Shown here: positions 1 through 64,000 of the stretch, piece after piece
Numbering within the stretch: position 1 is the stretch's first letter
How the letters are laid out: every line of letters starts with the position of its first letter
Assembly (NCBI RefSeq): GCF_019443425.1
Contig: NZ_CP080382.1
Span: forward strand, 1,612,001-1,676,000
From: Arthrobacter sp. PAMC25284
GTDB lineage: Bacteria > Actinomycetota > Actinomycetes > Actinomycetales > Micrococcaceae
Direction: 5' to 3'
Length of the DNA: 64,000 nucleotides
Program-made: the position numbers and the translations under genes
The notes under the pieces: generated by a model
What the model saw: only the letters and a program-made list of their open reading frames with translations
What the model was told of the DNA's origin: nothing
The model's database searches: none

Positions 1-4175
<4,175 letters not shown>

Positions 4176-4331
4176 GTAAAACAAAAACAGACACAACCAC
4201 ACGCCCCCGGGAAAACGGGAACGCCGGCTGCACAAAATTTGAAACCAGCCAAAAACACCAGACCACACCACGGGGTGGCGGATCCAGCACATTCAACCAA
4301 TTCAATACAAAAAATTGGTATCAACAAACTT

Positions 4332-4358
4332 GGCACACTATTGAGTTCTCAAACAACA
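4332..4358 (-). promoter_or_regulatory. rrn leader antitermination element (boxC-like NusA site)
   Basis: The minus strand reads TGTTGTTTGAGAACTCAATAG. The core AGAACTCAATAG (4338-4349) is identical to the rrn leader boxC RNA bound by the NusA KH domains in Mycobacterium tuberculosis (published structure). It sits about 160 bases upstream of mature 16S, where actinobacterial rrn leaders carry it. Its first 15 bases recur in front of 23S at 2222-2236. Confidence 0.8.
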
Positions 4359-4414
4359 GACACACCCGGCACCACCACAACCTCAACCGTGGATCGCTCC
4401 GGAGCAACCTGACA

Positions 4415-4443
4415 AACTTACCCGAACCCGGCACACGAAGCAA
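4415..4443 (-). promoter_or_regulatory. putative rrn promoter
   Basis: On the minus strand TTGCTT (4438-4443) and TAAGTT (4415-4420) are separated by exactly 17 bases, and lie upstream of the boxC leader element. They are the best -35/-10 pair I found in this leader. The hexamers are only moderate matches and other promoters may exist further upstream, towards 4600. Confidence 0.45.
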
Positions 4444-4756
4444 ATCAACGTTTCCGCGACCCGCCAGCACCAGCATCAAGCCCCCACCCGGCACCGGCAC
4501 GCCACAAAGCGCACCATATCCCAGGCCATTCATCAAAAAAGGGGGATCGCCGCCCGTCCGTGACCAGCATTTCCAGCTGGCCCCCGTCGCGGCGACTCGA
4601 ATTACTTTACGCACCCCGAACCCCTGACGCAAATCGGCCGAGCCGGCGTCCGCCCGCGCCGGAAATCGCCGGATCGACGCGAATTTGACGCGGATTCGAG
4701 GCGCTTTGGAGGGTCAGGGATGCCGTTCCGCCCGTCAGAGAAGGTTGTGAAGCCCG

Positions 4757-6388
4757 TCACCGTTCCGGCTGCAGCTCCTTGCTCCAAAGAACAGCACCGT
4801 TGGCATTGCGCAGACTCACGCTGAAGGTGTCCCCCTCCCCCAACTCCACGTGGCCAAAGTACTGGCTTTCGCCGCTGCGCGGGGATTCGTTGGCGTAGGC
4901 GCCCGCCTTGAAGAACGCGACCTCGGGACCGAAGGTGCCATCCAAGGCGCTGGGACCGAACGACCCGGCGTTGATGGGGCCAGCCACGAATTCCCAGAAC
5001 GGATCGAAATCCTGGTACGCAGCCCGCTCCGGGGAATAGTGGTGGGCGGCGCAGTAGTGCACGTCGGCAGTCAGCCAGACCACGTTCTTCACCCGGCTGC
5101 GTTTGAAAGCGGAGAGCACCCGCGCGATCTCGAGTTCCTTGCCCAACGGGGCGCCGGCGTCGTGGTTGGACAGGGACTCCTGATGCACCGCGCCGTCGGG
5201 CACGACCAATCCGAGCGGAAGGTCGGCGGCGATAACTTTCCAGGTGGCCTTGGACTTGCTGACTTCCTTGATGAGCCAGTCGGCCTGCTCCTACCCGAGG
5301 ATATGGGTGAGGTTCGGCTCCTTGCCGTCGGTGTTGGGGTCCTTGAAGCTGCGCATGTCCAGGCAGAAAATCTCCAGCTGCGGTCCGCGGGAAATCTTGC
5401 GGTAGATGCGGGCCGGTTCGAAGCCGGCGCTGCCGTCGCCGAGCTGCGCGACGGGCTAATATTCCTGCCAGGCCTGCCGGCCGCGGGCGGCGAGGACGTC
5501 CACGCGGCGCTCGGTATACCGGGGGTCGGTGAGGATCTCCCCGGGGTACCAGTTGTTGTGTGTTTCGTGGTCGTCCCACTGGGCAATGACGGGCACCTCG
5601 GCGTAGAGTGCGCGGACGTTGGCGTCCAGCATGTTGTAGCGGTGGCGGCCGCGGAATTCGTTGAGTGTTTCGGCCACCTTCGACACTTCCTCGGTCACGA
5701 GGTTTCGCCAGACTTGGCCGTCCGGTTCGGTGACCTCCGCGGCGATGGGCCCGTCGGCGTAGATGGTGTCGCCGGAGTGGAGGAAGAAGTCAGGGCGGGT
5801 GGCGTGCATGGCCGCGTAGCCACGCATGCCGCCGATCTCCTCGTTGATGCCCCAGCCCTGGCCGGCCGTGTCGCCGCTCCAGACGAAGCTCTGCCGCCGC
5901 GCCGTCCGGCCGCTGCGGACGCCGCCCTTGTCCGGGGCGGTACTGAAGGAGCCTTGGGCGGTTTCGCCGGCGTTGCCTTCGGCGTCTTCGAAGTGCATGC
6001 TGAGCGCGAACCGGGTCCCTGCCGGCAAGTGCCGGGCGTTGATCTTAGCGGTGAAGTCGGTCGCTTCGCTGGCGGCAGTCCCCCGCAGCACCCGCCGGAA
6101 GGCGCGGCCGCCGCGAAGTGGGGCTCCGTCGTCATCGACCGCCAGCAGGCTGGCCACCAGCCGTCCGGGGCCTGATGCCCGGGACCACAACACACCGGAG
6201 TCGGTGCCAACGTCGCCGGTGGCAATGCCGGAGGTCAAGGTCAGGCGGTTCCGGACCAGCGCAACTCCCGCCGGGGAGGTGCTGATCCGGGCGGCGCTGG
6301 CCGGAGTCATCGCGCCGGGAACGACGGCGGAAGTACCGGCGGCCGCAATGGCGCCTTTGAGCAGTGAACGGCGGGTGAAGGAAGTCAT
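4757..6388 (-). pseudogene. phoD: PhoD-like alkaline phosphatase with two in-frame TAG codons
   Basis: The minus strand encodes a 543-codon PhoD-type metallophosphatase, an exported phosphodiesterase/alkaline phosphatase. The start at 6388 has AAGGA eight bases upstream; a GTG at 6403 is an alternative. Residues 4-11 (FTRRSLLK) form a Tat signal. Family blocks are clear: HSGDTIYADGP, QWDDHETHNN, FCLDMRS and LTADVHY. The frame is kept throughout but stops twice at TAG, at 5456-5458 (codon 311, before PVAQL) and 5291-5293 (codon 366, in LG-stop-EQADWL). Both positions would be Gln by a C-to-T change from CAG, which fits the family context. No indels are seen, so it decayed recently or carries base-call errors. 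Confidence 0.85.
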
Positions 6389-6495
6389 GGACTGATCCTT
6401 CACCGCACGCGTGAACTATCAGGATCCGGCAGGTGAACGGACCGGGAACCGGAGCCCGCCGTCGGGTGTCCTCTGGTGATGAGGTGTCCGGCGGC

Positions 6496-6780
6496 CTACC
6501 GGTGGGCGTAGGTGAGGCAGTCGGCGCTGTCGGCGCCCGGGCCGACGTGCACTTCGGCTGCCTGGCACATCAGATGTTCGTTGTGCGCGCATTCGGAACG
6601 CTGGCAGGCGCCGACGTCGGCCAAGACCTTGGGCAGGCCGCCGTGGGCGCCGATGTCGATGAAGGTGGCGCAGGCCGCGTGGTCTTCCGTGCCGCCGACC
6701 GTGATGGCTGAGGCGTTGCACGCGGAGTGGTCATTGAAGGAACAATTGCTCACGCTGCAGTCAGCGACGTGCGTTGTCAT
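6496..6780 (-). CDS. DUF1540 domain protein, two cysteine-rich repeats
   Basis: A 94-aa cytoplasmic protein with two tandem copies of the DUF1540 pattern. The first runs from VADCSVSNCSFNDHSACNAS to CATF (residues 5-39); the second from VGACQRSECAHNEHLMCQA to CLTY. Eight regularly spaced cysteines suggest metal or disulfide binding, but the function of the family is not established. The start has a strong AGGAGGAG Shine-Dalgarno sequence on the minus strand at 6785-6793. It lies alone between the phosphatase and cspA. Confidence 0.85.
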   Translation of the reverse strand: MTTHVADCSVSNCSFNDHSACNASAITVGGTEDHAACATFIDIGAHGGLPKVLADVGACQRSECAHNEHLMCQAAEVHVGPGADSADCLTYAHR

Positions 6781-6984
6781 CGGACTCTCCTCCTGGTTTA
6801 GCCGGCCCGGGACGGGCCGTTCCCGGATTTCACCGTAAGCCTGCCCAGCCGCAGAAAAAAGACCCAGTTGTGTTCGCTATTAACGGGACGGCCAGTCCGG
6901 TTACCAGAGCGTCCAGCGACGGCAGACGGCGTGTTTCGGATAGTTCAGGGCCAGGGTGTCCTGTCACGCCATACCTTGAGGTTA

Positions 6985-7019
6985 AACAAAAGCAGGGCCC
7001 GTCCGAAGACGGGCCCTGC
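6985..7019 (-). terminator. rho-independent terminator of cspA
   Basis: On the minus strand GCAGGGCCCGTC pairs perfectly with GACGGGCCCTGC across a TTCG loop (6992-7019), followed by TTTTGTTT. It lies about 40 bases after the cspA stop codon. A 12-bp GC-rich stem, stable tetraloop and T-run make a textbook terminator. Confidence 0.9.
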
Positions 7020-7060
7020 TCGAAACCTAAACCTAAACGGTCCTGGTTATCTAAAAGAAA

Positions 7061-7264
7061 TTAGATAGCCTGGATGTTCGTGGCCTGGGGACCCTTGGGG
7101 CCCTGCTCGGTTTCGAAGGAGACCTTCTGGTTCTCTTCGAGGGAGCGGAAGCCGGAGGAGTTGATCGCGGAGTAGTGTGCGAAAACGTCCTGTGAGGAGT
7201 CATCGGGGGAAATGAAGCCGAAGCCCTTTTCAGCGTTAAACCATTTGACGGTACCAGTAGCCAT
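7061..7264 (-). CDS. cspA: cold shock protein, CspA family
   Basis: A 67-aa single-domain cold-shock protein, an OB-fold RNA chaperone that binds single-stranded nucleic acid in the cytoplasm. It starts [20 protein letters not shown], carrying RNP1 (KGFGFI), followed by RNP2 (DVFAHY). The length is that of the family. I chose the start at 7264 because the domain begins there and AAGGA lies ten bases upstream; the frame is open further upstream but lacks homology. About 150 bases of leader precede it, as expected for cold-regulated translation. A strong terminator follows at 6985-7019. Confidence 0.95.
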
Positions 7265-7595
7265 TATTTTTTGTCCTTCGTGAAGGTGGAGGAAAAGTCC
7301 CGACTTTCGGGTCCTCCGGTGTGGGGTGTTCAAAACCGCTACTTCAGAAGAACAGGGTCTTTCAACCTTGCGTACTGCCTGAACTACGAACTGCATAAAC
7401 ACAACAACAGGCTCCACTCTACATGAGGTTTGCGCAGCTTTTGACCACCAGCCTCAATCCGGCCCACCCCGGTACCGTCTCCCGCCGTTGCAGCGATTCT
7501 TTTTGCTTTCTGCGGATCCGACACATCCCTGGCTCCGGCAGCGGCGAATGGCATGTAGCAACTACTGCAAATCAGTCCCAAACAAGGAGTCCATC
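7265..7595. other. divergent intergenic region (cspA leader and DUF4383 promoter side)
   Basis: This 331-base stretch separates cspA (minus) from the DUF4383 gene (plus). The part next to cspA probably is its long 5' untranslated leader, as is usual for cold-shock genes. On the plus side the only clear signal is the Shine-Dalgarno AAGGAG at 7583-7588. No further gene is supported. Confidence 0.5.
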
Positions 7596-8048
7596 ATGGC
7601 TACAACCCACACCACCCGCACCGCCCGGCACACTCTCGTCCAGAAGGCAGCCTTGGCTGTCGGCGCTGTCTTCCTTCTGGTCGGTGTCCTCGGCTTTGTC
7701 CCCGGCATCACGAGCAACTTCGACCAGCTCCAGTTCGCCGGCCACCAATCCGAGGCCATGCTGCTGGGCCTGTTCCAGGTCTCAGTCCTGCACAACATCG
7801 TCCACCTGCTCTTCGGCGCCGCGGGAATTGCCCTGTCCCGGTCAGCGGCCGGCTCCAAGTCCTTCCTGCTCTACGGCGGCATCATCTACCTGGTGCTCTG
7901 GGTCTACGGAATCGTCGTTGACCAGGAGTCGGCCGGGAACTTCGTCCCGCTGAACGCCTTCGACAACTACCTGCACCTCGTGCTCGGTGTCGCCATGATC
8001 GCCCTGTCCGTCATCCTCACCAAGGGCCGCACCAGCCACGCACGCTAA
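7596..8048 (+). CDS. DUF4383 four-helix membrane protein
   Basis: A 150-aa integral membrane protein with four hydrophobic segments (about residues 17-35, 53-75, 84-103 and 120-140). The pattern of VGVLGFVPGIT near the first helix and VLHNIVHLLFGAAG in the second matches the actinobacterial DUF4383 family, whose function is unknown. AAGGAG at 7583-7588 supports the ATG at 7596; longer in-frame starts upstream lack such a site. It is a single gene, closed by a strong hairpin at 8095-8132. Confidence 0.85.
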   Translation: MATTHTTRTARHTLVQKAALAVGAVFLLVGVLGFVPGITSNFDQLQFAGHQSEAMLLGLFQVSVLHNIVHLLFGAAGIALSRSAAGSKSFLLYGGIIYLVLWVYGIVVDQESAGNFVPLNAFDNYLHLVLGVAMIALSVILTKGRTSHAR

Positions 8049-8094
8049 GCCACGCGGCGTCCTCCGCGGCGCCGGCACAAGCACATTCGACGTT

Positions 8095-8132
8095 CGACGG
8101 CGGGAATCACCGGAAGGTGATTCCCGCCGTCG
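8095..8132 (+). terminator. 17-bp perfect hairpin after DUF4383
   Basis: CGACGGCGGGAATCACC pairs with GGTGATTCCCGCCGTCG across a GGAA loop. The stem is perfect over 17 bp and ends about 85 bases after the stop codon. Only GCGTTTAA follows, so the T-tract is weak, but such hairpins commonly end high-GC actinobacterial transcripts. Confidence 0.7.
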
Positions 8133-8239
8133 GCGTTTAAGCCATCGTTCGAGCACCCCTCGACCGTTCTTCCCGACGGGCATATTCTGCAGGCAGTCCA
8201 CGCCAGCGATACGGACCCACCAGCGACATTGGAGCTTTC

Positions 8240-8617
8240 ATGCAGATGCCCAAACCGTCCGACGCAGACAAGGAGCGCTTCCGGTCCGCCCTCCCGGCCG
8301 ACTTGAACATCGTGGTCAAACCGATGTTCGGCAATTTGGGGGCGTTCGTCAACGGCAACATGTTCGCCGGCCTGTTCGGCCCGACCATTGGCGTGCGACT
8401 CTCCGAGACGGACCGGTCCGAGGCGGAAGCGACGGGGCGGACGGTTCCTTTCGGACCCGAGGAACGACCGATGCGCGATTACACCGGACTGCCGGCAGCA
8501 GGGCAGGACGACGACGGCGGCAGTACCGGAAAGTGGGTGGAGAAGGCCTACTCGTACGTGGCGACTCTGCCGCCGAAGGCCCCGAAACCGCCGAAGCCCC
8601 CGCGGGCCGGCAAGTAG
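8240..8617 (+). CDS. TfoX/Sxy N-terminal family protein
   Basis: A 125-aa cytoplasmic protein of the TfoX N-terminal fold. The family block VVKPMFGNLGAFVNGNMFAG (about residues 26-45) and the following FGPTIGVRL are clear. In gamma-proteobacteria Sxy/TfoX regulates competence; in actinobacteria such short stand-alone N-domain proteins have no known role, so no competence function is claimed. The tail from residue 100 is rich in Pro and Lys. GGAG seven bases upstream supports the ATG at 8240. It converges with the gene at 8649-8969. Confidence 0.8.
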   Translation: MQMPKPSDADKERFRSALPADLNIVVKPMFGNLGAFVNGNMFAGLFGPTIGVRLSETDRSEAEATGRTVPFGPEERPMRDYTGLPAAGQDDDGGSTGKWVEKAYSYVATLPPKAPKPPKPPRAGK

Positions 8618-8648
8618 CCGGCCGCGAGGGCGTCGCCTGCTCGAAGGA

Positions 8649-8969
8649 CTACGGAACGGTCAGTTCGCCCATCCGGCCCCAGCCGTTGGCCTCAAGCTTC
8701 TCGCTGATGATCTGCGGGGTCTCGGCGAGGGCCTGCGGCATGTCCTGCATGGCCTTGGTGAAGTGCGCACTGTTGACGTGGTCGCCGGCGGCGTCATCGT
8801 GGAAAGCCTCGACGAGGACGAACTCGTTGGGGTTCTCCACGCTGCGGGACCAGTCGAACCAGAGGTTGCCGGGCTCGCGGCGGGTCGCCTCGGTGAAGTC
8901 GCGGGTCAAGTCCAGCCAGCGGTCCGTCCAGTCCGGCTTGACGTTGAATTTGACGACGATGAAGATCAT
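8649..8969 (-). CDS. ABM-domain monooxygenase-like protein
   Basis: A 106-aa protein of the antibiotic-biosynthesis-monooxygenase (dimeric alpha-beta barrel) family, YgiN-like. It begins MIFIVVKFNVKPDWTDRWLD, with EPGNLWFDWSRS at residues 32-43 and FVLVEAFHDDAAGDHVNSAHF in the second half, the usual ABM pattern with a histidine near the end. Such proteins are often cofactor-free quinol oxygenases or small-molecule modifiers; the substrate here is unknown. It is a single gene on the minus strand. Confidence 0.85.
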   Translation of the reverse strand: MIFIVVKFNVKPDWTDRWLDLTRDFTEATRREPGNLWFDWSRSVENPNEFVLVEAFHDDAAGDHVNSAHFTKAMQDMPQALAETPQIISEKLEANGWGRMGELTVP

Positions 8970-9062
8970 CTCAGGAGTGCCTTCCAGTTCGGTTTTAGTG
9001 CCTGGCCAGTCTCTCGCGGAGCGTGCGCCCGGCCAAGCCGGGTTCGGCCGCAGGCGCGTAGG

Positions 9063-9371
9063 CTAGCTCCCCATCCCCGGGTGGACCGGGACGAACTCGA
9101 CCTTGTTCCCGGGGTCGATCCGCTGCTTGGAAACGCGGGAGAATCCCTTCGCATCCATGTGGTTCTGTGCCCGGTATTCCGCCAGCGCGCCGTCGTACGC
9201 GTGGTTCAACTGCTGGCCGGAGAACTCCTCGGCGGTGCCGTCGGCAAAAGTGATGGAGATGCGGACACTTCCGGGGAAGTGTCGGTTCATCCGAATAAAG
9301 CCTTCAGCATCCTGCTGGAGATTGATCAAGGGTTTCCGCCTTTGGTGGTCGAGACTTCCAGTGTCCCCCAT
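9063..9371 (-). CDS. hypothetical protein
   Basis: A reading frame of up to 102 aa with no family I recognise. It contains SVRISITFADGTAEEFSGQQ, which reads like a pair of beta strands, and a charged helical middle. An internal ATG at 9290 (MNRHFPGS) with GAAGG ten bases upstream is a plausible shorter start. It is divergent from the arsR gene and its start is only about 50 bases from it. Whether it is coding is moderately supported by length and position alone. Confidence 0.5.
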   Translation of the reverse strand: MGDTGSLDHQRRKPLINLQQDAEGFIRMNRHFPGSVRISITFADGTAEEFSGQQLNHAYDGALAEYRAQNHMDAKGFSRVSKQRIDPGNKVEFVPVHPGMGS

Positions 9372-9390
9372 GTTTGCCCGCGGCTCACCT

Positions 9391-9424
9391 TTTCAACCAT
9401 GCGTATGTGACAATATTCGTATGG
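9391..9424 (+). promoter_or_regulatory. promoter/operator region of the arsR-CDF pair
   Basis: Just before the arsR start lies GCGTATGTGACAATATTCGT, in which CGTATG occurs twice, 16 bases apart (9402 and 9418). AT-rich TGACAATATTCG loosely resembles SmtB/ArsR-type 12-2-12 operators (TGAACA/TATTCA half sites). The inverted symmetry is imperfect. If AATATT (9412-9417) is the -10 element, the transcript would be almost leaderless. Confidence 0.35.
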
Positions 9425-9786
9425 ATGCAGATAAGCATGTAGCGCCGCCGATGGATGGCGATTTCGTGGAGCTGGCCGTGGAGGTGTTCGCCATGCTGGC
9501 CGACGCGACCCGGGTGCGGCTGATTCTGGCGCTGAGCGAGGGCGAGATGTCCGTCAACGAGCTGGCCGAAACGGTGAGCAAGCCCCAGTCCGCGGTCTCG
9601 CAGCACCTCGCGAAAATGCGGCTGGCCCGGATGGTCTCCACACGGCAGGAAGGCACCCGGGTGTTCTACCGGCTGGAAAATGAGCATGCCCGCCAGCTCG
9701 TGGCGGACGCGATCTTCCAGGCGGAGCACTCCCTGGGCGGCACGCCGCGGCACCACCACGCCAAGACGGAAGGCGGCGCTCTATGA
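9421..9786 (+). CDS. ArsR/SmtB-family metal-sensing repressor
   Basis: A 121-aa winged-helix repressor. Residues 18-95 carry the ArsR fold, with the recognition helix SKPQSAVSQHLAKMRLARMV (about 58-77) and the wing RQEGTRVFYRLE. The C-terminus ends in RHHHAKTE, a possible metal ligand cluster. No ELCVCD arsenic motif is present. The gene overlaps the downstream CDF exporter by four bases, so the regulator very likely senses the exporter's metal (Zn, Co, Ni or Cd). The ATG at 9421 is preferred: homology begins shortly after it and the longer upstream frame shows none. Confidence 0.88.
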   Translation: MDADKHVAPPMDGDFVELAVEVFAMLADATRVRLILALSEGEMSVNELAETVSKPQSAVSQHLAKMRLARMVSTRQEGTRVFYRLENEHARQLVADAIFQAEHSLGGTPRHHHAKTEGGAL

Positions 9787-10931
9787 CTCAGACCGGCAGC
9801 CACGCGCACTCCCCCGGCTCGGGGCACGAGCACGGGCACGTCCATAAGGACGGACAGGAGCACGACGACGGCCACACTCACGTACACGAGCACCACGACG
9901 GCGGTCACCCGCATCAACACCACGACCACGGGCACGGGCACGGGCACGGGCATGCTCACGCCCACGACCATCCTCACGCCCACGACCATCCTCACGACCA
10001 CGAGCATCCCCGGGGGCTGAAGGGCTTCTTCCACGGCCTGTTCGTCCCGCACAGCCACGACGCCGCGGATTCGGTCGACGACGCGATGGAGTCCTCGGCC
10101 AAGGGCATCCGGGCCCTGAAAATCTCCCTCGCCGTCCTGGCCGCGACGGCACTGCTGCAACTCGCGGTGTTCCTGTTCAGCGGCTCCGTAGCGCTCCTGG
10201 CGGACACCATCCACAACTTCTCCGACGCCCTGACCGCGGTCCCCCTATGGATCGCGTTCATTCTCGGCCGCCGGGTGGCCAACCGGACCTACACCTACGG
10301 GTTCGGCCGGGCCGAAGACCTGGCCGGGCTCTTCATCGTGGCCATGATTGCGCTTTCGGCCGTGGTGGCGGCGGTCGAATCAGTCACCCGGCTGTTCAAT
10401 CCCCAGCCGGTCAGCAACCTGGGCTGGGTCCTCGCGGCGGGGCTGATCGGCTTCGCCGGCAACGAGCTCGTCGCGGTCTACCGGATCCGGGTCGGCCGGG
10501 AGATCGGGTCGGCGGCCTTGGTGGCGGACGGCATCCACGCCCGGACCGACGGCTTCACGTCCCTCGCAGTAGTTGCGGGAGTGATCGGTGTGTGGCTCGG
10601 CTTCCCGCTGGCGGATCCGATCATCGGCATCCTTATTTCAGTGGCAATTTTCGTTCTTCTCTGGGGCACCGCCCGGGACATCGGCCGCAGGCTGCTCGAC
10701 GGCGTCGACCCGGACCTGCTGGACCGCGCGGAAGCGGCCATCGCCCCGGTGGCACCGCCGTCGTCGACCGTTCGGCTCCGCTGGAGCGGCCACCGGCTGC
10801 ACGTGGAAGTCACCGCACCGGTGGACCCGGAATGGACCATGGCAGAGCTCTCCGGACTCAGCCGCTCGGTCGAACAGGCCGTGCGGGCGGATGTACGCAA
10901 CGTGGGGTCGGTCGTCGTCGTGGCCCGGTAG
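9783..10931 (+). CDS. cation diffusion facilitator with very His-rich N-terminus
   Basis: A 382-aa CDF metal/proton antiporter of the inner membrane. Residues 1-75 are a histidine/aspartate-rich cytosolic segment with about thirty histidines in HGHGHGH-like runs. Six membrane helices follow. Metal site A is readable as HNFSD (TM2) and HARTD (TM5), giving two His and two Asp as in zinc-type CDFs. The C-terminal domain ends LSRSVEQAVRADVRNVGSVVVVAR. ATGA overlap with the arsR gene shows translational coupling. Probable role: efflux of Zn, Co or Ni; DmeF/CzcD-like names would be guesses. Confidence 0.92.
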   Translation: MTQTGSHAHSPGSGHEHGHVHKDGQEHDDGHTHVHEHHDGGHPHQHHDHGHGHGHGHAHAHDHPHAHDHPHDHEHPRGLKGFFHGLFVPHSHDAADSVDDAMESSAKGIRALKISLAVLAATALLQLAVFLFSGSVALLADTIHNFSDALTAVPLWIAFILGRRVANRTYTYGFGRAEDLAGLFIVAMIALSAVVAAVESVTRLFNPQPVSNLGWVLAAGLIGFAGNELVAVYRIRVGREIGSAALVADGIHARTDGFTSLAVVAGVIGVWLGFPLADPIIGILISVAIFVLLWGTARDIGRRLLDGVDPDLLDRAEAAIAPVAPPSSTVRLRWSGHRLHVEVTAPVDPEWTMAELSGLSRSVEQAVRADVRNVGSVVVVAR

Positions 10932-11221
10932 GGCCGGCGCCCTGTTCCGGGATGACGCACCGAGCGGTCAGTCGGCGAGTGCTCGTGATCGTCTGGCGAA
11001 CGTGGCTCGGGACGTGACGCTCGCGCTGGCAGCGCGGCAGCAACGGAAAAACTGTGAGTCTGGAGGTAGCCCCGAAAGGCGTGACCCGTCGCAGTGTTGC
11101 CGCGGTGAATGATCTGCTTTCAAGGCTCGGCGAGACCGCGGGCTGCGTCGGCGGTCTCGGGGGTGAGGGCGTATGCGTTCGACACCTGTGGACGTTTGGT
11201 CAGGCAGGACTAGAATGAGCC

Positions 11222-11911
11222 ATGCCCACGACCGGCCGAGTTGTCTCCGTTGCGGTGCTGCTGGCCGTCGAGGCAGGACTGGCGCTGCTGGCGGTGCTGG
11301 TCCACTTCGAATTTATGAGGATTTACGGCATTGTCACCGACACCGCGCTCGAGGGACTCACTTGGGGGTTGACGGCCGGCCCCTCCGGACTCGCACTCGG
11401 TCTGGTCGCGGTGGTTGCCATTGTCGGCTTGGTGCTCGCGCCGCGACTGTGGATGCGGCTGACGGCCATGGCCATTCTGGTTCTCATGCTGCTCGGCATG
11501 CTCGCCGTCACCCCCGCGGCACTGCAGCGGAAGACTGAGGCGCAGTTCGGCTCCACTCCGCAATGCGTGAGCGAGGGCTCGGCAGAGCCCATGGCCACTG
11601 CAGATCGTGAGGCCCAGCGGGCGTTCGACTCCATCAGTCACATCGGGCTGTTCAACGGTGGCGGCGTAAATGGTGTCGGCGGCTGTGAACGCCGGCTAGT
11701 GCTCTCAGAAGACATCGACGTGTTGCAGCACTATCGTGCAGCGTTGCCAGCGGCGGGCTGGGAAGTGGTCGAGGACGACGGGCGCCACCTGCGGGCCCAG
11801 CGTAATGGCCTGGCGTTCGAAGTGATGCCCTGCTCTGGAGGAGGCGGTGTCGTCTGGGCAGGAAGCGACGACGGCCCCGCGAACGAAATACGAATGGGCT
11901 GTGCCCAATAG
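11222..11911 (+). CDS. hypothetical membrane-anchored protein
   Basis: A 229-aa protein that I do not recognise. Residues 6-30, 60-78 and 82-100 are hydrophobic and should span the membrane. The remainder is a soluble domain of about 120 aa with cysteines spaced as if for disulfides (CVSEGS, GGCERR, MPCSGG, MGCAQ). That domain would then face outward. The gene stands alone. About 290 bases upstream hold no other supported gene. Confidence 0.65.
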   Translation: MPTTGRVVSVAVLLAVEAGLALLAVLVHFEFMRIYGIVTDTALEGLTWGLTAGPSGLALGLVAVVAIVGLVLAPRLWMRLTAMAILVLMLLGMLAVTPAALQRKTEAQFGSTPQCVSEGSAEPMATADREAQRAFDSISHIGLFNGGGVNGVGGCERRLVLSEDIDVLQHYRAALPAAGWEVVEDDGRHLRAQRNGLAFEVMPCSGGGGVVWAGSDDGPANEIRMGCAQ

Positions 11912-12519
11912 TGAGATGGGACTGCCCCGGTTTTTGTTGACACAGTGTCTCGAAACCCAGGTGCCTCGAAGAATATGCCACGCCAGACAATGCAAAGCCT
12001 GGGAATGCAAGGCTTGGGAATGCGACACCGAGCGTTCAAATAAAACCGCCACGGGGCCCTAAAACATATAGGGTTGGGTCACGCATAGCCCGCAGTGCGA
12101 TCCGGGCGGAGACCCCTGTCAACCGTCGAACAGGAGCGGTTAGCGCGGTCGTAGCTGATTTTGCCCGTCGTGGCATATATCTGATTCGGGGGCCGAAGGT
12201 GCCGCTTTGCGACGCCGCGGCCCATCATCGCAGGCGCTCCGCCCAGGCTTCAATCGGCTCGTGCACCGGACGACCATCCGGACCACCCCGGAATGACGAA
12301 CCGGACCTGCGAAATCGAAGACCCGTTCTCGCCGATGACCTGACGGCTGACGATGTCGGACTGCCCGTACTTCCCTGCAGTACTGGCTGGCTATCGCCGC
12401 GTCCGGCGTGGGCTGCGGGCATCCCGGTGCCAGTGACACACCAAGGGCCGGTGAGCCGCCACCCCCAAGGCAGCGGTTTACCGGCCCTCATGTGGCTGGG
12501 TGCTGAGGCGGGTGCGTAC
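11912..12519. other. 608-base stretch without a supported gene
   Basis: It contains a short tandem repeat at 11996-12023 (two copies of AAGCCTGGGAATGC, with one or two differences). Near the right side is a long hairpin: AGGGCCGGTGAGCCGC (12444-12459) pairs with GCGGTTTACCGGCCCT (12473-12488) apart from two weak positions. It lies just after the NlpC/P60 stop and probably ends that minus-strand transcript. Reading frames in between show no family pattern. Confidence 0.5.
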
Positions 12520-13302
12520 TCAGGCGCCCGCGCGGACAAACGTGACAGGCCCGGTGGCGGTCAGCCAGGACAGCGGGTGCACAACAGTCTGGTTCTTGCC
12601 GTTCATGCCGGAGCTCAGCACCTGGCCGTTGCCGACGTAGATGCCGATGTGGCCGGGTTGGATTACCATGTCGCCGGGCTGCGCGTTGCCGACGACTTTG
12701 CCATAGCCCATGAACTGCATCGGCGCCAGGTCCCCCACTGGAATGCCGGCAGCGCCAAGGGCCTTTTCAACCAGGGCGGTGCAGTCCTGGATCATGCCCA
12801 ACTGGGCGTACGCGGCGGAGACCATCGCAGCGCCGACTCCGCTTGCTGCGGCCGGGGCTGCGGCCGGAGCGGCCGCGGCAGCCGCGACCTGGCCCTTCGA
12901 CTGGACGGTTACCCGCGGGGCCGCCTGAACTGCAGCGGCCGCCGTGGCCTGCGGAGCGGGCGCTGCGGCTGCCGGCTTTGGCGCTTCAACAACAGGTGCC
13001 GGCGTGGTGCTGACCGCGGTGCGGTCAAACGAAATCGCGACGGACGAGTCGGCGTTGAGCGGCGCCTGCACCTGGCCGGTCACTTCGAGGCTCGAAACGG
13101 AGGCCGAGTTCCGCTTGACGGGCGTTTCTGCGGCTTGGGCCGCCATGCCGCCGCTCAGCACGAGGCCAGAGGCGGCCACAACGACGGCGGCCTGCCGCCC
13201 TGCTCCCCCGGCGTTGTCGGCGAGAGCTTTGGAGAATACAGCGAGGGGGTTGGTGTGGACGGTGACGGCGCGACGGCGCCCGGAAATTTTTCGTGCGGAC
13301 AT
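12520..13302 (-). CDS. secreted NlpC/P60 family cell-wall hydrolase
   Basis: A 260-aa exported protein. Residues 40-58 form a hydrophobic signal segment ending AAQAAETP. A long Ala/Pro-rich linker (about 95-150) precedes a C-terminal NlpC/P60 domain, a cysteine peptidase fold that usually cuts peptidoglycan stem peptides. Catalytic Cys lies in QDCTALVEKAL (the usual DCSGLV, slightly changed) and His in QPGHIGIYVGNGQ. The start at 13302 has GAGG upstream and directly follows a c-di-AMP riboswitch; the frame further upstream runs into the riboswitch. This pairing ties wall turnover to c-di-AMP. Confidence 0.88.
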   Translation of the reverse strand: MSARKISGRRRAVTVHTNPLAVFSKALADNAGGAGRQAAVVVAASGLVLSGGMAAQAAETPVKRNSASVSSLEVTGQVQAPLNADSSVAISFDRTAVSTTPAPVVEAPKPAAAAPAPQATAAAAVQAAPRVTVQSKGQVAAAAAAPAAAPAAASGVGAAMVSAAYAQLGMIQDCTALVEKALGAAGIPVGDLAPMQFMGYGKVVGNAQPGDMVIQPGHIGIYVGNGQVLSSGMNGKNQTVVHPLSWLTATGPVTFVRAGA

Positions 13303-13320
13303 GAAGGAACCTCTCCCTGT

Positions 13321-13470
13321 GCCTGCGGGGTTAGCTGTCGGATTCGGATGGGAGACACCCGGCCGTGACCTGCAGGAGCGCAATGCTGCTCCTACTGCAA
13401 GGGCACGGCTTCACCCCAAGGCCGGCGCTAAGGCCAGCCAAACGTGGTTTCCCCGTCTCTGCCAGACGAT
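13321..13470 (-). promoter_or_regulatory. c-di-AMP (ydaO-type) riboswitch
   Basis: The minus strand upstream of the NlpC/P60 gene carries the conserved parts of the ydaO/yuaA class in order: GACGGGGAAACCACG, then CTTGGGGTGAAGCC, a variable arm, and CCGAATCCGACAGCTAACCC followed by GCAGGC. The last block (GACAGCTAACCCCG) sits about 20 bases before the start codon. This class binds cyclic di-AMP and is known to control NlpC/P60 and Rpf genes in actinobacteria, normally as an off switch. Boundaries are approximate. Confidence 0.92.
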
Positions 13471-13627
13471 GTAGCAATCGGACCCCGGGCAGCGGCAGAG
13501 TTAGGCAATTTGCTCGGAGGTGCCAGCCTCGATGAACACCGGCACGTATTCGACCGTAGTCGGATTTTCCGCGGATGTCACATTCGGATAACGACGCCGA
13601 CCCCCTGGACAGAGGCCACGCAAGCCG

Positions 13628-13657
13628 TTGTGCACGTATACCCCATGGGGGTATAAT
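13628..13657 (+). promoter_or_regulatory. promoter with CsoR-type copper operator
   Basis: TATACCCCATGGGGGTAT (13637-13654) is a near-perfect palindrome of the A/T-CCCC-N-GGGG-T/A type bound by CsoR-family copper repressors. It covers the spacer and -10 of a likely promoter: TTGTGC (13628-13633), 18 bases, TATAAT (13652-13657). Repression relieved by Cu(I) is expected. It drives the plus-strand DUF6153 gene starting at 13818 and probably the following genes. No csoR gene is in the window. Confidence 0.75.
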
Positions 13658-13817
13658 CATCACGTCGTCCGATCACCCTGCGGGAAAGGTAACGCCCAGC
13701 GCCGGAAGGTACGGTTGGAACTGAATGGGCGCGGCCCGCGTTAGATCTCGTGGGGCAACCGGACCGTCCCGCGGGTACGCTTGAGTGAGTCAATTTCGGC
13801 TGGAAGGAGGAAACCTG

Positions 13818-14309
13818 ATGTCCGTTGCCCTGATCAGCCGTACTTCGGCGTTCCTTCGCCGAGTCGGCTTGCTGGCCTCCCTGCTTGCCCTAGTCGCCGG
13901 AATATTCGGGATGCACATTATTGCCGGTGCCCACCCTATGGCGGCATCCGGGGCTGCCCACACCGCGCAAGCACTTCCCGCGGCCCACGCGCCGGCAGCT
14001 GGCCACAGCGGCCACGCCATCGGAACCGGCGCCGGCCTAGTTGCCGGCCCTGCCCCAGCCGAATCGACGTCGCTCCCGGCACCATCCGGGTCTGGACTTT
14101 CATGCGTTGGACAGGGAGGGTGCGCCGAGATGGCGGCGATGGAGGCGGCCTGCATGCCGCTGCCCGGAACCGCCGCAATGTCGGCCCCGGTGCCCGGCAG
14201 CACCCCCTTCGGTGACGTAGCCCGCGGTAGCCGTCAACCGGACTTTACCGCCTACGTGCATCCGACCAGGACTCCGTCCCCCGGGGACCTTTGCATCAGC
14301 CGGACGTAA
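13818..14309 (+). CDS. DUF6153-like exported protein, copper-linked
   Basis: A 163-aa protein with an N-terminal hydrophobic stretch (VGLLASLLALVAGIFGMHII, about residues 16-35) and a His/Met/Cys-containing outer part. The GMHIIAG block and later cysteines resemble the actinobacterial DUF6153 family, which is found with copper genes; its role is unknown. The ATG at 13818 has GGAAGGAGG upstream and is preferred over the frame start at 13785. It is first behind the CsoR-type operator. Confidence 0.72.
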   Translation: MSVALISRTSAFLRRVGLLASLLALVAGIFGMHIIAGAHPMAASGAAHTAQALPAAHAPAAGHSGHAIGTGAGLVAGPAPAESTSLPAPSGSGLSCVGQGGCAEMAAMEAACMPLPGTAAMSAPVPGSTPFGDVARGSRQPDFTAYVHPTRTPSPGDLCISRT

Positions 14310-14468
14310 ACGGGCTGCGCCGCGCCGCCTTGCTCCGGCGCGAACATGCTTCGCTATCCCCGGCGCGCACGCGCCGTTTACACGCCCCTTGCCCGGGCGT
14401 GATTCGCTGGCCGGTGACCATACCCGCCCGGCTTGTCCCCGCAACGATCCTGAAGGACCCGCATTCCC

Positions 14469-15078
14469 ATGAAGAAATCTATGACTATTTCCGCCACCCT
14501 GTTCGCGGCCGCCCTGGCCCTGACCGGTTGCTCGGCCGGGACCGGTGCTGCCGACAGCAGCATGCCGGGCATGAACCACGGCAGCTCCGACATGCCGGCC
14601 ACCGCAGCCCCGCTGGATACCGTGACTAACAACGCGGCCGACACGATGTTCGTTCAGGGCATGATCCCGCACCACAGCCAGGCCGTGGAGATGAGCGACA
14701 TCATCCTCCAGAAACAGGACATCGATCCGCAGGTCACGGAGCTCGCCAACAAGATCAAAGCCGCCCAGGCCCCCGGAAATCGGCACCATGACCGGGTGGC
14801 TGAAGACGTGGAACGAACCCGAACAGATGGACGCCGGGCACGGTATGACCGGCATGATGAGCCAGAGCGACCTGGACAAGCTCAAGGCCGCACAGGGAAC
14901 TGACGCGTCCAGGCTGTTCCTGACGCAGATGATCGCGCACCACCAGGGGGCCGTGATGATGGCAAAGACGGAGGAATCCGACGGCCAAAACGCCGACGCG
15001 CTCGCCTTGAGCAAGGAGATCATCACGTCCCAGGAAGCTGAAATCCAGGAAATGCAGACACTGCTCGGTTCCCTCTAG
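14469..15078 (+). pseudogene. DUF305 lipoprotein, single frameshift
   Basis: The first part (from 14469) starts with a lipoprotein signal ending LALTGCSAG and continues with MPGMNHGSS and MFVQGMIPHHSQAVEMSD, the DUF305 histidine/methionine block. The frame breaks at a run of five C (14770-14774). The second part continues in the next frame with MTGWLKTWNEP, MTGMMSQSDLDKL and the second histidine block MIAHHQGAVMMAKTEE to the stop at 15078. Deleting one C rejoins APEIGTMTGW, the family sequence. DUF305 proteins are four-helix, often copper-linked, periplasmic or surface proteins. A sequencing error is at least as likely as a true break. Confidence 0.85.
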
Positions 15079-15156
15079 CCGGCGCCGCAGCCGCGCCGGC
15101 ACCAAGCGTGACCGGCGCGGCATCCCACTTTCCTTATCCCCTGTTTGGAGCCCTCC

Positions 15157-16059
15157 ATGCCTTTCTTCCTCCGCCGGCGACCCCATGCTGCGGCCCTCAC
15201 TGTCGCGGCAGCCGCCTCGATTCTTGTTCTCTCCGCCTGCACTCCGGCAGCCACTGATTCGCGTCCCGGCACCGGATCAGACACCTCTGCAGCAGCAGCC
15301 GTGTCCGGGTTGCCGAGCGCTCATGTCCATGGGCTGAGCGTCAACGGCGAAACCGGCCAGGTACTCCTGGCCACCCACGAAGGGTTATTCGACGTCTCTG
15401 GCAGCCCTGCGGTCAAAATCGGACCGACCAACGACTACATGGGGTTCACCGCGACCATGGACCCGGACGTCTTCTATGCCTCGGGTCACCCAGGCGCGGG
15501 GTCGGACCTGCCCAACCCGTTGGGGCTGATCAAGACCACCGACGGCGGCAGGACCTGGCAGCAGCTCTCTCGGCAGAAGGAATCCGACTTTCACGCCCTC
15601 GCCGCCACGAAGTCCGGCATTGTCGCGTTCGACGGGACGATGCGGACCAGCGCGAACGGCAGCACGTGGCAGACTGTCGCCGCGGACTTCACGCCGGCAG
15701 TGCTGGCCGGGCACCCGGACAGTGACACCGTTCTGGCCACCACCCGTGACGGTGTCCAGCGCTCCACCGACGGCGGCACCACGTGGGAGTTGAATGCGTC
15801 GGGCCCCGTGATCCAGTTCGTTGCCTTCGCCGGCGCCGGCGAGGCCGTGGGCGTCGCACCCGACGGATCCGTGTACCACTCCCCCGATGCGGGCGTGTCC
15901 TGGACACAGACGGGGACGGTCACCGGCGAGGTTCAGGCGATCGCGGCGACGTCGGCGTCGGCGTCGGACGGGACGCTTCAGGTGTGGGCGGCCACTTCCT
16001 CCGGGCTGGTGAAGTCGACCGACGGCGGGGCGACGTTCCGGCCCTATGGCGCGGAATAG
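15157..16059 (+). CDS. BNR-repeat (F510_1955-type) lipoprotein
   Basis: A 300-aa exported lipoprotein: signal peptide with lipobox LVLSACTP, then a beta-propeller with repeated Asp-box motifs (KTTDGGRTWQQ, STDGGTTWE, HSPDAGVSWTQ, KSTDGGATF). LPSAHVHGLSVNGETGQVL at the propeller start is the pattern of the family annotated as F510_1955 glycosylhydrolase; no glycosidase activity is proven. It lies in the copper-linked set, 79 bases after the DUF305 gene. The ATG at 15157 has TTGGAG upstream. Confidence 0.82.
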   Translation: MPFFLRRRPHAAALTVAAAASILVLSACTPAATDSRPGTGSDTSAAAAVSGLPSAHVHGLSVNGETGQVLLATHEGLFDVSGSPAVKIGPTNDYMGFTATMDPDVFYASGHPGAGSDLPNPLGLIKTTDGGRTWQQLSRQKESDFHALAATKSGIVAFDGTMRTSANGSTWQTVAADFTPAVLAGHPDSDTVLATTRDGVQRSTDGGTTWELNASGPVIQFVAFAGAGEAVGVAPDGSVYHSPDAGVSWTQTGTVTGEVQAIAATSASASDGTLQVWAATSSGLVKSTDGGATFRPYGAE

Positions 16060-16136
16060 TCCTCCGGCCTTTCCCGCTCCTTTTACTTCCCGTATGGCCA
16101 GGCGTGCCAGCTTCGGTCTGCATCGAAGGACCTCAT

Positions 16137-16304
16137 GTGAACAGCTTCACCAATCAGCACCTGGGCCGGCGCCGCTTACTTAGCTTGTCCGTCGCCGGTA
16201 CGGCGATCTTCGACGCCGACAACCCCGGCCAATGGCTCACCCACTGCCACAACGCCTACCATGCCGAACGCGGCATGATGGGCGTCTTCTCCTACATCAA
16301 ATAA
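16137..16304 (+). pseudogene. multicopper oxidase collapsed to a 55-codon remnant
   Basis: A GTG start with AAGGA six bases upstream opens a 55-aa frame. Residues 1-22 (NQHLGRRRLLSLSVAGT) are a twin-arginine signal start. Immediately afterwards comes DADNPGQWLTHCHNAYHAER, the C-terminal copper motif of multicopper oxidases (His-Cys-His with downstream His and Met), ending GMMGVFSYIK. The catalytic middle, normally some 400 residues, is missing, and the junction is in frame. The remnant keeps ribosome binding and one copper-ligand block but cannot be an oxidase. It sits 12 bases before lgt. Confidence 0.85.
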
Positions 16305-16316
16305 GGGAGCCACATC

Positions 16317-17261
16317 ATGAACATCCCTGTCGCTACGGAACTGTTCTTCCCCTCTCCCGTCGCCAGCGCTTTACAGCTCGGGCCGTTGACCATCCGTTTC
16401 TATGCCCTCTGCATCCTGGCCGGCATCGTCGCCGGCGTCTGGCTGACCGCCCGCCGGCTGCGTGAACGTGGCGGCACCACCTCTCAAACCCTGGACATCG
16501 TGACGTGGGCGGTGCCTTTCGGCATTGTCGGTGGCCGGCTCTACCACGTCATCACCGACAACCAGCTCTACTTCGGCCCCGGCCGTGACCCCTGGGGTGC
16601 GCTGCGGATCTGGGAAGGCGGCCTCGGGATCTGGGGCGCCGTCGCGCTCGGACTCGTCGGAGCGCTGATTGGGGCCCGCCGCGCCGGGGTCCCGTTCCCC
16701 GCGTTCGTGGACGCGGCAGCGCCCGGCCTGCTGATCGCCCAAGCCCTGGGCCGCTGGGGCAACTGGTTCAACAACGAACTCTACGGCGAACCCACAGACT
16801 TGCCCTGGAAACTCCAGATCCATGCCATGGACCCGGCCACCGGCCTGGCACTGACCGGCCCCGACGGCATCCCGGAAGTCCTGGGCTACTTCCAGCCCAC
16901 CTTCCTCTACGAATCCCTCTGGACCCTCGCCGCCGCGTTGCTGCTGATGTTCCTGGACCGCCGCTACAAACTCGGCGCCGGGTCCGTCTTCGCCCTCTAC
17001 ATCGTCTCCTACACCGCCGGGCGCTTCGCCTTCGAACTGATGCGCTCGGACCCGGCCAACCTGATCCTGGGACTGCGCGTGAACACCTGGGTCGCCGGCC
17101 TGCTCTTCCTGACCGGGCTCGTCATCTTCCAGCGGCTACGGAGCCGCCCCCGCTCCACTGTCCCGCCAGCCGCGAACGAACCCGCCCCAGGCAACCCCTC
17201 CCCCGGCCACCCCTCCGCAGGCAACCCCGCCCCGGCAACTAAGGAATCTCCGCATGAGTAA
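16317..17261 (+). CDS. lgt: prolipoprotein diacylglyceryl transferase
   Basis: A 314-aa membrane enzyme that moves diacylglyceryl from phosphatidylglycerol to the lipobox cysteine of prolipoproteins. Family blocks are clear: IRFYALCILAGIVAG, VGGRLYHVITD, WEGGLGIWGAV, and the signature ALGRWGNWFNNELYGEPTD around residues 145-163 with the conserved Arg and Asn. About seven membrane helices are visible; the tail after residue 280 is Pro/Asn-rich and repetitive. It overlaps the DUF3105 gene. The location in a set of lipoproteins suggests a second, dedicated Lgt copy; I cannot see whether another exists. Confidence 0.95.
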   Translation: MNIPVATELFFPSPVASALQLGPLTIRFYALCILAGIVAGVWLTARRLRERGGTTSQTLDIVTWAVPFGIVGGRLYHVITDNQLYFGPGRDPWGALRIWEGGLGIWGAVALGLVGALIGARRAGVPFPAFVDAAAPGLLIAQALGRWGNWFNNELYGEPTDLPWKLQIHAMDPATGLALTGPDGIPEVLGYFQPTFLYESLWTLAAALLLMFLDRRYKLGAGSVFALYIVSYTAGRFAFELMRSDPANLILGLRVNTWVAGLLFLTGLVIFQRLRSRPRSTVPPAANEPAPGNPSPGHPSAGNPAPATKESPHE

Positions 17262-17889
17262 CGCACACGAACGCCGCGCCGAAAACCAGCAGATTGTTGC
17301 CGATCTCCGCAATCAGCAGCGGGCCAAACAGCGCCGCCTCAAAATCCTCCTCTTCGGCGGATTGGGCCTGCTCGTGGCCGGCATCATCACCGCCGTGACC
17401 CTGACCATCCTCGGGTCGGTGCAGGATAAGAACGCCGCCGCCGAGGCCGCCAAGCAACCCATCGAGGGGATCCAGACCTTCTCCGATCTGTCCCGAAACC
17501 ACGTCGACGGAACTGTCCAATATCCCCAGCAGCCCGGCGTCGGCGGGGACCACGCTGCCCCCTGGACCAACTGCGGAATCTACACGGAACCCGTCAACAA
17601 GGAACGTGCCGTTCACTCCCTCGAACACGGCGCCGTCAGCATCACCTACGGTTCCGGTCTGGCCCCCGCCGATGTCACGAAGCTGGCAGCCCAGGCGAAA
17701 GACAAGCCCTTCGTCCTGCTCAGCCCGGGCACCGACTCCGGGACCGGGATCACCGCCACGGCCTGGGGCGCCCAGCTGAAAGTGACGGATGCCGCCGATC
17801 CGCGCATCGCCAACTTCATCCGCGCCTACGCCCAGTCCCCCGGTGCGCCGGAGCCCGGCGCTCCCTGCACCGGCGGCGTGGACGGCTGA
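17254..17889 (+). CDS. DUF3105 membrane-anchored protein
   Basis: A 211-aa protein with one N-terminal helix (about residues 32-52) after a charged, Arg-rich start. The outer domain carries the DUF3105 pattern: YPQQPGVGGDHAAPWTNCGI, the histidine block AVHSLEHGAVSITYG, and a C-terminal C in GAPCTGG. His and Cys positions suggest metal binding, but the function is unknown. Translation starts eight bases before lgt ends, so both are coupled. It is the last gene of the copper-linked set. Confidence 0.85.
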   Translation: MSNAHERRAENQQIVADLRNQQRAKQRRLKILLFGGLGLLVAGIITAVTLTILGSVQDKNAAAEAAKQPIEGIQTFSDLSRNHVDGTVQYPQQPGVGGDHAAPWTNCGIYTEPVNKERAVHSLEHGAVSITYGSGLAPADVTKLAAQAKDKPFVLLSPGTDSGTGITATAWGAQLKVTDAADPRIANFIRAYAQSPGAPEPGAPCTGGVDG

Positions 17890-18014
17890 GCGTCCGACCG
17901 CCCGGGCAGGCGCGTGCACGGCGCCCGACGAAGAGGTCGCCCTGACACGCGAAAGCTGCTTTACTCACATAGCTGCCCGCTATCCCATCAGCCCAAGAAA
18001 AGGAGCCCATCGCC

Positions 18015-18884
18015 ATGGAGTGGATATTCAGTGTGCTGGGGTTCGTGCTCATCGCCGTCGGGCTTCATGATGTCTTCCACACCCTGTTGCATCCCACCGG
18101 GCAGGGCAGGCTGGGCCGTTTAGTCATCGACACCGTCTGGCGGATATCGCAGGCACTCGGCGCCAAGGCCCTGTCGCTGGCCGGGCCGGTGGCACTGGTC
18201 GGCGTCACGCTGCTTTGGGCCGCATTGCAGACCGTCGGCTGGGCCCTCGTCTACTACCCGCATGTGCCGCAGGGGTTCGTCTACGCCGACGGCCTCAACG
18301 AGGCCGACTATGGGGACTTCGCCGAATCGCTCTATTTCTCCCTGGCCACGCTCACCACAGTCGGGTACGGCGACGTTATTGTCTCGGACCCGTGGATCAG
18401 GACCTTCTCCCCGGTCGAGGCCCTCATCGGGTTCGGCCTGCTGACCGCGGCTGTCACGTGGTTTATGCAGATTTATCCGGCTCTGGGACGCCGGCGGGCC
18501 CTGGCCATCCGACTCACCGTCCTGGGCGAGGCGGACTACGCCGGAAACATCGGCGCCCGGGATACCGGGGCCGCGGCCTGGACCCTGGAGACGCTGGCGA
18601 TCGACGTCGTCCAGATCAGGATTGACCTCACCCAAACCCCCGAGTCCTACTATTTCCGCGAGTCCACGTCCGCGATTTCTTTGGGTGCATCACTCGCCCA
18701 GGCCGTGCAGTTGACCTTTAGAGCCGCAGATTCCCAGGACCCGGGCGTCAGATTGAGTGGCGTCGTGCTCCGGAAGGCGCTTGAGGATCTGGCCGGGGTG
18801 ATGGCCAGAGACTTCCGCCTGCGCGGGCCTGACATGGAAGAAGTCTTCCGCCATTTCGCCAAGGACCATCAGCACCAGTACTAA
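18015..18884 (+). CDS. potassium-channel-family membrane protein
   Basis: A 289-aa protein. Two N-terminal hydrophobic segments (about residues 2-22 and 52-78) are followed by a pore loop with the K+ selectivity filter LTTVGYGDV (about residues 113-121) and a further helix. The C-terminal half is soluble, without a recognisable RCK or cyclic-nucleotide domain. Such two-TM Ion_trans_2 proteins pass K+; here regulation is unknown. AAGGAG lies upstream of the ATG at 18015. It stands just before the nuo-like operon but has its own spacing. Confidence 0.85.
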   Translation: MEWIFSVLGFVLIAVGLHDVFHTLLHPTGQGRLGRLVIDTVWRISQALGAKALSLAGPVALVGVTLLWAALQTVGWALVYYPHVPQGFVYADGLNEADYGDFAESLYFSLATLTTVGYGDVIVSDPWIRTFSPVEALIGFGLLTAAVTWFMQIYPALGRRRALAIRLTVLGEADYAGNIGARDTGAAAWTLETLAIDVVQIRIDLTQTPESYYFRESTSAISLGASLAQAVQLTFRAADSQDPGVRLSGVVLRKALEDLAGVMARDFRLRGPDMEEVFRHFAKDHQHQY

Positions 18885-18975
18885 CACGCTGCGCCCCGCC
18901 GCACGCTAGCAGTAAGGTAAGCCCACTGATAACCGAGGGCACCGGACGGAGGTGTTCCAGAAAGGAGAGACACAC

Positions 18976-19326
18976 ATGTCGGTGTATCTGGGCCTGGCGA
19001 TGTCCCTCCTGGTGGCGGCGGCCGGTGTGGCCGGACTCTACGCGTTACACCGGCTCAGTGCGGTGGCCAACAATCCCCTGGTCAGCAAGCCTTTTGCCAG
19101 TGGCTGGATCCCCGAGCAGCACGCCCTCTCCCGCTACCACGCCCGCTACTATCCGGTGACGCTGGTTTTCCTCGCGTTCGACGTCGAGATGCTCTTTATG
19201 TACCCATGGGCCGTGGTGGTGGCACGGCTGGGGGCGTCGGCCGTGATTGAGATGTTCGTCTTCCTCGGCGTGCTGATGGCCGGCGTGGTGTGGGCTTGGC
19301 GGGAAGGGGCGTTCAAATGGGCTTGA
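18976..19326 (+). CDS. nuoA: NADH-quinone oxidoreductase subunit A-like
   Basis: A 116-aa membrane protein with three helices. The loop SKPFASGWIPEQHALSRYHA and the helix VTLVFLAFDVEMLFMYPWAVV carry the NuoA signature, including the conserved acid pair in FDVE. The canonical Cys loop (SGxxP) is partly kept as SGWIP. AAAGGAG lies ten bases upstream of the ATG at 18976. It opens an eight-gene operon with overlapping or nearly abutting genes that lacks nuoE, nuoF, nuoG, nuoI and normal nuoB/C/D. Confidence 0.88.
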   Translation: MSVYLGLAMSLLVAAAGVAGLYALHRLSAVANNPLVSKPFASGWIPEQHALSRYHARYYPVTLVFLAFDVEMLFMYPWAVVVARLGASAVIEMFVFLGVLMAGVVWAWREGAFKWA

Positions 19327-20609
19327 GCGACGTTCTGGCCCGTGCCGCCGTTACCCGCTGCCATGTTTTTCTGGCGGAGGTTCGGGACGGTGCCGGTCCG
19401 CGGATGGCGGTGGAACGGCAGATGGCCCGGCGTGGGTGGGTGGAAGCGCTGTCCCCGGCGGACGCCGACATCCTGTGCGTCTGCGGAGAGGTTCCCGACG
19501 GGCAGGCGGAGGCTCTCGACCGGCTCTGGGACCAGCTCCCCGGCCCCCGGGCACGGGTAAATGTTGAGCTGCCGGACGACGTCGACCGCCTGGACGATTG
19601 CGCCGCGGAGTTGCTGGACACCGCCGCCCAGCGCCGTCGGGAAGCCGGACGGGCGGTAGATCCGGACGACGACGGCGGCAGCGAAGAGGGTGGCGGCGGT
19701 ATGGACCACTCCGGCATGGACCACAGCCAAATGAACCACGGCGACGACGACCGTGGCGGCGGTATGGACCACAGCCAAATGAACCACGGCGACGACGACC
19801 GTGGCGGCGGTATGGACCACTCCGGCATGGACCACTCCGGCATGGACCACAGCCAAATGAACCACGGGGGCATGGATCACGGTGGAATGGCCATGCCCAT
19901 GCCCGGCGGCATCCCACTGGCCGGCGAGGGGGCGGATCGGGACGGCCTGAACCTGGATGTCCTCAAGGTGCCGCTCGGCCCCTACCTCCCACTCTGGCCC
20001 GCAGGGCTCGTGCTGAACTGCGAACTGCAGGGCGACGTCGTTTTCAATTCCACCGTCGACTTCCCCTTCGGACCACCACGGTCCGGATCCGGGCAGCCAG
20101 CCGTCGACGACGAGCGGTCCTCACTGATACATCACCTTGACCTGGCGGAGCGGCTGCTGCGCCTCGCCGGCGCCGCCGCCCTTGCGACCCGGACCCGCCG
20201 GATCCGTGACACCGCCCTGGACAGTGCCGCCACCGACCGCGCATCGGTGGATCAGTGCCGCGCCGCCTCGCGGGCAGTGTTGGCCAGGGTCCGGAAGGAC
20301 TGGCTATTGCGCCGGACCTTGCGCGGCCTCGGCCGCCTTCCGTCTGACGCGGGACTTCCAGCCTCAGAGGGTGCCGATGCGTGGGCCAGGCTGCTGGGCA
20401 TGTTCCCGGCGGCAGCGGCCACCACCGCACCGGAGGCCGGACCCGCGGCCGCCACAGCAGAACTACCTCCCAATAGAGACGTGGTGGCCATCCTCCCGGA
20501 CCTCATCCGCGGCCAGGAGCTTTCAGTAGCACGCCTGATCATTGCCAGCTTCGATCTGGCTCCCACGGCTCAGAAAACCGCGGCACAGCAGGCCGAGGTG
20601 CCGGGATGA
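19317..20609 (+). CDS. degenerate NuoB-like/NuoD-like fusion with Met-His-rich linker
   Basis: A 430-aa protein in the place of nuoB-C-D. Residues 1-90 read like NuoB: ADADILCVCGEVPDGQAEAL followed by DRLWDQLPGPRARV resembles NuoB's ADxLIVxGTVTxKMAPALRRLYDQMPEP, but the Fe-S cysteine motif that should follow is absent. Residues 125-205 are a linker of repeated MDHSGMDHSQMNHG units, a likely soft-metal binder. Then LKVPLGPYLPLWPAGLVLN and CELQGDVV resemble the NuoD beta-strand start (GPxHPxxxGxLRLxLxLxGE). The last 200 residues are helical with little identity. The start overlaps nuoA by ten bases. The structural role in the partial complex is inferred. Confidence 0.65.
   Translation: MGLSDVLARAAVTRCHVFLAEVRDGAGPRMAVERQMARRGWVEALSPADADILCVCGEVPDGQAEALDRLWDQLPGPRARVNVELPDDVDRLDDCAAELLDTAAQRRREAGRAVDPDDDGGSEEGGGGMDHSGMDHSQMNHGDDDRGGGMDHSQMNHGDDDRGGGMDHSGMDHSGMDHSQMNHGGMDHGGMAMPMPGGIPLAGEGADRDGLNLDVLKVPLGPYLPLWPAGLVLNCELQGDVVFNSTVDFPFGPPRSGSGQPAVDDERSSLIHHLDLAERLLRLAGAAALATRTRRIRDTALDSAATDRASVDQCRAASRAVLARVRKDWLLRRTLRGLGRLPSDAGLPASEGADAWARLLGMFPAAAATTAPEAGPAAATAELPPNRDVVAILPDLIRGQELSVARLIIASFDLAPTAQKTAAQQAEVPG
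19696..19890 (+). repeat. in-frame tandem repeats coding MDHSGMDHSQMNHG units
   Basis: Blocks of ATGGACCAC plus TCCGGC or AGCCAAATGAACCAC are repeated at least seven times, in two larger units that also contain GGCGACGACGACCGT. All repeats keep the reading frame of the NuoB/D-like gene. Copy number may vary between strains and is prone to assembly error. Confidence 0.85.
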
Positions 20610-21544
20610 GCGGCGCTGTGGTTGAACAGCTCCCGGCCTGGGGTGCCGTTGCCGCCCTAGCCATACTGCTGCTCGTGGCCCTGGCCGGTGCCGCTGCCGA
20701 CGGACTCCTGACCGCCCGGGCCGAGGGACGACGCGGCGGCGGCTTCGCCCCGGTCGCGGAAACGGCCCGGCTGCTCCGTCAACGGCCCCGCGGCACCATC
20801 GCGGCGGACACGCTGCTGCGGAAGATCGGCGTCGTGGGCCTGCCGGTGGCGGCGGCGCTGAAGGTCGCGGTGCTGCCGTTCGGGGCGTGGGTGGTCTCGG
20901 ACCTGGCCGTGGGGCTGGTCTGGTTTAACACCATGGACGTTATGGTCTGGGCGCTGGTGTGGCTGGCCGGCTGGGGTCCGAACAGCGCGTATTCGCTGGT
21001 GGGCGGGTACCGGTTCCTGGCCCTGGCCCTGGCGTATGAGCTGCCGCTGATGTTTGCACTCACGGCTCCGGCGGTCGCGGCGGGCAGCTTGCGGATGGCA
21101 GACATCGTGGCCGCCCAGGACGAATTGTGGTTTGTGGTCTGGATGCCTGTCGCGTTCCTGGTCTTTTGTGCCGCCGTGCTGGCGTTTTCCCTGCAGCGGC
21201 CGTTTACCGCTCCGCTCTCGCCCGACATCGCCGGCGGCGTGCTGGGCGAGCTCTCCGGGGTGGAGCGGCTCTTGCTGCTGGCCGGGCGGTACGCGCTGCT
21301 GGCCGCCGGTGCCGGATTCGGGGCGGCGTTGTTCCTGGGCGGCGGCGCCGGGCCGGTCCTGCCGGGCTGGGTCTGGTTCCTGGCCAAGACCCTGGCGCTC
21401 TTCTGGCTGCTCCTGGCCCTCCGGCGGCGCGTCCCGGCGCTCCGGCCGGAACAGCTCATGGCGCCGGCATGGATAATCGGCCTGCCGCTCATTCTCCTGC
21501 AGGTCGCGGTCGTCGCGGTTATCGCCGTCGTCGGGAAGGGCTGA
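20606..21544 (+). CDS. nuoH: NADH-quinone oxidoreductase subunit H-like
   Basis: A 312-aa membrane protein with about eight helices. Family features are ADGLLTARAEGRRGGGFAP, ETARLLRQRPRG near the quinone site, LALAYELPLMFALTAPAVAA (the conserved Glu in helix 5), SLQRPFTAPLSPDIAGGVLG, and a C-terminal RVPALRPEQLM block. NuoH holds the quinone entrance and links the Q-module to the pump. Start and upstream stop overlap as ATGA. The order A-(B/D)-H-J-K-L-M-N matches complex I apart from the missing genes. Confidence 0.88.
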   Translation: MSGAVVEQLPAWGAVAALAILLLVALAGAAADGLLTARAEGRRGGGFAPVAETARLLRQRPRGTIAADTLLRKIGVVGLPVAAALKVAVLPFGAWVVSDLAVGLVWFNTMDVMVWALVWLAGWGPNSAYSLVGGYRFLALALAYELPLMFALTAPAVAAGSLRMADIVAAQDELWFVVWMPVAFLVFCAAVLAFSLQRPFTAPLSPDIAGGVLGELSGVERLLLLAGRYALLAAGAGFGAALFLGGGAGPVLPGWVWFLAKTLALFWLLLALRRRVPALRPEQLMAPAWIIGLPLILLQVAVVAVIAVVGKG

Positions 21545-21547
21545 ACT

Positions 21548-22216
21548 ATGTTCGAGGCAATTCTTTTCATCGTCCTGACCCTGGTGGCCATAGCCGCCGG
21601 CGTCGCCGTCTTCCGCACCGACTCGATGGCCCGGGCTACTTACGCCCTCGCGGTGTCCTTCGTGGCCGTCGGGCTCATGCTGCTGCAGTTCCAGCTTGAG
21701 TACATCGGCATCATCACCGTCCTGATGATGGTGATGGAGATGGCGATCATGGCGATCTTCATGGTCATGTTCATGGGCATGAACCCGGCGCTCATGCCCA
21801 TGGACATGGTCCACAACAAAAAGGCTTCCGCCGGGATTGCCGCAGGAGTGTTCTTGCTGCTGACCGCCGGGATCCTGTTGGTGGACTGGCCGGCCCGGCG
21901 CGGCATCCCAGCCCCCGACCTCACCGCATCATTGGGCGAGGCCATTATGGGGTCAAAGATGCTGGTGATGCTCACCGTCAGCCCGGTGCTGTTCGCGACG
22001 CTGGTCTCCGCCCTGGTGCTCGCCAACCCCCGCGGCCGCTACGAGCCCTACCCGGTGGGGCCCACGCAACCGGATATGAACGACGACGGCGGCAGTCACC
22101 AGGACGGGGACAGCGAAGACCACAACGCCGGTCACGAGGGCCATGCGAACCACGACGCTGGCGGCGGGCAGACCCAGCATGGCGGCCATCACCAGCATCC
22201 GGGAGGTACCCGCTGA
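21548..22216 (+). CDS. nuoJ: NADH-quinone oxidoreductase subunit J-like with His-rich tail
   Basis: A 222-aa protein with five membrane helices in residues 1-165. MARATYALAVSFVAVGLMLL and the third-helix block IGIITVLMMVMEMAIMAIFM resemble NuoJ, which is part of the proton-path core. The last 50 residues are an added hydrophilic tail with many His and Asp (HQDGDSEDHNAGHEGHANH), not found in standard NuoJ. The start lies three bases after nuoH and the stop touches the nuoK start. Confidence 0.85.
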   Translation: MFEAILFIVLTLVAIAAGVAVFRTDSMARATYALAVSFVAVGLMLLQFQLEYIGIITVLMMVMEMAIMAIFMVMFMGMNPALMPMDMVHNKKASAGIAAGVFLLLTAGILLVDWPARRGIPAPDLTASLGEAIMGSKMLVMLTVSPVLFATLVSALVLANPRGRYEPYPVGPTQPDMNDDGGSHQDGDSEDHNAGHEGHANHDAGGGQTQHGGHHQHPGGTR

Positions 22217-22518
22217 TGACATTGGAAATGGTGTTGATCGCGGCTGCCGGCCTCTTCAGCGTGGGCCTCTATGGTGCGCTGTCGCAGCAGGTGGTGGTCA
22301 TGGTGATGATGGGCCTGGAACTGATGCTCAACGGCGTGATCCTCGCCGCGGCCGGATTCTGGTGGTTCCTCGCACCGGTGCCGGACGGCCAGGTGCTGCT
22401 GCTGGTGGTGATCGCTGCCATGACCGTGGAAATGGCGATGGGCTTCGCGGTGGCCACGCTGCTGCACCGCGCCCGGAATACGGACATGACCGAGATGGCC
22501 TCGGAGCTATCCGGATGA
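22216..22518 (+). CDS. nuoK: NADH-quinone oxidoreductase subunit K-like
   Basis: A 100-aa protein with three helices. VVVMVMMGLELMLNGVILAA carries the NuoK acid of helix 2 (GLELMLN), and IAAMTVEMAMGFAVATLLH the second conserved Glu of helix 3. The size is exactly that of NuoK. Its start overlaps the nuoJ stop by one base and its stop overlaps nuoL by four. Confidence 0.9.
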   Translation: MTLEMVLIAAAGLFSVGLYGALSQQVVVMVMMGLELMLNGVILAAAGFWWFLAPVPDGQVLLLVVIAAMTVEMAMGFAVATLLHRARNTDMTEMASELSG

Positions 22519-24542
22519 GCGCGCTGCTGCTGTCACTGATTGTGCTTCCGGCAGTGGCAGGGACCGGCCTGGCCGTGACCGGACGCCGGGCAGACCGAGC
22601 GGCGCCAGCCGTCGCCGTCGTCGTCGGCGTGCTGGTGCTCGCGCTGGCGGGTCTGGCTGCGGCCGCGAGCGCCGCAGCACCCGAACCGTCGTTTTCGGTG
22701 CCGTTCATGGCCGGGTCCGCGTTCGGGGTTGGTGTCGATGCGTTGAGCGCGGTGCTGCTCCCGGCGGTTGCCGGCGTCACCTTGCTGGTCCTGCTCTTCG
22801 CGGGAGCCGCCGGAACCACGAATCCGGCCAGGTTCCACGGCCTGATGCTGATTTTCACCGCGGCCGTGCTGATCACCCTGACCGCCACGACTCTGCCCAC
22901 CTTGTTGTTCGCTTGGGAGATCATGGGCGCGGCCTCGTACGCGCTGATCGGCTTCCACTGGTCGGAACAGCACCGGATGTCCTCCGGGCTGACGGCGTTT
23001 ATTACCACCCGCACGGCGGACCTCGGCCTGTACCTCGCCGCCGGGGCCGCAATGGCCGGCGCCGCGACCGGAGCAGGCACCGCCGGATCAGGCCCCGCCG
23101 GAGCAGGCCCCGCCGGAGCAGGCCCCGTCGGAGCAGGCACCGCCGACGGAACCGAGTCCATGGTCCTGGCCGGCCTCGCCGGACTGCCCGAACCCTGGCG
23201 GGACATCGCCGCCGCCGGACTCCTGGCCGCCGGGCTGGGCAAGGCCGCGCAGCTGCCGTTCAGCTTCTGGCTCTCCCGGGCCATGGACGGCCCCAGCGCC
23301 GTCAGCGCCCTGCTGCACTCGGCGGCCATGGTGGCGATGGGCGGCTACCTGCTGCTGAGGGTCGAGCCGCTGCTGGCCGCGACCGGATGGGCGGCAAACG
23401 CCGCGGCCTGGGCCGGCGCCGCCACCGCCGTGGTGCTCGGCGTGGTGGCACTGGCCCAGACGGACCTGAAACAACTCCTGGCCGCTTCCACCGCGGCGCA
23501 GCTGGGCTACGTCGTGATGGCCGCCGGCGTCGGAAATGCTGCCGGAGGCGCGGCGCACCTGATGGCCCACGCCGCCACCAAAAGCGGGCTGTTTCTCGCC
23601 GCCGGGGCGTGGCTCGCCGCGCTCGGGACCAAGAAGCTCGCCGGGCTGCGCGGGGCAGGTCGCCGCTGGCCGGTCCTCGGCGCCGGGTTCACGGTCGGCG
23701 CGCTGAGCCTCGCCGGGATCGCCCCGCTGTCCCTGTGGGCCACCAAGGACAACATCCTCACCGCCGCCCTCGAGCATTCGGTGCCGTTATATATGGCGGG
23801 CCTGGCCGGCGCAGTTCTCGCCGCCGCCTACGCAGCGAAGGCCGCCGCCCTCATCTGGAAGCCGGCGCTGCCGGAATCCTCCGCCCTGTACGACGCCGAG
23901 GAGCATGGCAGCCGCCGGATCACCTCCGGGCAGACTGTCCCGGTGCTGGTCCTGGCCGCGGGCGCGGCCCTCGCCGGGCTGCTGGTGTTCGGCCCCGGCG
24001 GCGCCCTGCTGCGGAAGTCGCTCGGGAGCGGGGACAGCGCCGTGGAGTCCGGTCCGCTGGAACTGGCCGTCTCCGCCGTACTGGCCCTCGCCGTCGTTGG
24101 CCTGATCTGGCGCTTCCCAACCCGGCTCCCCGCACTGGGTACCGCGACAGGTTGGCTGGGCATGGAACACGCGGCGCACGCCGTCCTCGTCCGCCCGGTC
24201 CTGGCCGCGGCGCAACATCTGGCCCGTTTCGATGACGCCGTGCTGGACCGTGGCGTCGAGCGGGCCGCCGCCTTCGCGCTGCGGGCCTCCGGCGGCGCGG
24301 CAGCGGCGGACGCCGTCCTGGACCGGGGCGTGGACGCGAGCGCCGCGGCAACGTCACGGTTGGCGGGCGGGTCGGCAATCGTTGACGCCACCATCGACGA
24401 CGGCGTCGAGACCCTCGCCCTGGCGGTCCGGCACGCCGGCTCCGCCGCCCCGCGTCCGCAGACCGGTCAGGTCCATCATTACTACGTCCAAGCGGCCCTG
24501 GTCCTGGTGGCCGCCGCCGTCCTACTGATCCTCGTGAGGTGA
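22515..24542 (+). CDS. nuoL: NADH-quinone oxidoreductase subunit L-like antiporter subunit
   Basis: A 675-aa antiporter-like subunit with about 16 helices. Clear blocks: LLFAWEIMGAASYALIGFHW (helix-5 Glu region), TRTADLGLYLAA, AAGLGKAAQLPFSFWLSRAM with MDGPSAVSALLHSAAMV (conserved Lys and His), and AQTDLKQLLAASTAAQLGYV. Residues about 182-212 form a Gly/Ala/Pro repeat not seen in standard NuoL. The C-terminal part ends with a lateral-helix-like region and a last membrane segment. I use the ATG at 22515, overlapping nuoK. Confidence 0.9.
   Translation: MSALLLSLIVLPAVAGTGLAVTGRRADRAAPAVAVVVGVLVLALAGLAAAASAAAPEPSFSVPFMAGSAFGVGVDALSAVLLPAVAGVTLLVLLFAGAAGTTNPARFHGLMLIFTAAVLITLTATTLPTLLFAWEIMGAASYALIGFHWSEQHRMSSGLTAFITTRTADLGLYLAAGAAMAGAATGAGTAGSGPAGAGPAGAGPVGAGTADGTESMVLAGLAGLPEPWRDIAAAGLLAAGLGKAAQLPFSFWLSRAMDGPSAVSALLHSAAMVAMGGYLLLRVEPLLAATGWAANAAAWAGAATAVVLGVVALAQTDLKQLLAASTAAQLGYVVMAAGVGNAAGGAAHLMAHAATKSGLFLAAGAWLAALGTKKLAGLRGAGRRWPVLGAGFTVGALSLAGIAPLSLWATKDNILTAALEHSVPLYMAGLAGAVLAAAYAAKAAALIWKPALPESSALYDAEEHGSRRITSGQTVPVLVLAAGAALAGLLVFGPGGALLRKSLGSGDSAVESGPLELAVSAVLALAVVGLIWRFPTRLPALGTATGWLGMEHAAHAVLVRPVLAAAQHLARFDDAVLDRGVERAAAFALRASGGAAAADAVLDRGVDASAAATSRLAGGSAIVDATIDDGVETLALAVRHAGSAAPRPQTGQVHHYYVQAALVLVAAAVLLILVR
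23061..23150 (+). repeat. 15-bp tandem repeats inside nuoL
   Basis: About five copies of a 15-base unit GCCCCGCCGGAGCAG, with changes, code for repeated GPAGA pentapeptides in a loop between membrane helices. They keep frame and probably vary in copy number. Confidence 0.75.
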
Positions 24543-24548
24543 GCCTGC

Positions 24549-26035
24549 TTGCTCAGTCTTGTCATCCTTCTCCCCCTGGCCGCGGCGGCGCTGATCCTGG
24601 CGCTGCCCCGCGCCGAACGAACCGCCCGCGTGGCCTTCGTGCTGGTGGCGGCCGTCGAAGTGGCGCTGACCGCGGTCCTCTGGGCCGGATACCGTGATCC
24701 GGGGCCCGGCGGGTTGGCCTATGAGGAGCAGCTGCGCTGGATCCCGAACGTGGGCAGCAGCTACCATGTGGGCGTCGATGGGCTGTCGCTGCCGCTGATC
24801 GTCCTGACGGCGGTGATCTTCCTGGCCTGCGCCATTTACGACTGGAATGCCGCGGACCGGCCGCGCTCCCGTGCGGCGCTGTTCCTGTTCCTGGAGGCCA
24901 CCAGTGTGGGGCTGTTCGCGGCCCAGGACCTGATCCTGTTTTTCCTGTTCTTCGACTTGTCCATTGTGGGGATGTACTTCATCATTGCCGGCTGGGGTCA
25001 CGGGGACCGGGGCCCCGCTCGGCGCTGAAATTCTTCCTCTACACGTTCCTTGGCTCGCTGGCCCTGCTGCTCGGGTTCATCGGGCTCTACCTCGGCGCCG
25101 AACCGCATACCTTCGACATTCCGGAGCTGCTGCGCGCCGATGCGCTGCGGAACAACCCGGCCGGGGTCTGGGTGCTCGGCGCCATCATTGTCGGGCTGGC
25201 CGTCAAGACCCCCACTGTTCCCTTCCACACCTGGCTGCCGCCCGCGCACACCGATGCCCCGGCCACCGGGTCCGCGGTCCTCGCCGGGGTGCTGCTGAAG
25301 ATGGGCACCTACGGCTTCGTCCGGATCGCGATGCCGCTGCTGCCGGATGCGTGGCGGGCCTTGGCACCGGTACTGATCACCGTCGGTGTGGTGTCCGTGC
25401 TGTACGGGGCGCTGGTGGCGCTGGCGCAGAGCGACCTGAAACGGATGATCGCTTACACCTCGGTCAACCACATGGGCTACATCGTCCTCGCGCTTGGCGC
25501 TGCGGGAGCCGCCGGCGGGAGCGCGACGGCAGCGCGGGAGACCGCGGTGACCGGGGCCGTGACGCAGATGGTCAGCCATGGCCTGATCACCGGCGCGCTA
25601 TTCCTGCTCGCCGGCGTCCTGCACAGCCGCGCCGGAACCTACAGCATGGGCGCGTTCGGCGGCCTGGCCGCGCCCGCCCCGCGGTTTGCGGCGTTCTTCG
25701 CGGTGGGCGCGTTTGCCTCCCTCGGGCTCCCGGGCTTCAGCGGGTTCATCGCCGAATTCCAGATCTTCGCCGGCAGCATCGGCACGGTCCCGCTGACGGC
25801 GCTCGCGTTGCCCGGCATCCTCATCACGGCGGCGCTGTTCCTGCGGGCCCTGCAGCGGGTGTTCACCGGACCCACCACGGGCAAGGCTGCCGGTTTCGCG
25901 GACCTGCGCCCGGCGGAGGCGTGGTCCGCGGGCGGGCTGCTGGTGCTCTCGGTACTGATCGGGCTGTTCCCCGTCCCATTGCTGGACGTCATCGCCCCGG
26001 CGTCGGCCGCGCTCGTCGGCGTGGCGGGAGGCTAG
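24549..26035 (+). pseudogene. nuoM: NADH-quinone oxidoreductase subunit M-like, frameshifted
   Basis: The N-terminal part (TTG start at 24549) reads SYHVGVDGLSLPLIVLTAVI and DLILFFLFFDLSIVGMYFII, the NuoM helix-5 region with its Glu replaced by Asp in this copy. The frame breaks at GGGGCCCC (25009-25016). The rest continues in another frame from SALKFFLYTFLGSLALLLGF through AVKTPTVPFHTWLPPAHTDA and QSDLKRMIAYTSVNHMGYIV to 26035. The two parts match NuoM end to end (about 495 codons), so a one-base loss or two-base gain explains it. A sequencing error in a G/C run is likely, because neighbours are intact. Confidence 0.85.
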
Positions 26036-26041
26036 CCTCCG

Positions 26042-27535
26042 GTGGAGTCGATGAACTCGGGCGCCGACGCGCTGGGCCTGCTTCCGGAACTGTTTTTGCT
26101 GGCCGGGGCCGTCATCGCGCTGCTGGCAGGCTCGTTCGTGGCGCGGGACCGGCAGTGGATCAGCCGGGGCATTGCGGTAGTGGCCCTGACGGCGAGCGCC
26201 GTCGCTGCCGCTCTCGCCTACGCCTCTGTTTCGTTCAGCGCAGCGCCGCCAGCCGGGTCCATGGCCGAGTCTATGGGCGGCTCCATGGCTGGGTCCCTGT
26301 CCGTCTATGACGGCAGCTATCTCCTCGACGGCGGCACCGCGGCCGGGCGGCTGATTGTGGTGGTGTCCGCGCTCCTGGTGATCTGCCTCGGGGTCGATGA
26401 GCTCCGCGGGACCGCCAGGGAAAGCGAAACGTACGCGCTGATCCTCCTGGCTTCCCTCGGCGCGGTGGTGCTGTCCGGCGCGGCAGATCTGTTGGTGCTG
26501 GCGGTGGGCTTCCTGCTCGCCAGCATCCCGCTGTACGCCCTGATCGGGATCGGCGGTACCAAGGCCGGAGCCGAAGCCGCGTTAAAGACCTACCTGTTGG
26601 GCGCCCTGTTCGGGATCCTGCTGCTGCTCGGCGTAACGGTGCTGTATGCGGTCGCCGGGACGACGTCGTACGCCGGGCTCCGCGGCGGGCTCGCCACAGC
26701 CGCGCCCGCCGTCGTCGGGGTCGGGCTGGTGGGTGTACTGGCCGGGTTGATGTTCAAGGCCGGCGCCGTCCCGGGTCATTTCTGGGTCCCCGACGCCGCC
26801 GAGGGCGCGGGCACCGCGGCGGCGGCGTTCGCCACGACGGTGCCGAAGATCGGTGGTTTCCTGGCCGCCTACCGGCTGCTGGAGATCATGCCGGGCACAG
26901 TGCGCTGGCCGCTGCTGATCGCCCTGCTGTCCGTGCTCACCATGACGCTGGGAAACCTGGCCGCGTACACGCAGACCAACCCGCGCCGGCTGCTGGGCTG
27001 GTCCACTGTCAGCCAGGCCGGGTACCTGCTGATGCCGGTCGCGGTGGCCGGGTCGGTGCCGCTGGCCCTGCCTTCGCTTGTGGTGTTCCTTGCCGGGTAC
27101 GCGGTCAGCAACCTCGCGGCGTTTGCCGTGATCGGGGCGTATCCGGACCGGCGCGAACTCCGCGCGTATGAGGGCCTGGCGGCAGCGCGCCCGCGGCACG
27201 CCGTGGCCCTGGCGGTGGCGCTGCTCAGCCTGGTGGGCACCCCGCCCACCGCGGTTTTCCTCGGGAAACTGACCGTGTTTACGGCGGCGTGGGACGGCGA
27301 CTTCTGGTGGCTCACGGTCGCGGCCGCGGTCAATACCGTGATCAGCCTGTTCTACTACCTGCGCTGGCTCGCCCCGGCCTTCCGGGCCGCGTCACCGGAC
27401 TCCCCTGGCGCCGGCGACTTCACGCCGCAGCCGTGGGCCGGCCGGACCGCCGTCGCTGGGGCGGTCCTGATCCTGGTTGTGGGGATTGGCGCGGGTCTCG
27501 CCTGGGCTGCGGTCGCTGTGCCGCTGCCCGGATAG
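26042..27535 (+). CDS. nuoN: NADH-quinone oxidoreductase subunit N-like
   Basis: A 497-aa third antiporter-like subunit with about 14 helices. LVLAVGFLLASIPLYALIGI, AEAALKTYLLGALFGILLLL, LMFKAGAVPGHFWVPDAAEG and TQTNPRRLLGWSTVSQAGYL match the NuoN blocks with the conserved Lys and His. The GTG at 26042 starts six bases after nuoM; an ATG at 26051 is equally possible. It ends the operon. Together with L and M it would give three pump modules. Confidence 0.88.
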   Translation: MESMNSGADALGLLPELFLLAGAVIALLAGSFVARDRQWISRGIAVVALTASAVAAALAYASVSFSAAPPAGSMAESMGGSMAGSLSVYDGSYLLDGGTAAGRLIVVVSALLVICLGVDELRGTARESETYALILLASLGAVVLSGAADLLVLAVGFLLASIPLYALIGIGGTKAGAEAALKTYLLGALFGILLLLGVTVLYAVAGTTSYAGLRGGLATAAPAVVGVGLVGVLAGLMFKAGAVPGHFWVPDAAEGAGTAAAAFATTVPKIGGFLAAYRLLEIMPGTVRWPLLIALLSVLTMTLGNLAAYTQTNPRRLLGWSTVSQAGYLLMPVAVAGSVPLALPSLVVFLAGYAVSNLAAFAVIGAYPDRRELRAYEGLAAARPRHAVALAVALLSLVGTPPTAVFLGKLTVFTAAWDGDFWWLTVAAAVNTVISLFYYLRWLAPAFRAASPDSPGAGDFTPQPWAGRTAVAGAVLILVVGIGAGLAWAAVAVPLPG

Positions 27536-27640
27536 ACCGGACGCTACCCCGATGGCCCGGATGGCCCGTGCGTAGGGAAACTAACGTGACGGGGTCCGTC
27601 GGATTGTGCACCCGCCCGCAGTGAGCAGGCAGCCGGCTCC

Positions 27641-28273
27641 TTAGGGGTGTTCGGTCCAGCAGGCCAGGATGGTGGTGGAGATTTGGTACGCGAATGCCGT
27701 GGGCGTGACGTGGTTCGGTCCGACAGCGCCGGGCAGGTCCGAGGCGTCCACGGACAGGGTCATGTTGTCTTTGAGGAAAACGACCGACCCGCCGGTGGTT
27801 TCGTACGCGGGGAATCCGAGGTTGGCGAGGCCCTTGATGGGCGCCGCGTCCCCGGCCTTGCTTTGCAGCGAATCAAAGTATTGGCGCGCCGATGCCGGGT
27901 CGGCGGATTCCTTCACGGAGAGCACGAAGTTTCCTTCGGCCAGATGGTAGGTACAGGTGAAGAGTTTGTCGGCCCAGCTGCTCACACTGTGCGGGGCGGT
28001 GCTGAGGGCCAGGCTGATGGAGATTTTGTCCTGCGTCTCCGTCCCGCACACCATGAGGGCTGCTTCGGACGGGCCCTCCCCCTCGGATGTGGCCGGGGCA
28101 GCGGAGCCGGCATCATGATGCTCCCCTGGATGCCCCGCCGCGTGGGACTCCGACGCCGACGCTGACTCCGACGCCGTCCCGGAGCCCGGTTCGGCCGCTC
28201 CGGCCGCTGCGCATCCGGACAGCAGCAGCGACGCCACGGCCAGTGATCCCAGCCAGGAATTCCGGTATTTCAT
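27641..28273 (-). CDS. hypothetical exported lipoprotein
   Basis: A 210-aa protein with a lipoprotein signal (WLGSLAVASLLLSGCAAAG) followed by a Ser/Ala/His-rich linker. The outer domain has a Cys pair (MVCGTETQ and FTCTYHLAEG) and a third near the end (ILACWTEHP). No family is recognised with certainty. I start at 28273 (MKYRN), where GGGAAG lies upstream; ATG at 28283-28285 is an alternative and the longer frame is not supported. It lies after the class F sortase gene on the same strand. Confidence 0.7.
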   Translation of the reverse strand: MKYRNSWLGSLAVASLLLSGCAAAGAAEPGSGTASESASASESHAAGHPGEHHDAGSAAPATSEGEGPSEAALMVCGTETQDKISISLALSTAPHSVSSWADKLFTCTYHLAEGNFVLSVKESADPASARQYFDSLQSKAGDAAPIKGLANLGFPAYETTGGSVVFLKDNMTLSVDASDLPGAVGPNHVTPTAFAYQISTTILACWTEHP

Positions 28274-28362
28274 GTCGCTTCCCATCGTCGTGGATTGTCG
28301 CGTGAATTGTCGCCCGCGGTTTGTCCTCGGCGGCCCACACACTGGCTGCCGGGGCAACACCG

Positions 28363-29041
28363 TCAGGTTTGTAGCGTGGCGTAGATGACGTAGTTGTCGT
28401 TGAACAGTCCAGTGGCCGGATCGTATCCGTCGCACGTGATCAGCCGCAGTTCGGCCGCCGAGGTATTCCCGTAGACCTCCAGGGTCGGGAACGTGTTCTT
28501 GCTGTACGCGGCGGCGCGGTCAACGGTGAACGTTGCGGTGGAACCGTCGGCCCGCTGGATGGTCAGGGGTGTTCCGGCGGTGAGGCTGCGGAGGTTCGCG
28601 AACACTCCGGGGCCTCCGCCGACGGCGTTGACGTGGCCCAGCAGGACGGCCGGTCCGCGTTCGCCCGGGGTGGGCGATCCGTCATACCAACTGGCCGGCG
28701 CTCCGGGACCGTCCGGTGGTACCTCCAGTGATCTGTTGTCCCGCAGGCCCCAGGCTGAGCAGTTCCGTCTGGACGCCGATCGCCGGGATCGCCAGCGAGA
28801 CCGGATCTGACTCCGGCAGCACCGCGGGGAGCTGTTCATCGGCTTTGGCCGGTGACGTGCCGGCTGCCGTCGCGGAGGGGGCAGCCGCGCCGGGGCTTTG
28901 GGAGGGCGGCGAAGCGGACTGCGCGCCGGAGCCGCCGTCGGAAGTTTCCGTATTGCCTGCTGAGCAACCGGCAAGGAGCAAAAGACCGACCGCCGCGGAA
29001 GCCAGGAGGCTCCCGCGGCGGCCGACATTCGGGTTCGTCAT
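28363..29041 (-). pseudogene. class F sortase, single frameshift
   Basis: The first part (from 29041) has a lipoprotein-like signal (LLLLAGCSAG), a Ser/Ala linker and the sortase beginning VSLAIPAIGVQTELLSLG. The frame breaks at GGGGCC (28746-28751). The other frame carries the rest: LEVPPDGPGAPASWYDGSPT, the catalytic His in AVLLGHVNAV, the catalytic Cys in ELRLITCDGYD, ending NDNYVIYATLQT. Removing one base yields LGLRDNRSLEVPP, as the family requires. Class F sortases join or trim LPxTG-like surface proteins. The neighbouring CHRD protein with a C-terminal membrane helix is a candidate substrate. Confidence 0.82.
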
Positions 29042-29064
29042 AATGACAGTCCGGGCAGCTGTGC

Positions 29065-29838
29065 TTAGGCTGCTGAACCGGCGTTGCGGCGGCGAACGAC
29101 GTAGGCTCCGCCGGCCACTGCTGCGAGCACAAGGCCGCCGCCGAGCGCCAGGGTTCCGGCATCCATTCCGGTGGTGCTCTGCGCGACACCGGTGTCAGCG
29201 CCGCCCACCGGCATGGACATCTGGCCGACGGTCAGGGTCCCACACAGAGCCGGCGAGGTGGCTGCCAGCGGCAGCGTGGGAGCCAGGTCGCTCTTGGCAG
29301 CCTGGCCGGCAGCGCTCAGGGTCGCGGGGTCCAGCCCATGGACCACCACTACGGCGGTTCCGGCTTCCAGGGCAGCCTTGGTTTCGGCGTTGAGATCGAA
29401 GGTGCGGTCAATCGTGTAGCTGGCGCCCTGACCGGCGACCTTCAGATCCAGCCCGGCAGCCGCGCTGGTATCTCCGCTGGTGGAGAGCGTGGTGACGATG
29501 CCGCCGTAGAACGGTGCGCCCTCGGTGGTGCTGATGACTTTGTCGCCGTCCTTATCGGCGGTCGGGGACGGGCACTCGCCCTTGGCCCCGCCGTGGATGT
29601 GCTGAACGTGCGGGTAGGGCGCGTCCATGAACGTCGGGGCAAGACCGGAGACCTTCAGCACGGCATGGGCCTGGTTGCCGGTGACGTCGACGGTGACGGT
29701 GCCGGAAGCGGAGCTGCCGTTGATCTGGCCCAGCGTGGACTGGTAGGACTCGTCCGCGGCCATGGCCGGGGCCCCGGACAGGGCAAGGGCACCCAAAGCG
29801 AGGGTCGGCACGGCCAGGAATCGAAGTGTCTTATTCAT
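29065..29838 (-). CDS. CHRD domain surface protein with C-terminal anchor
   Basis: A 257-aa exported protein: signal peptide ending APAMAADE, then a CHRD domain whose HVQHIHGGAKGECPSPTADK block and DKDGDKVISTTEG (Ca-like loop) are plain. A second beta segment follows (TAVVVVHGLDPATL). The tail has MPVGGADTG, a spacer, a membrane helix (TLALGGGLVLAAVAGGAYVV) and RRRN, the layout of a sorting signal although without a strict LPxTG. It is immediately downstream-coded next to the class F sortase on the same strand (24 bases apart), suggesting an enzyme-substrate pair. Confidence 0.82.
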   Translation of the reverse strand: MNKTLRFLAVPTLALGALALSGAPAMAADESYQSTLGQINGSSASGTVTVDVTGNQAHAVLKVSGLAPTFMDAPYPHVQHIHGGAKGECPSPTADKDGDKVISTTEGAPFYGGIVTTLSTSGDTSAAAGLDLKVAGQGASYTIDRTFDLNAETKAALEAGTAVVVVHGLDPATLSAAGQAAKSDLAPTLPLAATSPALCGTLTVGQMSMPVGGADTGVAQSTTGMDAGTLALGGGLVLAAVAGGAYVVRRRNAGSAA

Positions 29839-29961
29839 CGGACAGTCTCCTAATGCGAGAAGTGGGGGTGTATCAGGTTGATGACAGTGGTAATTCGGCG
29901 TCGATCTCGGTTTGGATTGGTTCGGATGTGAGGAAAATTACATAGACACGCCGGCGGCGGC

Positions 29962-30450
29962 TCAGCGGCTACTGCCAGCGCCGCTGTTGCGCCATGAGCC
30001 GCTGCGCGATGACCGGAGCCGGCCTGCGTCTTTGCGCAGTTGAAGATAGCCGGCCACGGACAGAACGCCGGCGATCCCCTCGACAACAGTTGCGACGACT
30101 TTTTCGGTAAACCAGACCGGCTCATACATCGACGGGATCGGGCCGATGTCCGGCAGCGGAACGTAGCGGGACAGGATTGCCGCCGCGAAGGCCGACAGCA
30201 TCACCAGGGCTGCCGCCACAAAAGCCGGTGAATTTCCTTTGATCAGGATGAACACGGCCGTCAGCAGCGACGCGGCAGCATGGATACGGAACAGGTTGCC
30301 CTGGCCTACGCCACCCGGCGCTGCCTGCTGGTAGCCGGCAGCGAGTTGGAAATGGATCACGGCACTGGTTATCAGTCCTGCCGCGATCAGGGCTCGCAGA
30401 CTGAGGGACAGGATTAGTGGCCGGCCGCCGCCCTTACCCGCGGGTCTCAT
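29962..30450 (-). CDS. hypothetical four-helix membrane protein
   Basis: A 162-aa membrane protein with hydrophobic segments at about residues 13-33, 50-70, 75-95 and 120-135. Family not recognised. HFQLAAGYQQAAP near the first helix recalls small haem- or copper-associated membrane proteins, but this is weak. Its start overlaps the stop of the cupredoxin gene by four bases on the same strand, so the two are translated together and the protein may work with the cupredoxin. Confidence 0.7.
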   Translation of the reverse strand: MRPAGKGGGRPLILSLSLRALIAAGLITSAVIHFQLAAGYQQAAPGGVGQGNLFRIHAAASLLTAVFILIKGNSPAFVAAALVMLSAFAAAILSRYVPLPDIGPIPSMYEPVWFTEKVVATVVEGIAGVLSVAGYLQLRKDAGRLRSSRSGSWRNSGAGSSR

Positions 30451-30887
30451 TTGACGATCAGCGTCCCGGACATCCGAGGATGGAAGGTGCAGATGATGGC
30501 GTACTCGCCCGGTTCCTCGGGGGCTGTGAAGGTCGCGGTTTCCCCGGCCGCCACCTGCGCATTGAACGCGCCACCGTCCTTGGCGGTCACCGTGTGCGGG
30601 GCGGTGTCCTCATTGGTCACCGTAATCGTCGCTCCGGGAGCGACGGATGCCGGCATCTCATAAGCGAAGTCTTTGATGGTGATCTTGGTTTCGCCGGCAG
30701 CCGCTGGAGCCTTAGAGGGTTCGCTGGTCGATCCCGGCGTTGCCGCCGCCGATGGTGCTTGAGTCGAGGATGCGCTGGACGGAGTGGGTCCTTGGCTGGC
30801 TGCATCACCGCCCGGTGAGCTGCATCCGGTGAGGCCGGCAAGCCCTGCCGCGGCTGCGATGATCCATACTCGGTGACCTATATTCAT
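30447..30887 (-). CDS. plastocyanin-like cupredoxin lipoprotein
   Basis: A 146-aa exported lipoprotein. The lipobox is GLTGCSSP (residues 17-24), followed by a Ser/Pro/Ala-rich linker to about residue 60 and a cupredoxin domain. Type 1 copper ligands are visible: His in TAPHTVTAK, and Cys, His, Met in AIICTFHPRMSG. It should carry electrons or bind copper at the cell surface. The start at 30887 has AAGGGAAC upstream. It is the first gene of a two-gene operon with the four-helix membrane protein. Confidence 0.9.
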   Translation of the reverse strand: MNIGHRVWIIAAAAGLAGLTGCSSPGGDAASQGPTPSSASSTQAPSAAATPGSTSEPSKAPAAAGETKITIKDFAYEMPASVAPGATITVTNEDTAPHTVTAKDGGAFNAQVAAGETATFTAPEEPGEYAIICTFHPRMSGTLIVK

Positions 30888-31018
30888 GACCGTTCCCTTT
30901 CGGGGGTTTGATTTTCCAGAGACACCGGTTGGCGCAGGAATCGCTCCCCCACGTATGGCATTCGTCACACAACGCCCGAAGGACTGCCCGGGAGACCGCC
31001 ATTTTCCTCTGCCGTTGG

Positions 31019-31066
31019 CCTCCAGCGTCCAGCGTCCAGCGTCCGGCGTCCGGCGACCGGCGACGA
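31019..31066. repeat. heptamer tandem repeat in the cupredoxin/CHRD intergenic region
   Basis: Six consecutive 7-base units: CCAGCGT three times, then CCGGCGT twice and CCGGCGA. It lies between the divergent cupredoxin and CHRD genes. A palindrome GTGAT-ACGA-ATCAC at 31126-31139, nearer the CHRD gene, may be an operator. No gene is seen in this 300-base stretch. Confidence 0.7.
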
Positions 31067-31187
31067 AGCGGAGCCGGCGGCAACATTCAGAAAACCTGCA
31101 ACCCCGCACCCATCCGCCATGACATGTGATACGAATCACTTGAGACCAGCGGGACCTCCTCACTGGCCATCAATCGAGGAGTGAATT

Positions 31188-31901
31188 GTGAATCGAAAAT
31201 TTGTCATGACCCTTGGGGGCTCAGCGGTAGCCTTACTTGCCGCCACCACCCTGGCCGCACTGCCGGCCCAGGCCCACGATGATAAAAACGACGGCAAGGA
31301 CAAAGACAAGAACGTCACCCTGACCGCCACCCTCACGCAGCTCAATGGTTCCGGCGCTTCCGGAACCGCCAAGGCCGTCGTCGGCAACAAGATGATCAAG
31401 CGCATCGAAGTGCACGCCAACGGCCTGACGCCCGACGCGCCGCACGCCCAGCACATCCACTACGGCCAGCAGGCCCTGAACGAATGCCCCACCCTGGCCC
31501 TGGACAGCAACGGCGACGGCCGGCTGAACACCGTGGAAGGCATCCCCGCATACGGCCCGGTGGTCGTGTCACTGAACACCACCGGCGACACCACCCCGGC
31601 AAGCCTGCTGGCGGTGGACCGCTTCCCGGTTGCCAAGGACGGCAGCTATGACTACAAGCGCAAAAACATCAAATTCACTGACGTCGCCGGCACCGGCTAT
31701 CCGGGTAACGGCGGCACCGGAACGGCGAAGGACATCGCCGAATCCATCCGGGATGGCGAAGGCGTCCTGGTGATCCACGGCCTCGACTACAACGGCAACG
31801 GCACCTACGACTTCGGAACGACCGGCGCCAGCGAGCTCAACCCGGCCCTCCCGGCCGAAGCTACTGACCCCGCAGCCTGCGGCGTCCTGAAACGGAAGTA
31901 A
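31188..31901 (+). CDS. CHRD domain secreted protein
   Basis: A 237-aa exported protein with a signal peptide ending LPAQAHDD, then a Lys/Asp-rich stretch and a CHRD domain. TLTQLNGSGASGTAKAVVG, PHAQHIHYGQQALNECPTLA and DSNGDGRLNTVEGIPAYG resemble the CHRD protein at 29065-29838, including the Ca-like DSNGDG loop. A C-terminal half (GVLVIHGLDYNGNGTYDFGT) repeats the beta pattern. No membrane anchor is present, so it is probably released. GAGGAGTGAATT lies before the GTG start. Part of its 3' region is duplicated at 33432-33495. Confidence 0.85.
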   Translation: MNRKFVMTLGGSAVALLAATTLAALPAQAHDDKNDGKDKDKNVTLTATLTQLNGSGASGTAKAVVGNKMIKRIEVHANGLTPDAPHAQHIHYGQQALNECPTLALDSNGDGRLNTVEGIPAYGPVVVSLNTTGDTTPASLLAVDRFPVAKDGSYDYKRKNIKFTDVAGTGYPGNGGTGTAKDIAESIRDGEGVLVIHGLDYNGNGTYDFGTTGASELNPALPAEATDPAACGVLKRK

Positions 31902-31945
31902 AGACCGGTGGGGTGGCATTGATGTAGTCCACTCCTCTTTCTCAA

Positions 31946-31995
31946 GTACGACGGCGGGGCCGGTCACCTTCGGGTGGCCGGCCCCGCCGTCGTGC
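31946..31995 (+). terminator. hairpin terminator after the CHRD gene
   Basis: A 23-bp stem (arms at 31946-31968 and 31973-31995, core GACGGCGGGGCCGG) closes on a TTCG loop with two weak pairs, and is followed by TGTGCTTTTGG. It lies 45 bases after the stop codon. Confidence 0.85.
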
Positions 31996-32124
31996 TGTGC
32001 TTTTGGTTGGGGTGAGGTTCCCGGGCTGTTCGCCGGCTCCCGCCTGTGAGGCCATTCACCGCCTGCCCGGGCTTGCCCGGGTTGGCCCGCAAGAGGACAG
32101 GACTTCCCCCGGGGTCCGGTCCAA

Positions 32125-33366
32125 CTACCGCACGGCGTTGTTGGCGTTCACCCTCCCATGGGCCCAGTAGGTGCCGGTGCCGGGAATTCGGTCCGCGGTT
32201 GACTCGACGTTGGCGCGGACCGAGGTGTTCGTGGCGCCGGTATGTGAGCTCCAGGCAAGCGCGGCGGTGGCAGCGACGATGGGTGAGGCCATCGACGTGC
32301 CATTACCCACGTCATAACCCTGGGAGCGACCGTTCTCGGTGGCGATGTAGAACGGGTGGTTCGGGAAGGTGGAGTAGACGTTGACGCCGGGCGCTGCGAC
32401 ATCCACCCAGGACCCGTAGGTGGAGAAGGAGGCCTTGGCGTCGGTGTTGTCGGTCGCGGCGACGGCGATAACGTTCGGATACGCGCCCGGGTAGATCTTC
32501 GACTGGCTGCCGGTGTTGCCTGCTGCGGCGACAAGCACGGCACCTTGGTTCCAGGCGTTGTTGACTGCCGTTTCGAGGGTCTTTGATGAGGTGCGCTGCC
32601 CGAGGCTCATATTGATGACCTTGGCGCCGTTGCTGACGGCCCAGTTGATGCCATTCGCAATGGCCGACGTGGAGCCGGACCCGCTGTCGTTAAGCACTTT
32701 GGCATCCAGGATCGTGCAATCCGGGCACATACCGGCCACGCCAATCGTGTTGTTGGCGGTGGCGGCGACGATACCGGCGACGTGGGTGCCGTGGCCGTAA
32801 TTGTCTTCACCGGTGGCCGCCGTGCTGAAGTTGGCGCGTGCAACAACCTTTGCTGCGATGTCCGGGTTGTCGCTTGCGACCCCGGAATCGATAATGGCGA
32901 CCTTGGTGCCGCCACCGGTGGTGACGGCCCACGCTTCGACGGCGTCGACATCAGCGTCCGCCTTGCCTCCGGCGACAGCCAGGGTGCCGGCAGTGTTGGT
33001 AAACGGTTGGCCAGTGTTTTGCAGGGCGTACTGGCGGGGGAAGTATTCGTCGGCTGTTGCGGCAGTAACCAGCTCATCCGGCTCGGCGTACTGAACTGCC
33101 GTGTTCCGGCTTAAAGCCGCGATGAGTTGCAGTTCCTTGCCGGCCGGTACTTTGATGAGGTGAGCGCCAGTGCTGCCGATACCGGCGCCCTGACTGAGGC
33201 CATGCTGGCGCAGTACGCCGGCCGCCGCGCGATCGTCGTGGAACTTGACCATAATTTGCCCGGCGATGAGTGACGGCTGGGCCGCCGCGTCGCTTGGAAG
33301 CGCAAAGGTGAGGCCGCCGAACGCCAACGTGAGCGCTGCGAAACCGGCAAGAACAAGTTTTTTCAT
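32125..33366 (-). CDS. subtilisin-like serine protease (S8)
   Basis: A 413-aa secreted protease. A signal peptide (AGFAALTLAFGGLTFALPSD) is followed by an I9-like propeptide (SLIAGQIMVKFHDDRAAAG) to about residue 100. The catalytic triad is complete: Asp in VAIIDSGVASDN, His in GHGTHVAGIVAAT and Ser in NGTSMASPIVAA; the oxyanion Asn lies in AAAGNTGSQ. It ends with GRVNANNAVR, typical of thermitase-like subtilases. It should degrade extracellular protein. The start at 33366 lacks a strong Shine-Dalgarno site but is the one that gives a signal peptide. Confidence 0.93.
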   Translation of the reverse strand: MKKLVLAGFAALTLAFGGLTFALPSDAAAQPSLIAGQIMVKFHDDRAAAGVLRQHGLSQGAGIGSTGAHLIKVPAGKELQLIAALSRNTAVQYAEPDELVTAATADEYFPRQYALQNTGQPFTNTAGTLAVAGGKADADVDAVEAWAVTTGGGTKVAIIDSGVASDNPDIAAKVVARANFSTAATGEDNYGHGTHVAGIVAATANNTIGVAGMCPDCTILDAKVLNDSGSGSTSAIANGINWAVSNGAKVINMSLGQRTSSKTLETAVNNAWNQGAVLVAAAGNTGSQSKIYPGAYPNVIAVAATDNTDAKASFSTYGSWVDVAAPGVNVYSTFPNHPFYIATENGRSQGYDVGNGTSMASPIVAATAALAWSSHTGATNTSVRANVESTADRIPGTGTYWAHGRVNANNAVR

Positions 33367-33431
33367 GTCGTTATCTTGCTTCAACCTGCGCTGGCTGAAT
33401 AGAGGCGGCCAACCCCTACGGATGCACCCGG

Positions 33432-33495
33432 CCTGGTGATCCACGGCGTCGTATTGCAACGGCAACGGCACCTACGACTTCGGTACGACCGCCGT
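33432..33495 (+). pseudogene. short relic of a CHRD gene
   Basis: This stretch repeats the CHRD gene at about 31769-31830: both read CCTGGTGATCCACGGC, then AACGGCAACGGCACCTACGA and CTTCGG-ACGACCG. The copy is out of frame at GTCGTATTGC and has no start. It is a remnant of duplicated DNA in front of the protease gene. Confidence 0.75.
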
Positions 33496-33535
33496 CGTAC
33501 TTCGCATTGGAACGGCAGCCCCGCTCAGTGTTGTC

Positions 33536-33727
33536 CTAAAGGTCCCAGGGGAATCGCATGCCGGGTGCATCCATACGGAACCCGCATCGGCACTGCATCA
33601 CATGCGTGGGGACGCTGTCAGGGTTAGGGGCGCCGGAAAGTAGCGAGACCATTGTCATCGGCTCCCTGCAATGAAACAGCGCCGGCTCATTCCGGGCAGG
33701 CGAAGGAACCTGCGACGTGACGCTCAT
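33536..33727 (-). CDS. small zinc-ribbon-like protein
   Basis: A 63-aa frame. It has HCREPMTMVSLLSG in the middle and MQCRCGFRMDAPGMRFPWDL at the end; the CREP and CRCG knots could bind a metal. It starts five bases after the 105-aa gene on the same strand stops, consistent with an operon. Family not recognised. Coding is supported by the Cys pattern and position only. Confidence 0.5.
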   Translation of the reverse strand: MSVTSQVPSPARNEPALFHCREPMTMVSLLSGAPNPDSVPTHVMQCRCGFRMDAPGMRFPWDL

Positions 33728-33732
33728 CCGCC

Positions 33733-34050
33733 TCACACCATCTCGGGGTAGGTGGACAGGATGTAGTCGGTGGCTGCGGGCCCCTTCATGCGGAGCCGAG
33801 TGTGTCCGGGGCGGATCCCCTTTTGCTTCATGGCCGCCCAGAAGGCGTCTTCGGGACCCGGGGTGCCCCGGGACACGAAGCACCAGCTCGTGTAGAGGCC
33901 GTAAAGTCGGTTGCGCCCGAGCGCTGCCCCGGCCTCCGGGTCAAGGGCGGTGGCCTCCTGCAGGAACTGGTCGAACTCAGAGTTGGACGGTTTTGAAGTC
34001 GTCGGTTCTGAAGTCGCCAGAGGAGCCTCTTCCGTATGGATGGATGTCAT
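33733..34050 (-). CDS. hypothetical protein, primase C-terminal-like motif
   Basis: A 105-aa protein. After a Ser/Thr/Pro-rich start it has FLQEATALDPEAGAALGRNR, YGLYTSWCFVSRGTPGPEDA and FWAAMKQKGIRPGHTRLRMK. The spacing (LYxxYxxWC, later FxxAMxxKGI) recalls the C-terminal DNA-binding module of phage/plasmid primases and helicases. This is a weak similarity and no enzyme domain is present. The start at 34050 is preferred, with GAAG upstream; the longer frame lacks support. Confidence 0.6.
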   Translation of the reverse strand: MTSIHTEEAPLATSEPTTSKPSNSEFDQFLQEATALDPEAGAALGRNRLYGLYTSWCFVSRGTPGPEDAFWAAMKQKGIRPGHTRLRMKGPAATDYILSTYPEMV

Positions 34051-34295
34051 AAAAAGCTTCTTCCGCTTCGGGGATGTCTCGCTTCCGCGGCGTCGCGGCT
34101 GCTCGTGCTTGAAGGCGCACACGGCGTCAAGCGGGGATTCCGGCGTCTGCGGAGTTGCAGCCGCGGGGGTGGTCCGGTCTTGGGGGCGGAATCCGGGTCC
34201 TGCCGCATGAATTAAGTCAGCTTGGCGTGTCAGGCCAGCAGGGCCATGCGTTGTGGATTCGACGCCAGTAACGGGCGGTAAACATTTTCTCTACA

Positions 34296-34321
34296 TTGTA
34301 GACTTTAGGCGTAGACTACAA
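34296..34321 (+). promoter_or_regulatory. palindrome upstream of the TetR gene, probable operator
   Basis: TTGTAGACT and AGACTACAA flank eight bases (34297-34322, arms differing at two positions), about 90 bases before the TetR start. Such palindromes usually are the site of the neighbouring TetR repressor. GTAGACT also occurs as a direct repeat. Confidence 0.55.
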
Positions 34322-34412
34322 GTTAAACAAGCCCAAACGGGCTTGCCGAGAAATTTCTCCATCGATTGGTGCCTCTGATGAGGGACCGACGCCTCCACGT
34401 GAACGGAACCCC

Positions 34413-35111
34413 ATGCCCCCCGCAGAGACCCCGACGTCCGGCTCGCCGCACGGCACCAAGAAGCGGCTCAGCCGTGAGATTGTGCTGTCCTCGGCGCTGG
34501 AACTGGTCGATTCCGAAGGGCTCGATGCGCTCACGATGCGCCGGCTCGGGCAGGAACTGGGCCGGGATCCCATGGGGCTGTACCGCTATGCCGAAAACCG
34601 CGCTGCGCTCCTGGATGGCGTCTCGGAGCTGGTCCTGAACGAACTGGCCATCTTCCCCGATGACCCGGACTGGCAGGCCCAGCTCCGGCGCATCGCCCAT
34701 GACCTGCGCCTCCTGGCGCTCCGGCACCCCAACGTGGTGCCCCTGCTGGTGACCCGCCCGCTGTCCACCCCCTTGGGCCTTCGCCCGCTGGGAACGCTGC
34801 GGCCCTTGGAACAGATTCTGTCCCTGTTGATCGATGCCGGCTTTTGTCCGGCCGATGCCCTCCACGTCTACCGCGCCTACTACGGCTACCTGTACGGTCA
34901 CATCCTCAACGAGCTGCAGGAGTTCGTTGTGGACCCGGACGAGAACGAAGCCCTTCTCCGCCTGGGCCTGCACCGGTTGCCGGCCAAGGAGTTCCCCCGG
35001 CTGCGCGCCCTCGCCCCGGTCCTGTCCGACTACGACGGGATGGCAGAACTCGACGAGGGCATCACCATCCTGCTTTCCGGCCTCGCCGCCCGCCTCTCGC
35101 CTGTCGCGTAG
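34413..35111 (+). CDS. TetR/AcrR-family regulator with TetR_C domain
   Basis: A 232-aa regulator. Residues 17-65 form the HTH (REIVLSSALELVDSEGLDAL, TMRRLGQELGRDPMGLYRYA). The C-terminal domain has the TetR_C pattern with LRLLALRHPNVVPLLVTRPL, a dimer/ligand region. True TetR-type domains often control efflux or catabolic genes, but no such gene is adjacent: the next gene downstream is the protein at 35249. The ATG at 34413 is chosen because homology begins soon after it. The palindrome at 34296-34321 is its likely site. Confidence 0.88.
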   Translation: MPPAETPTSGSPHGTKKRLSREIVLSSALELVDSEGLDALTMRRLGQELGRDPMGLYRYAENRAALLDGVSELVLNELAIFPDDPDWQAQLRRIAHDLRLLALRHPNVVPLLVTRPLSTPLGLRPLGTLRPLEQILSLLIDAGFCPADALHVYRAYYGYLYGHILNELQEFVVDPDENEALLRLGLHRLPAKEFPRLRALAPVLSDYDGMAELDEGITILLSGLAARLSPVA

Positions 35112-35248
35112 TCAGGGCCTCTCCCCCGACCGGAGTCGGCGACGTCAGCGAACGACGACGGCGACGCGTCCCGCCGTCGGAGGTGCTTTACTGGGTGCGT
35201 CATTTGATTGTTGCCCGGCAGTGTCGCCCGGCTTTCGGAGGAGATGGC

Positions 35249-35938
35249 ATGAACGAACCTTTCAGCGGTGCAGCCGGCGTGGCGTTCGCCGCCGGCTTCA
35301 AGGCCCTCAAGGTACTGCGGCCGGACCGGCCCATCCACCCCGTGGGGGTGGCGCTCACGGGAACCATCGACCGGCAACCGGAGGCCGGGACGAGCGGGAT
35401 CCCGTGGGTCGATACGCCCGGCAGCGACGCCGTGAGCGCCCGGCTGTCACGGTCCGTCGGCACTCCCCCGGGCTGGCCGGACATCCTCGGGCTGGCGCTG
35501 CGCATCACCACGGAGACGGGCCCGGCGGACGTGCTGCTGGCCTCCACGGGAATGTCACGGCCCGGCCGCCTGGTGCTCACGGCCCACCGGCATGCCAGCA
35601 ACAGCAAGCTGACCTCACTCATGCCTTACAAGGGGTCCGCGGGTGCGGTCCTGCTGGCAGCCCGCCCGGAGAAAACCGGGAAGTGGCTTCCCGCCACACC
35701 GGACGCTTTCCGCCGGGCACTGGGCACCGCCCCCTGGACCCTCGGGCTCTACTATGCACGGCCCGCGGGGCGTTGGATCCGCTTCGGCACGCTCGTGCTG
35801 AGGCTGGACCCTGGGACGGCAGACCTGCCCACCCGGTTCGATCCGTTGGAGCATTCCCTACCCGGCGCCGGCACCTACGGCTGGGCGCGCAGGCTGCGGA
35901 AGCCCTCCTACGAGGCCGCCCGCCAGCCGGCGCCGTAG
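35249..35938 (+). CDS. conserved hypothetical protein (sometimes annotated phosphodiesterase)
   Basis: A 229-aa soluble protein. HPVGVALTGTIDRQPEAGTS near residue 31, LGLALRITTETGPADVLLAS and KLTSLMPYKGSAGAVLLAAR are features I recall from an actinobacterial family often labelled phosphodiesterase; I see no known hydrolase motif and do not endorse the name. The overall layout (HPxG, two-strand blocks) could also suit a catalase-type barrel. GGAGGAGA lies just upstream of the ATG at 35249. Confidence 0.65.
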   Translation: MNEPFSGAAGVAFAAGFKALKVLRPDRPIHPVGVALTGTIDRQPEAGTSGIPWVDTPGSDAVSARLSRSVGTPPGWPDILGLALRITTETGPADVLLASTGMSRPGRLVLTAHRHASNSKLTSLMPYKGSAGAVLLAARPEKTGKWLPATPDAFRRALGTAPWTLGLYYARPAGRWIRFGTLVLRLDPGTADLPTRFDPLEHSLPGAGTYGWARRLRKPSYEAARQPAP

Positions 35939-36084
35939 CCGGCAGGGGACGTCGCCTCCCATCACAGCCGCAAAGCCCAGAACCCCGACGTGAGGCAGAT
36001 CGGCCGGATATCACCGCAGGTCCCGATAGGATCTGACTATCGAGGTGCACATGCCGGACGGCAGCGCACAGGAGTCATTGGGGG

Positions 36085-36744
36085 ATGACATTGCTGGAAC
36101 TTAACCGTATTTTCTGGACGCGGCTGGCACTCGGGCTTGCTTCGGCGGCCGTGACCGTATGGCTCTTCTTCGCCGCCGGACTGGCGTTTGTGCAGCAAGC
36201 ACCAGCTGTCGCGGCGTTGTTCGCGGCGATTGCCGCGGATGCGCCCGTCGCTGAAGGCCAGCAGTCGCCCGTCACCGCAGCGCTCTACGCCTTTGCTGTC
36301 CCCATGCTCGAGGCCGCCATCGTGCCGGCCATCCTCACCGTCGTCCTGAGGATCGTCGCCGCCGTTATCCGTTCACGGGATCGACGACGCCGGGATCCCC
36401 TGCGGCGGTTCACCAGCCAGCAGCGGCGCGAGGGGATGACGCGGGCCGGTGGCCGCTGTGAAATGGAGGCCGCCTTCTGGCGACGCTGTACCCGCCGCGC
36501 CGAACAGGGAGACCACTTCTATCCCTGGTCCAAGGGAGGATCCACCACCGTGCTCAACTTTGTCGCGGCGTGCCCCCGATGCAACGGCGCGAAGGCGGCA
36601 AGGATCCCCACACCGTGGACGCAGCGCAAGCTGGAAAACCGGCGGCTCGCATACGTCGCCTCACCTGACGCCGCCCGGGTTGGTGAGCGGCAGGAGCTTC
36701 CGGTCGAAACTAGGCAGGCAGCGGCTAGGTCGTTGGTGGACTAA
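36085..36744 (+). CDS. membrane-anchored HNH endonuclease-like protein
   Basis: A 219-aa protein with two membrane helices (about residues 12-37 and 70-92) and a C-terminal HNH/zinc domain. The HNH features are in order: GGRCEMEAAFWRRCTR (first Cys pair), EQGDHFYPWSKGGST (Asp-His and the following His-like site), LNFVAACPRCNGAKAA (Asn and second Cys pair). It is rare for such nucleases to be tethered to the membrane. A paralogue, truncated, lies at 41097-41669. Function is unknown. Confidence 0.8.
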   Translation: MTLLELNRIFWTRLALGLASAAVTVWLFFAAGLAFVQQAPAVAALFAAIAADAPVAEGQQSPVTAALYAFAVPMLEAAIVPAILTVVLRIVAAVIRSRDRRRRDPLRRFTSQQRREGMTRAGGRCEMEAAFWRRCTRRAEQGDHFYPWSKGGSTTVLNFVAACPRCNGAKAARIPTPWTQRKLENRRLAYVASPDAARVGERQELPVETRQAAARSLVD

Positions 36745-37006
36745 ACGGACATACCCAGGTTCCGGGTCCTCAGGCGGCATTTTTGGCGCTGTCGTTCCGG
36801 GACGGGCTGTCACCGGTCCCGCTGCTGTACGTCATCGCCCTTTTTCGCCTGCCCATTGCTCGAGCAGGACAACGACAACGTGGCCGATTCCAAGGCCAGG
36901 ATGCTGGAGAACCCGAAGGCCAGTCTCGGCTCCTCACCGTCATTGGTTCGAATTACTCGGAGAACATCCGGTTCTCATCGTGACCGCGTACGTGGACGTG
37001 TGATCG
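36745..37006. other. short intergenic stretch, no supported gene
   Basis: Plus-strand frames here (for example around 36850-36990) show no family pattern. It adjoins the relic at 37007 and probably contains more decayed DNA. Confidence 0.4.
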
Positions 37007-37420
37007 TCAGTTGGTCACTGTGAGGATTTGGATCAAAATCGACTTGATCAACACGGCTTCGTCGGAGTCGTCGTTGATGAAGGTGGCGCGGATTCCGAGC
37101 GAGTCGAACATGCCGGTCAGCATGGCTTTGGTGTTCTCAGCAGCCTGTTTCCGAAGCTCCGACACCTCGGCGGCGGCGGCCAGTTTCGTCTCGGCGAGTT
37201 GGTAGAGCTCCGCCTGCTCGGGCGTCTCGAACGCATCGACGATCCGGTCTAAAATACCGCGGTCCTGATCGTATATATATATGACCGGTCAAAGTTGAGG
37301 TTGGGCTTGTCGAGCTGCGGCTCGGGCAGTTGCACAGTCACCGCCTTGCCGTCCGCAGACAGCGTTAGGTCATTGTCGGCGAGGCCGGTCAGATCGACAT
37401 AGGTGAGAGCGCCTGCGCCG
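37007..37420 (-). pseudogene. DUF4230 gene relic, truncated and frameshifted at a TA repeat
   Basis: The minus strand reads LTYVDLTGLADNDLTLSADG and LDKPNLNFDRSYIY, then stops after a TA run (37272-37282). In the next frame it continues DQDRGILDRIVDAFETPEQA and AMLTGMFDSLGIRATF to a stop at 37007. VDKPNLDxxxSYxY followed by RGLLDRxxD is the DUF4230 pattern. Removing one TA pair restores the frame. The N-terminal half (signal anchor and first strands) is missing, so the gene is truly truncated. Confidence 0.75.
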
Positions 37421-37689
37421 CTAACCTCCGTTGCGCGCCGCCCAGATGCTTGCTCAGCACAGCCACGGCGATGGCGGCGTTGTTGCCCGGAGCAGACGCC
37501 ACGTCGGACCCTCGCTCAAGAGACGAGAAGCCGTGAGTGCGGCTCGGAGAACAGTCATGCGTCTCACACTAGCCAATGCCGCAGACAATAATTCATTGCC
37601 CGATGAGTCCCGAAAGTCCTCCACGGTGAACGCCATCAGCGCCTGTGGCTGCCTCTCCGTCTCAGCCCGCCCCACGGCGCCGCGCCGAT

Positions 37690-37840
37690 ACCGCGGCCAG
37701 GATGTCTTTTGCTGGATCCCGCAGGTCAACCTCCACCGCCCCGAGGCGGCATCAACGGCCTCCAGGTGGACCAGCTTCCCTCCCCCGCCGCGCGCTTCAT
37801 GGGCAACCCGCTGATCTCCGGCAAAGCCGCCATTAACTAG
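37690..37840 (+). pseudogene. fragment of a flavoprotein oxidoreductase (copy 1)
   Basis: RYRGQDVFCWIPQVNLHRPE, then in the next frame GGINGLQVDQLPSPAARFMG and NPLISGKA, align to copy 2 at 41690-42320 (YRGQDLLYWMMQ, LNGLTVGQL-SPVVRF, NPLVSGAD). It is frameshifted and stops at TAG; no FAD-binding start remains. The gap from 37421 to 37690 holds no other supported gene. Confidence 0.65.
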
Positions 37841-37884
37841 CCCGACCACTATCAGCATCCCAGGGGGGCCGCCAGCGGGACCTG

Positions 37885-38229
37885 CTACTTCATGTAGGCA
37901 CCCGGCCCCGCGGGGCAAACCTGCGCCAGCAGCTCGGCGTCCCTAAAGGCCTTGTCCCAGTCGTCCTTGTCACCGGCGACGTACCACCGGCGCTGGACCG
38001 ACCACCGGCGCAGATAGTCCGGGGCCGGGCCCGGGACGGAGCGTGGGATGGGTCGACGGTCATGGTGGAGCTTGGCTGCCATGGCGGCGCGCTGCGCGAC
38101 GCGGTGCCTGGCGCGTACGTGTTTAACGATCGCCACGGTAATGACCAGCGCGACCACGAACAGCAACGTTGCGGCGATCACGTAAACCATGACTGTCAGG
38201 AATAACAGGAACCCGATAATTCGTGCCAT
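37885..38229 (-). CDS. hypothetical single-helix membrane protein
   Basis: A 114-aa protein. Residues 4-35 are a long hydrophobic segment (IIGFLLFLTVMVYVIAATLL and on) followed by a basic cytosolic part: KHVRARHRVAQRAAMAAKLH. The end has Trp and Asp/Lys-rich WYVAGDKDDWDKAFRDAELL. No family is recognised. It lies between a flavoprotein relic and an IS and could be a bystander. Confidence 0.6.
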   Translation of the reverse strand: MARIIGFLLFLTVMVYVIAATLLFVVALVITVAIVKHVRARHRVAQRAAMAAKLHHDRRPIPRSVPGPAPDYLRRWSVQRRWYVAGDKDDWDKAFRDAELLAQVCPAGPGAYMK

Positions 38230-38307
38230 GGCGACATTGTTCCAATCTAGACCGGTTAAGGGAACACCCCGCGTTGACTCAGCTGATACCTCCGCGTGAC
38301 CGGATAC

Positions 38308-39654
38308 GTTGCCTCATGTGAAAACCTCCGCCTGGGTAGTGCGTGGGGCCCGGCTTCGGGTACGCCTGATCAATGGAGCTTTCGATGAGTGAGCGCAGGG
38401 CGGTGACGAGGAAAATGGCTGCTGATTATGCCCGTGCGAAGCGGGTGCGCAAGGGCCAGGTTCTGGACGAGTTGGTGGCTTTGACCGGCTGGCACCGGGA
38501 CTATGCGCGTGCGGCTCTGCGGGAGGCGCTGAAGCTGAAAGTGGTTCGTGCCCGTGCCCCGCGGGCCGGTAAATACGATGATGCTGCCCTGATGCCTGCG
38601 CTGCGGATCTGCTGGGCCGTGGAGAGGGCGCCGGCCGGTAAGCGGCTGGCCCCGTTCCTGCCGGTACTGGTGCCGCTGTTGCGGGCGGAGAAGGCCCTTG
38701 ACTTGACCGACCCCCAGGCTGTGTTGCTGGCGGGGATGAGCGCGGCCACGATCGACCGGAAGATGACCGCGGATCGGACCAGGCTGGTGCTGCGGGGCAA
38801 GTCCCATACCAAGCCCGGGTCTCTCCTGCGGGATCAGATCACGGTGCGCACCTGGGCCGACTGGGACAGCACCGTTCCCGGTTTCGAGGAGATCGATCTG
38901 GTCGGCCACGAAGGAGGCAACAGCTCCGGGGAGTTCTGCTTCACCCTCACGGTGACAGACATCGCCACCGGGTGGACGATCAACCGTGCCGTGCCTAACA
39001 AGGCCCGCAAATGGGTGCTCGAAGCTATCGACTACGTCCTGGGACGGTTTCCGTTTCCCGTTGTTGGGATCGATTCGGACAACGGGTCTGAGTTCATCAA
39101 CCACCACCTTCTCGCCTACTGCGAGGAGCACCGCATCACGTTCACCCGGTCCCGGGCAGGGAACAAGAACGATGGCTGCTACGTCGAGCAAAAGAACTGG
39201 TCCCGGGTCCGTGAACTCGTCGGCTACTACCGCTACGACACGGCCGCTGAGCTGGCCACACTCAACGAAATCTGGGAACTGGACGCGACGTTCACGAACT
39301 ACCTCATGCCCCAGCAGAAACTCCTCCTCAAGGACCGCGTCGGCGCCCGGGTGATCAAGAAACACGACACCGCCAAAACACCGCACCAACCCGCCGTTCT
39401 CCGGACCGAGATACGTCAACGCCCGGTCATCACCATGAACGCGGCATTCAAACGCATCAAGCCGCTGGCACTCTCACGGCAAATCAGCGCACTGACCGCC
39501 CAGCTGGAAACCTTCGCCCTGGCAAAGAAAGCGCCCCGCACCCTCCCGGTCCCAGCGGACGCCACAAACGGGGCCCATCCGCCACACCAGCTAGCCGGAG
39601 GTTAATAGGTGAGGCAACGAAGCGCCCTTCCCGGAGGTATTGACATGAGGCAAC
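38308..39654 (+). mobile_element. insertion sequence, 1,347 bp, one integrase-core transposase
   Basis: Terminal inverted repeats are GTTGCCTCATGTGAAAACCT at 38308-38327 and, on the other strand from 39654, GTTGCCTCATGTCAATACCT; the match goes on into CCG. An internal copy of the GTTGCCTCA end is at 39609-39618 (reverse). Flanks show no clear target duplication. The family (IS481-like or unclassified rve type) is not determined. Confidence 0.8.
38385..39605 (+). CDS. DDE integrase-core transposase
   Basis: A 406-aa transposase. An N-terminal HTH-like part (RVRKGQVLDELVALTGWHRD) is followed by a retroviral-integrase-type core with Asp in ADWDSTVPGFEEIDLV, Asp in VVGIDSDNGSEFINHH and Glu in GNKNDGCYVEQKNWSR. 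The ATG at 38385 has GGAG eight bases before it; ATG 38373 is an alternative. The frame is intact, so the IS may be active. Confidence 0.9.
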   Translation: MSERRAVTRKMAADYARAKRVRKGQVLDELVALTGWHRDYARAALREALKLKVVRARAPRAGKYDDAALMPALRICWAVERAPAGKRLAPFLPVLVPLLRAEKALDLTDPQAVLLAGMSAATIDRKMTADRTRLVLRGKSHTKPGSLLRDQITVRTWADWDSTVPGFEEIDLVGHEGGNSSGEFCFTLTVTDIATGWTINRAVPNKARKWVLEAIDYVLGRFPFPVVGIDSDNGSEFINHHLLAYCEEHRITFTRSRAGNKNDGCYVEQKNWSRVRELVGYYRYDTAAELATLNEIWELDATFTNYLMPQQKLLLKDRVGARVIKKHDTAKTPHQPAVLRTEIRQRPVITMNAAFKRIKPLALSRQISALTAQLETFALAKKAPRTLPVPADATNGAHPPHQLAGG

Positions 39655-39793
39655 AGGGAGCCGACCGTTACCTAGCTCACCGGCTCTCGGACCGACTAGC
39701 TTCAACCTACGCCGCGGGCCTCGGAGCCGCGCAACACAGCCCAGCGTTACCGAAGGTCGAAAAATCCCGGCGCAACGCACTAAGCCCACGCCG

Positions 39794-40849
39794 CTACGGA
39801 TGCACCAGCACCTTCACGGCGGTGTCCTTGTGGTTGATGAGGGTGTCGAAGCCCTGTTCCACGAGGTCTTCCAGCGCAATCCTGCCGGTGATGAACGGCT
39901 TGAGGTCCACCTTGCCCTCCTGCACCATCTTGATCACCGAGGGATGGTCCCGGACGTAGGCGATGGTGCCACGCAGGTCGATCTCCTTAAGCACCAGCTT
40001 CTGCATGTCCACGGTGGCGGGCGCGCCCCAGATGGACACGTTGACCACCACTCCCCCGGGCCGGACGGCGTCGAGCATGGTGTCCAGCACAGCGTTCACG
40101 CCGGCGCATTCGAAGGCGACGTCGGCCCCGGTGCCGCCAGCGAGTTCCAGCACCCGGGCCGGGATGTCCTCCTGGCTGGGGTCCAGCACGTGGTCCGCCA
40201 CCCCGCTGGAAACGGCCTTTTCCTTTCGAGCCTGGCTCAGTTCACTGATGATCGTGGTCACGCCCATGCCTTTGAGGACGGCCGCGGTCAGCAGCCCGAT
40301 AGGACCGGACCCGCCCACCAGGGCGACGTCGCCGGCCTTGGCGCCACTGCGCGCCACCGCGTGGTGGGCCACGGAGAGCGGCTCGATCAGGGCCGCCTCA
40401 TCCAAGGGAATGTCGCCGATGGGGTGCACCCACCGCTGGTCCACCACAATCTTTTCGCTGAGGCCGCCACCGCCGCCGGAGAGCCCGATGAAACCCATCT
40501 GCCTGCACAGGTGGTAGCTGCCCGCCTTGCACATGTCACAGTCGCCGTCCACAAAATATGGTTCGACGACGACGTTCTCGCCCACCGCGATCCCCTCCAC
40601 ACCGTCGCCGACCTCAGAGACGGTCCCGGAGAACTCGTGTCCCAGGGTCACCGGCGCCTCCTCGGAGGAGAGCGGGTGTGGATGCCCGGGTGCGGGGACA
40701 AAAATGGGGCCTTCCAGGTATTCGTGCAGGTCCGTGCCGCAGATACCGCACCACGCGACGTCGATCTTCACGGCGCCGGCCCGGAGCTCGGGTTCAGGGA
40801 TGTCGTCGATCCGGATGTCCTTGCGGCCATGGAAACGTGCTGCCTTCAT
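39794..40849 (-). CDS. zinc-dependent 2,3-butanediol/alcohol dehydrogenase
   Basis: A 351-aa medium-chain dehydrogenase. The start MKAARFHGRKDIRIDDIPEP is that of (R,R)-butanediol dehydrogenases. Catalytic zinc ligands appear as WCGICGTDLHEYLEGP and GHEFSGTVSEVG; the structural zinc region is YFVDGDCDMCKAGSYHLCRQ. The nucleotide site is VALVGGSGPIGLLTAAVLKG. It would interconvert acetoin and 2,3-butanediol or oxidise a related diol using NAD. AAGGA lies upstream of 40849. Confidence 0.9.
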   Translation of the reverse strand: MKAARFHGRKDIRIDDIPEPELRAGAVKIDVAWCGICGTDLHEYLEGPIFVPAPGHPHPLSSEEAPVTLGHEFSGTVSEVGDGVEGIAVGENVVVEPYFVDGDCDMCKAGSYHLCRQMGFIGLSGGGGGLSEKIVVDQRWVHPIGDIPLDEAALIEPLSVAHHAVARSGAKAGDVALVGGSGPIGLLTAAVLKGMGVTTIISELSQARKEKAVSSGVADHVLDPSQEDIPARVLELAGGTGADVAFECAGVNAVLDTMLDAVRPGGVVVNVSIWGAPATVDMQKLVLKEIDLRGTIAYVRDHPSVIKMVQEGKVDLKPFITGRIALEDLVEQGFDTLINHKDTAVKVLVHP

Positions 40850-41096
40850 GATGGTCCTTCCAGTCGGTGGACGTGACGCTCTTTCAAAGTCTGGGGCCAG
40901 TGGGAGGCCCGGGCATCCTGCTGATCCTCCCACCGTCGCGGCGGGTTGGTTAGGGACTACAGACCCTGAACGAGGAGGGCGGCGTCCCAGCGTTTCTTTT
41001 GCAGTCCGGACATATTGCCGCGTCAGCATCGGTACGATCTGTTGCAGTGGCCGCACAGCAACACGGCTGGAGCTCACTTGGGGGAATGAACCGATA

Positions 41097-41669
41097 GTGG
41101 AACTAAAGCGCGTCTACTGGAGCGGGCAGGCTCTTCGTCTTGCCTACTCGGCTGTCATCGTGTGGTTAGCCGTCTCGGTTGTCCTGTCGCTGATGCCCAA
41201 GGGGAAAGCGGACGCAGGGAAAGGCGCATCAACCGTCACCGAGGTCTTTCGGGGCCTGGTTGACAGCGTTCTGACTGCGGTTGCTCCCCCGGGGCTGATC
41301 CTCGCTGTTCTGACAATTGTTGCGATCGTCATCCACGCCCGCGATGTGCGGCGCCGGGACCAGGTCCGGCGTTTCAGCCGCCAGCAACGCAGGGAGGGCA
41401 TGGCACGGGCCGGCGGCCAGTGCGAGATGGAGGCCGGACTCGGGCGGCGGTGCCCGCGGCCCGCCGAGCTCGGTGACCACTTCTTCCCATGGTCCAAGGG
41501 CGGCTCCACCAACCTGCAGAACTTTGTCGCCGCCTGCGCCAGATGCAACCGGGCCTAAGGCGCAAGGATTCCCTCGCCCGGTCAGCAGGCAAGGTTAGAA
41601 CGACGACGGCGGGAGTACGTAGCGTCGGCCGGTCCGGTCAGCGTCGGCGCGCGGCGGCCGTTGTCCTGA
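41097..41669 (+). pseudogene. truncated paralogue of the membrane-anchored HNH protein
   Basis: From a GTG at 41097 the frame codes 153 aa: one helix near residues 12-33, a second near 58-80, and the HNH part RREGMARAGGQCEMEAGLGR, ELGDHFFPWSKGGSTNLQNF, VAACARCNRA, then TAA. Past the stop the same frame still aligns with the paralogue at 36085 (GARIPSPGQQ, RREYVASAG) up to TGA at 41667. The stop thus cuts the end of a once longer gene. The nuclease core is complete, so a functional short protein is possible. Confidence 0.75.
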
Positions 41670-41689
41670 GCTGCCTCAGCGCTACCGCG

Positions 41690-42320
41690 GCCAGGACCTC
41701 CTCTATTGGATGATGCAGCTTGCACAGTTCGGCCCCGAGTACGGACTGAACGGCCTCACCGTGGGGCAGTTGCTCTCCCCCGTGGTGAGGTTCGCCTGCA
41801 ACCCGCTGGTGTCCGGCGCCGACTGCGGCCACGACATCCACCTGCGGGACCCCGGCCGGCACGGCGTCCGGCTGCACGGCCATTTGGACGCAGCCGACGA
41901 CGGCGACTTCCTTTTCAGTGATGACCTTCCGGAACGCCTGGGCCAGGTGGGGGCCACACTGTACCAGCGAATGAAGCCGATGTTTGACAGCTATATTGCT
42001 GCCACCGGCATGCCGGCACCGGAGCCGCCGCGGAAGGAAGACTGGCTTCCTTCGGAGCCGGCGCGGCTGAACCTCGAAGCCGCCAACCTCACGTCGGTTC
42101 TCTGTGCCGCCGGCTACCGGCTGGACTTCAGCATCCTGGACATCCCGGTGCTGGACGAGTGGAACTACCCCCGGCACCACCGCGGCGTCACCGAAAACCG
42201 GGCCTGTACGCCGTCGGGCTGCCGTGGCTGACCGGGCACGGCTTGTCCATCGTGGCGGGCGTGGGCCGCGATGCCGAATACATTGCGCAACACATCGCGG
42301 GGAACATGGCCGCCCGGTGA
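41690..42320 (+). pseudogene. flavoprotein oxidoreductase fragment (copy 2)
   Basis: The frame reads YWMMQLAQFGPEYGLNGLTV, SGADCGHDIHLRDPGRHGVR, ERLGQVGATLYQRMKPMFDS, LNLEAANLTSVLCAAGYRLD, FSILDIPVLDEWNYPRHHRG, then slips by one base near 42195 and continues GLYAVGLPWLTGHGLSIVAG and VGRDAEYIAQHIAGNMAAR to TGA. This is the second half of an NAD(P)/FAD oxidoreductase with the typical FLSGxGRDAxxIAxHI end. The N-terminal FAD site is missing. Confidence 0.75.
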
Positions 42321-42341
42321 TGGCGGCTTTCAAGAAGGTGG

Positions 42342-43044
42342 CTACCCCGCGCAAAGCCCGTCGAAGTCCACCGGCGCGGCGAGGCCGGCCGAGCTGAACC
42401 ATTCCCTGGCCCACCCCCTGGACCTCGGGTAGTGCGAGCTGCTCGGCAACAAGCTCTGGCGGCCCGCCGAACACGGACTTCCCCTCCTCCAGCAGGTCCC
42501 CGGTGCCACTGCCGGCGAGGAGATCGAAGAGGGTGGACTGGTCGAGGAAGGGAAGCTTTCCGCCGTCGCCGTCGGTCAGTACGCCCCAGCGCGAGGTGAA
42601 CAGCGAGAACTCCTCCGGCCGTTCCGCGTGGTCCACCACGAGCGGGCAGGCTTCGCCGTCGATCTCGATCCGCCGGTAGTTGGGCTCCGTTTCATCGAGG
42701 GCCATCAGTTGGACCTCATCCAGCCACGAAAACCAGACCGCTGTGCACTCTCCCATCAGCGGATACGGGGTGGCGGCGATGTAGCCGGCCTTGCTCACGT
42801 GGGCGAAGTGTCCAACGGCGATGTTGTGGAGCTGCCCCCGGACCAGCGGCAGGACCGCGCTGACTGGCTGGTGGTAGTTGGCGAATTTCCGCCGCATCAC
42901 GTCGGAGCTTGAATTCGAGCCGATGGAGACCACCAGGGAGCGGGCTTCCACCGGGGCCGCGCCGGCTTGAGCGAGGGCTTCATCCACGCCGACTGAAGGC
43001 TCCAGGGGCCGGAATTCATTGCCGTCCATGACACCCGAGGCCAC
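42342..43044 (-). pseudogene. hypothetical protein with one frameshift near its end
   Basis: The frame from GTG 43044 reads SLVVSIGSNSSSDVMRRKFA, LVRGQLHNIAVGHFAHVSKA, GECTAVWFSWLDEVQLMALD, EFSLFTSRWGVLTDGDGGKL. It meets five C on the plus strand (42414-42418). With one less base it ends WAREWFSSAGLAAPVDFDGL-CAG at TAG 42342, which looks like a natural terminus. Otherwise the frame runs on into antisense of the flavoprotein relic. The GSN motif recalls gamma-glutamylcyclotransferase-like proteins; the assignment is weak. Confidence 0.65.
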
Positions 43045-43675
43045 GGGCGGGTCCCACGGATACAGCAGCGGATCGGACGTCCGGCGCCGCTCAGTCCCCC
43101 TGAGTCAGCCGGGTGAAGCCGTGGCATCGTGCTGGAGACTCATTAAGATGGCCCGCTTTCATGGTCGGGACTTCCAGTGTCCCGCACTTTGGGGCGAAGC
43201 GGACCTCCGGCGTTTAAGGAGCCGGCCAGCCCGCGCCGGAGATCGACGACGTCTCCACGGACGGATGGGACGGCTACGCCGGGTCGCGCTGCCTCGGCGC
43301 GGGGCCTTCGTGCGACCCGGCACCTGCCAACCACACCGATCGCCGTGACCGTCATGTCCATCTCCTTTCGAAACCAATCCTCACTCGTTAGTGCCCCCGG
43401 CGGACACCAAGACTCAGGAAATGGATGATCCACAGCCTCCTGCCAACGAAGCCCTAGCGTCGGATGTTTCATGTTTCACAAGCCACACCCCAAGTTGAAG
43501 GCCGCGCTTTCACTGCCAGTCTGAGCGCAGACGACATCGCGACGATTCTGGGAGCCGAAGCCGTCCGCGAATGTCGACGCCCCGAAGCTTCATCCCGGTG
43601 CTCAGCCCAGTCTGCAATTCATGTCGGAGGCTTGTGCAACAATGTCGACGACCTTGTCGAGTAGCGGAGGCCCAT
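43045..43675. other. 631-base stretch without a confident gene
   Basis: Short frames exist on both strands, for example plus 43464-43664 (residues such as EGRAFTASLSADDIATILGA) and minus 43143-43366 (start MDMTVTAIGVV). The first looks protein-like but is short. Neither has a family match I know. The stretch marks the left border of the defence island. Confidence 0.4.
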
Positions 43676-45115
43676 TTGGAGATAATCATCATCGCCGGAC
43701 TGTGCTGGCTCATCGGGGCAGGTTGGAAGGGCCTTCGCCGGGCGTTTTCGAGCGGCCTCACAACGACTCAAAAGCAGCACCTCCCCGGTCCTGAGAATAC
43801 TCGCGGTCAAACCCGTGATTCCGTCCCGGCTTCGTCGGCAGTGAGGGCCAGTCCCGGAAAGACCCGTCGCGCCACTCCTCACCAGACTGACCAAGGGGAG
43901 GCATGTGCGGGCGGCCTGCCACCTTCGGTGTCCGTTGCCACCCCTGACGTCACCGAATGTCAGAGGCACCTCACAGACCCTTCATGTTTCGACGGAATAC
44001 GATTCTTCGCTGGAAACAACGGACATCCAGTCTCGTCGGACGACCGGGATGAATGGCTGCGTGCCAGGCGAAGTGGAGTCTCAGCCACAGATATGCGGAA
44101 GATCGTTCTCCAGAACAACCGGCCTAGCAGCCAACGCCCTCAGCTCCTCCTTGAGAAGCTGACCGGAGATGAGGGCCCTCGATTTGCCCAGTTCAAACAC
44201 GGAATTGAGCGAGAACCAATCATCGCCGCATGGGTTGAAGAAAAGTTCGGGATCAGGCCAAACCGCTTACTTTGCGTTGGCATCAACCCCCGCCATCTGG
44301 CCACTCCTGACGGCATTGGTGACGGCGCAATTTGTGAAATCAAGACATCGACCAAGCCTTTGGCCAGCGCTGTGAAAACGTATCGCGATCAAATTCAATG
44401 GCAACTACATGTCACTGGGGCAGGGAAGACACTCTTCGTCGTTGAAAACCGAAATTCCCTCGAGCGCGAGCATTCATGGATTGAACGTGATGAGACGCGC
44501 ATCGCTGTTCTCGCTGCTCATGCTGATCACTTCCTTGAGGAACTGGACGCCGCAAATGCCGGAATACCCTTCACCGTCCCCGTTCCCCTCGTCGACGAAC
44601 CGCAAGCGGTACCGCGTACTCAGTACACCCGGACTGAGCATGCGCTTAGTCGCCCCTCCGCCACGCCAAGCCCCTCAGGAGCGGAGACGCATCTCCAAGC
44701 GCCAAACTCACCGGTTTTCGGAGTTAGTGCTCCACGGCAAACTCTGCAAGTCGCAGAGCCGATTCCTGGCTGGGCGACGAATGCATCGATCAAGTTGCTC
44801 CGCGACTACGACCGGGGCTTCTCCCTAGGGCAACTCCTCCGTGATCGATCATGGGCCACTGAAGATGAAGTTCTGCAGGAACTATCGCGGTGTCTTCTCA
44901 ACGTCGAAGCGCCCCTCAACAAAAAGCCATCGCAACGCAGGAAGCGGACCTGGACCTGTGGTGAGATGGACGAAATTGAGGACAGATACTACACAGGCAT
45001 GTGGCTGCCTGCCTTGGCAAGAGAGCTGCATTGCGAACAAATCGACGTTGCATATGCCCTATTTACCAGACGACTCCCCGAGGTGCCGCGGGAGTTGATT
45101 GACAATCGGCGATAG
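43676..45115 (+). CDS. YqaJ-like PD-(D/E)XK nuclease with N-terminal membrane segment
   Basis: A 479-aa protein. Residues 2-17 (EIIIIAGLCWLIGAGW) are hydrophobic. Residues about 120-290 hold a YqaJ/lambda-exonuclease-type domain: WLRARRSGVSATDMRKIV, EREPIIAAWVEEKFGI, then the active site ATPDGIGDGAICEIKTST (Asp, Glu, Lys) and YRDQIQWQLHVTGAGKTL (Gln). The last 140 residues look like HTH and charged DNA-binding segments (RKRTWTCGEMDEIEDR). The TTG at 43676 has GGAGG five bases upstream, so it is preferred over ATG 43571. It lies at the edge of the phosphorothioation island and may degrade or trim DNA. Confidence 0.75.
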   Translation: MEIIIIAGLCWLIGAGWKGLRRAFSSGLTTTQKQHLPGPENTRGQTRDSVPASSAVRASPGKTRRATPHQTDQGEACAGGLPPSVSVATPDVTECQRHLTDPSCFDGIRFFAGNNGHPVSSDDRDEWLRARRSGVSATDMRKIVLQNNRPSSQRPQLLLEKLTGDEGPRFAQFKHGIEREPIIAAWVEEKFGIRPNRLLCVGINPRHLATPDGIGDGAICEIKTSTKPLASAVKTYRDQIQWQLHVTGAGKTLFVVENRNSLEREHSWIERDETRIAVLAAHADHFLEELDAANAGIPFTVPVPLVDEPQAVPRTQYTRTEHALSRPSATPSPSGAETHLQAPNSPVFGVSAPRQTLQVAEPIPGWATNASIKLLRDYDRGFSLGQLLRDRSWATEDEVLQELSRCLLNVEAPLNKKPSQRRKRTWTCGEMDEIEDRYYTGMWLPALARELHCEQIDVAYALFTRRLPEVPRELIDNRR

Positions 45116-45167
45116 TTCGTAAGAATTGCGTGTCTCCTTAGCTGAAGTAGTCCGACGTATGGCCGAT

Positions 45168-45500
45168 TTGTCGACGCGGATGCCGCGCGCCGGCGGCGAT
45201 TACGCGAAGAATTTCGGGCAGTTCCAAAACTGTTTCAGCAAAACGAGTCCTGCTTGAGTTCCTAGCAAAACTGCTAGCCGGGCGGGTTCGTCTGCCCTAA
45301 AGTCGGCGGCGACTACCGGCGCCCGGTTCGGGACTGTGGATGATCAAAGGGTGCTCGCGCCTAGCGTCGGTGACGGCAGGGACGATCTTCGACCGCACCC
45401 GCACCGCCCTGAGGATGTGTTGCGCGGCGGCGTGGTTTGTGACCACGCATTCAGGCAAAAAGCGGTCATGCGGGGTCCAAGAATCGAAAGAAGTAACTTG
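45168..45500 (+). pseudogene. IS1595-type transposase relic
   Basis: GGDYAKNFGQFQNCFS, then in another frame LLEFLAKLLAGRVRLP and VTAGTIFDRTRTALRMCCAA with AAWFVTTHSGKK, follow the start of IS1595 transposases (TAGTIFxRTRTPL, zinc ribbon before it). Stops and frame changes are frequent, and the DDE core is absent. Confidence 0.6.
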
Positions 45501-45544
45501 GCTATTTGACTCCAATCGAATTCGTGACCATCATAAGCAAGAGC

Positions 45545-45640
45545 ATGGCCCTCGCGGCCGAATTCCGGTTGTCCACCCTCGTTGCACTAGTCCTGGTATT
45601 GGCAAGTTTCCTGTCAGCTCCGATCGCTGCGCGGTGGTGA
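45545..45640 (+). CDS. possible 31-aa hydrophobic peptide
   Basis: An ATG frame codes MALAAEFRLSTLVALVLVLA followed by SFLSAPIAARW, one membrane-spanning helix. It ends 21 bases before the sigma-like gene. A TTGACT at 45505-45510 could be the -35 box of an operon promoter just upstream. Ribosome binding is weak (AAGCAAGAG). It may be a leader or simply chance. Confidence 0.3.
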   Translation: MALAAEFRLSTLVALVLVLASFLSAPIAARW

Positions 45641-45661
45641 GACATTCGTTCAGGGGGACAA

Positions 45662-47872
45662 GTGACTGAGGTTTTCGATTTCGACTACCTACAACCGCGC
45701 ACGTGGGGCGATGCCTTTCCTTGGCTGTCCGGCACCGCTGGGACCGGCGATTCCCTGCGGTGGAGCCGAGCAATCAGTGAAACAGATCAGGCCAATAAGC
45801 GGGACAACCTCGTGCAGATCGCCGAACTGGCGATGCAACGTCTCTCGCACTGGACGATCGGATCGATCTTTCCCGGACTGTCCCCGGAAATTGACTTGCT
45901 GCAGCTACACCTGCCAGTCCGTGCAATCAACGCCTTGACCCGCTTCGAGTGTGGGCGATCAGGCGACCTGATGGTGCTCACTCTCGATAACGTGCTGAGC
46001 TGGCGCCAAGTCGGAGTCGGCACCGTCGACGCCATCCTGCAGACTCTGGCTGACGTGTCGACGTCTTTCGTCACGCCCTCGGTCACGTCCAAGAAGGAGC
46101 GGTTCGAAGCTGCCTCTGTTCTTCCCCCCGACGAGGTTCGTCCGACGGAGTGGATGTGGGCGGTCAACGATGACCTGACCCGGATCGCCACGTGGTTTGC
46201 CACCATTGGGCTGCCCGGTCAGGCAGTCCTTGGCGACCCGCTACCGCCCGGCACCCCAGATGAAGTACTGAAGGCACGCCAGCGGCTAGAATGCCTGTCC
46301 GCCGACCAGATCCTCAACGAAGGTGAGCTCAAACTGGACATCGCTGGGCGCTTCGATGTTGCTCTGCGCATGCTAGACCCCCGGGCAGCCCAGATCCTGG
46401 GGCGCCGACTTTTCGCAGACGAGCCGGTGACCCTCGATCGGCTGGCTGGCGAGCATGGAGTTACCCGTGAACGCATTCGCCAGATCGAGGGGAAGGCCCG
46501 CGGTGCGATGCTCGCCTTCATCTCCGAGGGAGGTGCGTTGGCTGATGTGGCCGAATCGGCACGAACTTTGATCGGCACCATTCGACCGCTCAACGAGCTC
46601 CTCGAACTCATCCCCGCGCTTGGAAAAGCTGTCGAGACGGTCGGCCAACCGGCTTGGCGCGTCCTTGATCGCCTCGATGACGGCTACGAAATTGAGGACG
46701 GCTGGTGCGTCATGCCGACCATGACCGCCGCGGAGACCACCACGCAGACTTCGCTCCAGGAGCGCGCCAACCAGTACGGGGTCGTCCGTCTCGACGAGTT
46801 TGACCTCATCCAGTCCGGGCACCCTGAACGGCTCGGGGAGCTCCGTGCCGCGTGGATTGGCCACTGCGGCTACATCGTTGACGGTGAATTCGTGCTCTCC
46901 CGCACGCAGTCGGTTGGTGATTACGCCGCCGCCGTGCTGTCGATCGAGGGGTCACCGCTCAGGGCCCAAGAGATCGTCGACCGATTCGTGTTCGAACGGA
47001 GCGTACGCTCCCTCGCGAACGCCTTGAGTGGCGACGACCGTTTCGAACGGGTCGATCGGGATCGATGGGCCCTCAAGGAGTGGGGCTTGGACGCATATTC
47101 GGGGATCCGTTCGATCATCCGTCAGCAGGTTGCCGAGGGAGGTGGGCGGGCTAAACTCAGCGACATCATCGAGTTCATCACGGCCAGGTACAGCGTAAGT
47201 GGCAGCAGCGTCGCCGCGTACGCAGGGGCCGCCCCCTTCGGAATCAGAGATGGTAAGGTCCAGCTTGCCACTGCCGAGCAAGGAGCGCGGCGTGCGCCCG
47301 AGCGGACTCGTCGGCTTTTCCGCCGCCCCGATGGCTGGGCCTACCGAGTTCGTATCTCTACTGATCACCTGCGAGGTAGCGGCTCAGTCGCACCACAAGC
47401 CATCGCGACGGTGCTGGACCTTCATGCCGGAGAAACGCGGCAGCTTGATTCGCCACTCGGACCCCAGGCAGTGGCGTGGACTGGCCCGCAACCCTCATTC
47501 GGCACGATTCGGCGATTCCTGATGAAGGACGACATGGCGACTGACAGTGAAGCATTCCTCGTGATCCACGAGGACCACAGCTTCACCTTTGAGCAGACTC
47601 GCGAGTTGATCGGAGATCCCCTCGCGGACGCACTCTCGCTGGTTGGCGCCCCGCCGGAGATCGACCGTGAAGCAGCCCGAACCGCACTGGCTCGAGCTTT
47701 GTCCCTGCCCGACGAATCCCCCGCTTCGAGCATCATTGGCGGCTACCGCGAGCGGGGAGATAACGACGTCGCCGAACTCCTGCTGTCCATTCGGGAGCAA
47801 CTGGAGGCCGGCTACACGCCGTCCGAGTCCAGGCACAGCGCCGACGTCAATGAAATACTCGGTCTGCTGTGA
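45662..47872 (+). CDS. large DNA-binding protein with sigma-region-4 and HARE-HTH-like domains
   Basis: A 736-aa protein, first of a five-gene defence operon. Residues about 90-140 (LPVRAINALTRFECGRSGDL, LTLDNVLSWRQVGVGTVDAI) resemble the helix-hairpin of the RNA polymerase alpha C-terminal domain. Residues 252-280 (VTLDRLAGEHGVTRERIRQI) are a sigma70 region-4 HTH. Residues about 418-478 (SVGDYAAAVLSIEGSPLRAQ, DDRFERVDRDRWALKEWG) look like a HARE-HTH, and 490-530 like another. The C-terminal 200 residues have no known domain. GGGGGACAA precedes the GTG start. It likely recognises DNA, perhaps modified DNA, or controls the operon; not a normal sigma factor, since regions 1-3 are absent. Confidence 0.72.
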   Translation: MTEVFDFDYLQPRTWGDAFPWLSGTAGTGDSLRWSRAISETDQANKRDNLVQIAELAMQRLSHWTIGSIFPGLSPEIDLLQLHLPVRAINALTRFECGRSGDLMVLTLDNVLSWRQVGVGTVDAILQTLADVSTSFVTPSVTSKKERFEAASVLPPDEVRPTEWMWAVNDDLTRIATWFATIGLPGQAVLGDPLPPGTPDEVLKARQRLECLSADQILNEGELKLDIAGRFDVALRMLDPRAAQILGRRLFADEPVTLDRLAGEHGVTRERIRQIEGKARGAMLAFISEGGALADVAESARTLIGTIRPLNELLELIPALGKAVETVGQPAWRVLDRLDDGYEIEDGWCVMPTMTAAETTTQTSLQERANQYGVVRLDEFDLIQSGHPERLGELRAAWIGHCGYIVDGEFVLSRTQSVGDYAAAVLSIEGSPLRAQEIVDRFVFERSVRSLANALSGDDRFERVDRDRWALKEWGLDAYSGIRSIIRQQVAEGGGRAKLSDIIEFITARYSVSGSSVAAYAGAAPFGIRDGKVQLATAEQGARRAPERTRRLFRRPDGWAYRVRISTDHLRGSGSVAPQAIATVLDLHAGETRQLDSPLGPQAVAWTGPQPSFGTIRRFLMKDDMATDSEAFLVIHEDHSFTFEQTRELIGDPLADALSLVGAPPEIDREAARTALARALSLPDESPASSIIGGYRERGDNDVAELLLSIREQLEAGYTPSESRHSADVNEILGLL

Positions 47873-50004
47873 CCGCTACGCCCCGGGGACTCCGGTCGCT
47901 CCTCCTCAGCGACCGCTACCGCAGCGACAAAGAAGATGTCGTACAGACATTCTTCGTGCCCGCGTTCACCGTGGCGTCGAGCTACAGCAGGGCCGTCGGT
48001 TACTTCACATCAACCAGCCTCGCGCTCTTCGCACGCGGCATCGAGACCTTCGCTGAGCGTGGTGGCGCCATGCGGCTCGTCGCCTCACCGCACCTGGATG
48101 AGGATGATCTTGTCGACATCGAGCGCGGCTATGACGTGAGGGCCGTGGTTGAGAGAGCCACGTTGCGCGAACTCGAACAGGAGCAGCCGGACACTGTCCT
48201 CGACGGGCTCGGACTCCTCGGCCGGCTAATCGCCGAAGGGCGTCTCGACATCAAACTCGCCTTCGTCCAGCAGGAGGGCCGCGTCGGGATTTACCACGAG
48301 AAAATCGGCGTCTTCCGAGACGATGTCGGCGACCTCGTCGGATTCACTGGTAGCAGCAACGAGACGTACGGCGGCCTTATGGCCAACTTCGAATCGGTCG
48401 AGGTGTATCGCGGCTGGTTTCCCGGCGATGGCACGCGAGCACTCCGGCTCGAAGCCGACTTCCAGGCGCTCTGGTCGAACCAGACGCCGCACCTCTCCGT
48501 GGAGCGCTTTCCCGATGTCGCGCGTGACCGCCTCATCAAGCTCGGGGACGAGCGTCCACACCGCCAGCTACTGGGCACGGACAACGCACTTACGCCGACG
48601 CCTACTAGGGCAAGCGAGCCCACCCGGCTAGCAATCCCCGATTGGATAAGCGTCCGCGACTACCAGCGTGAGGCAGTCACGTCCTGGCTCGGCCGCCAGG
48701 GCCGCGGAATCCTCAAGATGGCGACGGGAACAGGGAAGACCAAGACGGCCATGATTGGCGCCACCCAACTGGCCACCGTCCTCCGCCAGCGCGAACAGCC
48801 GCTGGTGCTGCTCATCGTGGCGCCGTTGACTCACCTTGTCGACCAGTGGATCACCGAGGTGGAAGACTTCGGTGTCAAACCCATCGCTGTCTACGAGTCG
48901 AGCCAGAAGTGGCTGCCGATGGTTGAAGAGCAGCTCGCGGCGGCACGCATGGGACAGCGCCCGGTCGTTGCATTGGTCGCCACGAACGCATCGTTCGCAG
49001 GTGAAAAGTTCCAGTCGGTGTTGGCGCGCATCACTCTGCCACTCCTGATCATTGCGGACGAAGCGCACAACCTAGGATCATCGACGTACCGTTCAGCGCT
49101 TCCCACCAACGCCACGTACCGCCTGGCTCTCTCGGCGACGCCTGAACGGTGGTTCGACGACGAGGGGACTGACTCTCTCACCGACTACTTTGGCCCGATA
49201 ATTTTCGAGCTGGGGCTCGGCAAGGCCATCGAGATGGGTGCGTTAACCCGGTACGAATACCTGCCTCGACTGATCGAGCTGAACGATGCCGAGACCAGTC
49301 TCTACGTTGAGTTATCCGCGCAGATCGCGACCCGGATCGGGGCCGGCGACAGTCTCAAGGACGCTGATCCCGACTCCCCGCTCGGATTCCTTCTGCGTCA
49401 ACGTGCGGGGGTGCTCGGCCACGCGGAGGGCAAGCTAGCCGCCGTTCGTGAGGACCTCAACGCCCGGCGCGACGAGTGGTTTCAGCTCGCCTACTGCGCC
49501 GAAGGGAGGAGGCCAGCGGAGACTGGCGCGCCTCCCGGTCCGAAGCAGGTCGACGAAGTGATGAATCTACTCGGGAATCAGTTGCACCTTTCTGCACACC
49601 CCTACGTCTCAGAGACACCGCGACCGGAGCGCAAGGTGCTGCTCCGCCGCTTCGGTGCAGGTGATGACCTCCGAGCGCTCGTTGCGATGCGCTGCCTCGA
49701 CGAAGGCGTCGACATCCCGGATGCCCGGATCGGCTACCTGCTCGCGAGCAGCAGCAACCCCCGGCAGTTCATCCAGCGCCGCGGTCGCTTGCTGCGTCTT
49801 GCCGAGGGCAAAGAGCGCGCCGTAATCCTGGACTATCTCGCAGTGCCGCCCGAGAGCACAAGTGTCAACTTCAACGTCGAACGAGCGCTACTCGTTCGAG
49901 AGTTCGAGAGGGCCAATGAGTTCGGCAAGTTGTCCGAGAACTACGAAGCGACACTGCAAGCGCTGCGACCGCTCAAGGAGCGGTACCAGCTCATGGACAT
50001 GTAG
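47869..50004 (+). CDS. PLD-nuclease/DEAD-box helicase fusion, probable Dnd restriction protein
   Basis: A 711-aa protein. Residues 30-215 form a phospholipase-D-type nuclease: YSRAVGYFTSTSLALFARGI, then YHEKIGVFRDD (the HxK motif), VGFTGSSNETYGGL. A superfamily-2 helicase follows: QREAVTSWLGRQGRGIL, Walker A MATGTGKTKTAM, DEAH in IIADEAHNLGSSTY, LALSATPERW, and motif VI QFIQRRGRLLRLAEG. This architecture corresponds to proteins called DNA phosphorothioation system restriction enzyme. It probably moves on DNA and cuts unmodified targets. GTG start overlaps the preceding stop by four bases. Confidence 0.82.
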   Translation: MTATPRGLRSLLLSDRYRSDKEDVVQTFFVPAFTVASSYSRAVGYFTSTSLALFARGIETFAERGGAMRLVASPHLDEDDLVDIERGYDVRAVVERATLRELEQEQPDTVLDGLGLLGRLIAEGRLDIKLAFVQQEGRVGIYHEKIGVFRDDVGDLVGFTGSSNETYGGLMANFESVEVYRGWFPGDGTRALRLEADFQALWSNQTPHLSVERFPDVARDRLIKLGDERPHRQLLGTDNALTPTPTRASEPTRLAIPDWISVRDYQREAVTSWLGRQGRGILKMATGTGKTKTAMIGATQLATVLRQREQPLVLLIVAPLTHLVDQWITEVEDFGVKPIAVYESSQKWLPMVEEQLAAARMGQRPVVALVATNASFAGEKFQSVLARITLPLLIIADEAHNLGSSTYRSALPTNATYRLALSATPERWFDDEGTDSLTDYFGPIIFELGLGKAIEMGALTRYEYLPRLIELNDAETSLYVELSAQIATRIGAGDSLKDADPDSPLGFLLRQRAGVLGHAEGKLAAVREDLNARRDEWFQLAYCAEGRRPAETGAPPGPKQVDEVMNLLGNQLHLSAHPYVSETPRPERKVLLRRFGAGDDLRALVAMRCLDEGVDIPDARIGYLLASSSNPRQFIQRRGRLLRLAEGKERAVILDYLAVPPESTSVNFNVERALLVREFERANEFGKLSENYEATLQALRPLKERYQLMDM

Positions 50005-50044
50005 GAGGGTCGATGAACGACAACCGCAACAAGGGAGAAACCGA

Positions 50045-50206
50045 GTGAGTCAGAATCGCACCGAGAAGCAGGTGCTTGAGGAACTGAGCGATGAGCAGCG
50101 CGCTCTCCTAAAGCGCGTGCTCGAGATCGAGCGCGCCAAGCTCCACATCAAGGCCTTCGACGCGACCGACGACTTGGTCGCCGCAGTGAAGGAGATCATC
50201 CCGTGA
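50045..50206 (+). CDS. 53-aa helical protein of the defence operon
   Basis: A GTG frame codes EKQVLEELSDEQRALLKRVL and EIERAKLHIKAFDATDDLVA, almost wholly helical with a heptad-like start. It has GGGAG upstream and overlaps the next gene by four bases (GTGA). No family is known to me. Its position between helicase and ATPase suggests an adaptor. Confidence 0.75.
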   Translation: MSQNRTEKQVLEELSDEQRALLKRVLEIERAKLHIKAFDATDDLVAAVKEIIP

Positions 50207-52261
50207 AACTGCAATCGATCAGCCTCACGAACTTCCGTCAGTTCAAAGGCACGCAGTCCTTTGAACTGACCTCGGACGCTATCAAACCAGTCACCCTGTT
50301 GTTCGGCGCTAACGGCGCCGGCAAGACCACCTTGTTGAACGCCTTCACTTGGGCCCTGTACGGAAATATGTCCGACGACGTCGAGCAGCAGGACCGCATG
50401 GTCACCGACAGCGTGTGGCGGTCGCTTGCAGTCGGCAGTTCGGTCGATGTCTCCGTCGAGGTGTGCTTCGACCACGAGAGTCAGAACTACCGCCTCGTTC
50501 GCAAGGGGACTCTCCGCAAGGAATCCGACCACCAGGGCCCCGGCCACTGCCCAACTTCAGCTCTGGACAACCCGTCCTGATGGTTCCTCTGAAGTCAGCC
50601 AGGCGCCGCAGGAAACTATCTTTAGCATCCTGCCAGTCGGCGTCAGCCGATTCTTCTTCTTTAATGGCGAGCGCATAGAGAACCTCGTGAAGAAGGGCGC
50701 CTACGCCGAAGTCCAGAAAGACATCAAAGTGTTGCTCGATCTCGAGCAGGTCGAGCGTGCGATCGCCCACCTGCCGAGGGTGAACCGGCGGCTAACCGAC
50801 GAGCTCAAGAAGCACGGCGGCGAGACCGCGAGTGCCATCCAAGACGCGATCGACACACTGACCGACCGGCAGACTAGGGCCAAGGACGAGCTCAAGCTAG
50901 TCGAAGGCGACCTTGCCACTCTCGATGAGGAACGCGATCGCACCACCGATTTGCTGCGTCAGCATGCGGAAGCGGCGCCGATCCAGGCCGAGCGCGACGC
51001 CGTAACGAAGGAGTTGACGGAGGCCCGAGCAGCGAGGGACAAGGCTCTGACCGATCGCGCCGTCTTGATCGCGACGCGGGGTTTTCAGGCATTTACAGAC
51101 ATCCTCGGACAGAAGACCAAGGCGATGGCGGACAGCCTCTACCAGAAGGGCGCTCTGCCGGCGCCCCTGAAGCGTGAGTTCGTGGACAAGCTGCTCGACG
51201 ACGGCACCTGTATCTGCGGTACCTCGCTCACCGAACACTCAGAATCATGGGATCACGTGAAGGAGTGGCGTCAACGGGCTGGCCTCCAGGCGGTCGAGAC
51301 CGCCTGGCAGCGCGTCAGTGGCCAGATCGCGCCTCTAGCCGACGCCCGGGTAGGCCTGCGCGACGACCTCGCCAACCTGCTCAATCGCATTGGGTCTGAG
51401 CGGGACCGAGTCGCCCGCCTCGAAGCGCGAAAGTCCGAACTCGACGGCAAGCTCAAGGACAGTCGCCAGGAGGGCGTCCAAGCCCTGGAAACAAAGCGTA
51501 TGGACCTTGAAGGTCGTATCGCACTCAAGAACCAGCGAAAGGGTGCCATCGAGACTGACCTGGTCAACCTCACCAAGGAGATCGACCAGAAGACCACGGA
51601 GAGGTCCCGCGCCCAAGTCACCGACGAGTTGGCCAGCAAGGCGCGCTCCCGGTCTGACCTGGTGCAATCGGTGAAGCGGGCACTCGAGGAGATTCTGGCG
51701 ATCCGCGAAGAGGACATGCGGCTCCGCCTCGATGCCGAACTAAAGTCGGTGTTCAAGAGCATCACCCACCAGGCACACGTGCCCACTCTCAGTGAGGGTT
51801 TCGAACTGACGCTCCACAAGAACGTCAATGGCGTCGAACTGCCCGTGCCCAAGTCGACGGGTGAGAACCAGATCCTGAGCCTAAGCTTCGTCGCTGCTGT
51901 CTCGAAGCTCGCGCGGGAGATTCGCAAGGAACGCCGAGCCGAGGGTGCGGCGGCCGACGACGCGGGAACCTTCCCGATAGTGATGGATGCGGCCTTCGGC
52001 TCACTCGATCAGGATTACCAGGAGGCCGTTTCTCGGGCGCTCGCGAAGATGGCGCCGCAGCTCGTCGTCCTGGTCAGCAAGAGCCAGGGCCTCGGCAAGG
52101 TGGTTACCGAGCTACTCCCCTATGTCAGCCACCTCGGGGTCATCGAGACCCACACGACGGCGGCAGGCAGCGTGTCCGACGATATCGAGCTGGAGGGCAT
52201 GTCGTATCCCTATATCCGGTCGGCCGACTCCGACCACTCCGAGCTGAAGGTGATCAAGTGA
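50203..52261 (+). pseudogene. DndD-like SMC/Rad50-type ATPase, single frameshift
   Basis: The N-terminal part (from GTG 50203) reads SISLTNFRQFKGTQSFELTS, Walker A LLFGANGAGKTTLLNAFTWA. After GGGCCCC (50535-50541) the frame changes; the other frame carries SRFFFFNGERIENLVKKGAY, a long coiled coil, a zinc hook DGTCICGTSL, signature STGENQILSLSFVAAVSKLA and Walker B PIVMDAAFGSLDQDY. One extra base explains everything (2,059 bases = 686 codons + 1). It is a paralogue of DndD at 61002-62981. Presumably it clamps DNA for the helicase-nuclease. A sequencing error is likely. Confidence 0.85.
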
Positions 52262-52728
52262 TAACCGCACCGAGTGACGTCAGGGCCCGCAGGCCGCAGC
52301 AGCACGAGGCCCTCATGAAGGAACTCCAGGCTGAGGGCAGGTTCTCGACCTTCCGCGATATTCTGCTCTTCGCAGCTGCCGTCGGGTTCCGCCAAGAGCG
52401 GAGGGTACCGTTCACCACCGCATCGGGGGATATCCGCAGCGACGTTCTGCTGGGGCCTGGGTTCAGCGACACGTTAATTAACATGATCGCCGCCAACGTA
52501 GTGACCGAGGATCCGGAAATCATGGACGACACCCGGATGGACGAGCGCTTCAAGATCTTCGAGGAGTACGCCAACGGTGGGTTGGAGTACATCCAGGAGC
52601 AGGTCAACGTCCGACACCAGCCGGCAGCCCTTGTGGTCGTCGACCTGGTGACGGAGGCGTTCGCGGATGATAGTGGGGCAAAACCCGTGTCGGTCGACGA
52701 GCTGCTTGGCGGAGTGACCTGGGGATAG
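52258..52728 (+). CDS. dnd system-associated protein 4-like
   Basis: A 156-aa protein. VRARRPQQHEALMKELQAEG, STFRDILLFAAAVGFRQERR, VPFTTASGDIRSDVLLGPGF match what I know of dnd system-associated protein 4 (R-RRP..H..L...L...G.F.T.RD...FAA..GF...RR.PF). It overlaps the ATPase stop (ATGA-like GTGATAA). No enzyme motif is seen. Its family has been linked to phosphorothioation islands, which supports a joint role of this operon with dndABCDE. Confidence 0.75.
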   Translation: MITAPSDVRARRPQQHEALMKELQAEGRFSTFRDILLFAAAVGFRQERRVPFTTASGDIRSDVLLGPGFSDTLINMIAANVVTEDPEIMDDTRMDERFKIFEEYANGGLEYIQEQVNVRHQPAALVVVDLVTEAFADDSGAKPVSVDELLGGVTWG

Positions 52729-52770
52729 CGCTACCAGATGCCGGTCTTCCGAGTATCACGCCGCCGTGCG

Positions 52771-52810
52771 CCGCTGGCGAAGGGATCGTTGACGAACCCT
52801 TCGCCAGCGG
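52771..52810. terminator. bidirectional terminator hairpin
   Basis: CCGCTGGCGAAGGG and CCCTTCGCCAGCGG pair perfectly over 14 bp around a 12-base loop. It lies 42 bases after the plus-strand operon and between it and the convergent minus-strand methyltransferase gene, so it may end both. T-runs are weak. Confidence 0.75.
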
Positions 52811-53217
52811 GATGAGGCGCGGCATCGTGAGCTCTGCCCCGGCCTGAATCAGCCCGGAATGGTGACGAGCCAGCCCCATCGGTGCGTTGCCGATAGCTGT
52901 GGCGCCAGAGAGCAGCTATACCTTGGTTCACCTGAACAAGCAGCAAGGTGCTTTTCAGATACGCCTGGATCCGCAGCTGCCACCATCCCGTTCCAGCTAC
53001 CTCGTTCTTATGAGACGGTGTCCGGCTACCCTCACTCCAGCCTTACTCAACGTTGCCGCCCACCCCCCTAGGTGTCCGATTTGCTCGGGGTGGGCATAAA
53101 GCCCTGCACGCATCTCTGACCGGGTCAACCGCGAGTAGAGCTCCCTGCGGCTATCTTCTACGCCGAGAAACTCCTCTTTGCGATGCAGGAGCGGAGGGTT
53201 GTCGGACCGCCTGTAGT

Positions 53218-53223
53218 CACGGA
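53218..53223 (+). repeat. target-site duplication, left copy (CACGGA)
   Basis: CACGGA at 53218-53223 recurs at 55868-55873, just outside the two ends of the IS21 element. It lies within the codons that the insertion duplicated in the methyltransferase gene. Confidence 0.9.
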
Positions 53224-53357
53224 TGTCAATGGCCAATAGTTTGTGCCCATGGGCGGCCAGCAAAAACGCCCGCTGGTGGCCATGAAAACTGCCCACTCAT
53301 GGCCACGAGATCTGCCCACCGGGTGTTTGGTGGCGTTGGCCATGTTGGGTAGCGGGG

Positions 53358-54137
53358 TTAGTTCATTGGGGTGACTCCTTTTCCGGCGAGGGCCTGACTG
53401 AGGCGGATTGAATCTCCTGAGGTTTGGCAGACGTGCGCGTGGTGCAGCAGCCGGTCGACGGTGGCTGTGGCCAGGGTTTTAGGCATGAGCTCGTCAAAGC
53501 CGGCGGGGTGCAGGTTTGAGGAAACCGCGACGGAGCGTTTCTCGTAGGCGGCGTCGACGAGGCGGTAGAGGCCCTCCGCCGCGTCCGTGCCCACCGGCAA
53601 GAGGCCGATGTCATCGACCACCACCAAATCTGCGCGGAGGATCCGGGCGACGACTTTGGTGACGCTGTCATCGGAGCGGTGGGCGCGCATGAGGGCCCCG
53701 AGGTCCTCGAGCCGGAACCAGGCGACCCGCAGGCCGGCTTCGACGGCCTGTTGCCCGAGGGCTTCGAGGAAGAATGTTTTGCCGGTGCCGGAGGGGCCGC
53801 AGATCACGACGTTTTCCTTCCGTCCGATCCATTCCAGCGTCCGTAGCGCCTGCTGTGTCGGGGCGGGGATCGAGGAGGCGGACGGGTCCCAGGTGTCGAA
53901 GGTTTTCCCGGTCGGGAAGCCCGCGGCCTTGCGCCGGGTGGCGAGCATGGACCGGGACCGGCCGGCGACTTCCTCGACGAAGAGGGCCTTGATGACTTCG
54001 GCCGGTTCCCAGCGCTGGGCGCGGGCGGTCGCGATCAGTTCCGGTGCCAGCGCCCGTGCGTGGGGCATCTTCAGTTGCCGCATCAGCGCCTCCAGCTCCG
54101 CCGGCAGGACTGGCGCGGTGGCCGGGACCGGGCTCAT
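53358..54137 (-). CDS. istB: IS21 helper ATPase IstB
   Basis: A 259-aa AAA+ ATPase that selects targets for IstA. Walker A is ICGPSGTGKTFFLEALG, Walker B ADLVVVDDIGLLPV, sensor region SVAVSSNLHPAGFDELMP, and the C-terminus has VDRLLHHAHVCQTSGDSIRL as in other IstB proteins. The start at 54137 overlaps istA. No defect is seen. Confidence 0.95.
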   Translation of the reverse strand: MSPVPATAPVLPAELEALMRQLKMPHARALAPELIATARAQRWEPAEVIKALFVEEVAGRSRSMLATRRKAAGFPTGKTFDTWDPSASSIPAPTQQALRTLEWIGRKENVVICGPSGTGKTFFLEALGQQAVEAGLRVAWFRLEDLGALMRAHRSDDSVTKVVARILRADLVVVDDIGLLPVGTDAAEGLYRLVDAAYEKRSVAVSSNLHPAGFDELMPKTLATATVDRLLHHAHVCQTSGDSIRLSQALAGKGVTPMN

Positions 54138-55720
54138 GCGCTTTCTCCCAGGGTGCCGGCGGAACTGGCGGCAGCGGGTGGTCGGCCGATCGCGGCCCAC
54201 GCGGCGGTGCCCTGTGTCAGGGACCGGGTTTCCCCGGCGGCGTGGGTGGTGGTGCGCGTGCTTGAGGCGTTCAGGATTGAGGCGAGGTCCTTGTTCGCGA
54301 AGCGGCCATGGATGGCCGCGGTCCCCAGGGCCTGGTCGACTTCGGACTGCCCGGCGATCTTGGCCAGGGCGACCGCTTCGGCCATCTTCACGTTCATCCT
54401 CGCGGTGCCCGCCGCGGCGGCCTCGAGCAGCCAGGTGCGGGCGCCGGCGCCGATGCTAAGGAACTCCGCTTCCGCGGCCGTCCTGGCTTTGGCCGTGTAT
54501 TCACCCGGGATCCTGGGCCTATGGTCCGGGAAGTGGGCGTCGTTGATCGCCGGGCTGCCGGGCCGGGCGCGCCGGTGCCGGGCGACTTCGACCGGGCCGC
54601 CGCTGCCGTGGTGGACGATGATGACCTGCTCATCGGGCCCGGCGCCGTGGGCTCGGACGAACACCCTCGCGCCGAGCAGATACGCCGGGACGGAGTACTG
54701 CCCGTTCTCGAACGTGACCATCGGCGTGTTCTCCGGGACGGCCCGGGAGAGCCCGAACGCGACGGTGTGCGCGGTGTCCGGGATCCGGTGCAACCGCGGC
54801 GCTTCCTCGGCCAACATCGCGGCGGGTTTACGGCGGGTGGCGCGGTGTTCACGGGTATTGACCTCGTCCATGAACGCCTGGCACGCCTGTTCGATCTCGG
54901 CGAAGGAAGCGTATTCGGCACGCAGGTTGGTGTCCTTGGGCACGATGTCGGCCTTGGCGAGCTTCACCGAGGACTCCACGCCGCCCTTGGACGCAGGGTC
55001 CGCCGGCTGGCAGGTCAACACCGTCACGCCGTAGTGGCGGGCGAAGTCGACCGTCTGCTGGTTGCGGACCGGGACCCCGGCAACATGGGACACCGTCACG
55101 GTCTTCTCGTTATCGGTCAGGACGTAGGTCGGGGCGCCGCCCAGAACACGGAAGCTGCGGTCAAGAGCTGCGAACACGCTCGGCGCCGTCCGGTCCCGCA
55201 GCGCGATCACGACTCTGAAGCGGGACCACGCCAGCCAGGCCACGAACAAAACGGTCTTCTTCCCCTCGATCACGGGGCCGTCGCCGAAATCGTACTGAAG
55301 CCACATCCCCGGTTCTGTCACCCAGGGCCGGTGCACCCGGACGTGGCCGAGCCGCCAGGCGGCGCGGACCTGCGCGACGGCCCGGCGGGTCGAGCGCTCC
55401 GAACCCTCATAGCCGAGGGCCAGGAGTTTCTGGTGGGCTTTGTCGGCGCGGATCTTGCCCCTGGAGGCCTCGATCCATTCCTCGATCTTGGGCAGGAACG
55501 CATCGGTGACCCGGCCGCGATAGACCGGTTCGGCGATCGGCTGGCCGGCGTCCCGGGCAGCGACGTGCCGGGCCACCGTGTGATGCGAGCAGCCCGTGAG
55601 TTCCGCGGCGGCGCGCAACGATCCGGTCAGATCATACGCAGCAAGTATTTCCATGATTTCTCCGTCAAACTTCATTAGGGCCTCTTCCCGGGCGACTTTG
55701 GTGCGACTAGACACCGTCAT
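54134..55720 (-). CDS. istA: IS21 transposase IstA
   Basis: A 528-aa DDE transposase. The N-terminal HTH (LRAAAELTGCSHHTVARHVA) precedes the catalytic core: Asp in WLQYDFGDGPVIEGKK, Asp in APTYVLTDNEKTVTVSHV, Glu in DPASKGGVESSVKLAKADIV. The Mu-type C-terminal beta barrel follows (VTFENGQYSVPAYLLGARVF). ATG 55720 is chosen over TTG 55723. It is intact. Confidence 0.95.
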   Translation of the reverse strand: MTVSSRTKVAREEALMKFDGEIMEILAAYDLTGSLRAAAELTGCSHHTVARHVAARDAGQPIAEPVYRGRVTDAFLPKIEEWIEASRGKIRADKAHQKLLALGYEGSERSTRRAVAQVRAAWRLGHVRVHRPWVTEPGMWLQYDFGDGPVIEGKKTVLFVAWLAWSRFRVVIALRDRTAPSVFAALDRSFRVLGGAPTYVLTDNEKTVTVSHVAGVPVRNQQTVDFARHYGVTVLTCQPADPASKGGVESSVKLAKADIVPKDTNLRAEYASFAEIEQACQAFMDEVNTREHRATRRKPAAMLAEEAPRLHRIPDTAHTVAFGLSRAVPENTPMVTFENGQYSVPAYLLGARVFVRAHGAGPDEQVIIVHHGSGGPVEVARHRRARPGSPAINDAHFPDHRPRIPGEYTAKARTAAEAEFLSIGAGARTWLLEAAAAGTARMNVKMAEAVALAKIAGQSEVDQALGTAAIHGRFANKDLASILNASSTRTTTHAAGETRSLTQGTAAWAAIGRPPAAASSAGTLGESA

Positions 55721-55867
55721 CAAACCCCGGGGAGAGGCTCCCGCCGCTTAAGCAGCAGGGTTCAGTAAGGAAGTGGGCAGATCTCATGGCCACCAACGGG
55801 CAGTTTTCAAGGCCGTCAGTGGGCAGTTCCGTGGCCGCCTACGGGCAGTTTTCCATGGCCGCTAACA

Positions 55868-55873
55868 CACGGA
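55868..55873 (+). repeat. target-site duplication, right copy (CACGGA)
   Basis: Right copy of the 6-base duplication; see 53218-53223. Both copies are identical, so the insertion is recent. Confidence 0.9.
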
Positions 55874-57113
55874 AGCCAACAGTGAGATTGCGCAAGCTGA
55901 CTGTCGTTGCTGACTCAAGGGTCGGGTGCGCATCTCGATCGAATCGAGGATATGACAGGTATGACACCTGCGGTTCGACAACTGACAACTTGATGAGGTT
56001 TGCGTCCGGAACACTGCCCGAAAGAATTCGTGCGCACGCTTCGTACACCTGAAGTAGCGGCGGTAGCTCCCCTAAGGCTGAAACATGAACGTACAGGGCT
56101 GTCGGCGTTTGCTTTCCGACCCTAGAACCTCGGGCGGCCAAATAGACCGAGACGGAGTTACCGGCTGCCAGCAGCAGTTTGTCTGCACGCCGGCACGCCT
56201 CGCGGTAGGTTCCGAAAAGCGACCGAATGTCAGCAGCGAGGCTTGCGCTGAGCTGCGTGAACTTTGGCCTGGAAGAGAATCGGGACAGGGCGACGTAGAT
56301 CAGAAGCTCTTCCTTTCGTCGCCGGATCAGTTCTTCCCATTGGGCGTCCTCGATTACCTGCCGGATGAGACTGGCGGCAGCCCGTAGCGATCCCAGAGCG
56401 CGGCAGACTTGAGCCTCATCCGACGGGAGCAGTTCCCCCGGCCGCGGCGGACGAGCATGGTCCATTAGAAACGCTAGCAACGAGGCGAGATCGTCCGCAT
56501 GTTGCTCGTATCTGACGCGAGGATCGAGTCGAATCCTGGGCCGATAGCTGTAGATCCGATTGTTCAAGAAGTCTTGTTCGGTGGCCGAGTCCCGAAACAC
56601 GTAGAAAATCCCGGGCGCGGCAGCCAGAGGGCGAACGCCAATAGTTGAAGATATCCATTCGGACAGTTCCGCTTGATCGAAGAACTTCTGAAAAGTGCCT
56701 ATCCGGGTCCTAATCCCATCGCCGAACGAGCTACCAGCCAGATCTCGTGCCTCCCAATTTAGGCGGGCTGAGACGACCAGAACTCTCGTAGCGAGCTCCC
56801 ATGCATGCTGCAAGGCGATGGCTCGCTCGAAAGGATCTTCGATGACATTGACCACGTATCCCAAATTGACGACATCGGCGGCTATCAAAGCGCAGTCAGG
56901 CTGGAAATGAGGGTCCCAGCCGTCTGCCGTGTAACCAAGTTCTCGCAAGGTTCGGAGATCATGTCCGCGCCCGCAACCGAAATCGAACAATGTCCAAGAG
57001 GGCTTCAATACTCCGTCGCCTATCGCGGACGATACGGGCCGTGACAAGCCGACCCGGGTCATCGCAGTCCGGCCACGGTCAATTGGCGGTATCACGACGG
57101 CGCCAATCGGCAA

Positions 57114-58244
57114 TTAGTGCTGCAAAGCCGCAATTCGCTCGTGCAGCTGGTCCAGATCGACAGATGGGGCGCCCCACCAGGAGAAACGGATTGAACCATC
57201 GATTTTCTCCCTCTCAACCGACATGGCTTCCAGAACATGGCTTGGTGCATAGCTGGCGCTAGTGCAGGCGGATCCTGTAGATATTCCTACCGCGTCTTGA
57301 AGAGTCAACACCAGCGCTTCACTGTCGACCCCCGGAAACGAGACGTTCAGGATGTGGGGCGCGGCGTTAGCTGCAGCCCCATTGACTGATCCGTTGAGGT
57401 CGCGGACCAAGGCGCTGAGGAGCTCACGGAACCGAAGGGTTTCACGAGTCCAAACCTCGCCATCTTCCAGACGTTCTCTGAGCGCTTCGCAAAGCCCCAT
57501 GACGAGTGGTACGGGAAGAGTGCCCGGCCTGAGCTTTCGTTCCTGCCCTCCCCCGAACATGAGGGGTTGCAACGGAACTGGCTTCCATCCGCGCCGGCGG
57601 ATGATGAGTCCCCCGATTCCTTTCGGTCCACCAATCTTGTGGCCGCTGAAGCTCACCATGTCGATGGGAGCAGCCAACTCGTTGTGTCGAACCTTTCCGA
57701 AGCTCTGCGCAGCGTCGACGTGGAAATAGATGGCCGTACTCGACAGTTGTTTCGCCAGCTTTTCCACAGGCTGTACCACGCCCGTTTCGTTGTTGACGTG
57801 CATGAGCGAAACAAGAAGTGTGTTCTCCCGTACTGCAGCCATAACTTGGTCCACTGAGTGGCTCCCGTCGGTCTGAGGCTTCAAGAAGTCCACGTCGAAC
57901 CCGTTCTTGGCCAGATGCTCCAGAGGCTCCAACACGGCCTTGTGTTCTGTAGCGGAAGTCACGATGTGCATCCGTCCCGTGGAACGACCGTGGGCCGCCA
58001 ATCCCAGGAGCGCGATGTTGTTGGATTCTGTAGCCCCGGAGGTGAAGATGAGCTGGTCGGGACCGACCCCAACCGACCGTGCGATATATGACCGCGCTTC
58101 GGCAACTGCTTTCTTGGCTGTATTACCCCAAGTGTGAGTCCGGGAGCCGGCATTCCCGAACTCCTCCCGCATGTAGTGGCTGACGACAGCCTCGACACGA
58201 GGCGATACGGGAGTGGTAGCCGCGTAATCAAGGTATGCTGTCAT
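57114..58244 (-). CDS. dndA: cysteine desulfurase DndA
   Basis: A 376-aa PLP enzyme of the NifS/IscS class that takes sulfur from cysteine for DNA phosphorothioation. It begins MTAYLDYAATTPVSPRVEAV. Key parts: LIFTSGATESNNIALLGLA, HVDAAQSFGKV, the PLP lysine in VSFSGHKIGGPKGIGGLIIR, and the catalytic Cys near residue 327 in GISTGSACTSASYAPSHVLE. The ATG at 58244 is preferred, since the family begins here; ATG 58289 would add 15 unrelated residues without a ribosome site. It lies divergent to dndB and directly upstream of the methyltransferase. Confidence 0.93.
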   Translation of the reverse strand: MTAYLDYAATTPVSPRVEAVVSHYMREEFGNAGSRTHTWGNTAKKAVAEARSYIARSVGVGPDQLIFTSGATESNNIALLGLAAHGRSTGRMHIVTSATEHKAVLEPLEHLAKNGFDVDFLKPQTDGSHSVDQVMAAVRENTLLVSLMHVNNETGVVQPVEKLAKQLSSTAIYFHVDAAQSFGKVRHNELAAPIDMVSFSGHKIGGPKGIGGLIIRRRGWKPVPLQPLMFGGGQERKLRPGTLPVPLVMGLCEALRERLEDGEVWTRETLRFRELLSALVRDLNGSVNGAAANAAPHILNVSFPGVDSEALVLTLQDAVGISTGSACTSASYAPSHVLEAMSVEREKIDGSIRFSWWGAPSVDLDQLHERIAALQH

Positions 58245-58290
58245 ACCTGCATCATACTCGGATGACGCTTTGTATGTTATTCCTTTCATC

Positions 58291-58320
58291 TTGTACGTTA
58301 TCGCTTTAACGTACTAGACT
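58291..58320 (+). promoter_or_regulatory. dndB promoter with overlapping palindrome
   Basis: GTACGTTA-TCGCTT-TAACGTAC (58293-58314) is a perfect 8-bp palindrome. It fills the spacer of TTGTAC (58291-58296) and TAGACT (58315-58320), 18 bases apart. The dndB ATG at 58327 follows only six bases later, implying a leaderless mRNA. A related TGTATGTTAT lies at 58271-58280 toward dndA. A repressor here would control both directions; DndB-type or TetR-type regulators are known for dnd genes elsewhere. Confidence 0.6.
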
Positions 58321-58326
58321 CATGGC

Positions 58327-59461
58327 ATGTCCTCTCCTAAACGAACCGCCTCATCCCGGACTGGCGGCGGATTCTCAATTTCGTTTCCTGCCATGAGGGG
58401 TATCCAGGCGGGCCGAGAATTCTACGTGATCATGTGCCCACTAAGGCACCTTCCGAAGCTCTTTCTGTTCGACGAGGAACCAGTACCTGCGGAGCTGCGC
58501 GCTCAGCGGGCTCTAAATCGGAACCGGGTTCCTGCCCTGACCAAATACATCGTTGACAACCGGCACGACTACGTTTTTAGCGCACTGACGGCCAGTATCG
58601 ACGGAGAGATGGCGTTCGAGGCAGTCCAAGACGACGCAGGTCATACGAATCGTCTAGGCGTTCTGAGTATTGCCATGGATGCGCGCTTCCTGATCAACGA
58701 CGGACAGCACCGGCGTGCTGCGATAGAAGATGCAATGGCGATCGATCCGACGCTGATGGAGGAGACCATTCCGATTGTCATCTTCGGGGACGAGGGCCCT
58801 CAGCAGATCACAGCAGATGTTTGCTGACTTGAACAGGCACGCCATTCGGCCGGCCAAGAGCATCGGCGTTCTCTATGACCATCGCGACGACGAGTCTGCC
58901 GTGGTTCGCCTCGTTGTTTTGAAGTCCCCGTTCTTCCGGGGAGTTGTCGAGACTGAAAAGAGCAATCTGTCCCCGCGCTCGGGAAAATTATTCACCCTAT
59001 CGGCACTGTACAACGCCACCCTCAGCCTCTTCTCGGGCCTGCAGTTCGACGCCATAGAAACTGCAGCCGCCGTAGCCAGAGACTTCTGGGAAGAAGCGGC
59101 TCGACATTTTCCGGAATGGCAGCAAGTCAGTGATCGGTCCGTATCCGCGGGCGAAATTCGAACCGAGTATCTCCACAGTCACGGCATCGCGTTGCACGCG
59201 CTGGGGAAAGTTGGAAATGTTCTCCTCAGGCAGAGCTTGGAGAAAGATGACTGGGTTCCATCGCTGCAAAAACTGGAAAGCATTGATTGGCGCCGATCTA
59301 ACACAAAGACGTGGGAGGGTCGCGCGATGATCGGCGGACGAGTCTCAAAGGCAACCAACAACGTCGCCCTTACCACCAACTTCATTAAGACCCAATTAGG
59401 CATCGCGCTGACTCCAGAAGAGCAACGAGCCGAAGACAACTACCTAGAAGGAGCTCGATGA
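58327..59461 (+). pseudogene. dndB: DndB (DGQHR-motif regulator), single frameshift
   Basis: The first frame reads FYVIMCPLRHLPKLFLFDEE, LTKYIVDNRHDYVFSALTAS, and the hallmark FLINDGQHRRAAIEDA (DGQHR at 125-129). After GGGCCC (58794-58799) it continues in the next frame with RSQQMFADLNRHAIRPAKSI, GVLYDHRDDESAVVRLVV and the rest up to 59461. One extra C accounts for the break (1,135 bases). DndB is a regulator of phosphorothioation level in other species. Its stop overlaps the dndC start. A sequencing error is likely. Confidence 0.88.
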
Positions 59462-61012
59462 GCAAGGTCAGCGTTAGCCTTCCATTTGGCGGCCGCACGC
59501 TAAGCACGGCTGTGGATCACTTAGTGACGGAAATCCAGAACCTCTACCAAGAGGACAATACCCCCTGGGTTGTTGGGTACTCCGGCGGCAAGGACTCTAC
59601 TGCCGTACTCCAACTCGTTTGGCTCGCCCTCAAAGGGTTACCAGCCGAAAAGCGTTCCAAGACCGTACACGTGATCAGCACGGACACCTTGGTCGAGAAC
59701 CCCATTGTGGCGTCGTGGGTGACTTCGTCACTGATAACCATGGAGCGGGCGGCTCAGGAACAGGGCATCCCTATCGAACCGCACCGCCTCACTCCCGAGA
59801 TCAAGGACACCTTTTGGGTGAATCTAGCAGGAAAAGGCTACCCGGCCCCACGCCCGAAATTCCGATGGTGCACCGACAGGCTGAAGATCAAGCCTTCGAA
59901 CAAATTCATCAAGAGTCAAATCAAGCAGTATGGCGAGGCCATTCTCGTTCTGGGCACAAGAAAAGCCGAAAGCTCGGCTCGGGCAGCCTCGATGACGAAA
60001 CACGAAAAAGGGCGAATGCGGGACCGGTTGTCCCCGAATGGAAGCCTCCCGGGCAGCTTGGTTTACAGCCCCGTTGAAGACTGGTCGAACGATGACGTGT
60101 GGCTCTTCCTCATGCAAGTCGCGAACCAGTGGGGCTACCCCAACAAGGACTTGCTCACCATGTATCAGGGGGCTAGCGCCGACGGCGAGTGCCCGTTGGT
60201 CGTCGACTCGTCCACGCCCAGCTGTGGAGACTCGCGCTTCGGCTGCTGGACGTGCACGCTCGTCGAGAAAGACAAATCGATGACGGCCATGATCCAGAAT
60301 GATGAGGAAAAGGAATGGATGCTCCCTCTCCTCGAGCTTCGCAACGAGCTGGATGTTGTAGATGACCGGCCACTTCGCGACTTCCGCCGCATGGCCGGTA
60401 ACGTGACCCCATTTCACGATGCAACTGTGCCGGGACCGTACACGCAGGATGCACGAGAAAACTGGCTGCGAAAATTGCTGCAGGCTCAGGAATGGGTGCG
60501 CGAGCATGGCCCTGAGTCAACAGTGGAAATCGAACTCATCACAATCCCCGAACTCCACGAAATTCGACGGATCTGGGTCTTCGAGAAACACGAAATCGAG
60601 GACTCTCTGCCGCGTATCTACCAGGAAGTCACCGGACGAGAGTTCCCAGGGCGGCCCCTTGAAGAAAACATGGTTCTGGCAAGTGACGATGTCGAGATCC
60701 TCAAGGAGATCTGCGGCGACGACAGGCTGCATTTTGAGATGACGCGATCACTTGTTGCAGTAGAGCGGAGCCACCGCACAATGGCCCGCCGCGCCGGTCT
60801 ATACGACCAGCTCGAGAAATCCGTTCGCCGCGCGTTCTACGACGGTGAAGAGGATGCCACGGAGCGGGGCCCGAACCCTTAGCCAGGCGAAGAACCTCCG
60901 CAAGGAAGGATTTAAGGTCGTACGCGACGACGAATCCACGGAGGACGAGTCGTCCTTTGCGGACGTTCCCGAAGCCAATGAGAACGACCAGAGGTTGGAC
61001 CGTGTTTTTTAG
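59458..61012 (+). pseudogene. dndC: DndC (PP-loop sulfurtransferase), frameshift near its C-terminus
   Basis: The main frame, 474 aa to 60882, holds the PP-loop VVGYSGGKDSTAVLQLVW (SGGKDS at 42-47), FRWCTDRLKIKPSNKFIK, VLGTRKAESSARAASM and the Cys-rich block SCGDSRFGCWTCTLVEKDKS for a [4Fe-4S] cluster. It activates target phosphates and passes sulfur. At GGGGCCC (60866-60872) the frame ends early; one less G gives EDATERARTLSQAKNLRKEG and SSFADVPEANENDQRLDRVF to TAG 61012 (517 aa), overlapping dndD as usual. The 474-aa form could still be active. Confidence 0.88.
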
Positions 61013-62981
61013 CGAACTAAGCATTGAAAACGTCGGGGTCTACAGGGGACGTCAGACCCTGGATTTGAGAACTGAGAAGACCCGGCCGGTTATCCTCATC
61101 GGTGGCATGAATGGCTGCGGAAAGACCACTCTGCTCGATAGTCTCCACATGGCGCTGTACGGGCGCCGCGCAAGACTGTCGAACCGGGGCAACCTTGGGT
61201 GGGAACCCTTTCTGCGTCAAAGCATCAGCCGTGGAGTTCCCGCCTCGCATGGTTCTAAACTCGCCCTTACCTTCCGGATTGACCATGAAGGGTCCGAAAG
61301 GGAGTATCGGGTCGAAAGGTCATGGCGAGTTCGGAACTCCTCACTGGATGAGACGGTGAATGTATTCCTAGACGGAAAGTTCAACCGTGCTCTCTCGGAA
61401 GGGTGGGCCGAACACGTGGAAGAGATCCTCCCCTTGGAGATCGCAAGCCTCTTTCTCTTCGACGGCGAGAAAATTGAATCCCTCGCGGACCCGGACACCG
61501 CCGCGACGGTGGTCCGCTCTGCAATAGATTCGCTTCTGGGCATCGGCACTATCAAGCAGCTTCGGGCTGATTTGAGGGCTCTGCAGCGTCGGCAGCCCTC
61601 AGTTGCCTCTGACTCAGATTCAGAAGCGACGCTACAAGGGCTCGAGACCGAACGTGCGGTAGCTTGTGATGAGTTGGACCGTCTTGCCCAGGCTGAAGCT
61701 GCCGCGTCAAATGATGTGCGTGCCGCCCAGAAACTGCTATCAGCGGCCGAGGGCCGTTTTGAGTCAGATGGCGGCACGTTGTTTCTACGGCGAAAGGAAT
61801 TGGAGGACAGCCAAGCAAGGCTGCAACGAGAGATTGCTAGCGCGCGCCAACTCCTTCATGAAACCGCCGCAGGCATCTACCCCCTTGTCCATCTGTTGGA
61901 TCAACTGGGCGAGCTGTCAGCGCAGGCCGAAAGCGACGATGGAAAGCGGCTTTCAAGTCGCGTAGCTCGAGTTCTAGAGACTCGGGATAGAGAAATCGTT
62001 GCGAAGATGCCTGCTGAGTTCAAGAACCTTCTTGCCGCGACCCTCGAATCAGATCGTCGTGGAAGGAACGTTGAAGCCGACTCCATTCCAATTACAGAGC
62101 TCTCCACTTCGGGGAGGGCACAGTTGGCAACCCTCGAAAGCACGCTACTGGCTGCGGAAACGGCCGCCAACGAGAAGCTGGCCTCACTTGAATCTCTGAA
62201 ACGTGAACTAGATGAGGTGGACGGTCAACTGGGTGGCGTGCCTGATGACGCCACCATCGCGGTCCGTATCAACGAGGTCAATGCAGCTCGCGAGGTACTT
62301 GCTCGAAGTCAAGCGAAGGTTCATTTCATCCAAGAAGAACACGCGCGGGGCGTCGTAGTTCTCGAGTCCGTGGAATCCCGCCTCGCTGTTGCTGAGGCCA
62401 AGAGAATTGAACTCAGTGTTCAAGCCGAGGACGTGCAACGCATCGTTGCGCACACCGAGCGCGTGCGACAAACGCTTGTCACGCTTGCCGAACGTCTCAC
62501 CGAGCGGCACCTGGGCAGGATCGAGGTTGCCACTCTCGATAGCCTACGGCGGCTCATGCGCAAGGATTCGCTGGTTCGCGATCTGAAAATTGAACCGACC
62601 AGTGGCCGAATCGTGCTTTTTGACTTCGAGGGTGAGGAAATGTCGTCGAGCCGGTTGAGTGCAGGTGAACGCCAGCTCCTGGCCGTCGCCCTGCTGTGGG
62701 GACTCGCCCGCGTCGCGGGTCACCGGTTGCCCACCGTCATTGACACTCCCCTGGGCCGTCTCGACAGTCAACACCGGATGAACCTCGTTGACCGGTACTT
62801 CCCCGTTGCCGGCAACCAGGTGCTTCTGCTCAGCACGGATCAGGAAATTGATGAAGACTTGATGCGACGACTGTCCGGATCAATAAGTAGGAGTTACCTG
62901 CTCTCCAATGACGCCACTACAGGCTCTACGACAGTGAAAGACGGCTACTGGTGGGACATGGAGGAATCTAATGTCGCTTGA
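61002..62981 (+). CDS. dndD: DndD, SMC-like ATPase of DNA phosphorothioation
   Basis: A 659-aa ATPase. VFFSELSIENVGVYRGRQTL leads to Walker A ILIGGMNGCGKTTLLDSLHM. After the N-terminal lobe (ASLFLFDGEKIESLADPDTA) come long coiled coils; the ABC signature is SSSRLSAGERQLLAVALLWG and Walker B LPTVIDTPLGRLDSQHR. Known DndD acts with DndC and DndE to place sulfur in DNA. GTG 61002 with AGAGG upstream is preferred over 60957 since homology begins there. It overlaps dndE by 11 bases. Confidence 0.92.
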   Translation: MFFSELSIENVGVYRGRQTLDLRTEKTRPVILIGGMNGCGKTTLLDSLHMALYGRRARLSNRGNLGWEPFLRQSISRGVPASHGSKLALTFRIDHEGSEREYRVERSWRVRNSSLDETVNVFLDGKFNRALSEGWAEHVEEILPLEIASLFLFDGEKIESLADPDTAATVVRSAIDSLLGIGTIKQLRADLRALQRRQPSVASDSDSEATLQGLETERAVACDELDRLAQAEAAASNDVRAAQKLLSAAEGRFESDGGTLFLRRKELEDSQARLQREIASARQLLHETAAGIYPLVHLLDQLGELSAQAESDDGKRLSSRVARVLETRDREIVAKMPAEFKNLLAATLESDRRGRNVEADSIPITELSTSGRAQLATLESTLLAAETAANEKLASLESLKRELDEVDGQLGGVPDDATIAVRINEVNAAREVLARSQAKVHFIQEEHARGVVVLESVESRLAVAEAKRIELSVQAEDVQRIVAHTERVRQTLVTLAERLTERHLGRIEVATLDSLRRLMRKDSLVRDLKIEPTSGRIVLFDFEGEEMSSSRLSAGERQLLAVALLWGLARVAGHRLPTVIDTPLGRLDSQHRMNLVDRYFPVAGNQVLLLSTDQEIDEDLMRRLSGSISRSYLLSNDATTGSTTVKDGYWWDMEESNVA

Positions 62982-63324
62982 TTTTGTGCGTATTTCTCAG
63001 TCCGGGCGTGACCAGTTGATTCGCCTCAAGCGGCACACGGGTATTCAGAACTGGAATGTCTTGTGCCGGTGGGCTTTTTGTCTCTCCTTGAAGGACAGCA
63101 ATCCCCCCTCGCTGTCCCCGATTGTGACTGATTCCAACATCGAGATGACCTGGAAGACTTTTGGCGGCAGCCATGAAGAGATCTACAAGGGTCTGATTCA
63201 GGTCAGAGCCGTACAGGACGGCTTCGAAAGCTATGACGCAGCCCTTGTTGCCCACGTCCATCGCGGCCTGAGCATACTCCTGGCCAAGGAAATGAATTCC
63301 ATCGAGGACATATTCTCGAGCTAA
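62971..63324 (+). CDS. dndE: DndE, nicked-DNA-binding component
   Basis: A 117-aa protein. VRISQSGRDQLIRLKRHTGI and QNWNVLCRWAFCLSLKDSNP are the DndE signature (RLKRxTGIxxWNxLCRWAFCxSL). Known DndE binds nicked DNA as a tetramer. The end has DAALVAHVHRGLSILLAKEM. ATG 62971 overlaps dndD. It closes the dndBCDE operon; a hairpin follows. Confidence 0.93.
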   Translation: MSLDFVRISQSGRDQLIRLKRHTGIQNWNVLCRWAFCLSLKDSNPPSLSPIVTDSNIEMTWKTFGGSHEEIYKGLIQVRAVQDGFESYDAALVAHVHRGLSILLAKEMNSIEDIFSS

Positions 63325-63339
63325 TTCCTCAGATGGGCA

Positions 63340-63375
63340 CGCAGTGGGGGCCAGACCATGTCTGGCCCCACTGCG
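63340..63375. terminator. hairpin between dndE and the HNH gene
   Basis: CGCAGTGGGGGCCAGA pairs with TCTGGCCCCACTGCG (one bulge) around CCATG. It separates two convergent genes and can act in both directions. No clear T-run. Confidence 0.7.
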
Positions 63376-63417
63376 ACTTGCCAATGTTCCTACGAAGTAG
63401 CCTGGTTAGTAGGCCAT

Positions 63418-64000
63418 CTAAACACGGTTGATAAGTTCGTTGGCAATGTGTTCGATGCGTGCGTCCCCGAGCTTCGATCCCGAATTGGGTTGAAGCCCAG
63501 CCTGAGAGTCCAGATCGGAAGCCAGCCGCCGCGACGCGTCATTCTTGAGCCACGCACAGTAAGGATGCGTGCTACTCGCGTTCCCATAGTAAGTGTCGAC
63601 ATTTGCTTGCAGCTTCACGGTCGGCACGGCGTGCTTTGCACTGGAGTTCTGAGCGCCTGGAAGCGGCGCGAGGTTTCTCAAGCGTCGGCCCTCAGCGTAC
63701 CCCGGCAAGCTGTCTTTCAGACTAGCCTCTGGGAGCACATGATCAACGGCCCAACTTGACGCTCCTCGTCCAAACTTAAGTGGAACAAACGAACCTCCGG
63801 CCGGAGCCTGGCCCCCTTGGCGAACCGGTAGCAGCATGGCGTTGAAGACCGTTCTGGCCGCCCTCTTATCAACGCCCTCAAGAGAGGTTCGCAGCCATCC
63901 AATCCCAACTAGAGTGGACACGTCCACCCCCGTCGCGTCCAGCGAAAGTCGATTGGCGGCAGCAAGCAGACTAGCCATTGAGCCCCGCAAGCAGTCAACG
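63418..64000 (-). CDS. HNH endonuclease-domain protein, partial (5' end beyond the window)
   Basis: The visible C-terminal part, about 194 aa, has SSWAVDHVLPEASLKDSLPG, RRLRNLAPLPGAQNSSAKHA, an HNH core with DH, Asn and later Lys as in DUF262/DUF1524-type restriction proteins. The frame stays open to the window edge, so the start is not seen. Proteins of this design (GmrSD, SspE) cut modified or unmodified DNA in phosphorothioate systems, and the gene lies next to dndE. The function is inferred from context. Confidence 0.65.
   Translation of the reverse strand, partial: VDCLRGSMASLLAAANRLSLDATGVDVSTLVGIGWLRTSLEGVDKRAARTVFNAMLLPVRQGGQAPAGGSFVPLKFGRGASSWAVDHVLPEASLKDSLPGYAEGRRLRNLAPLPGAQNSSAKHAVPTVKLQANVDTYYGNASSTHPYCAWLKNDASRRLASDLDSQAGLQPNSGSKLGDARIEHIANELINRV

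Follow-up and report, generated by a model that had tools for sequence, protein, structure and literature searches.

Background

The closest described relatives of the locus analysed here are restriction modules linked to Dnd DNA phosphorothioation. DndCDEA-PbeABCD was described as such a module by Xiong et al. 2019 (PMC6459918). Systems built around a CxC ABC ATPase and DndE, with an HKD nuclease joined to an SF2 helicase, a small protein and a cognate DndE, are treated by Rakesh et al. 2024 (PMC10853773). The available text of the latter reports CxC-DndE modules in tandem with DndD-DndE modules for 936 bacterial and 41 archaeal taxa, and also the occurrence of PbeABCD in general without Dnd (section 16). 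How PbeABCD restricts viruses is a matter of dispute. According to the available text of PMC6459918, restriction works by some route other than cutting the viral DNA directly, whereas that of PMC10853773 argues for cleavage.

We analysed a window of 64,000 nt from Arthrobacter sp. PAMC25284 (GCF_019443425.1, NZ_CP080382.1, positions 1,612,001-1,676,000 of the forward strand). It carries a DNA phosphorothioation module, dndA-E together with a Dnd-associated methyltransferase-like gene, at 55839-63324, and a plus-strand operon of five genes at 45662-52728. The last four genes of the operon are pbeA, pbeB, pbeC and pbeD; the first encodes a sigma-like protein.

Results

The phosphorothioation genes

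Between the two halves of the island lies an IS21 element with istB (53358-54200, PF01695 E 5.2e-48) and the transposase gene istA (54134-55723, rve integrase core E 1.2e-12) on the minus strand. Its terminal inverted repeats, around 53300 and 55790, are imperfect. Comparing the window with same-genus and same-family genomes for synteny yielded nothing useful. A preliminary description made from the letters alone had recognised a dndA/dndBCDE set and, opposite to it, a five-gene operon with overlapping starts. Matches from NCBIfam, Pfam or PADLOC back the dnd assignments, and the coordinates proved right; the five plus-strand genes run from 45662-47872 to 52258-52728, and their starts overlap or nearly touch.

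Two genes of the dnd half lie on the minus strand, one for a putative DNA phosphorothioation-associated methyltransferase, labelled dndM here (55839-57113; TIGR04096 500 bits, cut-off 150), and the cysteine desulfurase gene dndA (57114-58289). DndA scores 479.8 bits with TIGR03235, 0.2 bits short of the NCBIfam cut-off of 480, and matches the PADLOC models SspA (E 2e-127) and DndA (E 2.7e-121). On the plus strand, dndB (58327-59461) is broken here into two pieces in different frames, 58327-58827 and 58775-59461. Taken separately, these score 230.5 and 264.7 bits with TIGR03233 against a whole-protein cut-off of 328 bits. dndB is followed by the sulfurtransferase gene dndC (59458-60882; TIGR03183 695.6 bits, cut-off 290.4), dndD (about 61002-62981) and dndE (62971-63324; PF08870 E 2.4e-32), all on the same strand. 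The ABC ATPase DndD is matched by a PADLOC model labelled PbeC (E 6.6e-204) and by DndD (E 1.5e-192). We assigned it apart from PbeC because a CxC hook is missing from its translation, judged by eye, and because of its place beside dndC and dndE. The set is complete in that dndA, dndC, dndD and dndE are present and open and dndB is present but frame-broken. A 52-codon plus-strand ORF of uncertain status (60855-61013), without Pfam match at E 1, overlaps dndC at its 3' end and dndD at its 5' end.

The divergent intergenic region of dndA and dndB holds a strandless 22-bp palindrome, GTACGTTA-N6-TAACGTAC (58293-58314). It is a candidate DndB operator by analogy with Salmonella, where DndB binds TACG-N10-CGTA according to the available text of PMC4507180; the spacer between TACG and CGTA is 12 here. 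A pattern derived from the site itself has one match in the window and none in 100 shuffles, and TACG-N6..14-CGTA was found in the dndA/dndB region of six of eight relatives.

The preliminary description had seen no DndF/G/H-type genes. None was recognised among the proteins scanned either, and the profiles TIGR03236 and TIGR03238 gave no match in the whole genome, although these models were silent in 14/14 control genomes too.

The restriction genes

The 711-aa product of pbeA (47869-50004, plus strand) combines a PLD-like (HKD) domain with an SF2 helicase in one fusion protein and matches PADLOC PbeA with E 3.3e-253. Its TIGR04095 score of 530.6 bits is under the cut-off of 600, which is reached by 0/394 genomes of the class. 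The helicase domains exceed their Pfam cut-offs, PLDc_2 reaches 24.3 bits against 27, and an HKD-type motif is present at residue 143. The gene pbeB (50045-50206, plus strand) encodes a small protein of 53 aa without Pfam match at E 1 and is assigned by its position between pbeA and pbeC; a small protein 56-86% identical to it occupies the same place in 14/14 other loci. For pbeC (50203-52261, plus strand), read in two frames (50203-50580 and 50426-52261), the second piece matches PADLOC PbeC with E 2.6e-200, and the CxC of this zinc-hook ABC ATPase sits in DDGTCICGTSL. The 156-aa product of pbeD (52258-52728, plus strand) is DNA phosphorothioation-associated protein 4 (TIGR04062 83.0 bits, cut-off 74.25), and by this model it is assigned as the cognate DndE-like partner of PbeC; it has no PADLOC match at E 0.01.

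The PLD-helicase, 53-aa protein, zinc-hook ATPase and associated protein 4 first noticed in the operon are PbeA, PbeB, PbeC and PbeD. With four of the five genes identified in this way, we rejected a new restriction system: the operon is the published PbeABCD plus one gene. The locus resembles DndCDEA-PbeABCD in having a PLD-helicase, a small protein, an ATPase and a protein of about 150 aa in the same order beside dnd genes. It differs by the extra sigma-like gene overlapping pbeA, by dndB and the methyltransferase-like gene, and by its actinobacterial host. With the CxC ABC-ATPase-DndE systems it shares the HKD nuclease joined to an SF2 helicase, the small protein, the CxC ATPase (frame-broken in this assembly), the cognate DndE and the tandem with a DndD-DndE module. 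A protein with sigma region 4 and an alpha-CTD is not named in the available text of PMC10853773, where the one mention of sigma that we found concerns an insert carried by some DndH proteins.

The first gene of the operon

The first gene, labelled sig here (45662-47872, plus strand), lies directly 5' of pbeA and encodes a sigma-like protein of 736 aa. Sigma region 4 recognises the -35 element, while region 2 recognises the -10 element and binds core polymerase. Residues 234-280 of Sig are sigma-70 region 4 (PF04545 33.7 bits, cut-off 24.1). Pfam matched this region in 12/12 family members, and solved sigma structures match it strongly (1tty, E 1.3e-9). Its helix pattern [TS]RER[IV]RQ[IVL]E is kept in 15/15 sig loci and also in five of seven other sigma-like proteins tried, those of L101 and L062 lacking it. 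Sigma70_r2 was neither listed for Sig at E 1 nor among the 11 families found in the 12 members, and without region 2 Sig was rejected as a true sigma factor.

Residues 77-130 are alpha-CTD-like. Residues 422-474 resemble HARE-HTH below threshold, with 13.3 bits for PF05066 against a curated cut-off of 25.9. This profile is listed for five of the 12 family members (best E 0.027), and its one match across the genome, also sub-threshold (E 0.196, profile positions 7-71), is on Sig. Of the original sigma-4/HARE-HTH-like label, the region 4 part is thus solid and the HARE-HTH part sub-threshold. Pfam listed no sulfur-binding domain for the 12 members. The conserved C-terminal region has no credible solved relatives, and searching solved structures with profiles of the HARE-like part, the middle part and the C-terminus gained nothing. 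Family members range from 736 to about 1080 aa, with one of 437 aa in Aurantiacibacter. We found no description of this fifth gene. MzaA of the MZA system (NF041931, PDLC02203) likewise has a sigma-70 region 4 in a defence-associated protein of roughly 700 aa, but only region 4 of Sig aligns with it (35.8 bits, cut-off 800), and no other Mza models were among the matches listed for the island.

Gene order and co-variation

Tabulating neighbours in actinobacteria, a check proposed in the preliminary description, showed the order sig-pbeA-pbeB-pbeC-pbeD, with dndC on the same record, in 15/15 close loci. These are the window, L031-L041, L045, L046 and L104; L042 was excluded since a contig end cuts it. 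Apart from the window all were found through sig, and the 15 loci obtained through close sig relatives therefore cannot show how often Pbe lacks sig. Read from its nearest possible start, pbeA shares 4 nt with the end of sig in 14 of the 15 loci and 1 nt in the remaining one. The five genes had been taken for an unusual restriction half. As one unit paired with Dnd they stand, whereas the novelty of that half does not, four of them being PbeABCD.

Distances of sig follow those of the pbe genes (Mantel r 0.83 for pbeA, 0.75 for pbeC and 0.81 for pbeD; p 0.0005 each) and not those of the dnd genes, where no correlation was significant (dndC 0.32, p 0.10; dndA 0.05, p 0.43; dndD 0.29, p 0.11). 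A locus was omitted for a gene if its match covered under 70% of that gene, which left 15 loci for sig, 15 for pbeA, 14 for pbeC and 15 for pbeD, and seven, 10 and nine for dndA, dndC and dndD. Co-variation within the modules and none that is significant between them, as with re-pairing of pbe and dnd, suggests that mark and attack evolve separately.

The 220 nt upstream of sig contain no word widely shared among the 15 loci, the best 7-mer occurring in 5/15. TTGAC is present in five of these regions against 2.1 in shuffles, and a -35-like TTGACT at 45506 is a single consensus match. A shared sig promoter motif was rejected, as the promoter-like pattern was seen in the window alone of the 15 loci.

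Sigma-like genes and Pbe in other genomes

Sigma-like genes flank pbe in Rhodobacterales, Sphingomonadales and Lactiplantibacillus too. In two loci of L. plantarum the annotated genes share 4 nt with pbeA; in two of Rhodobacterales the overlap is 1 nt. Among 18 plasmid pbe regions opened, 12 have no annotated sigma-like neighbour. No annotated dnd gene lies within 6-7 kb on each side of the L. plantarum plasmid pbe regions. The claimed partnership with Dnd holds for the close five-gene form, which always came with dndC, but not for PbeABCD at large, which occurs without Dnd according to the available text of PMC10853773 and, within the flanks covered, on these plasmids. The PbeA of L. plantarum lacks the PLD domain. 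A transfer of this domain into the L. plantarum sigma-like protein was rejected, a profile of the PbeA N-terminus finding nothing significant there.

PbeA-grade matches occurred in 7/394 genomes of the class. In two of these seven genomes another gene stands in the place of sig, an Lsr2-type DNA-binding gene at L096 and a gene for a 418-aa HARE-like protein without region 4 at L095. Conversely, recognisable pbe genes were present in only three of 20 class-sample regions with a sig relative, most relatives being distant or partial, and a fourth region gave a weak 25% PbeA match. L047 encodes a nearly full-length relative, 41% identical. As with sig it stands directly before a restriction gene, but that gene is for a GmrSD-type enzyme, whereas Pbe follows here.

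Ten kb beyond the window, the same genome encodes a single protein that joins a PbeA-type helicase to a complete sigma factor (C1:1685655-1688204; regions r1.2-r2-r4). Near full-length matches to this fusion were found in 5/29 genomes, this one included, and the domains were checked in two.

Frame breaks in dndB and pbeC

In other genomes the frame of pbeC is unbroken in 14/15 loci examined and that of dndB in 8/8 relatives. Here both breaks sit at GGGCCC, and the remaining island genes are open. Per 100 kb of coding sequence, a frame model called about 6-7 putative shifts in this assembly against 2-3 in three other genomes. These counts are model calls rather than proven errors (65 first and 64 after retraining, on 1.2 Mb of this genome, G000). 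A shift was counted only if the old frame was open >30 nt beyond and the new frame >30 nt before; other frame changes were dropped as possible gene junctions. Of the 64, 47 lie at GGGCC/GGCCC and 46 of those share one sign; in the first set of 65 the enrichment of GGCCC has p 1.4e-31, uncorrected for the 343 5-mers tried. The control genomes G297, G134 and G188 gave eight, four and six shifts, of which two, one and none were GGCCC-type. In the frame model the pbeC break has the sign of most GGCCC-type shifts. The model made no call at dndB, where the change read from the sequence has the same sign. A check of comparable genes covered only seven, with one broken in G000 and 0/7 the other way.

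The two breaks are probably assembly errors, because they lie at GGGCCC, where this assembly has many. Breaks gather at GGCC runs here, whereas G134 and G188, which also carry dnd and pbe, show no such excess. This argues against a simple signature of modification, and a link to phosphorothioate would be at most indirect. In a plasmid copy from Arthrobacter StoSoilB13, pbeA and pbeC are broken too. Elsewhere that record has only two putative shifts in two 50-kb stretches (86 kb coding).

Discussion

By its gene content the island appears to be of a known type, Dnd plus PbeABCD, and what is new is the sigma-like fifth gene, for which we propose a function. In our explanation DndA, DndC, DndD and DndE would put sulfur into the host DNA backbone, and DndB may restrain them via the palindrome before dndB. 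Judging from published Pbe work, the PbeC-PbeD pair would scan DNA and the PLD-helicase PbeA would act on unmarked DNA. Sig, predicted to be a DNA-binding protein of several domains and encoded by a gene that overlaps pbeA, would form a complex with the helicase as its accessory DNA-targeting subunit. Since it keeps a -35-recognition helix and an alpha-CTD-like segment and lacks the region a sigma factor needs, it could direct the helicase to DNA that resembles a promoter or is being transcribed. The demonstrated part of this explanation comprises the gene content, the conserved gene order, the overlap and the co-variation. To the reading as a whole, a Dnd module coupled to PbeABCD with Sig targeting PbeA, we give a probability of about one half. 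A dnd-pbe construct gave active PbeABCD in haloarchaea and "sigma" is nowhere in the available text of that paper (PMC6459918), so Sig is not needed for the core mechanism. The accessory role is weakened further by the plasmid pbe regions without annotated sigma-like neighbour (12/18), by the Lsr2-type and HARE-like substitutes, by the rarity of recognisable pbe genes around the mostly distant or partial sig relatives of the class sample (three of 20 regions, one weak PbeA match apart; L047 lies beside GmrSD), and by the helicase-fused sigma factors, which are complete and not of the region-4-only type.

The preliminary description had suggested that the sigma/HARE-like protein may be a new sensor or regulator. 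A regulator of the pbe operon, as a sigma-4/HTH repressor or activator, would instead hold back a dangerous restriction module as long as the host DNA lacks its modification. The first place in an operon is usual for regulators, the recognisable domains of Sig all bind DNA, region 4 and the alpha-CTD being transcription domains, and the substitutes at L096 and L095 are differing DNA-binding genes. Yet 736 to about 1080 aa is large for a local regulator (the Aurantiacibacter protein apart), the sequences before sig share no widely common word, and the strict overlap with pbeA hints that the two proteins are made in matching quantities. We consider this role possible, if rather unlikely; an accessory subunit coupled to PbeA is somewhat more in line with the evidence. 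Sig might also read phosphorothioated versus plain DNA through its HARE-HTH-like part and so license PbeA, by analogy with HARE-HTH fused to REase in Dnd neighbourhoods, for which discrimination of modification is proposed in the available text of PMC10853773. The genome's single PF05066 match on Sig, the listing in five of 12 members and the relative before a GmrSD-type enzyme agree with such a reader. All HARE-HTH scores are under the Pfam cut-off, however, the profile of this region matches no solved structure, and a sulfur-binding domain is missing from the families listed; we regard this role as quite unlikely.

The whole island could also be a decaying, non-functional remnant, with two broken genes and its halves split by IS21. 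Both breaks are present in the assembled sequence, pbeC is required for protection (available text of PMC6459918), and the StoSoilB13 copy is broken in a record with few shifts elsewhere. Against this stand the raised shift rate of the present assembly, mostly at GGGCC/GGCCC and of one sign, the position of both breaks at GGGCCC and the open frames of the other genes; we regard decay as unlikely.

With the mechanism of PbeABCD disputed, a conserved PbeA neighbour with transcription-factor parts offers a concrete experimental handle, and gene finders that seek PbeA-D alone will miss the fifth gene. A bolder version of the accessory role, which we put forward as speculation with the odds well against it, is that Pbe has a fifth subunit, different from the known PT sensors, which links PLD-helicase restriction to transcription. 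The -35-reading helix and alpha-CTD-like segment of Sig would guide PbeA to the promoters of incoming DNA or to RNA polymerase working on it, and unmarked DNA would be stopped as its expression begins. If this were true, the fusions of PbeA-type helicase and sigma factor in this genus would embody the same principle in another form.

Gene content of the island

The island occupies the interval assigned to it in the preliminary description (45662-63324), and all five dnd genes recognised there were placed between 57114 and 63324. This phosphorothioation (PT) module comprises dndA (57114-58289, minus strand), dndB (58327-59461, in two frames here), dndC (59458-60882), dndD (about 61002-62981) and dndE (62971-63324). 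A Dnd-associated methyltransferase-like gene lies at 55839-57113 (minus strand), and a 52-codon open reading frame without Pfam match (60855-61013) overlaps dndC and dndD. A GmrSD-type gene adjoins the module on the minus strand (window 63418-63999 with 1419-3371 of L098, a region that extends beyond the window end). It matches GmrSD_N with E 9.4e-9; its C-terminal part, which lies in the window, reaches no more than E 0.043. A second PLD-helicase lies near the island (L098:3271-6426, minus strand), a PLD, helicase and DUF3427 type IV restriction enzyme (PADLOC mREase_IV, 1126.8 bits).

An IS21 element lies between the dnd half and the pbe half. The latter is, as described, a plus-strand operon of five genes (45662-52728) whose starts overlap or almost touch. 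Its first gene, here called sig (45662-47872), encodes a 736-aa sigma-like protein. Next come pbeA (PLD-helicase; PADLOC E 3.3e-253), pbeB (53 aa, identified by position), pbeC (ABC ATPase with CxC present; PADLOC E 2.6e-200 for the larger piece) and pbeD (TIGR04062 above cut-off). On TIGR04095, PbeA scores 530.6 bits, below the curated cut-off of 600, a level reached in none of 394 class genomes. Four of the five genes that had been proposed as a restriction half are therefore pbeA-D, an already named system.

According to PMC6459918, archaeal pbeABCD adjoins dndCDEA, and pbeB, pbeC and pbeD are absolutely required for protection, pbeA partially. In PMC10853773 the same four genes appear as the CxC ABC-ATPase-DndE system, which is counted in tandem with a DndD system in 936 taxa of bacteria and 41 of archaea. 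From these descriptions both the restriction half and its pairing with Dnd are known. The operon studied here shares four genes with published PbeABCD but adds sig as the first gene. Within the literature searched for sigma or HARE proteins with phosphorothioation, Pbe or defence, including text of PMC10853773, PMC6459918 and PMC12839542, such a gene was not described, but supplements or subscription papers may list it.

Linkage of sig to the pbe genes

When genome contigs were searched with sig, 12 loci were recovered, 11 of them with sig directly before pbeA-B-C-D; the twelfth is truncated by a contig end and was left out of the count. Together with two class-sample genomes, one Arthrobacter plasmid and the window, this order holds in 15/15 loci. 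Apart from the window, all were found through sig, and the plasmid came up in the PbeA search as well. The sig stop overlaps the closest possible pbeA start by 4 nt in 14 loci and by 1 nt in one. The preliminary description had proposed tabulating neighbours in other actinobacteria, and its pairing with dnd was borne out: dndC lies within the examined stretch in 12 of the 15 loci and just beyond it in the other three (L032, L034 and L038; about 8, 8 and 10 kb from pbeD), there apparently on the same contig as pbe, judging from contig numbers and coordinates.

Sig protein distances correlate with those of pbeA (r 0.83), pbeC (0.75) and pbeD (0.81; p 0.0005) but not significantly with those of dndC (0.32), dndA (0.05) or dndD (0.29). 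The dnd genes co-vary among themselves (dndC-dndA 0.82, dndC-dndD 0.96), whereas pbeA does not follow dndC (0.09), dndA (-0.37) or dndD (0.23); each of these comparisons used 7 to 15 loci. Since distances correlate within modules but not significantly between them, dnd and pbe have probably been re-paired, sig travelling with pbe.

Frame breaks at GGCC runs

In the window pbeC and dndB each span two frames and switch at a GGGCCC run. Among the loci examined elsewhere, 14 of 15 have pbeC as a single open frame, and all 8 have an unbroken dndB. A coding-frame model run on 1.2 Mb of the PAMC25284 genome called 64 putative frame changes of this type. A GGCCC or GGGCC lies no more than 15 nt away from 47 of them, and all but one of these 47 have the same sign; a first run had linked 49 of 65 to such runs, against 7.9 expected. 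In the control genomes G297, G134 and G188 the linked changes were 2/8, 1/4 and 0/6, frame changes as a whole being called there at about one third to one half of the PAMC25284 rate. The pbeC break was called, with the prevailing sign; that in dndB was missed by the model, and its frame change, read from the sequence, has the matching sign. Both look like a GGCC-linked systematic error of the assembly.

Possibly this error is tied to PT modification at GGCC. The PT site of S. lividans is GGCC (PMC6186775), and nanopore reads have excess errors at PT sites (PMC9069010). A search of the genome for C5-cytosine methyltransferases gave none, though two N4/N6-type enzymes were found. Against a PT cause, the excess is absent from G134 and G188, which have the same modules. 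At L104, the plasmid locus of Arthrobacter sp. StoSoilB13 (NZ_AP024649), pbeA and pbeC are each in two frames, with switches near GGGCC-type runs; yet two 50-kb stretches (100 kb) sampled elsewhere in this record yielded only 2 frame changes.

Sigma-like neighbours of pbe in other genomes

A plasmid survey gave 25 records with a PbeA relative, and gene neighbourhoods were examined in 18. A sigma-like gene flanks pbe in six of these, from Arthrobacter (assigned by homology in a record without annotation), Pontibrevibacter, Ruegeria, two L. plantarum and Aurantiacibacter; none was found in the other 12 regions. It lies upstream, with a 4- or 1-nt overlap, in all but Aurantiacibacter, where it follows the pbeD-position gene. 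Two further L. plantarum records (H23, H25), outside the 18, name a sigma-like gene under their PbeA-relative match. Outside Actinobacteria these proteins share region 4 and some also the alpha-CTD-like segment, the remainder being without recognisable similarity. In the L. plantarum form with a sigma-like gene, PbeA has 457-458 aa and no PLD domain, and none was found in the sigma-like protein either. No PLD domain could be detected in the PbeA relatives of L100, L101, L113 and L114, which means that not every PbeA carries the nuclease part.

PbeA-grade matches (>360 bits) occur in 7 of 394 class genomes, three with sig. In two others its place is taken by a 418-aa HARE-like protein and by an Lsr2-type protein, respectively; the remaining two belong to distant subtypes, and in G109, one of this pair, the operon is faced by a sig relative. 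When 20 regions of the class sample that surround sig relatives, mostly distant or partial ones, were examined, recognisable pbe genes were present in only three, a fourth giving a weak 25% PbeA match. In L047 a 41% identical sig relative (8953-11025, minus strand) directly precedes a GmrSD-type restriction enzyme (6303-8849, minus strand).

On the Rhizobium (L105) and Sphingomonadaceae (L108) plasmids, pbe stands beside a DUF4007 protein, a large ATP-binding or hypothetical protein, a PAPS-reductase-type gene and a cysteine desulfurase, which looks like Pbe with a different sulfur module. On a Natrinema plasmid, an archaeal pbe operon has a TFIIB-family gene (L114:11052-11975) two genes past its PbeD-position gene; it is tempting to read it as an archaeal counterpart of a sigma-like neighbour, though it may lie there by chance.

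Domains and possible roles of Sig

The first gene had been described as sigma-4/HARE-HTH-like. Sigma-70 region 4 stood up, being present in 12/12 family members, and the best 60 of 94 chains matched by the whole profile among solved structures are all sigma factors, aligned at region 4. The HARE-HTH match stays below cut-off (listed for 5/12 members, best E 0.027). An alpha-CTD-like segment occurs in 11/12 members (window protein 21.0 bits, cut-off 23.8). For the middle, HARE-like and C-terminal parts, searches of solved structures gave no credible relative.

The helix by which sigma factors recognise -35 elements is conserved in 15/15 loci; sigma region 2 was found neither in the window protein nor in the 12 family members. 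Rival readings are that Sig is a regulator of the pbe operon, or a PT reader that would act through the HARE-HTH-like stretch with its sub-threshold match. We consider Sig most likely a PbeA-coupled accessory subunit. By analogy, a helicase-sigma partnership is backed, though for Sig not proven, by an 849-aa protein in which a PbeA-type SF2 helicase (PADLOC PbeA E 3.3e-61) is fused to a complete sigma-70 factor (regions 1.2, 2 and 4), encoded about 9.7 kb past the window end (L098:11656-14205, contig positions 1685655-1688204). Its domains were checked here and in G002; near full-length matches occur in 5 of 29 genomes, its own included, and two Arthrobacter-group plasmids match at least 80% of its length. 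The fusion gene is preceded by genes for ARPP-1 and an ADP-ribosylglycohydrolase.

Around the observed gene content, order, overlap and co-variation of the island, published work suggests that Dnd would mark host DNA and PbeABCD would stop unmarked DNA. DndB may control dndB and dndA through the palindrome at 58293-58314 (spacer 12), because TACG-N6..14-CGTA occurs within the dndA/dndB region of 6/8 relatives and Salmonella DndB binds TACG-N10-CGTA (PMC4507180). Sig, as an accessory subunit coupled to PbeA, would target this helicase to DNA that resembles promoters or is being transcribed.
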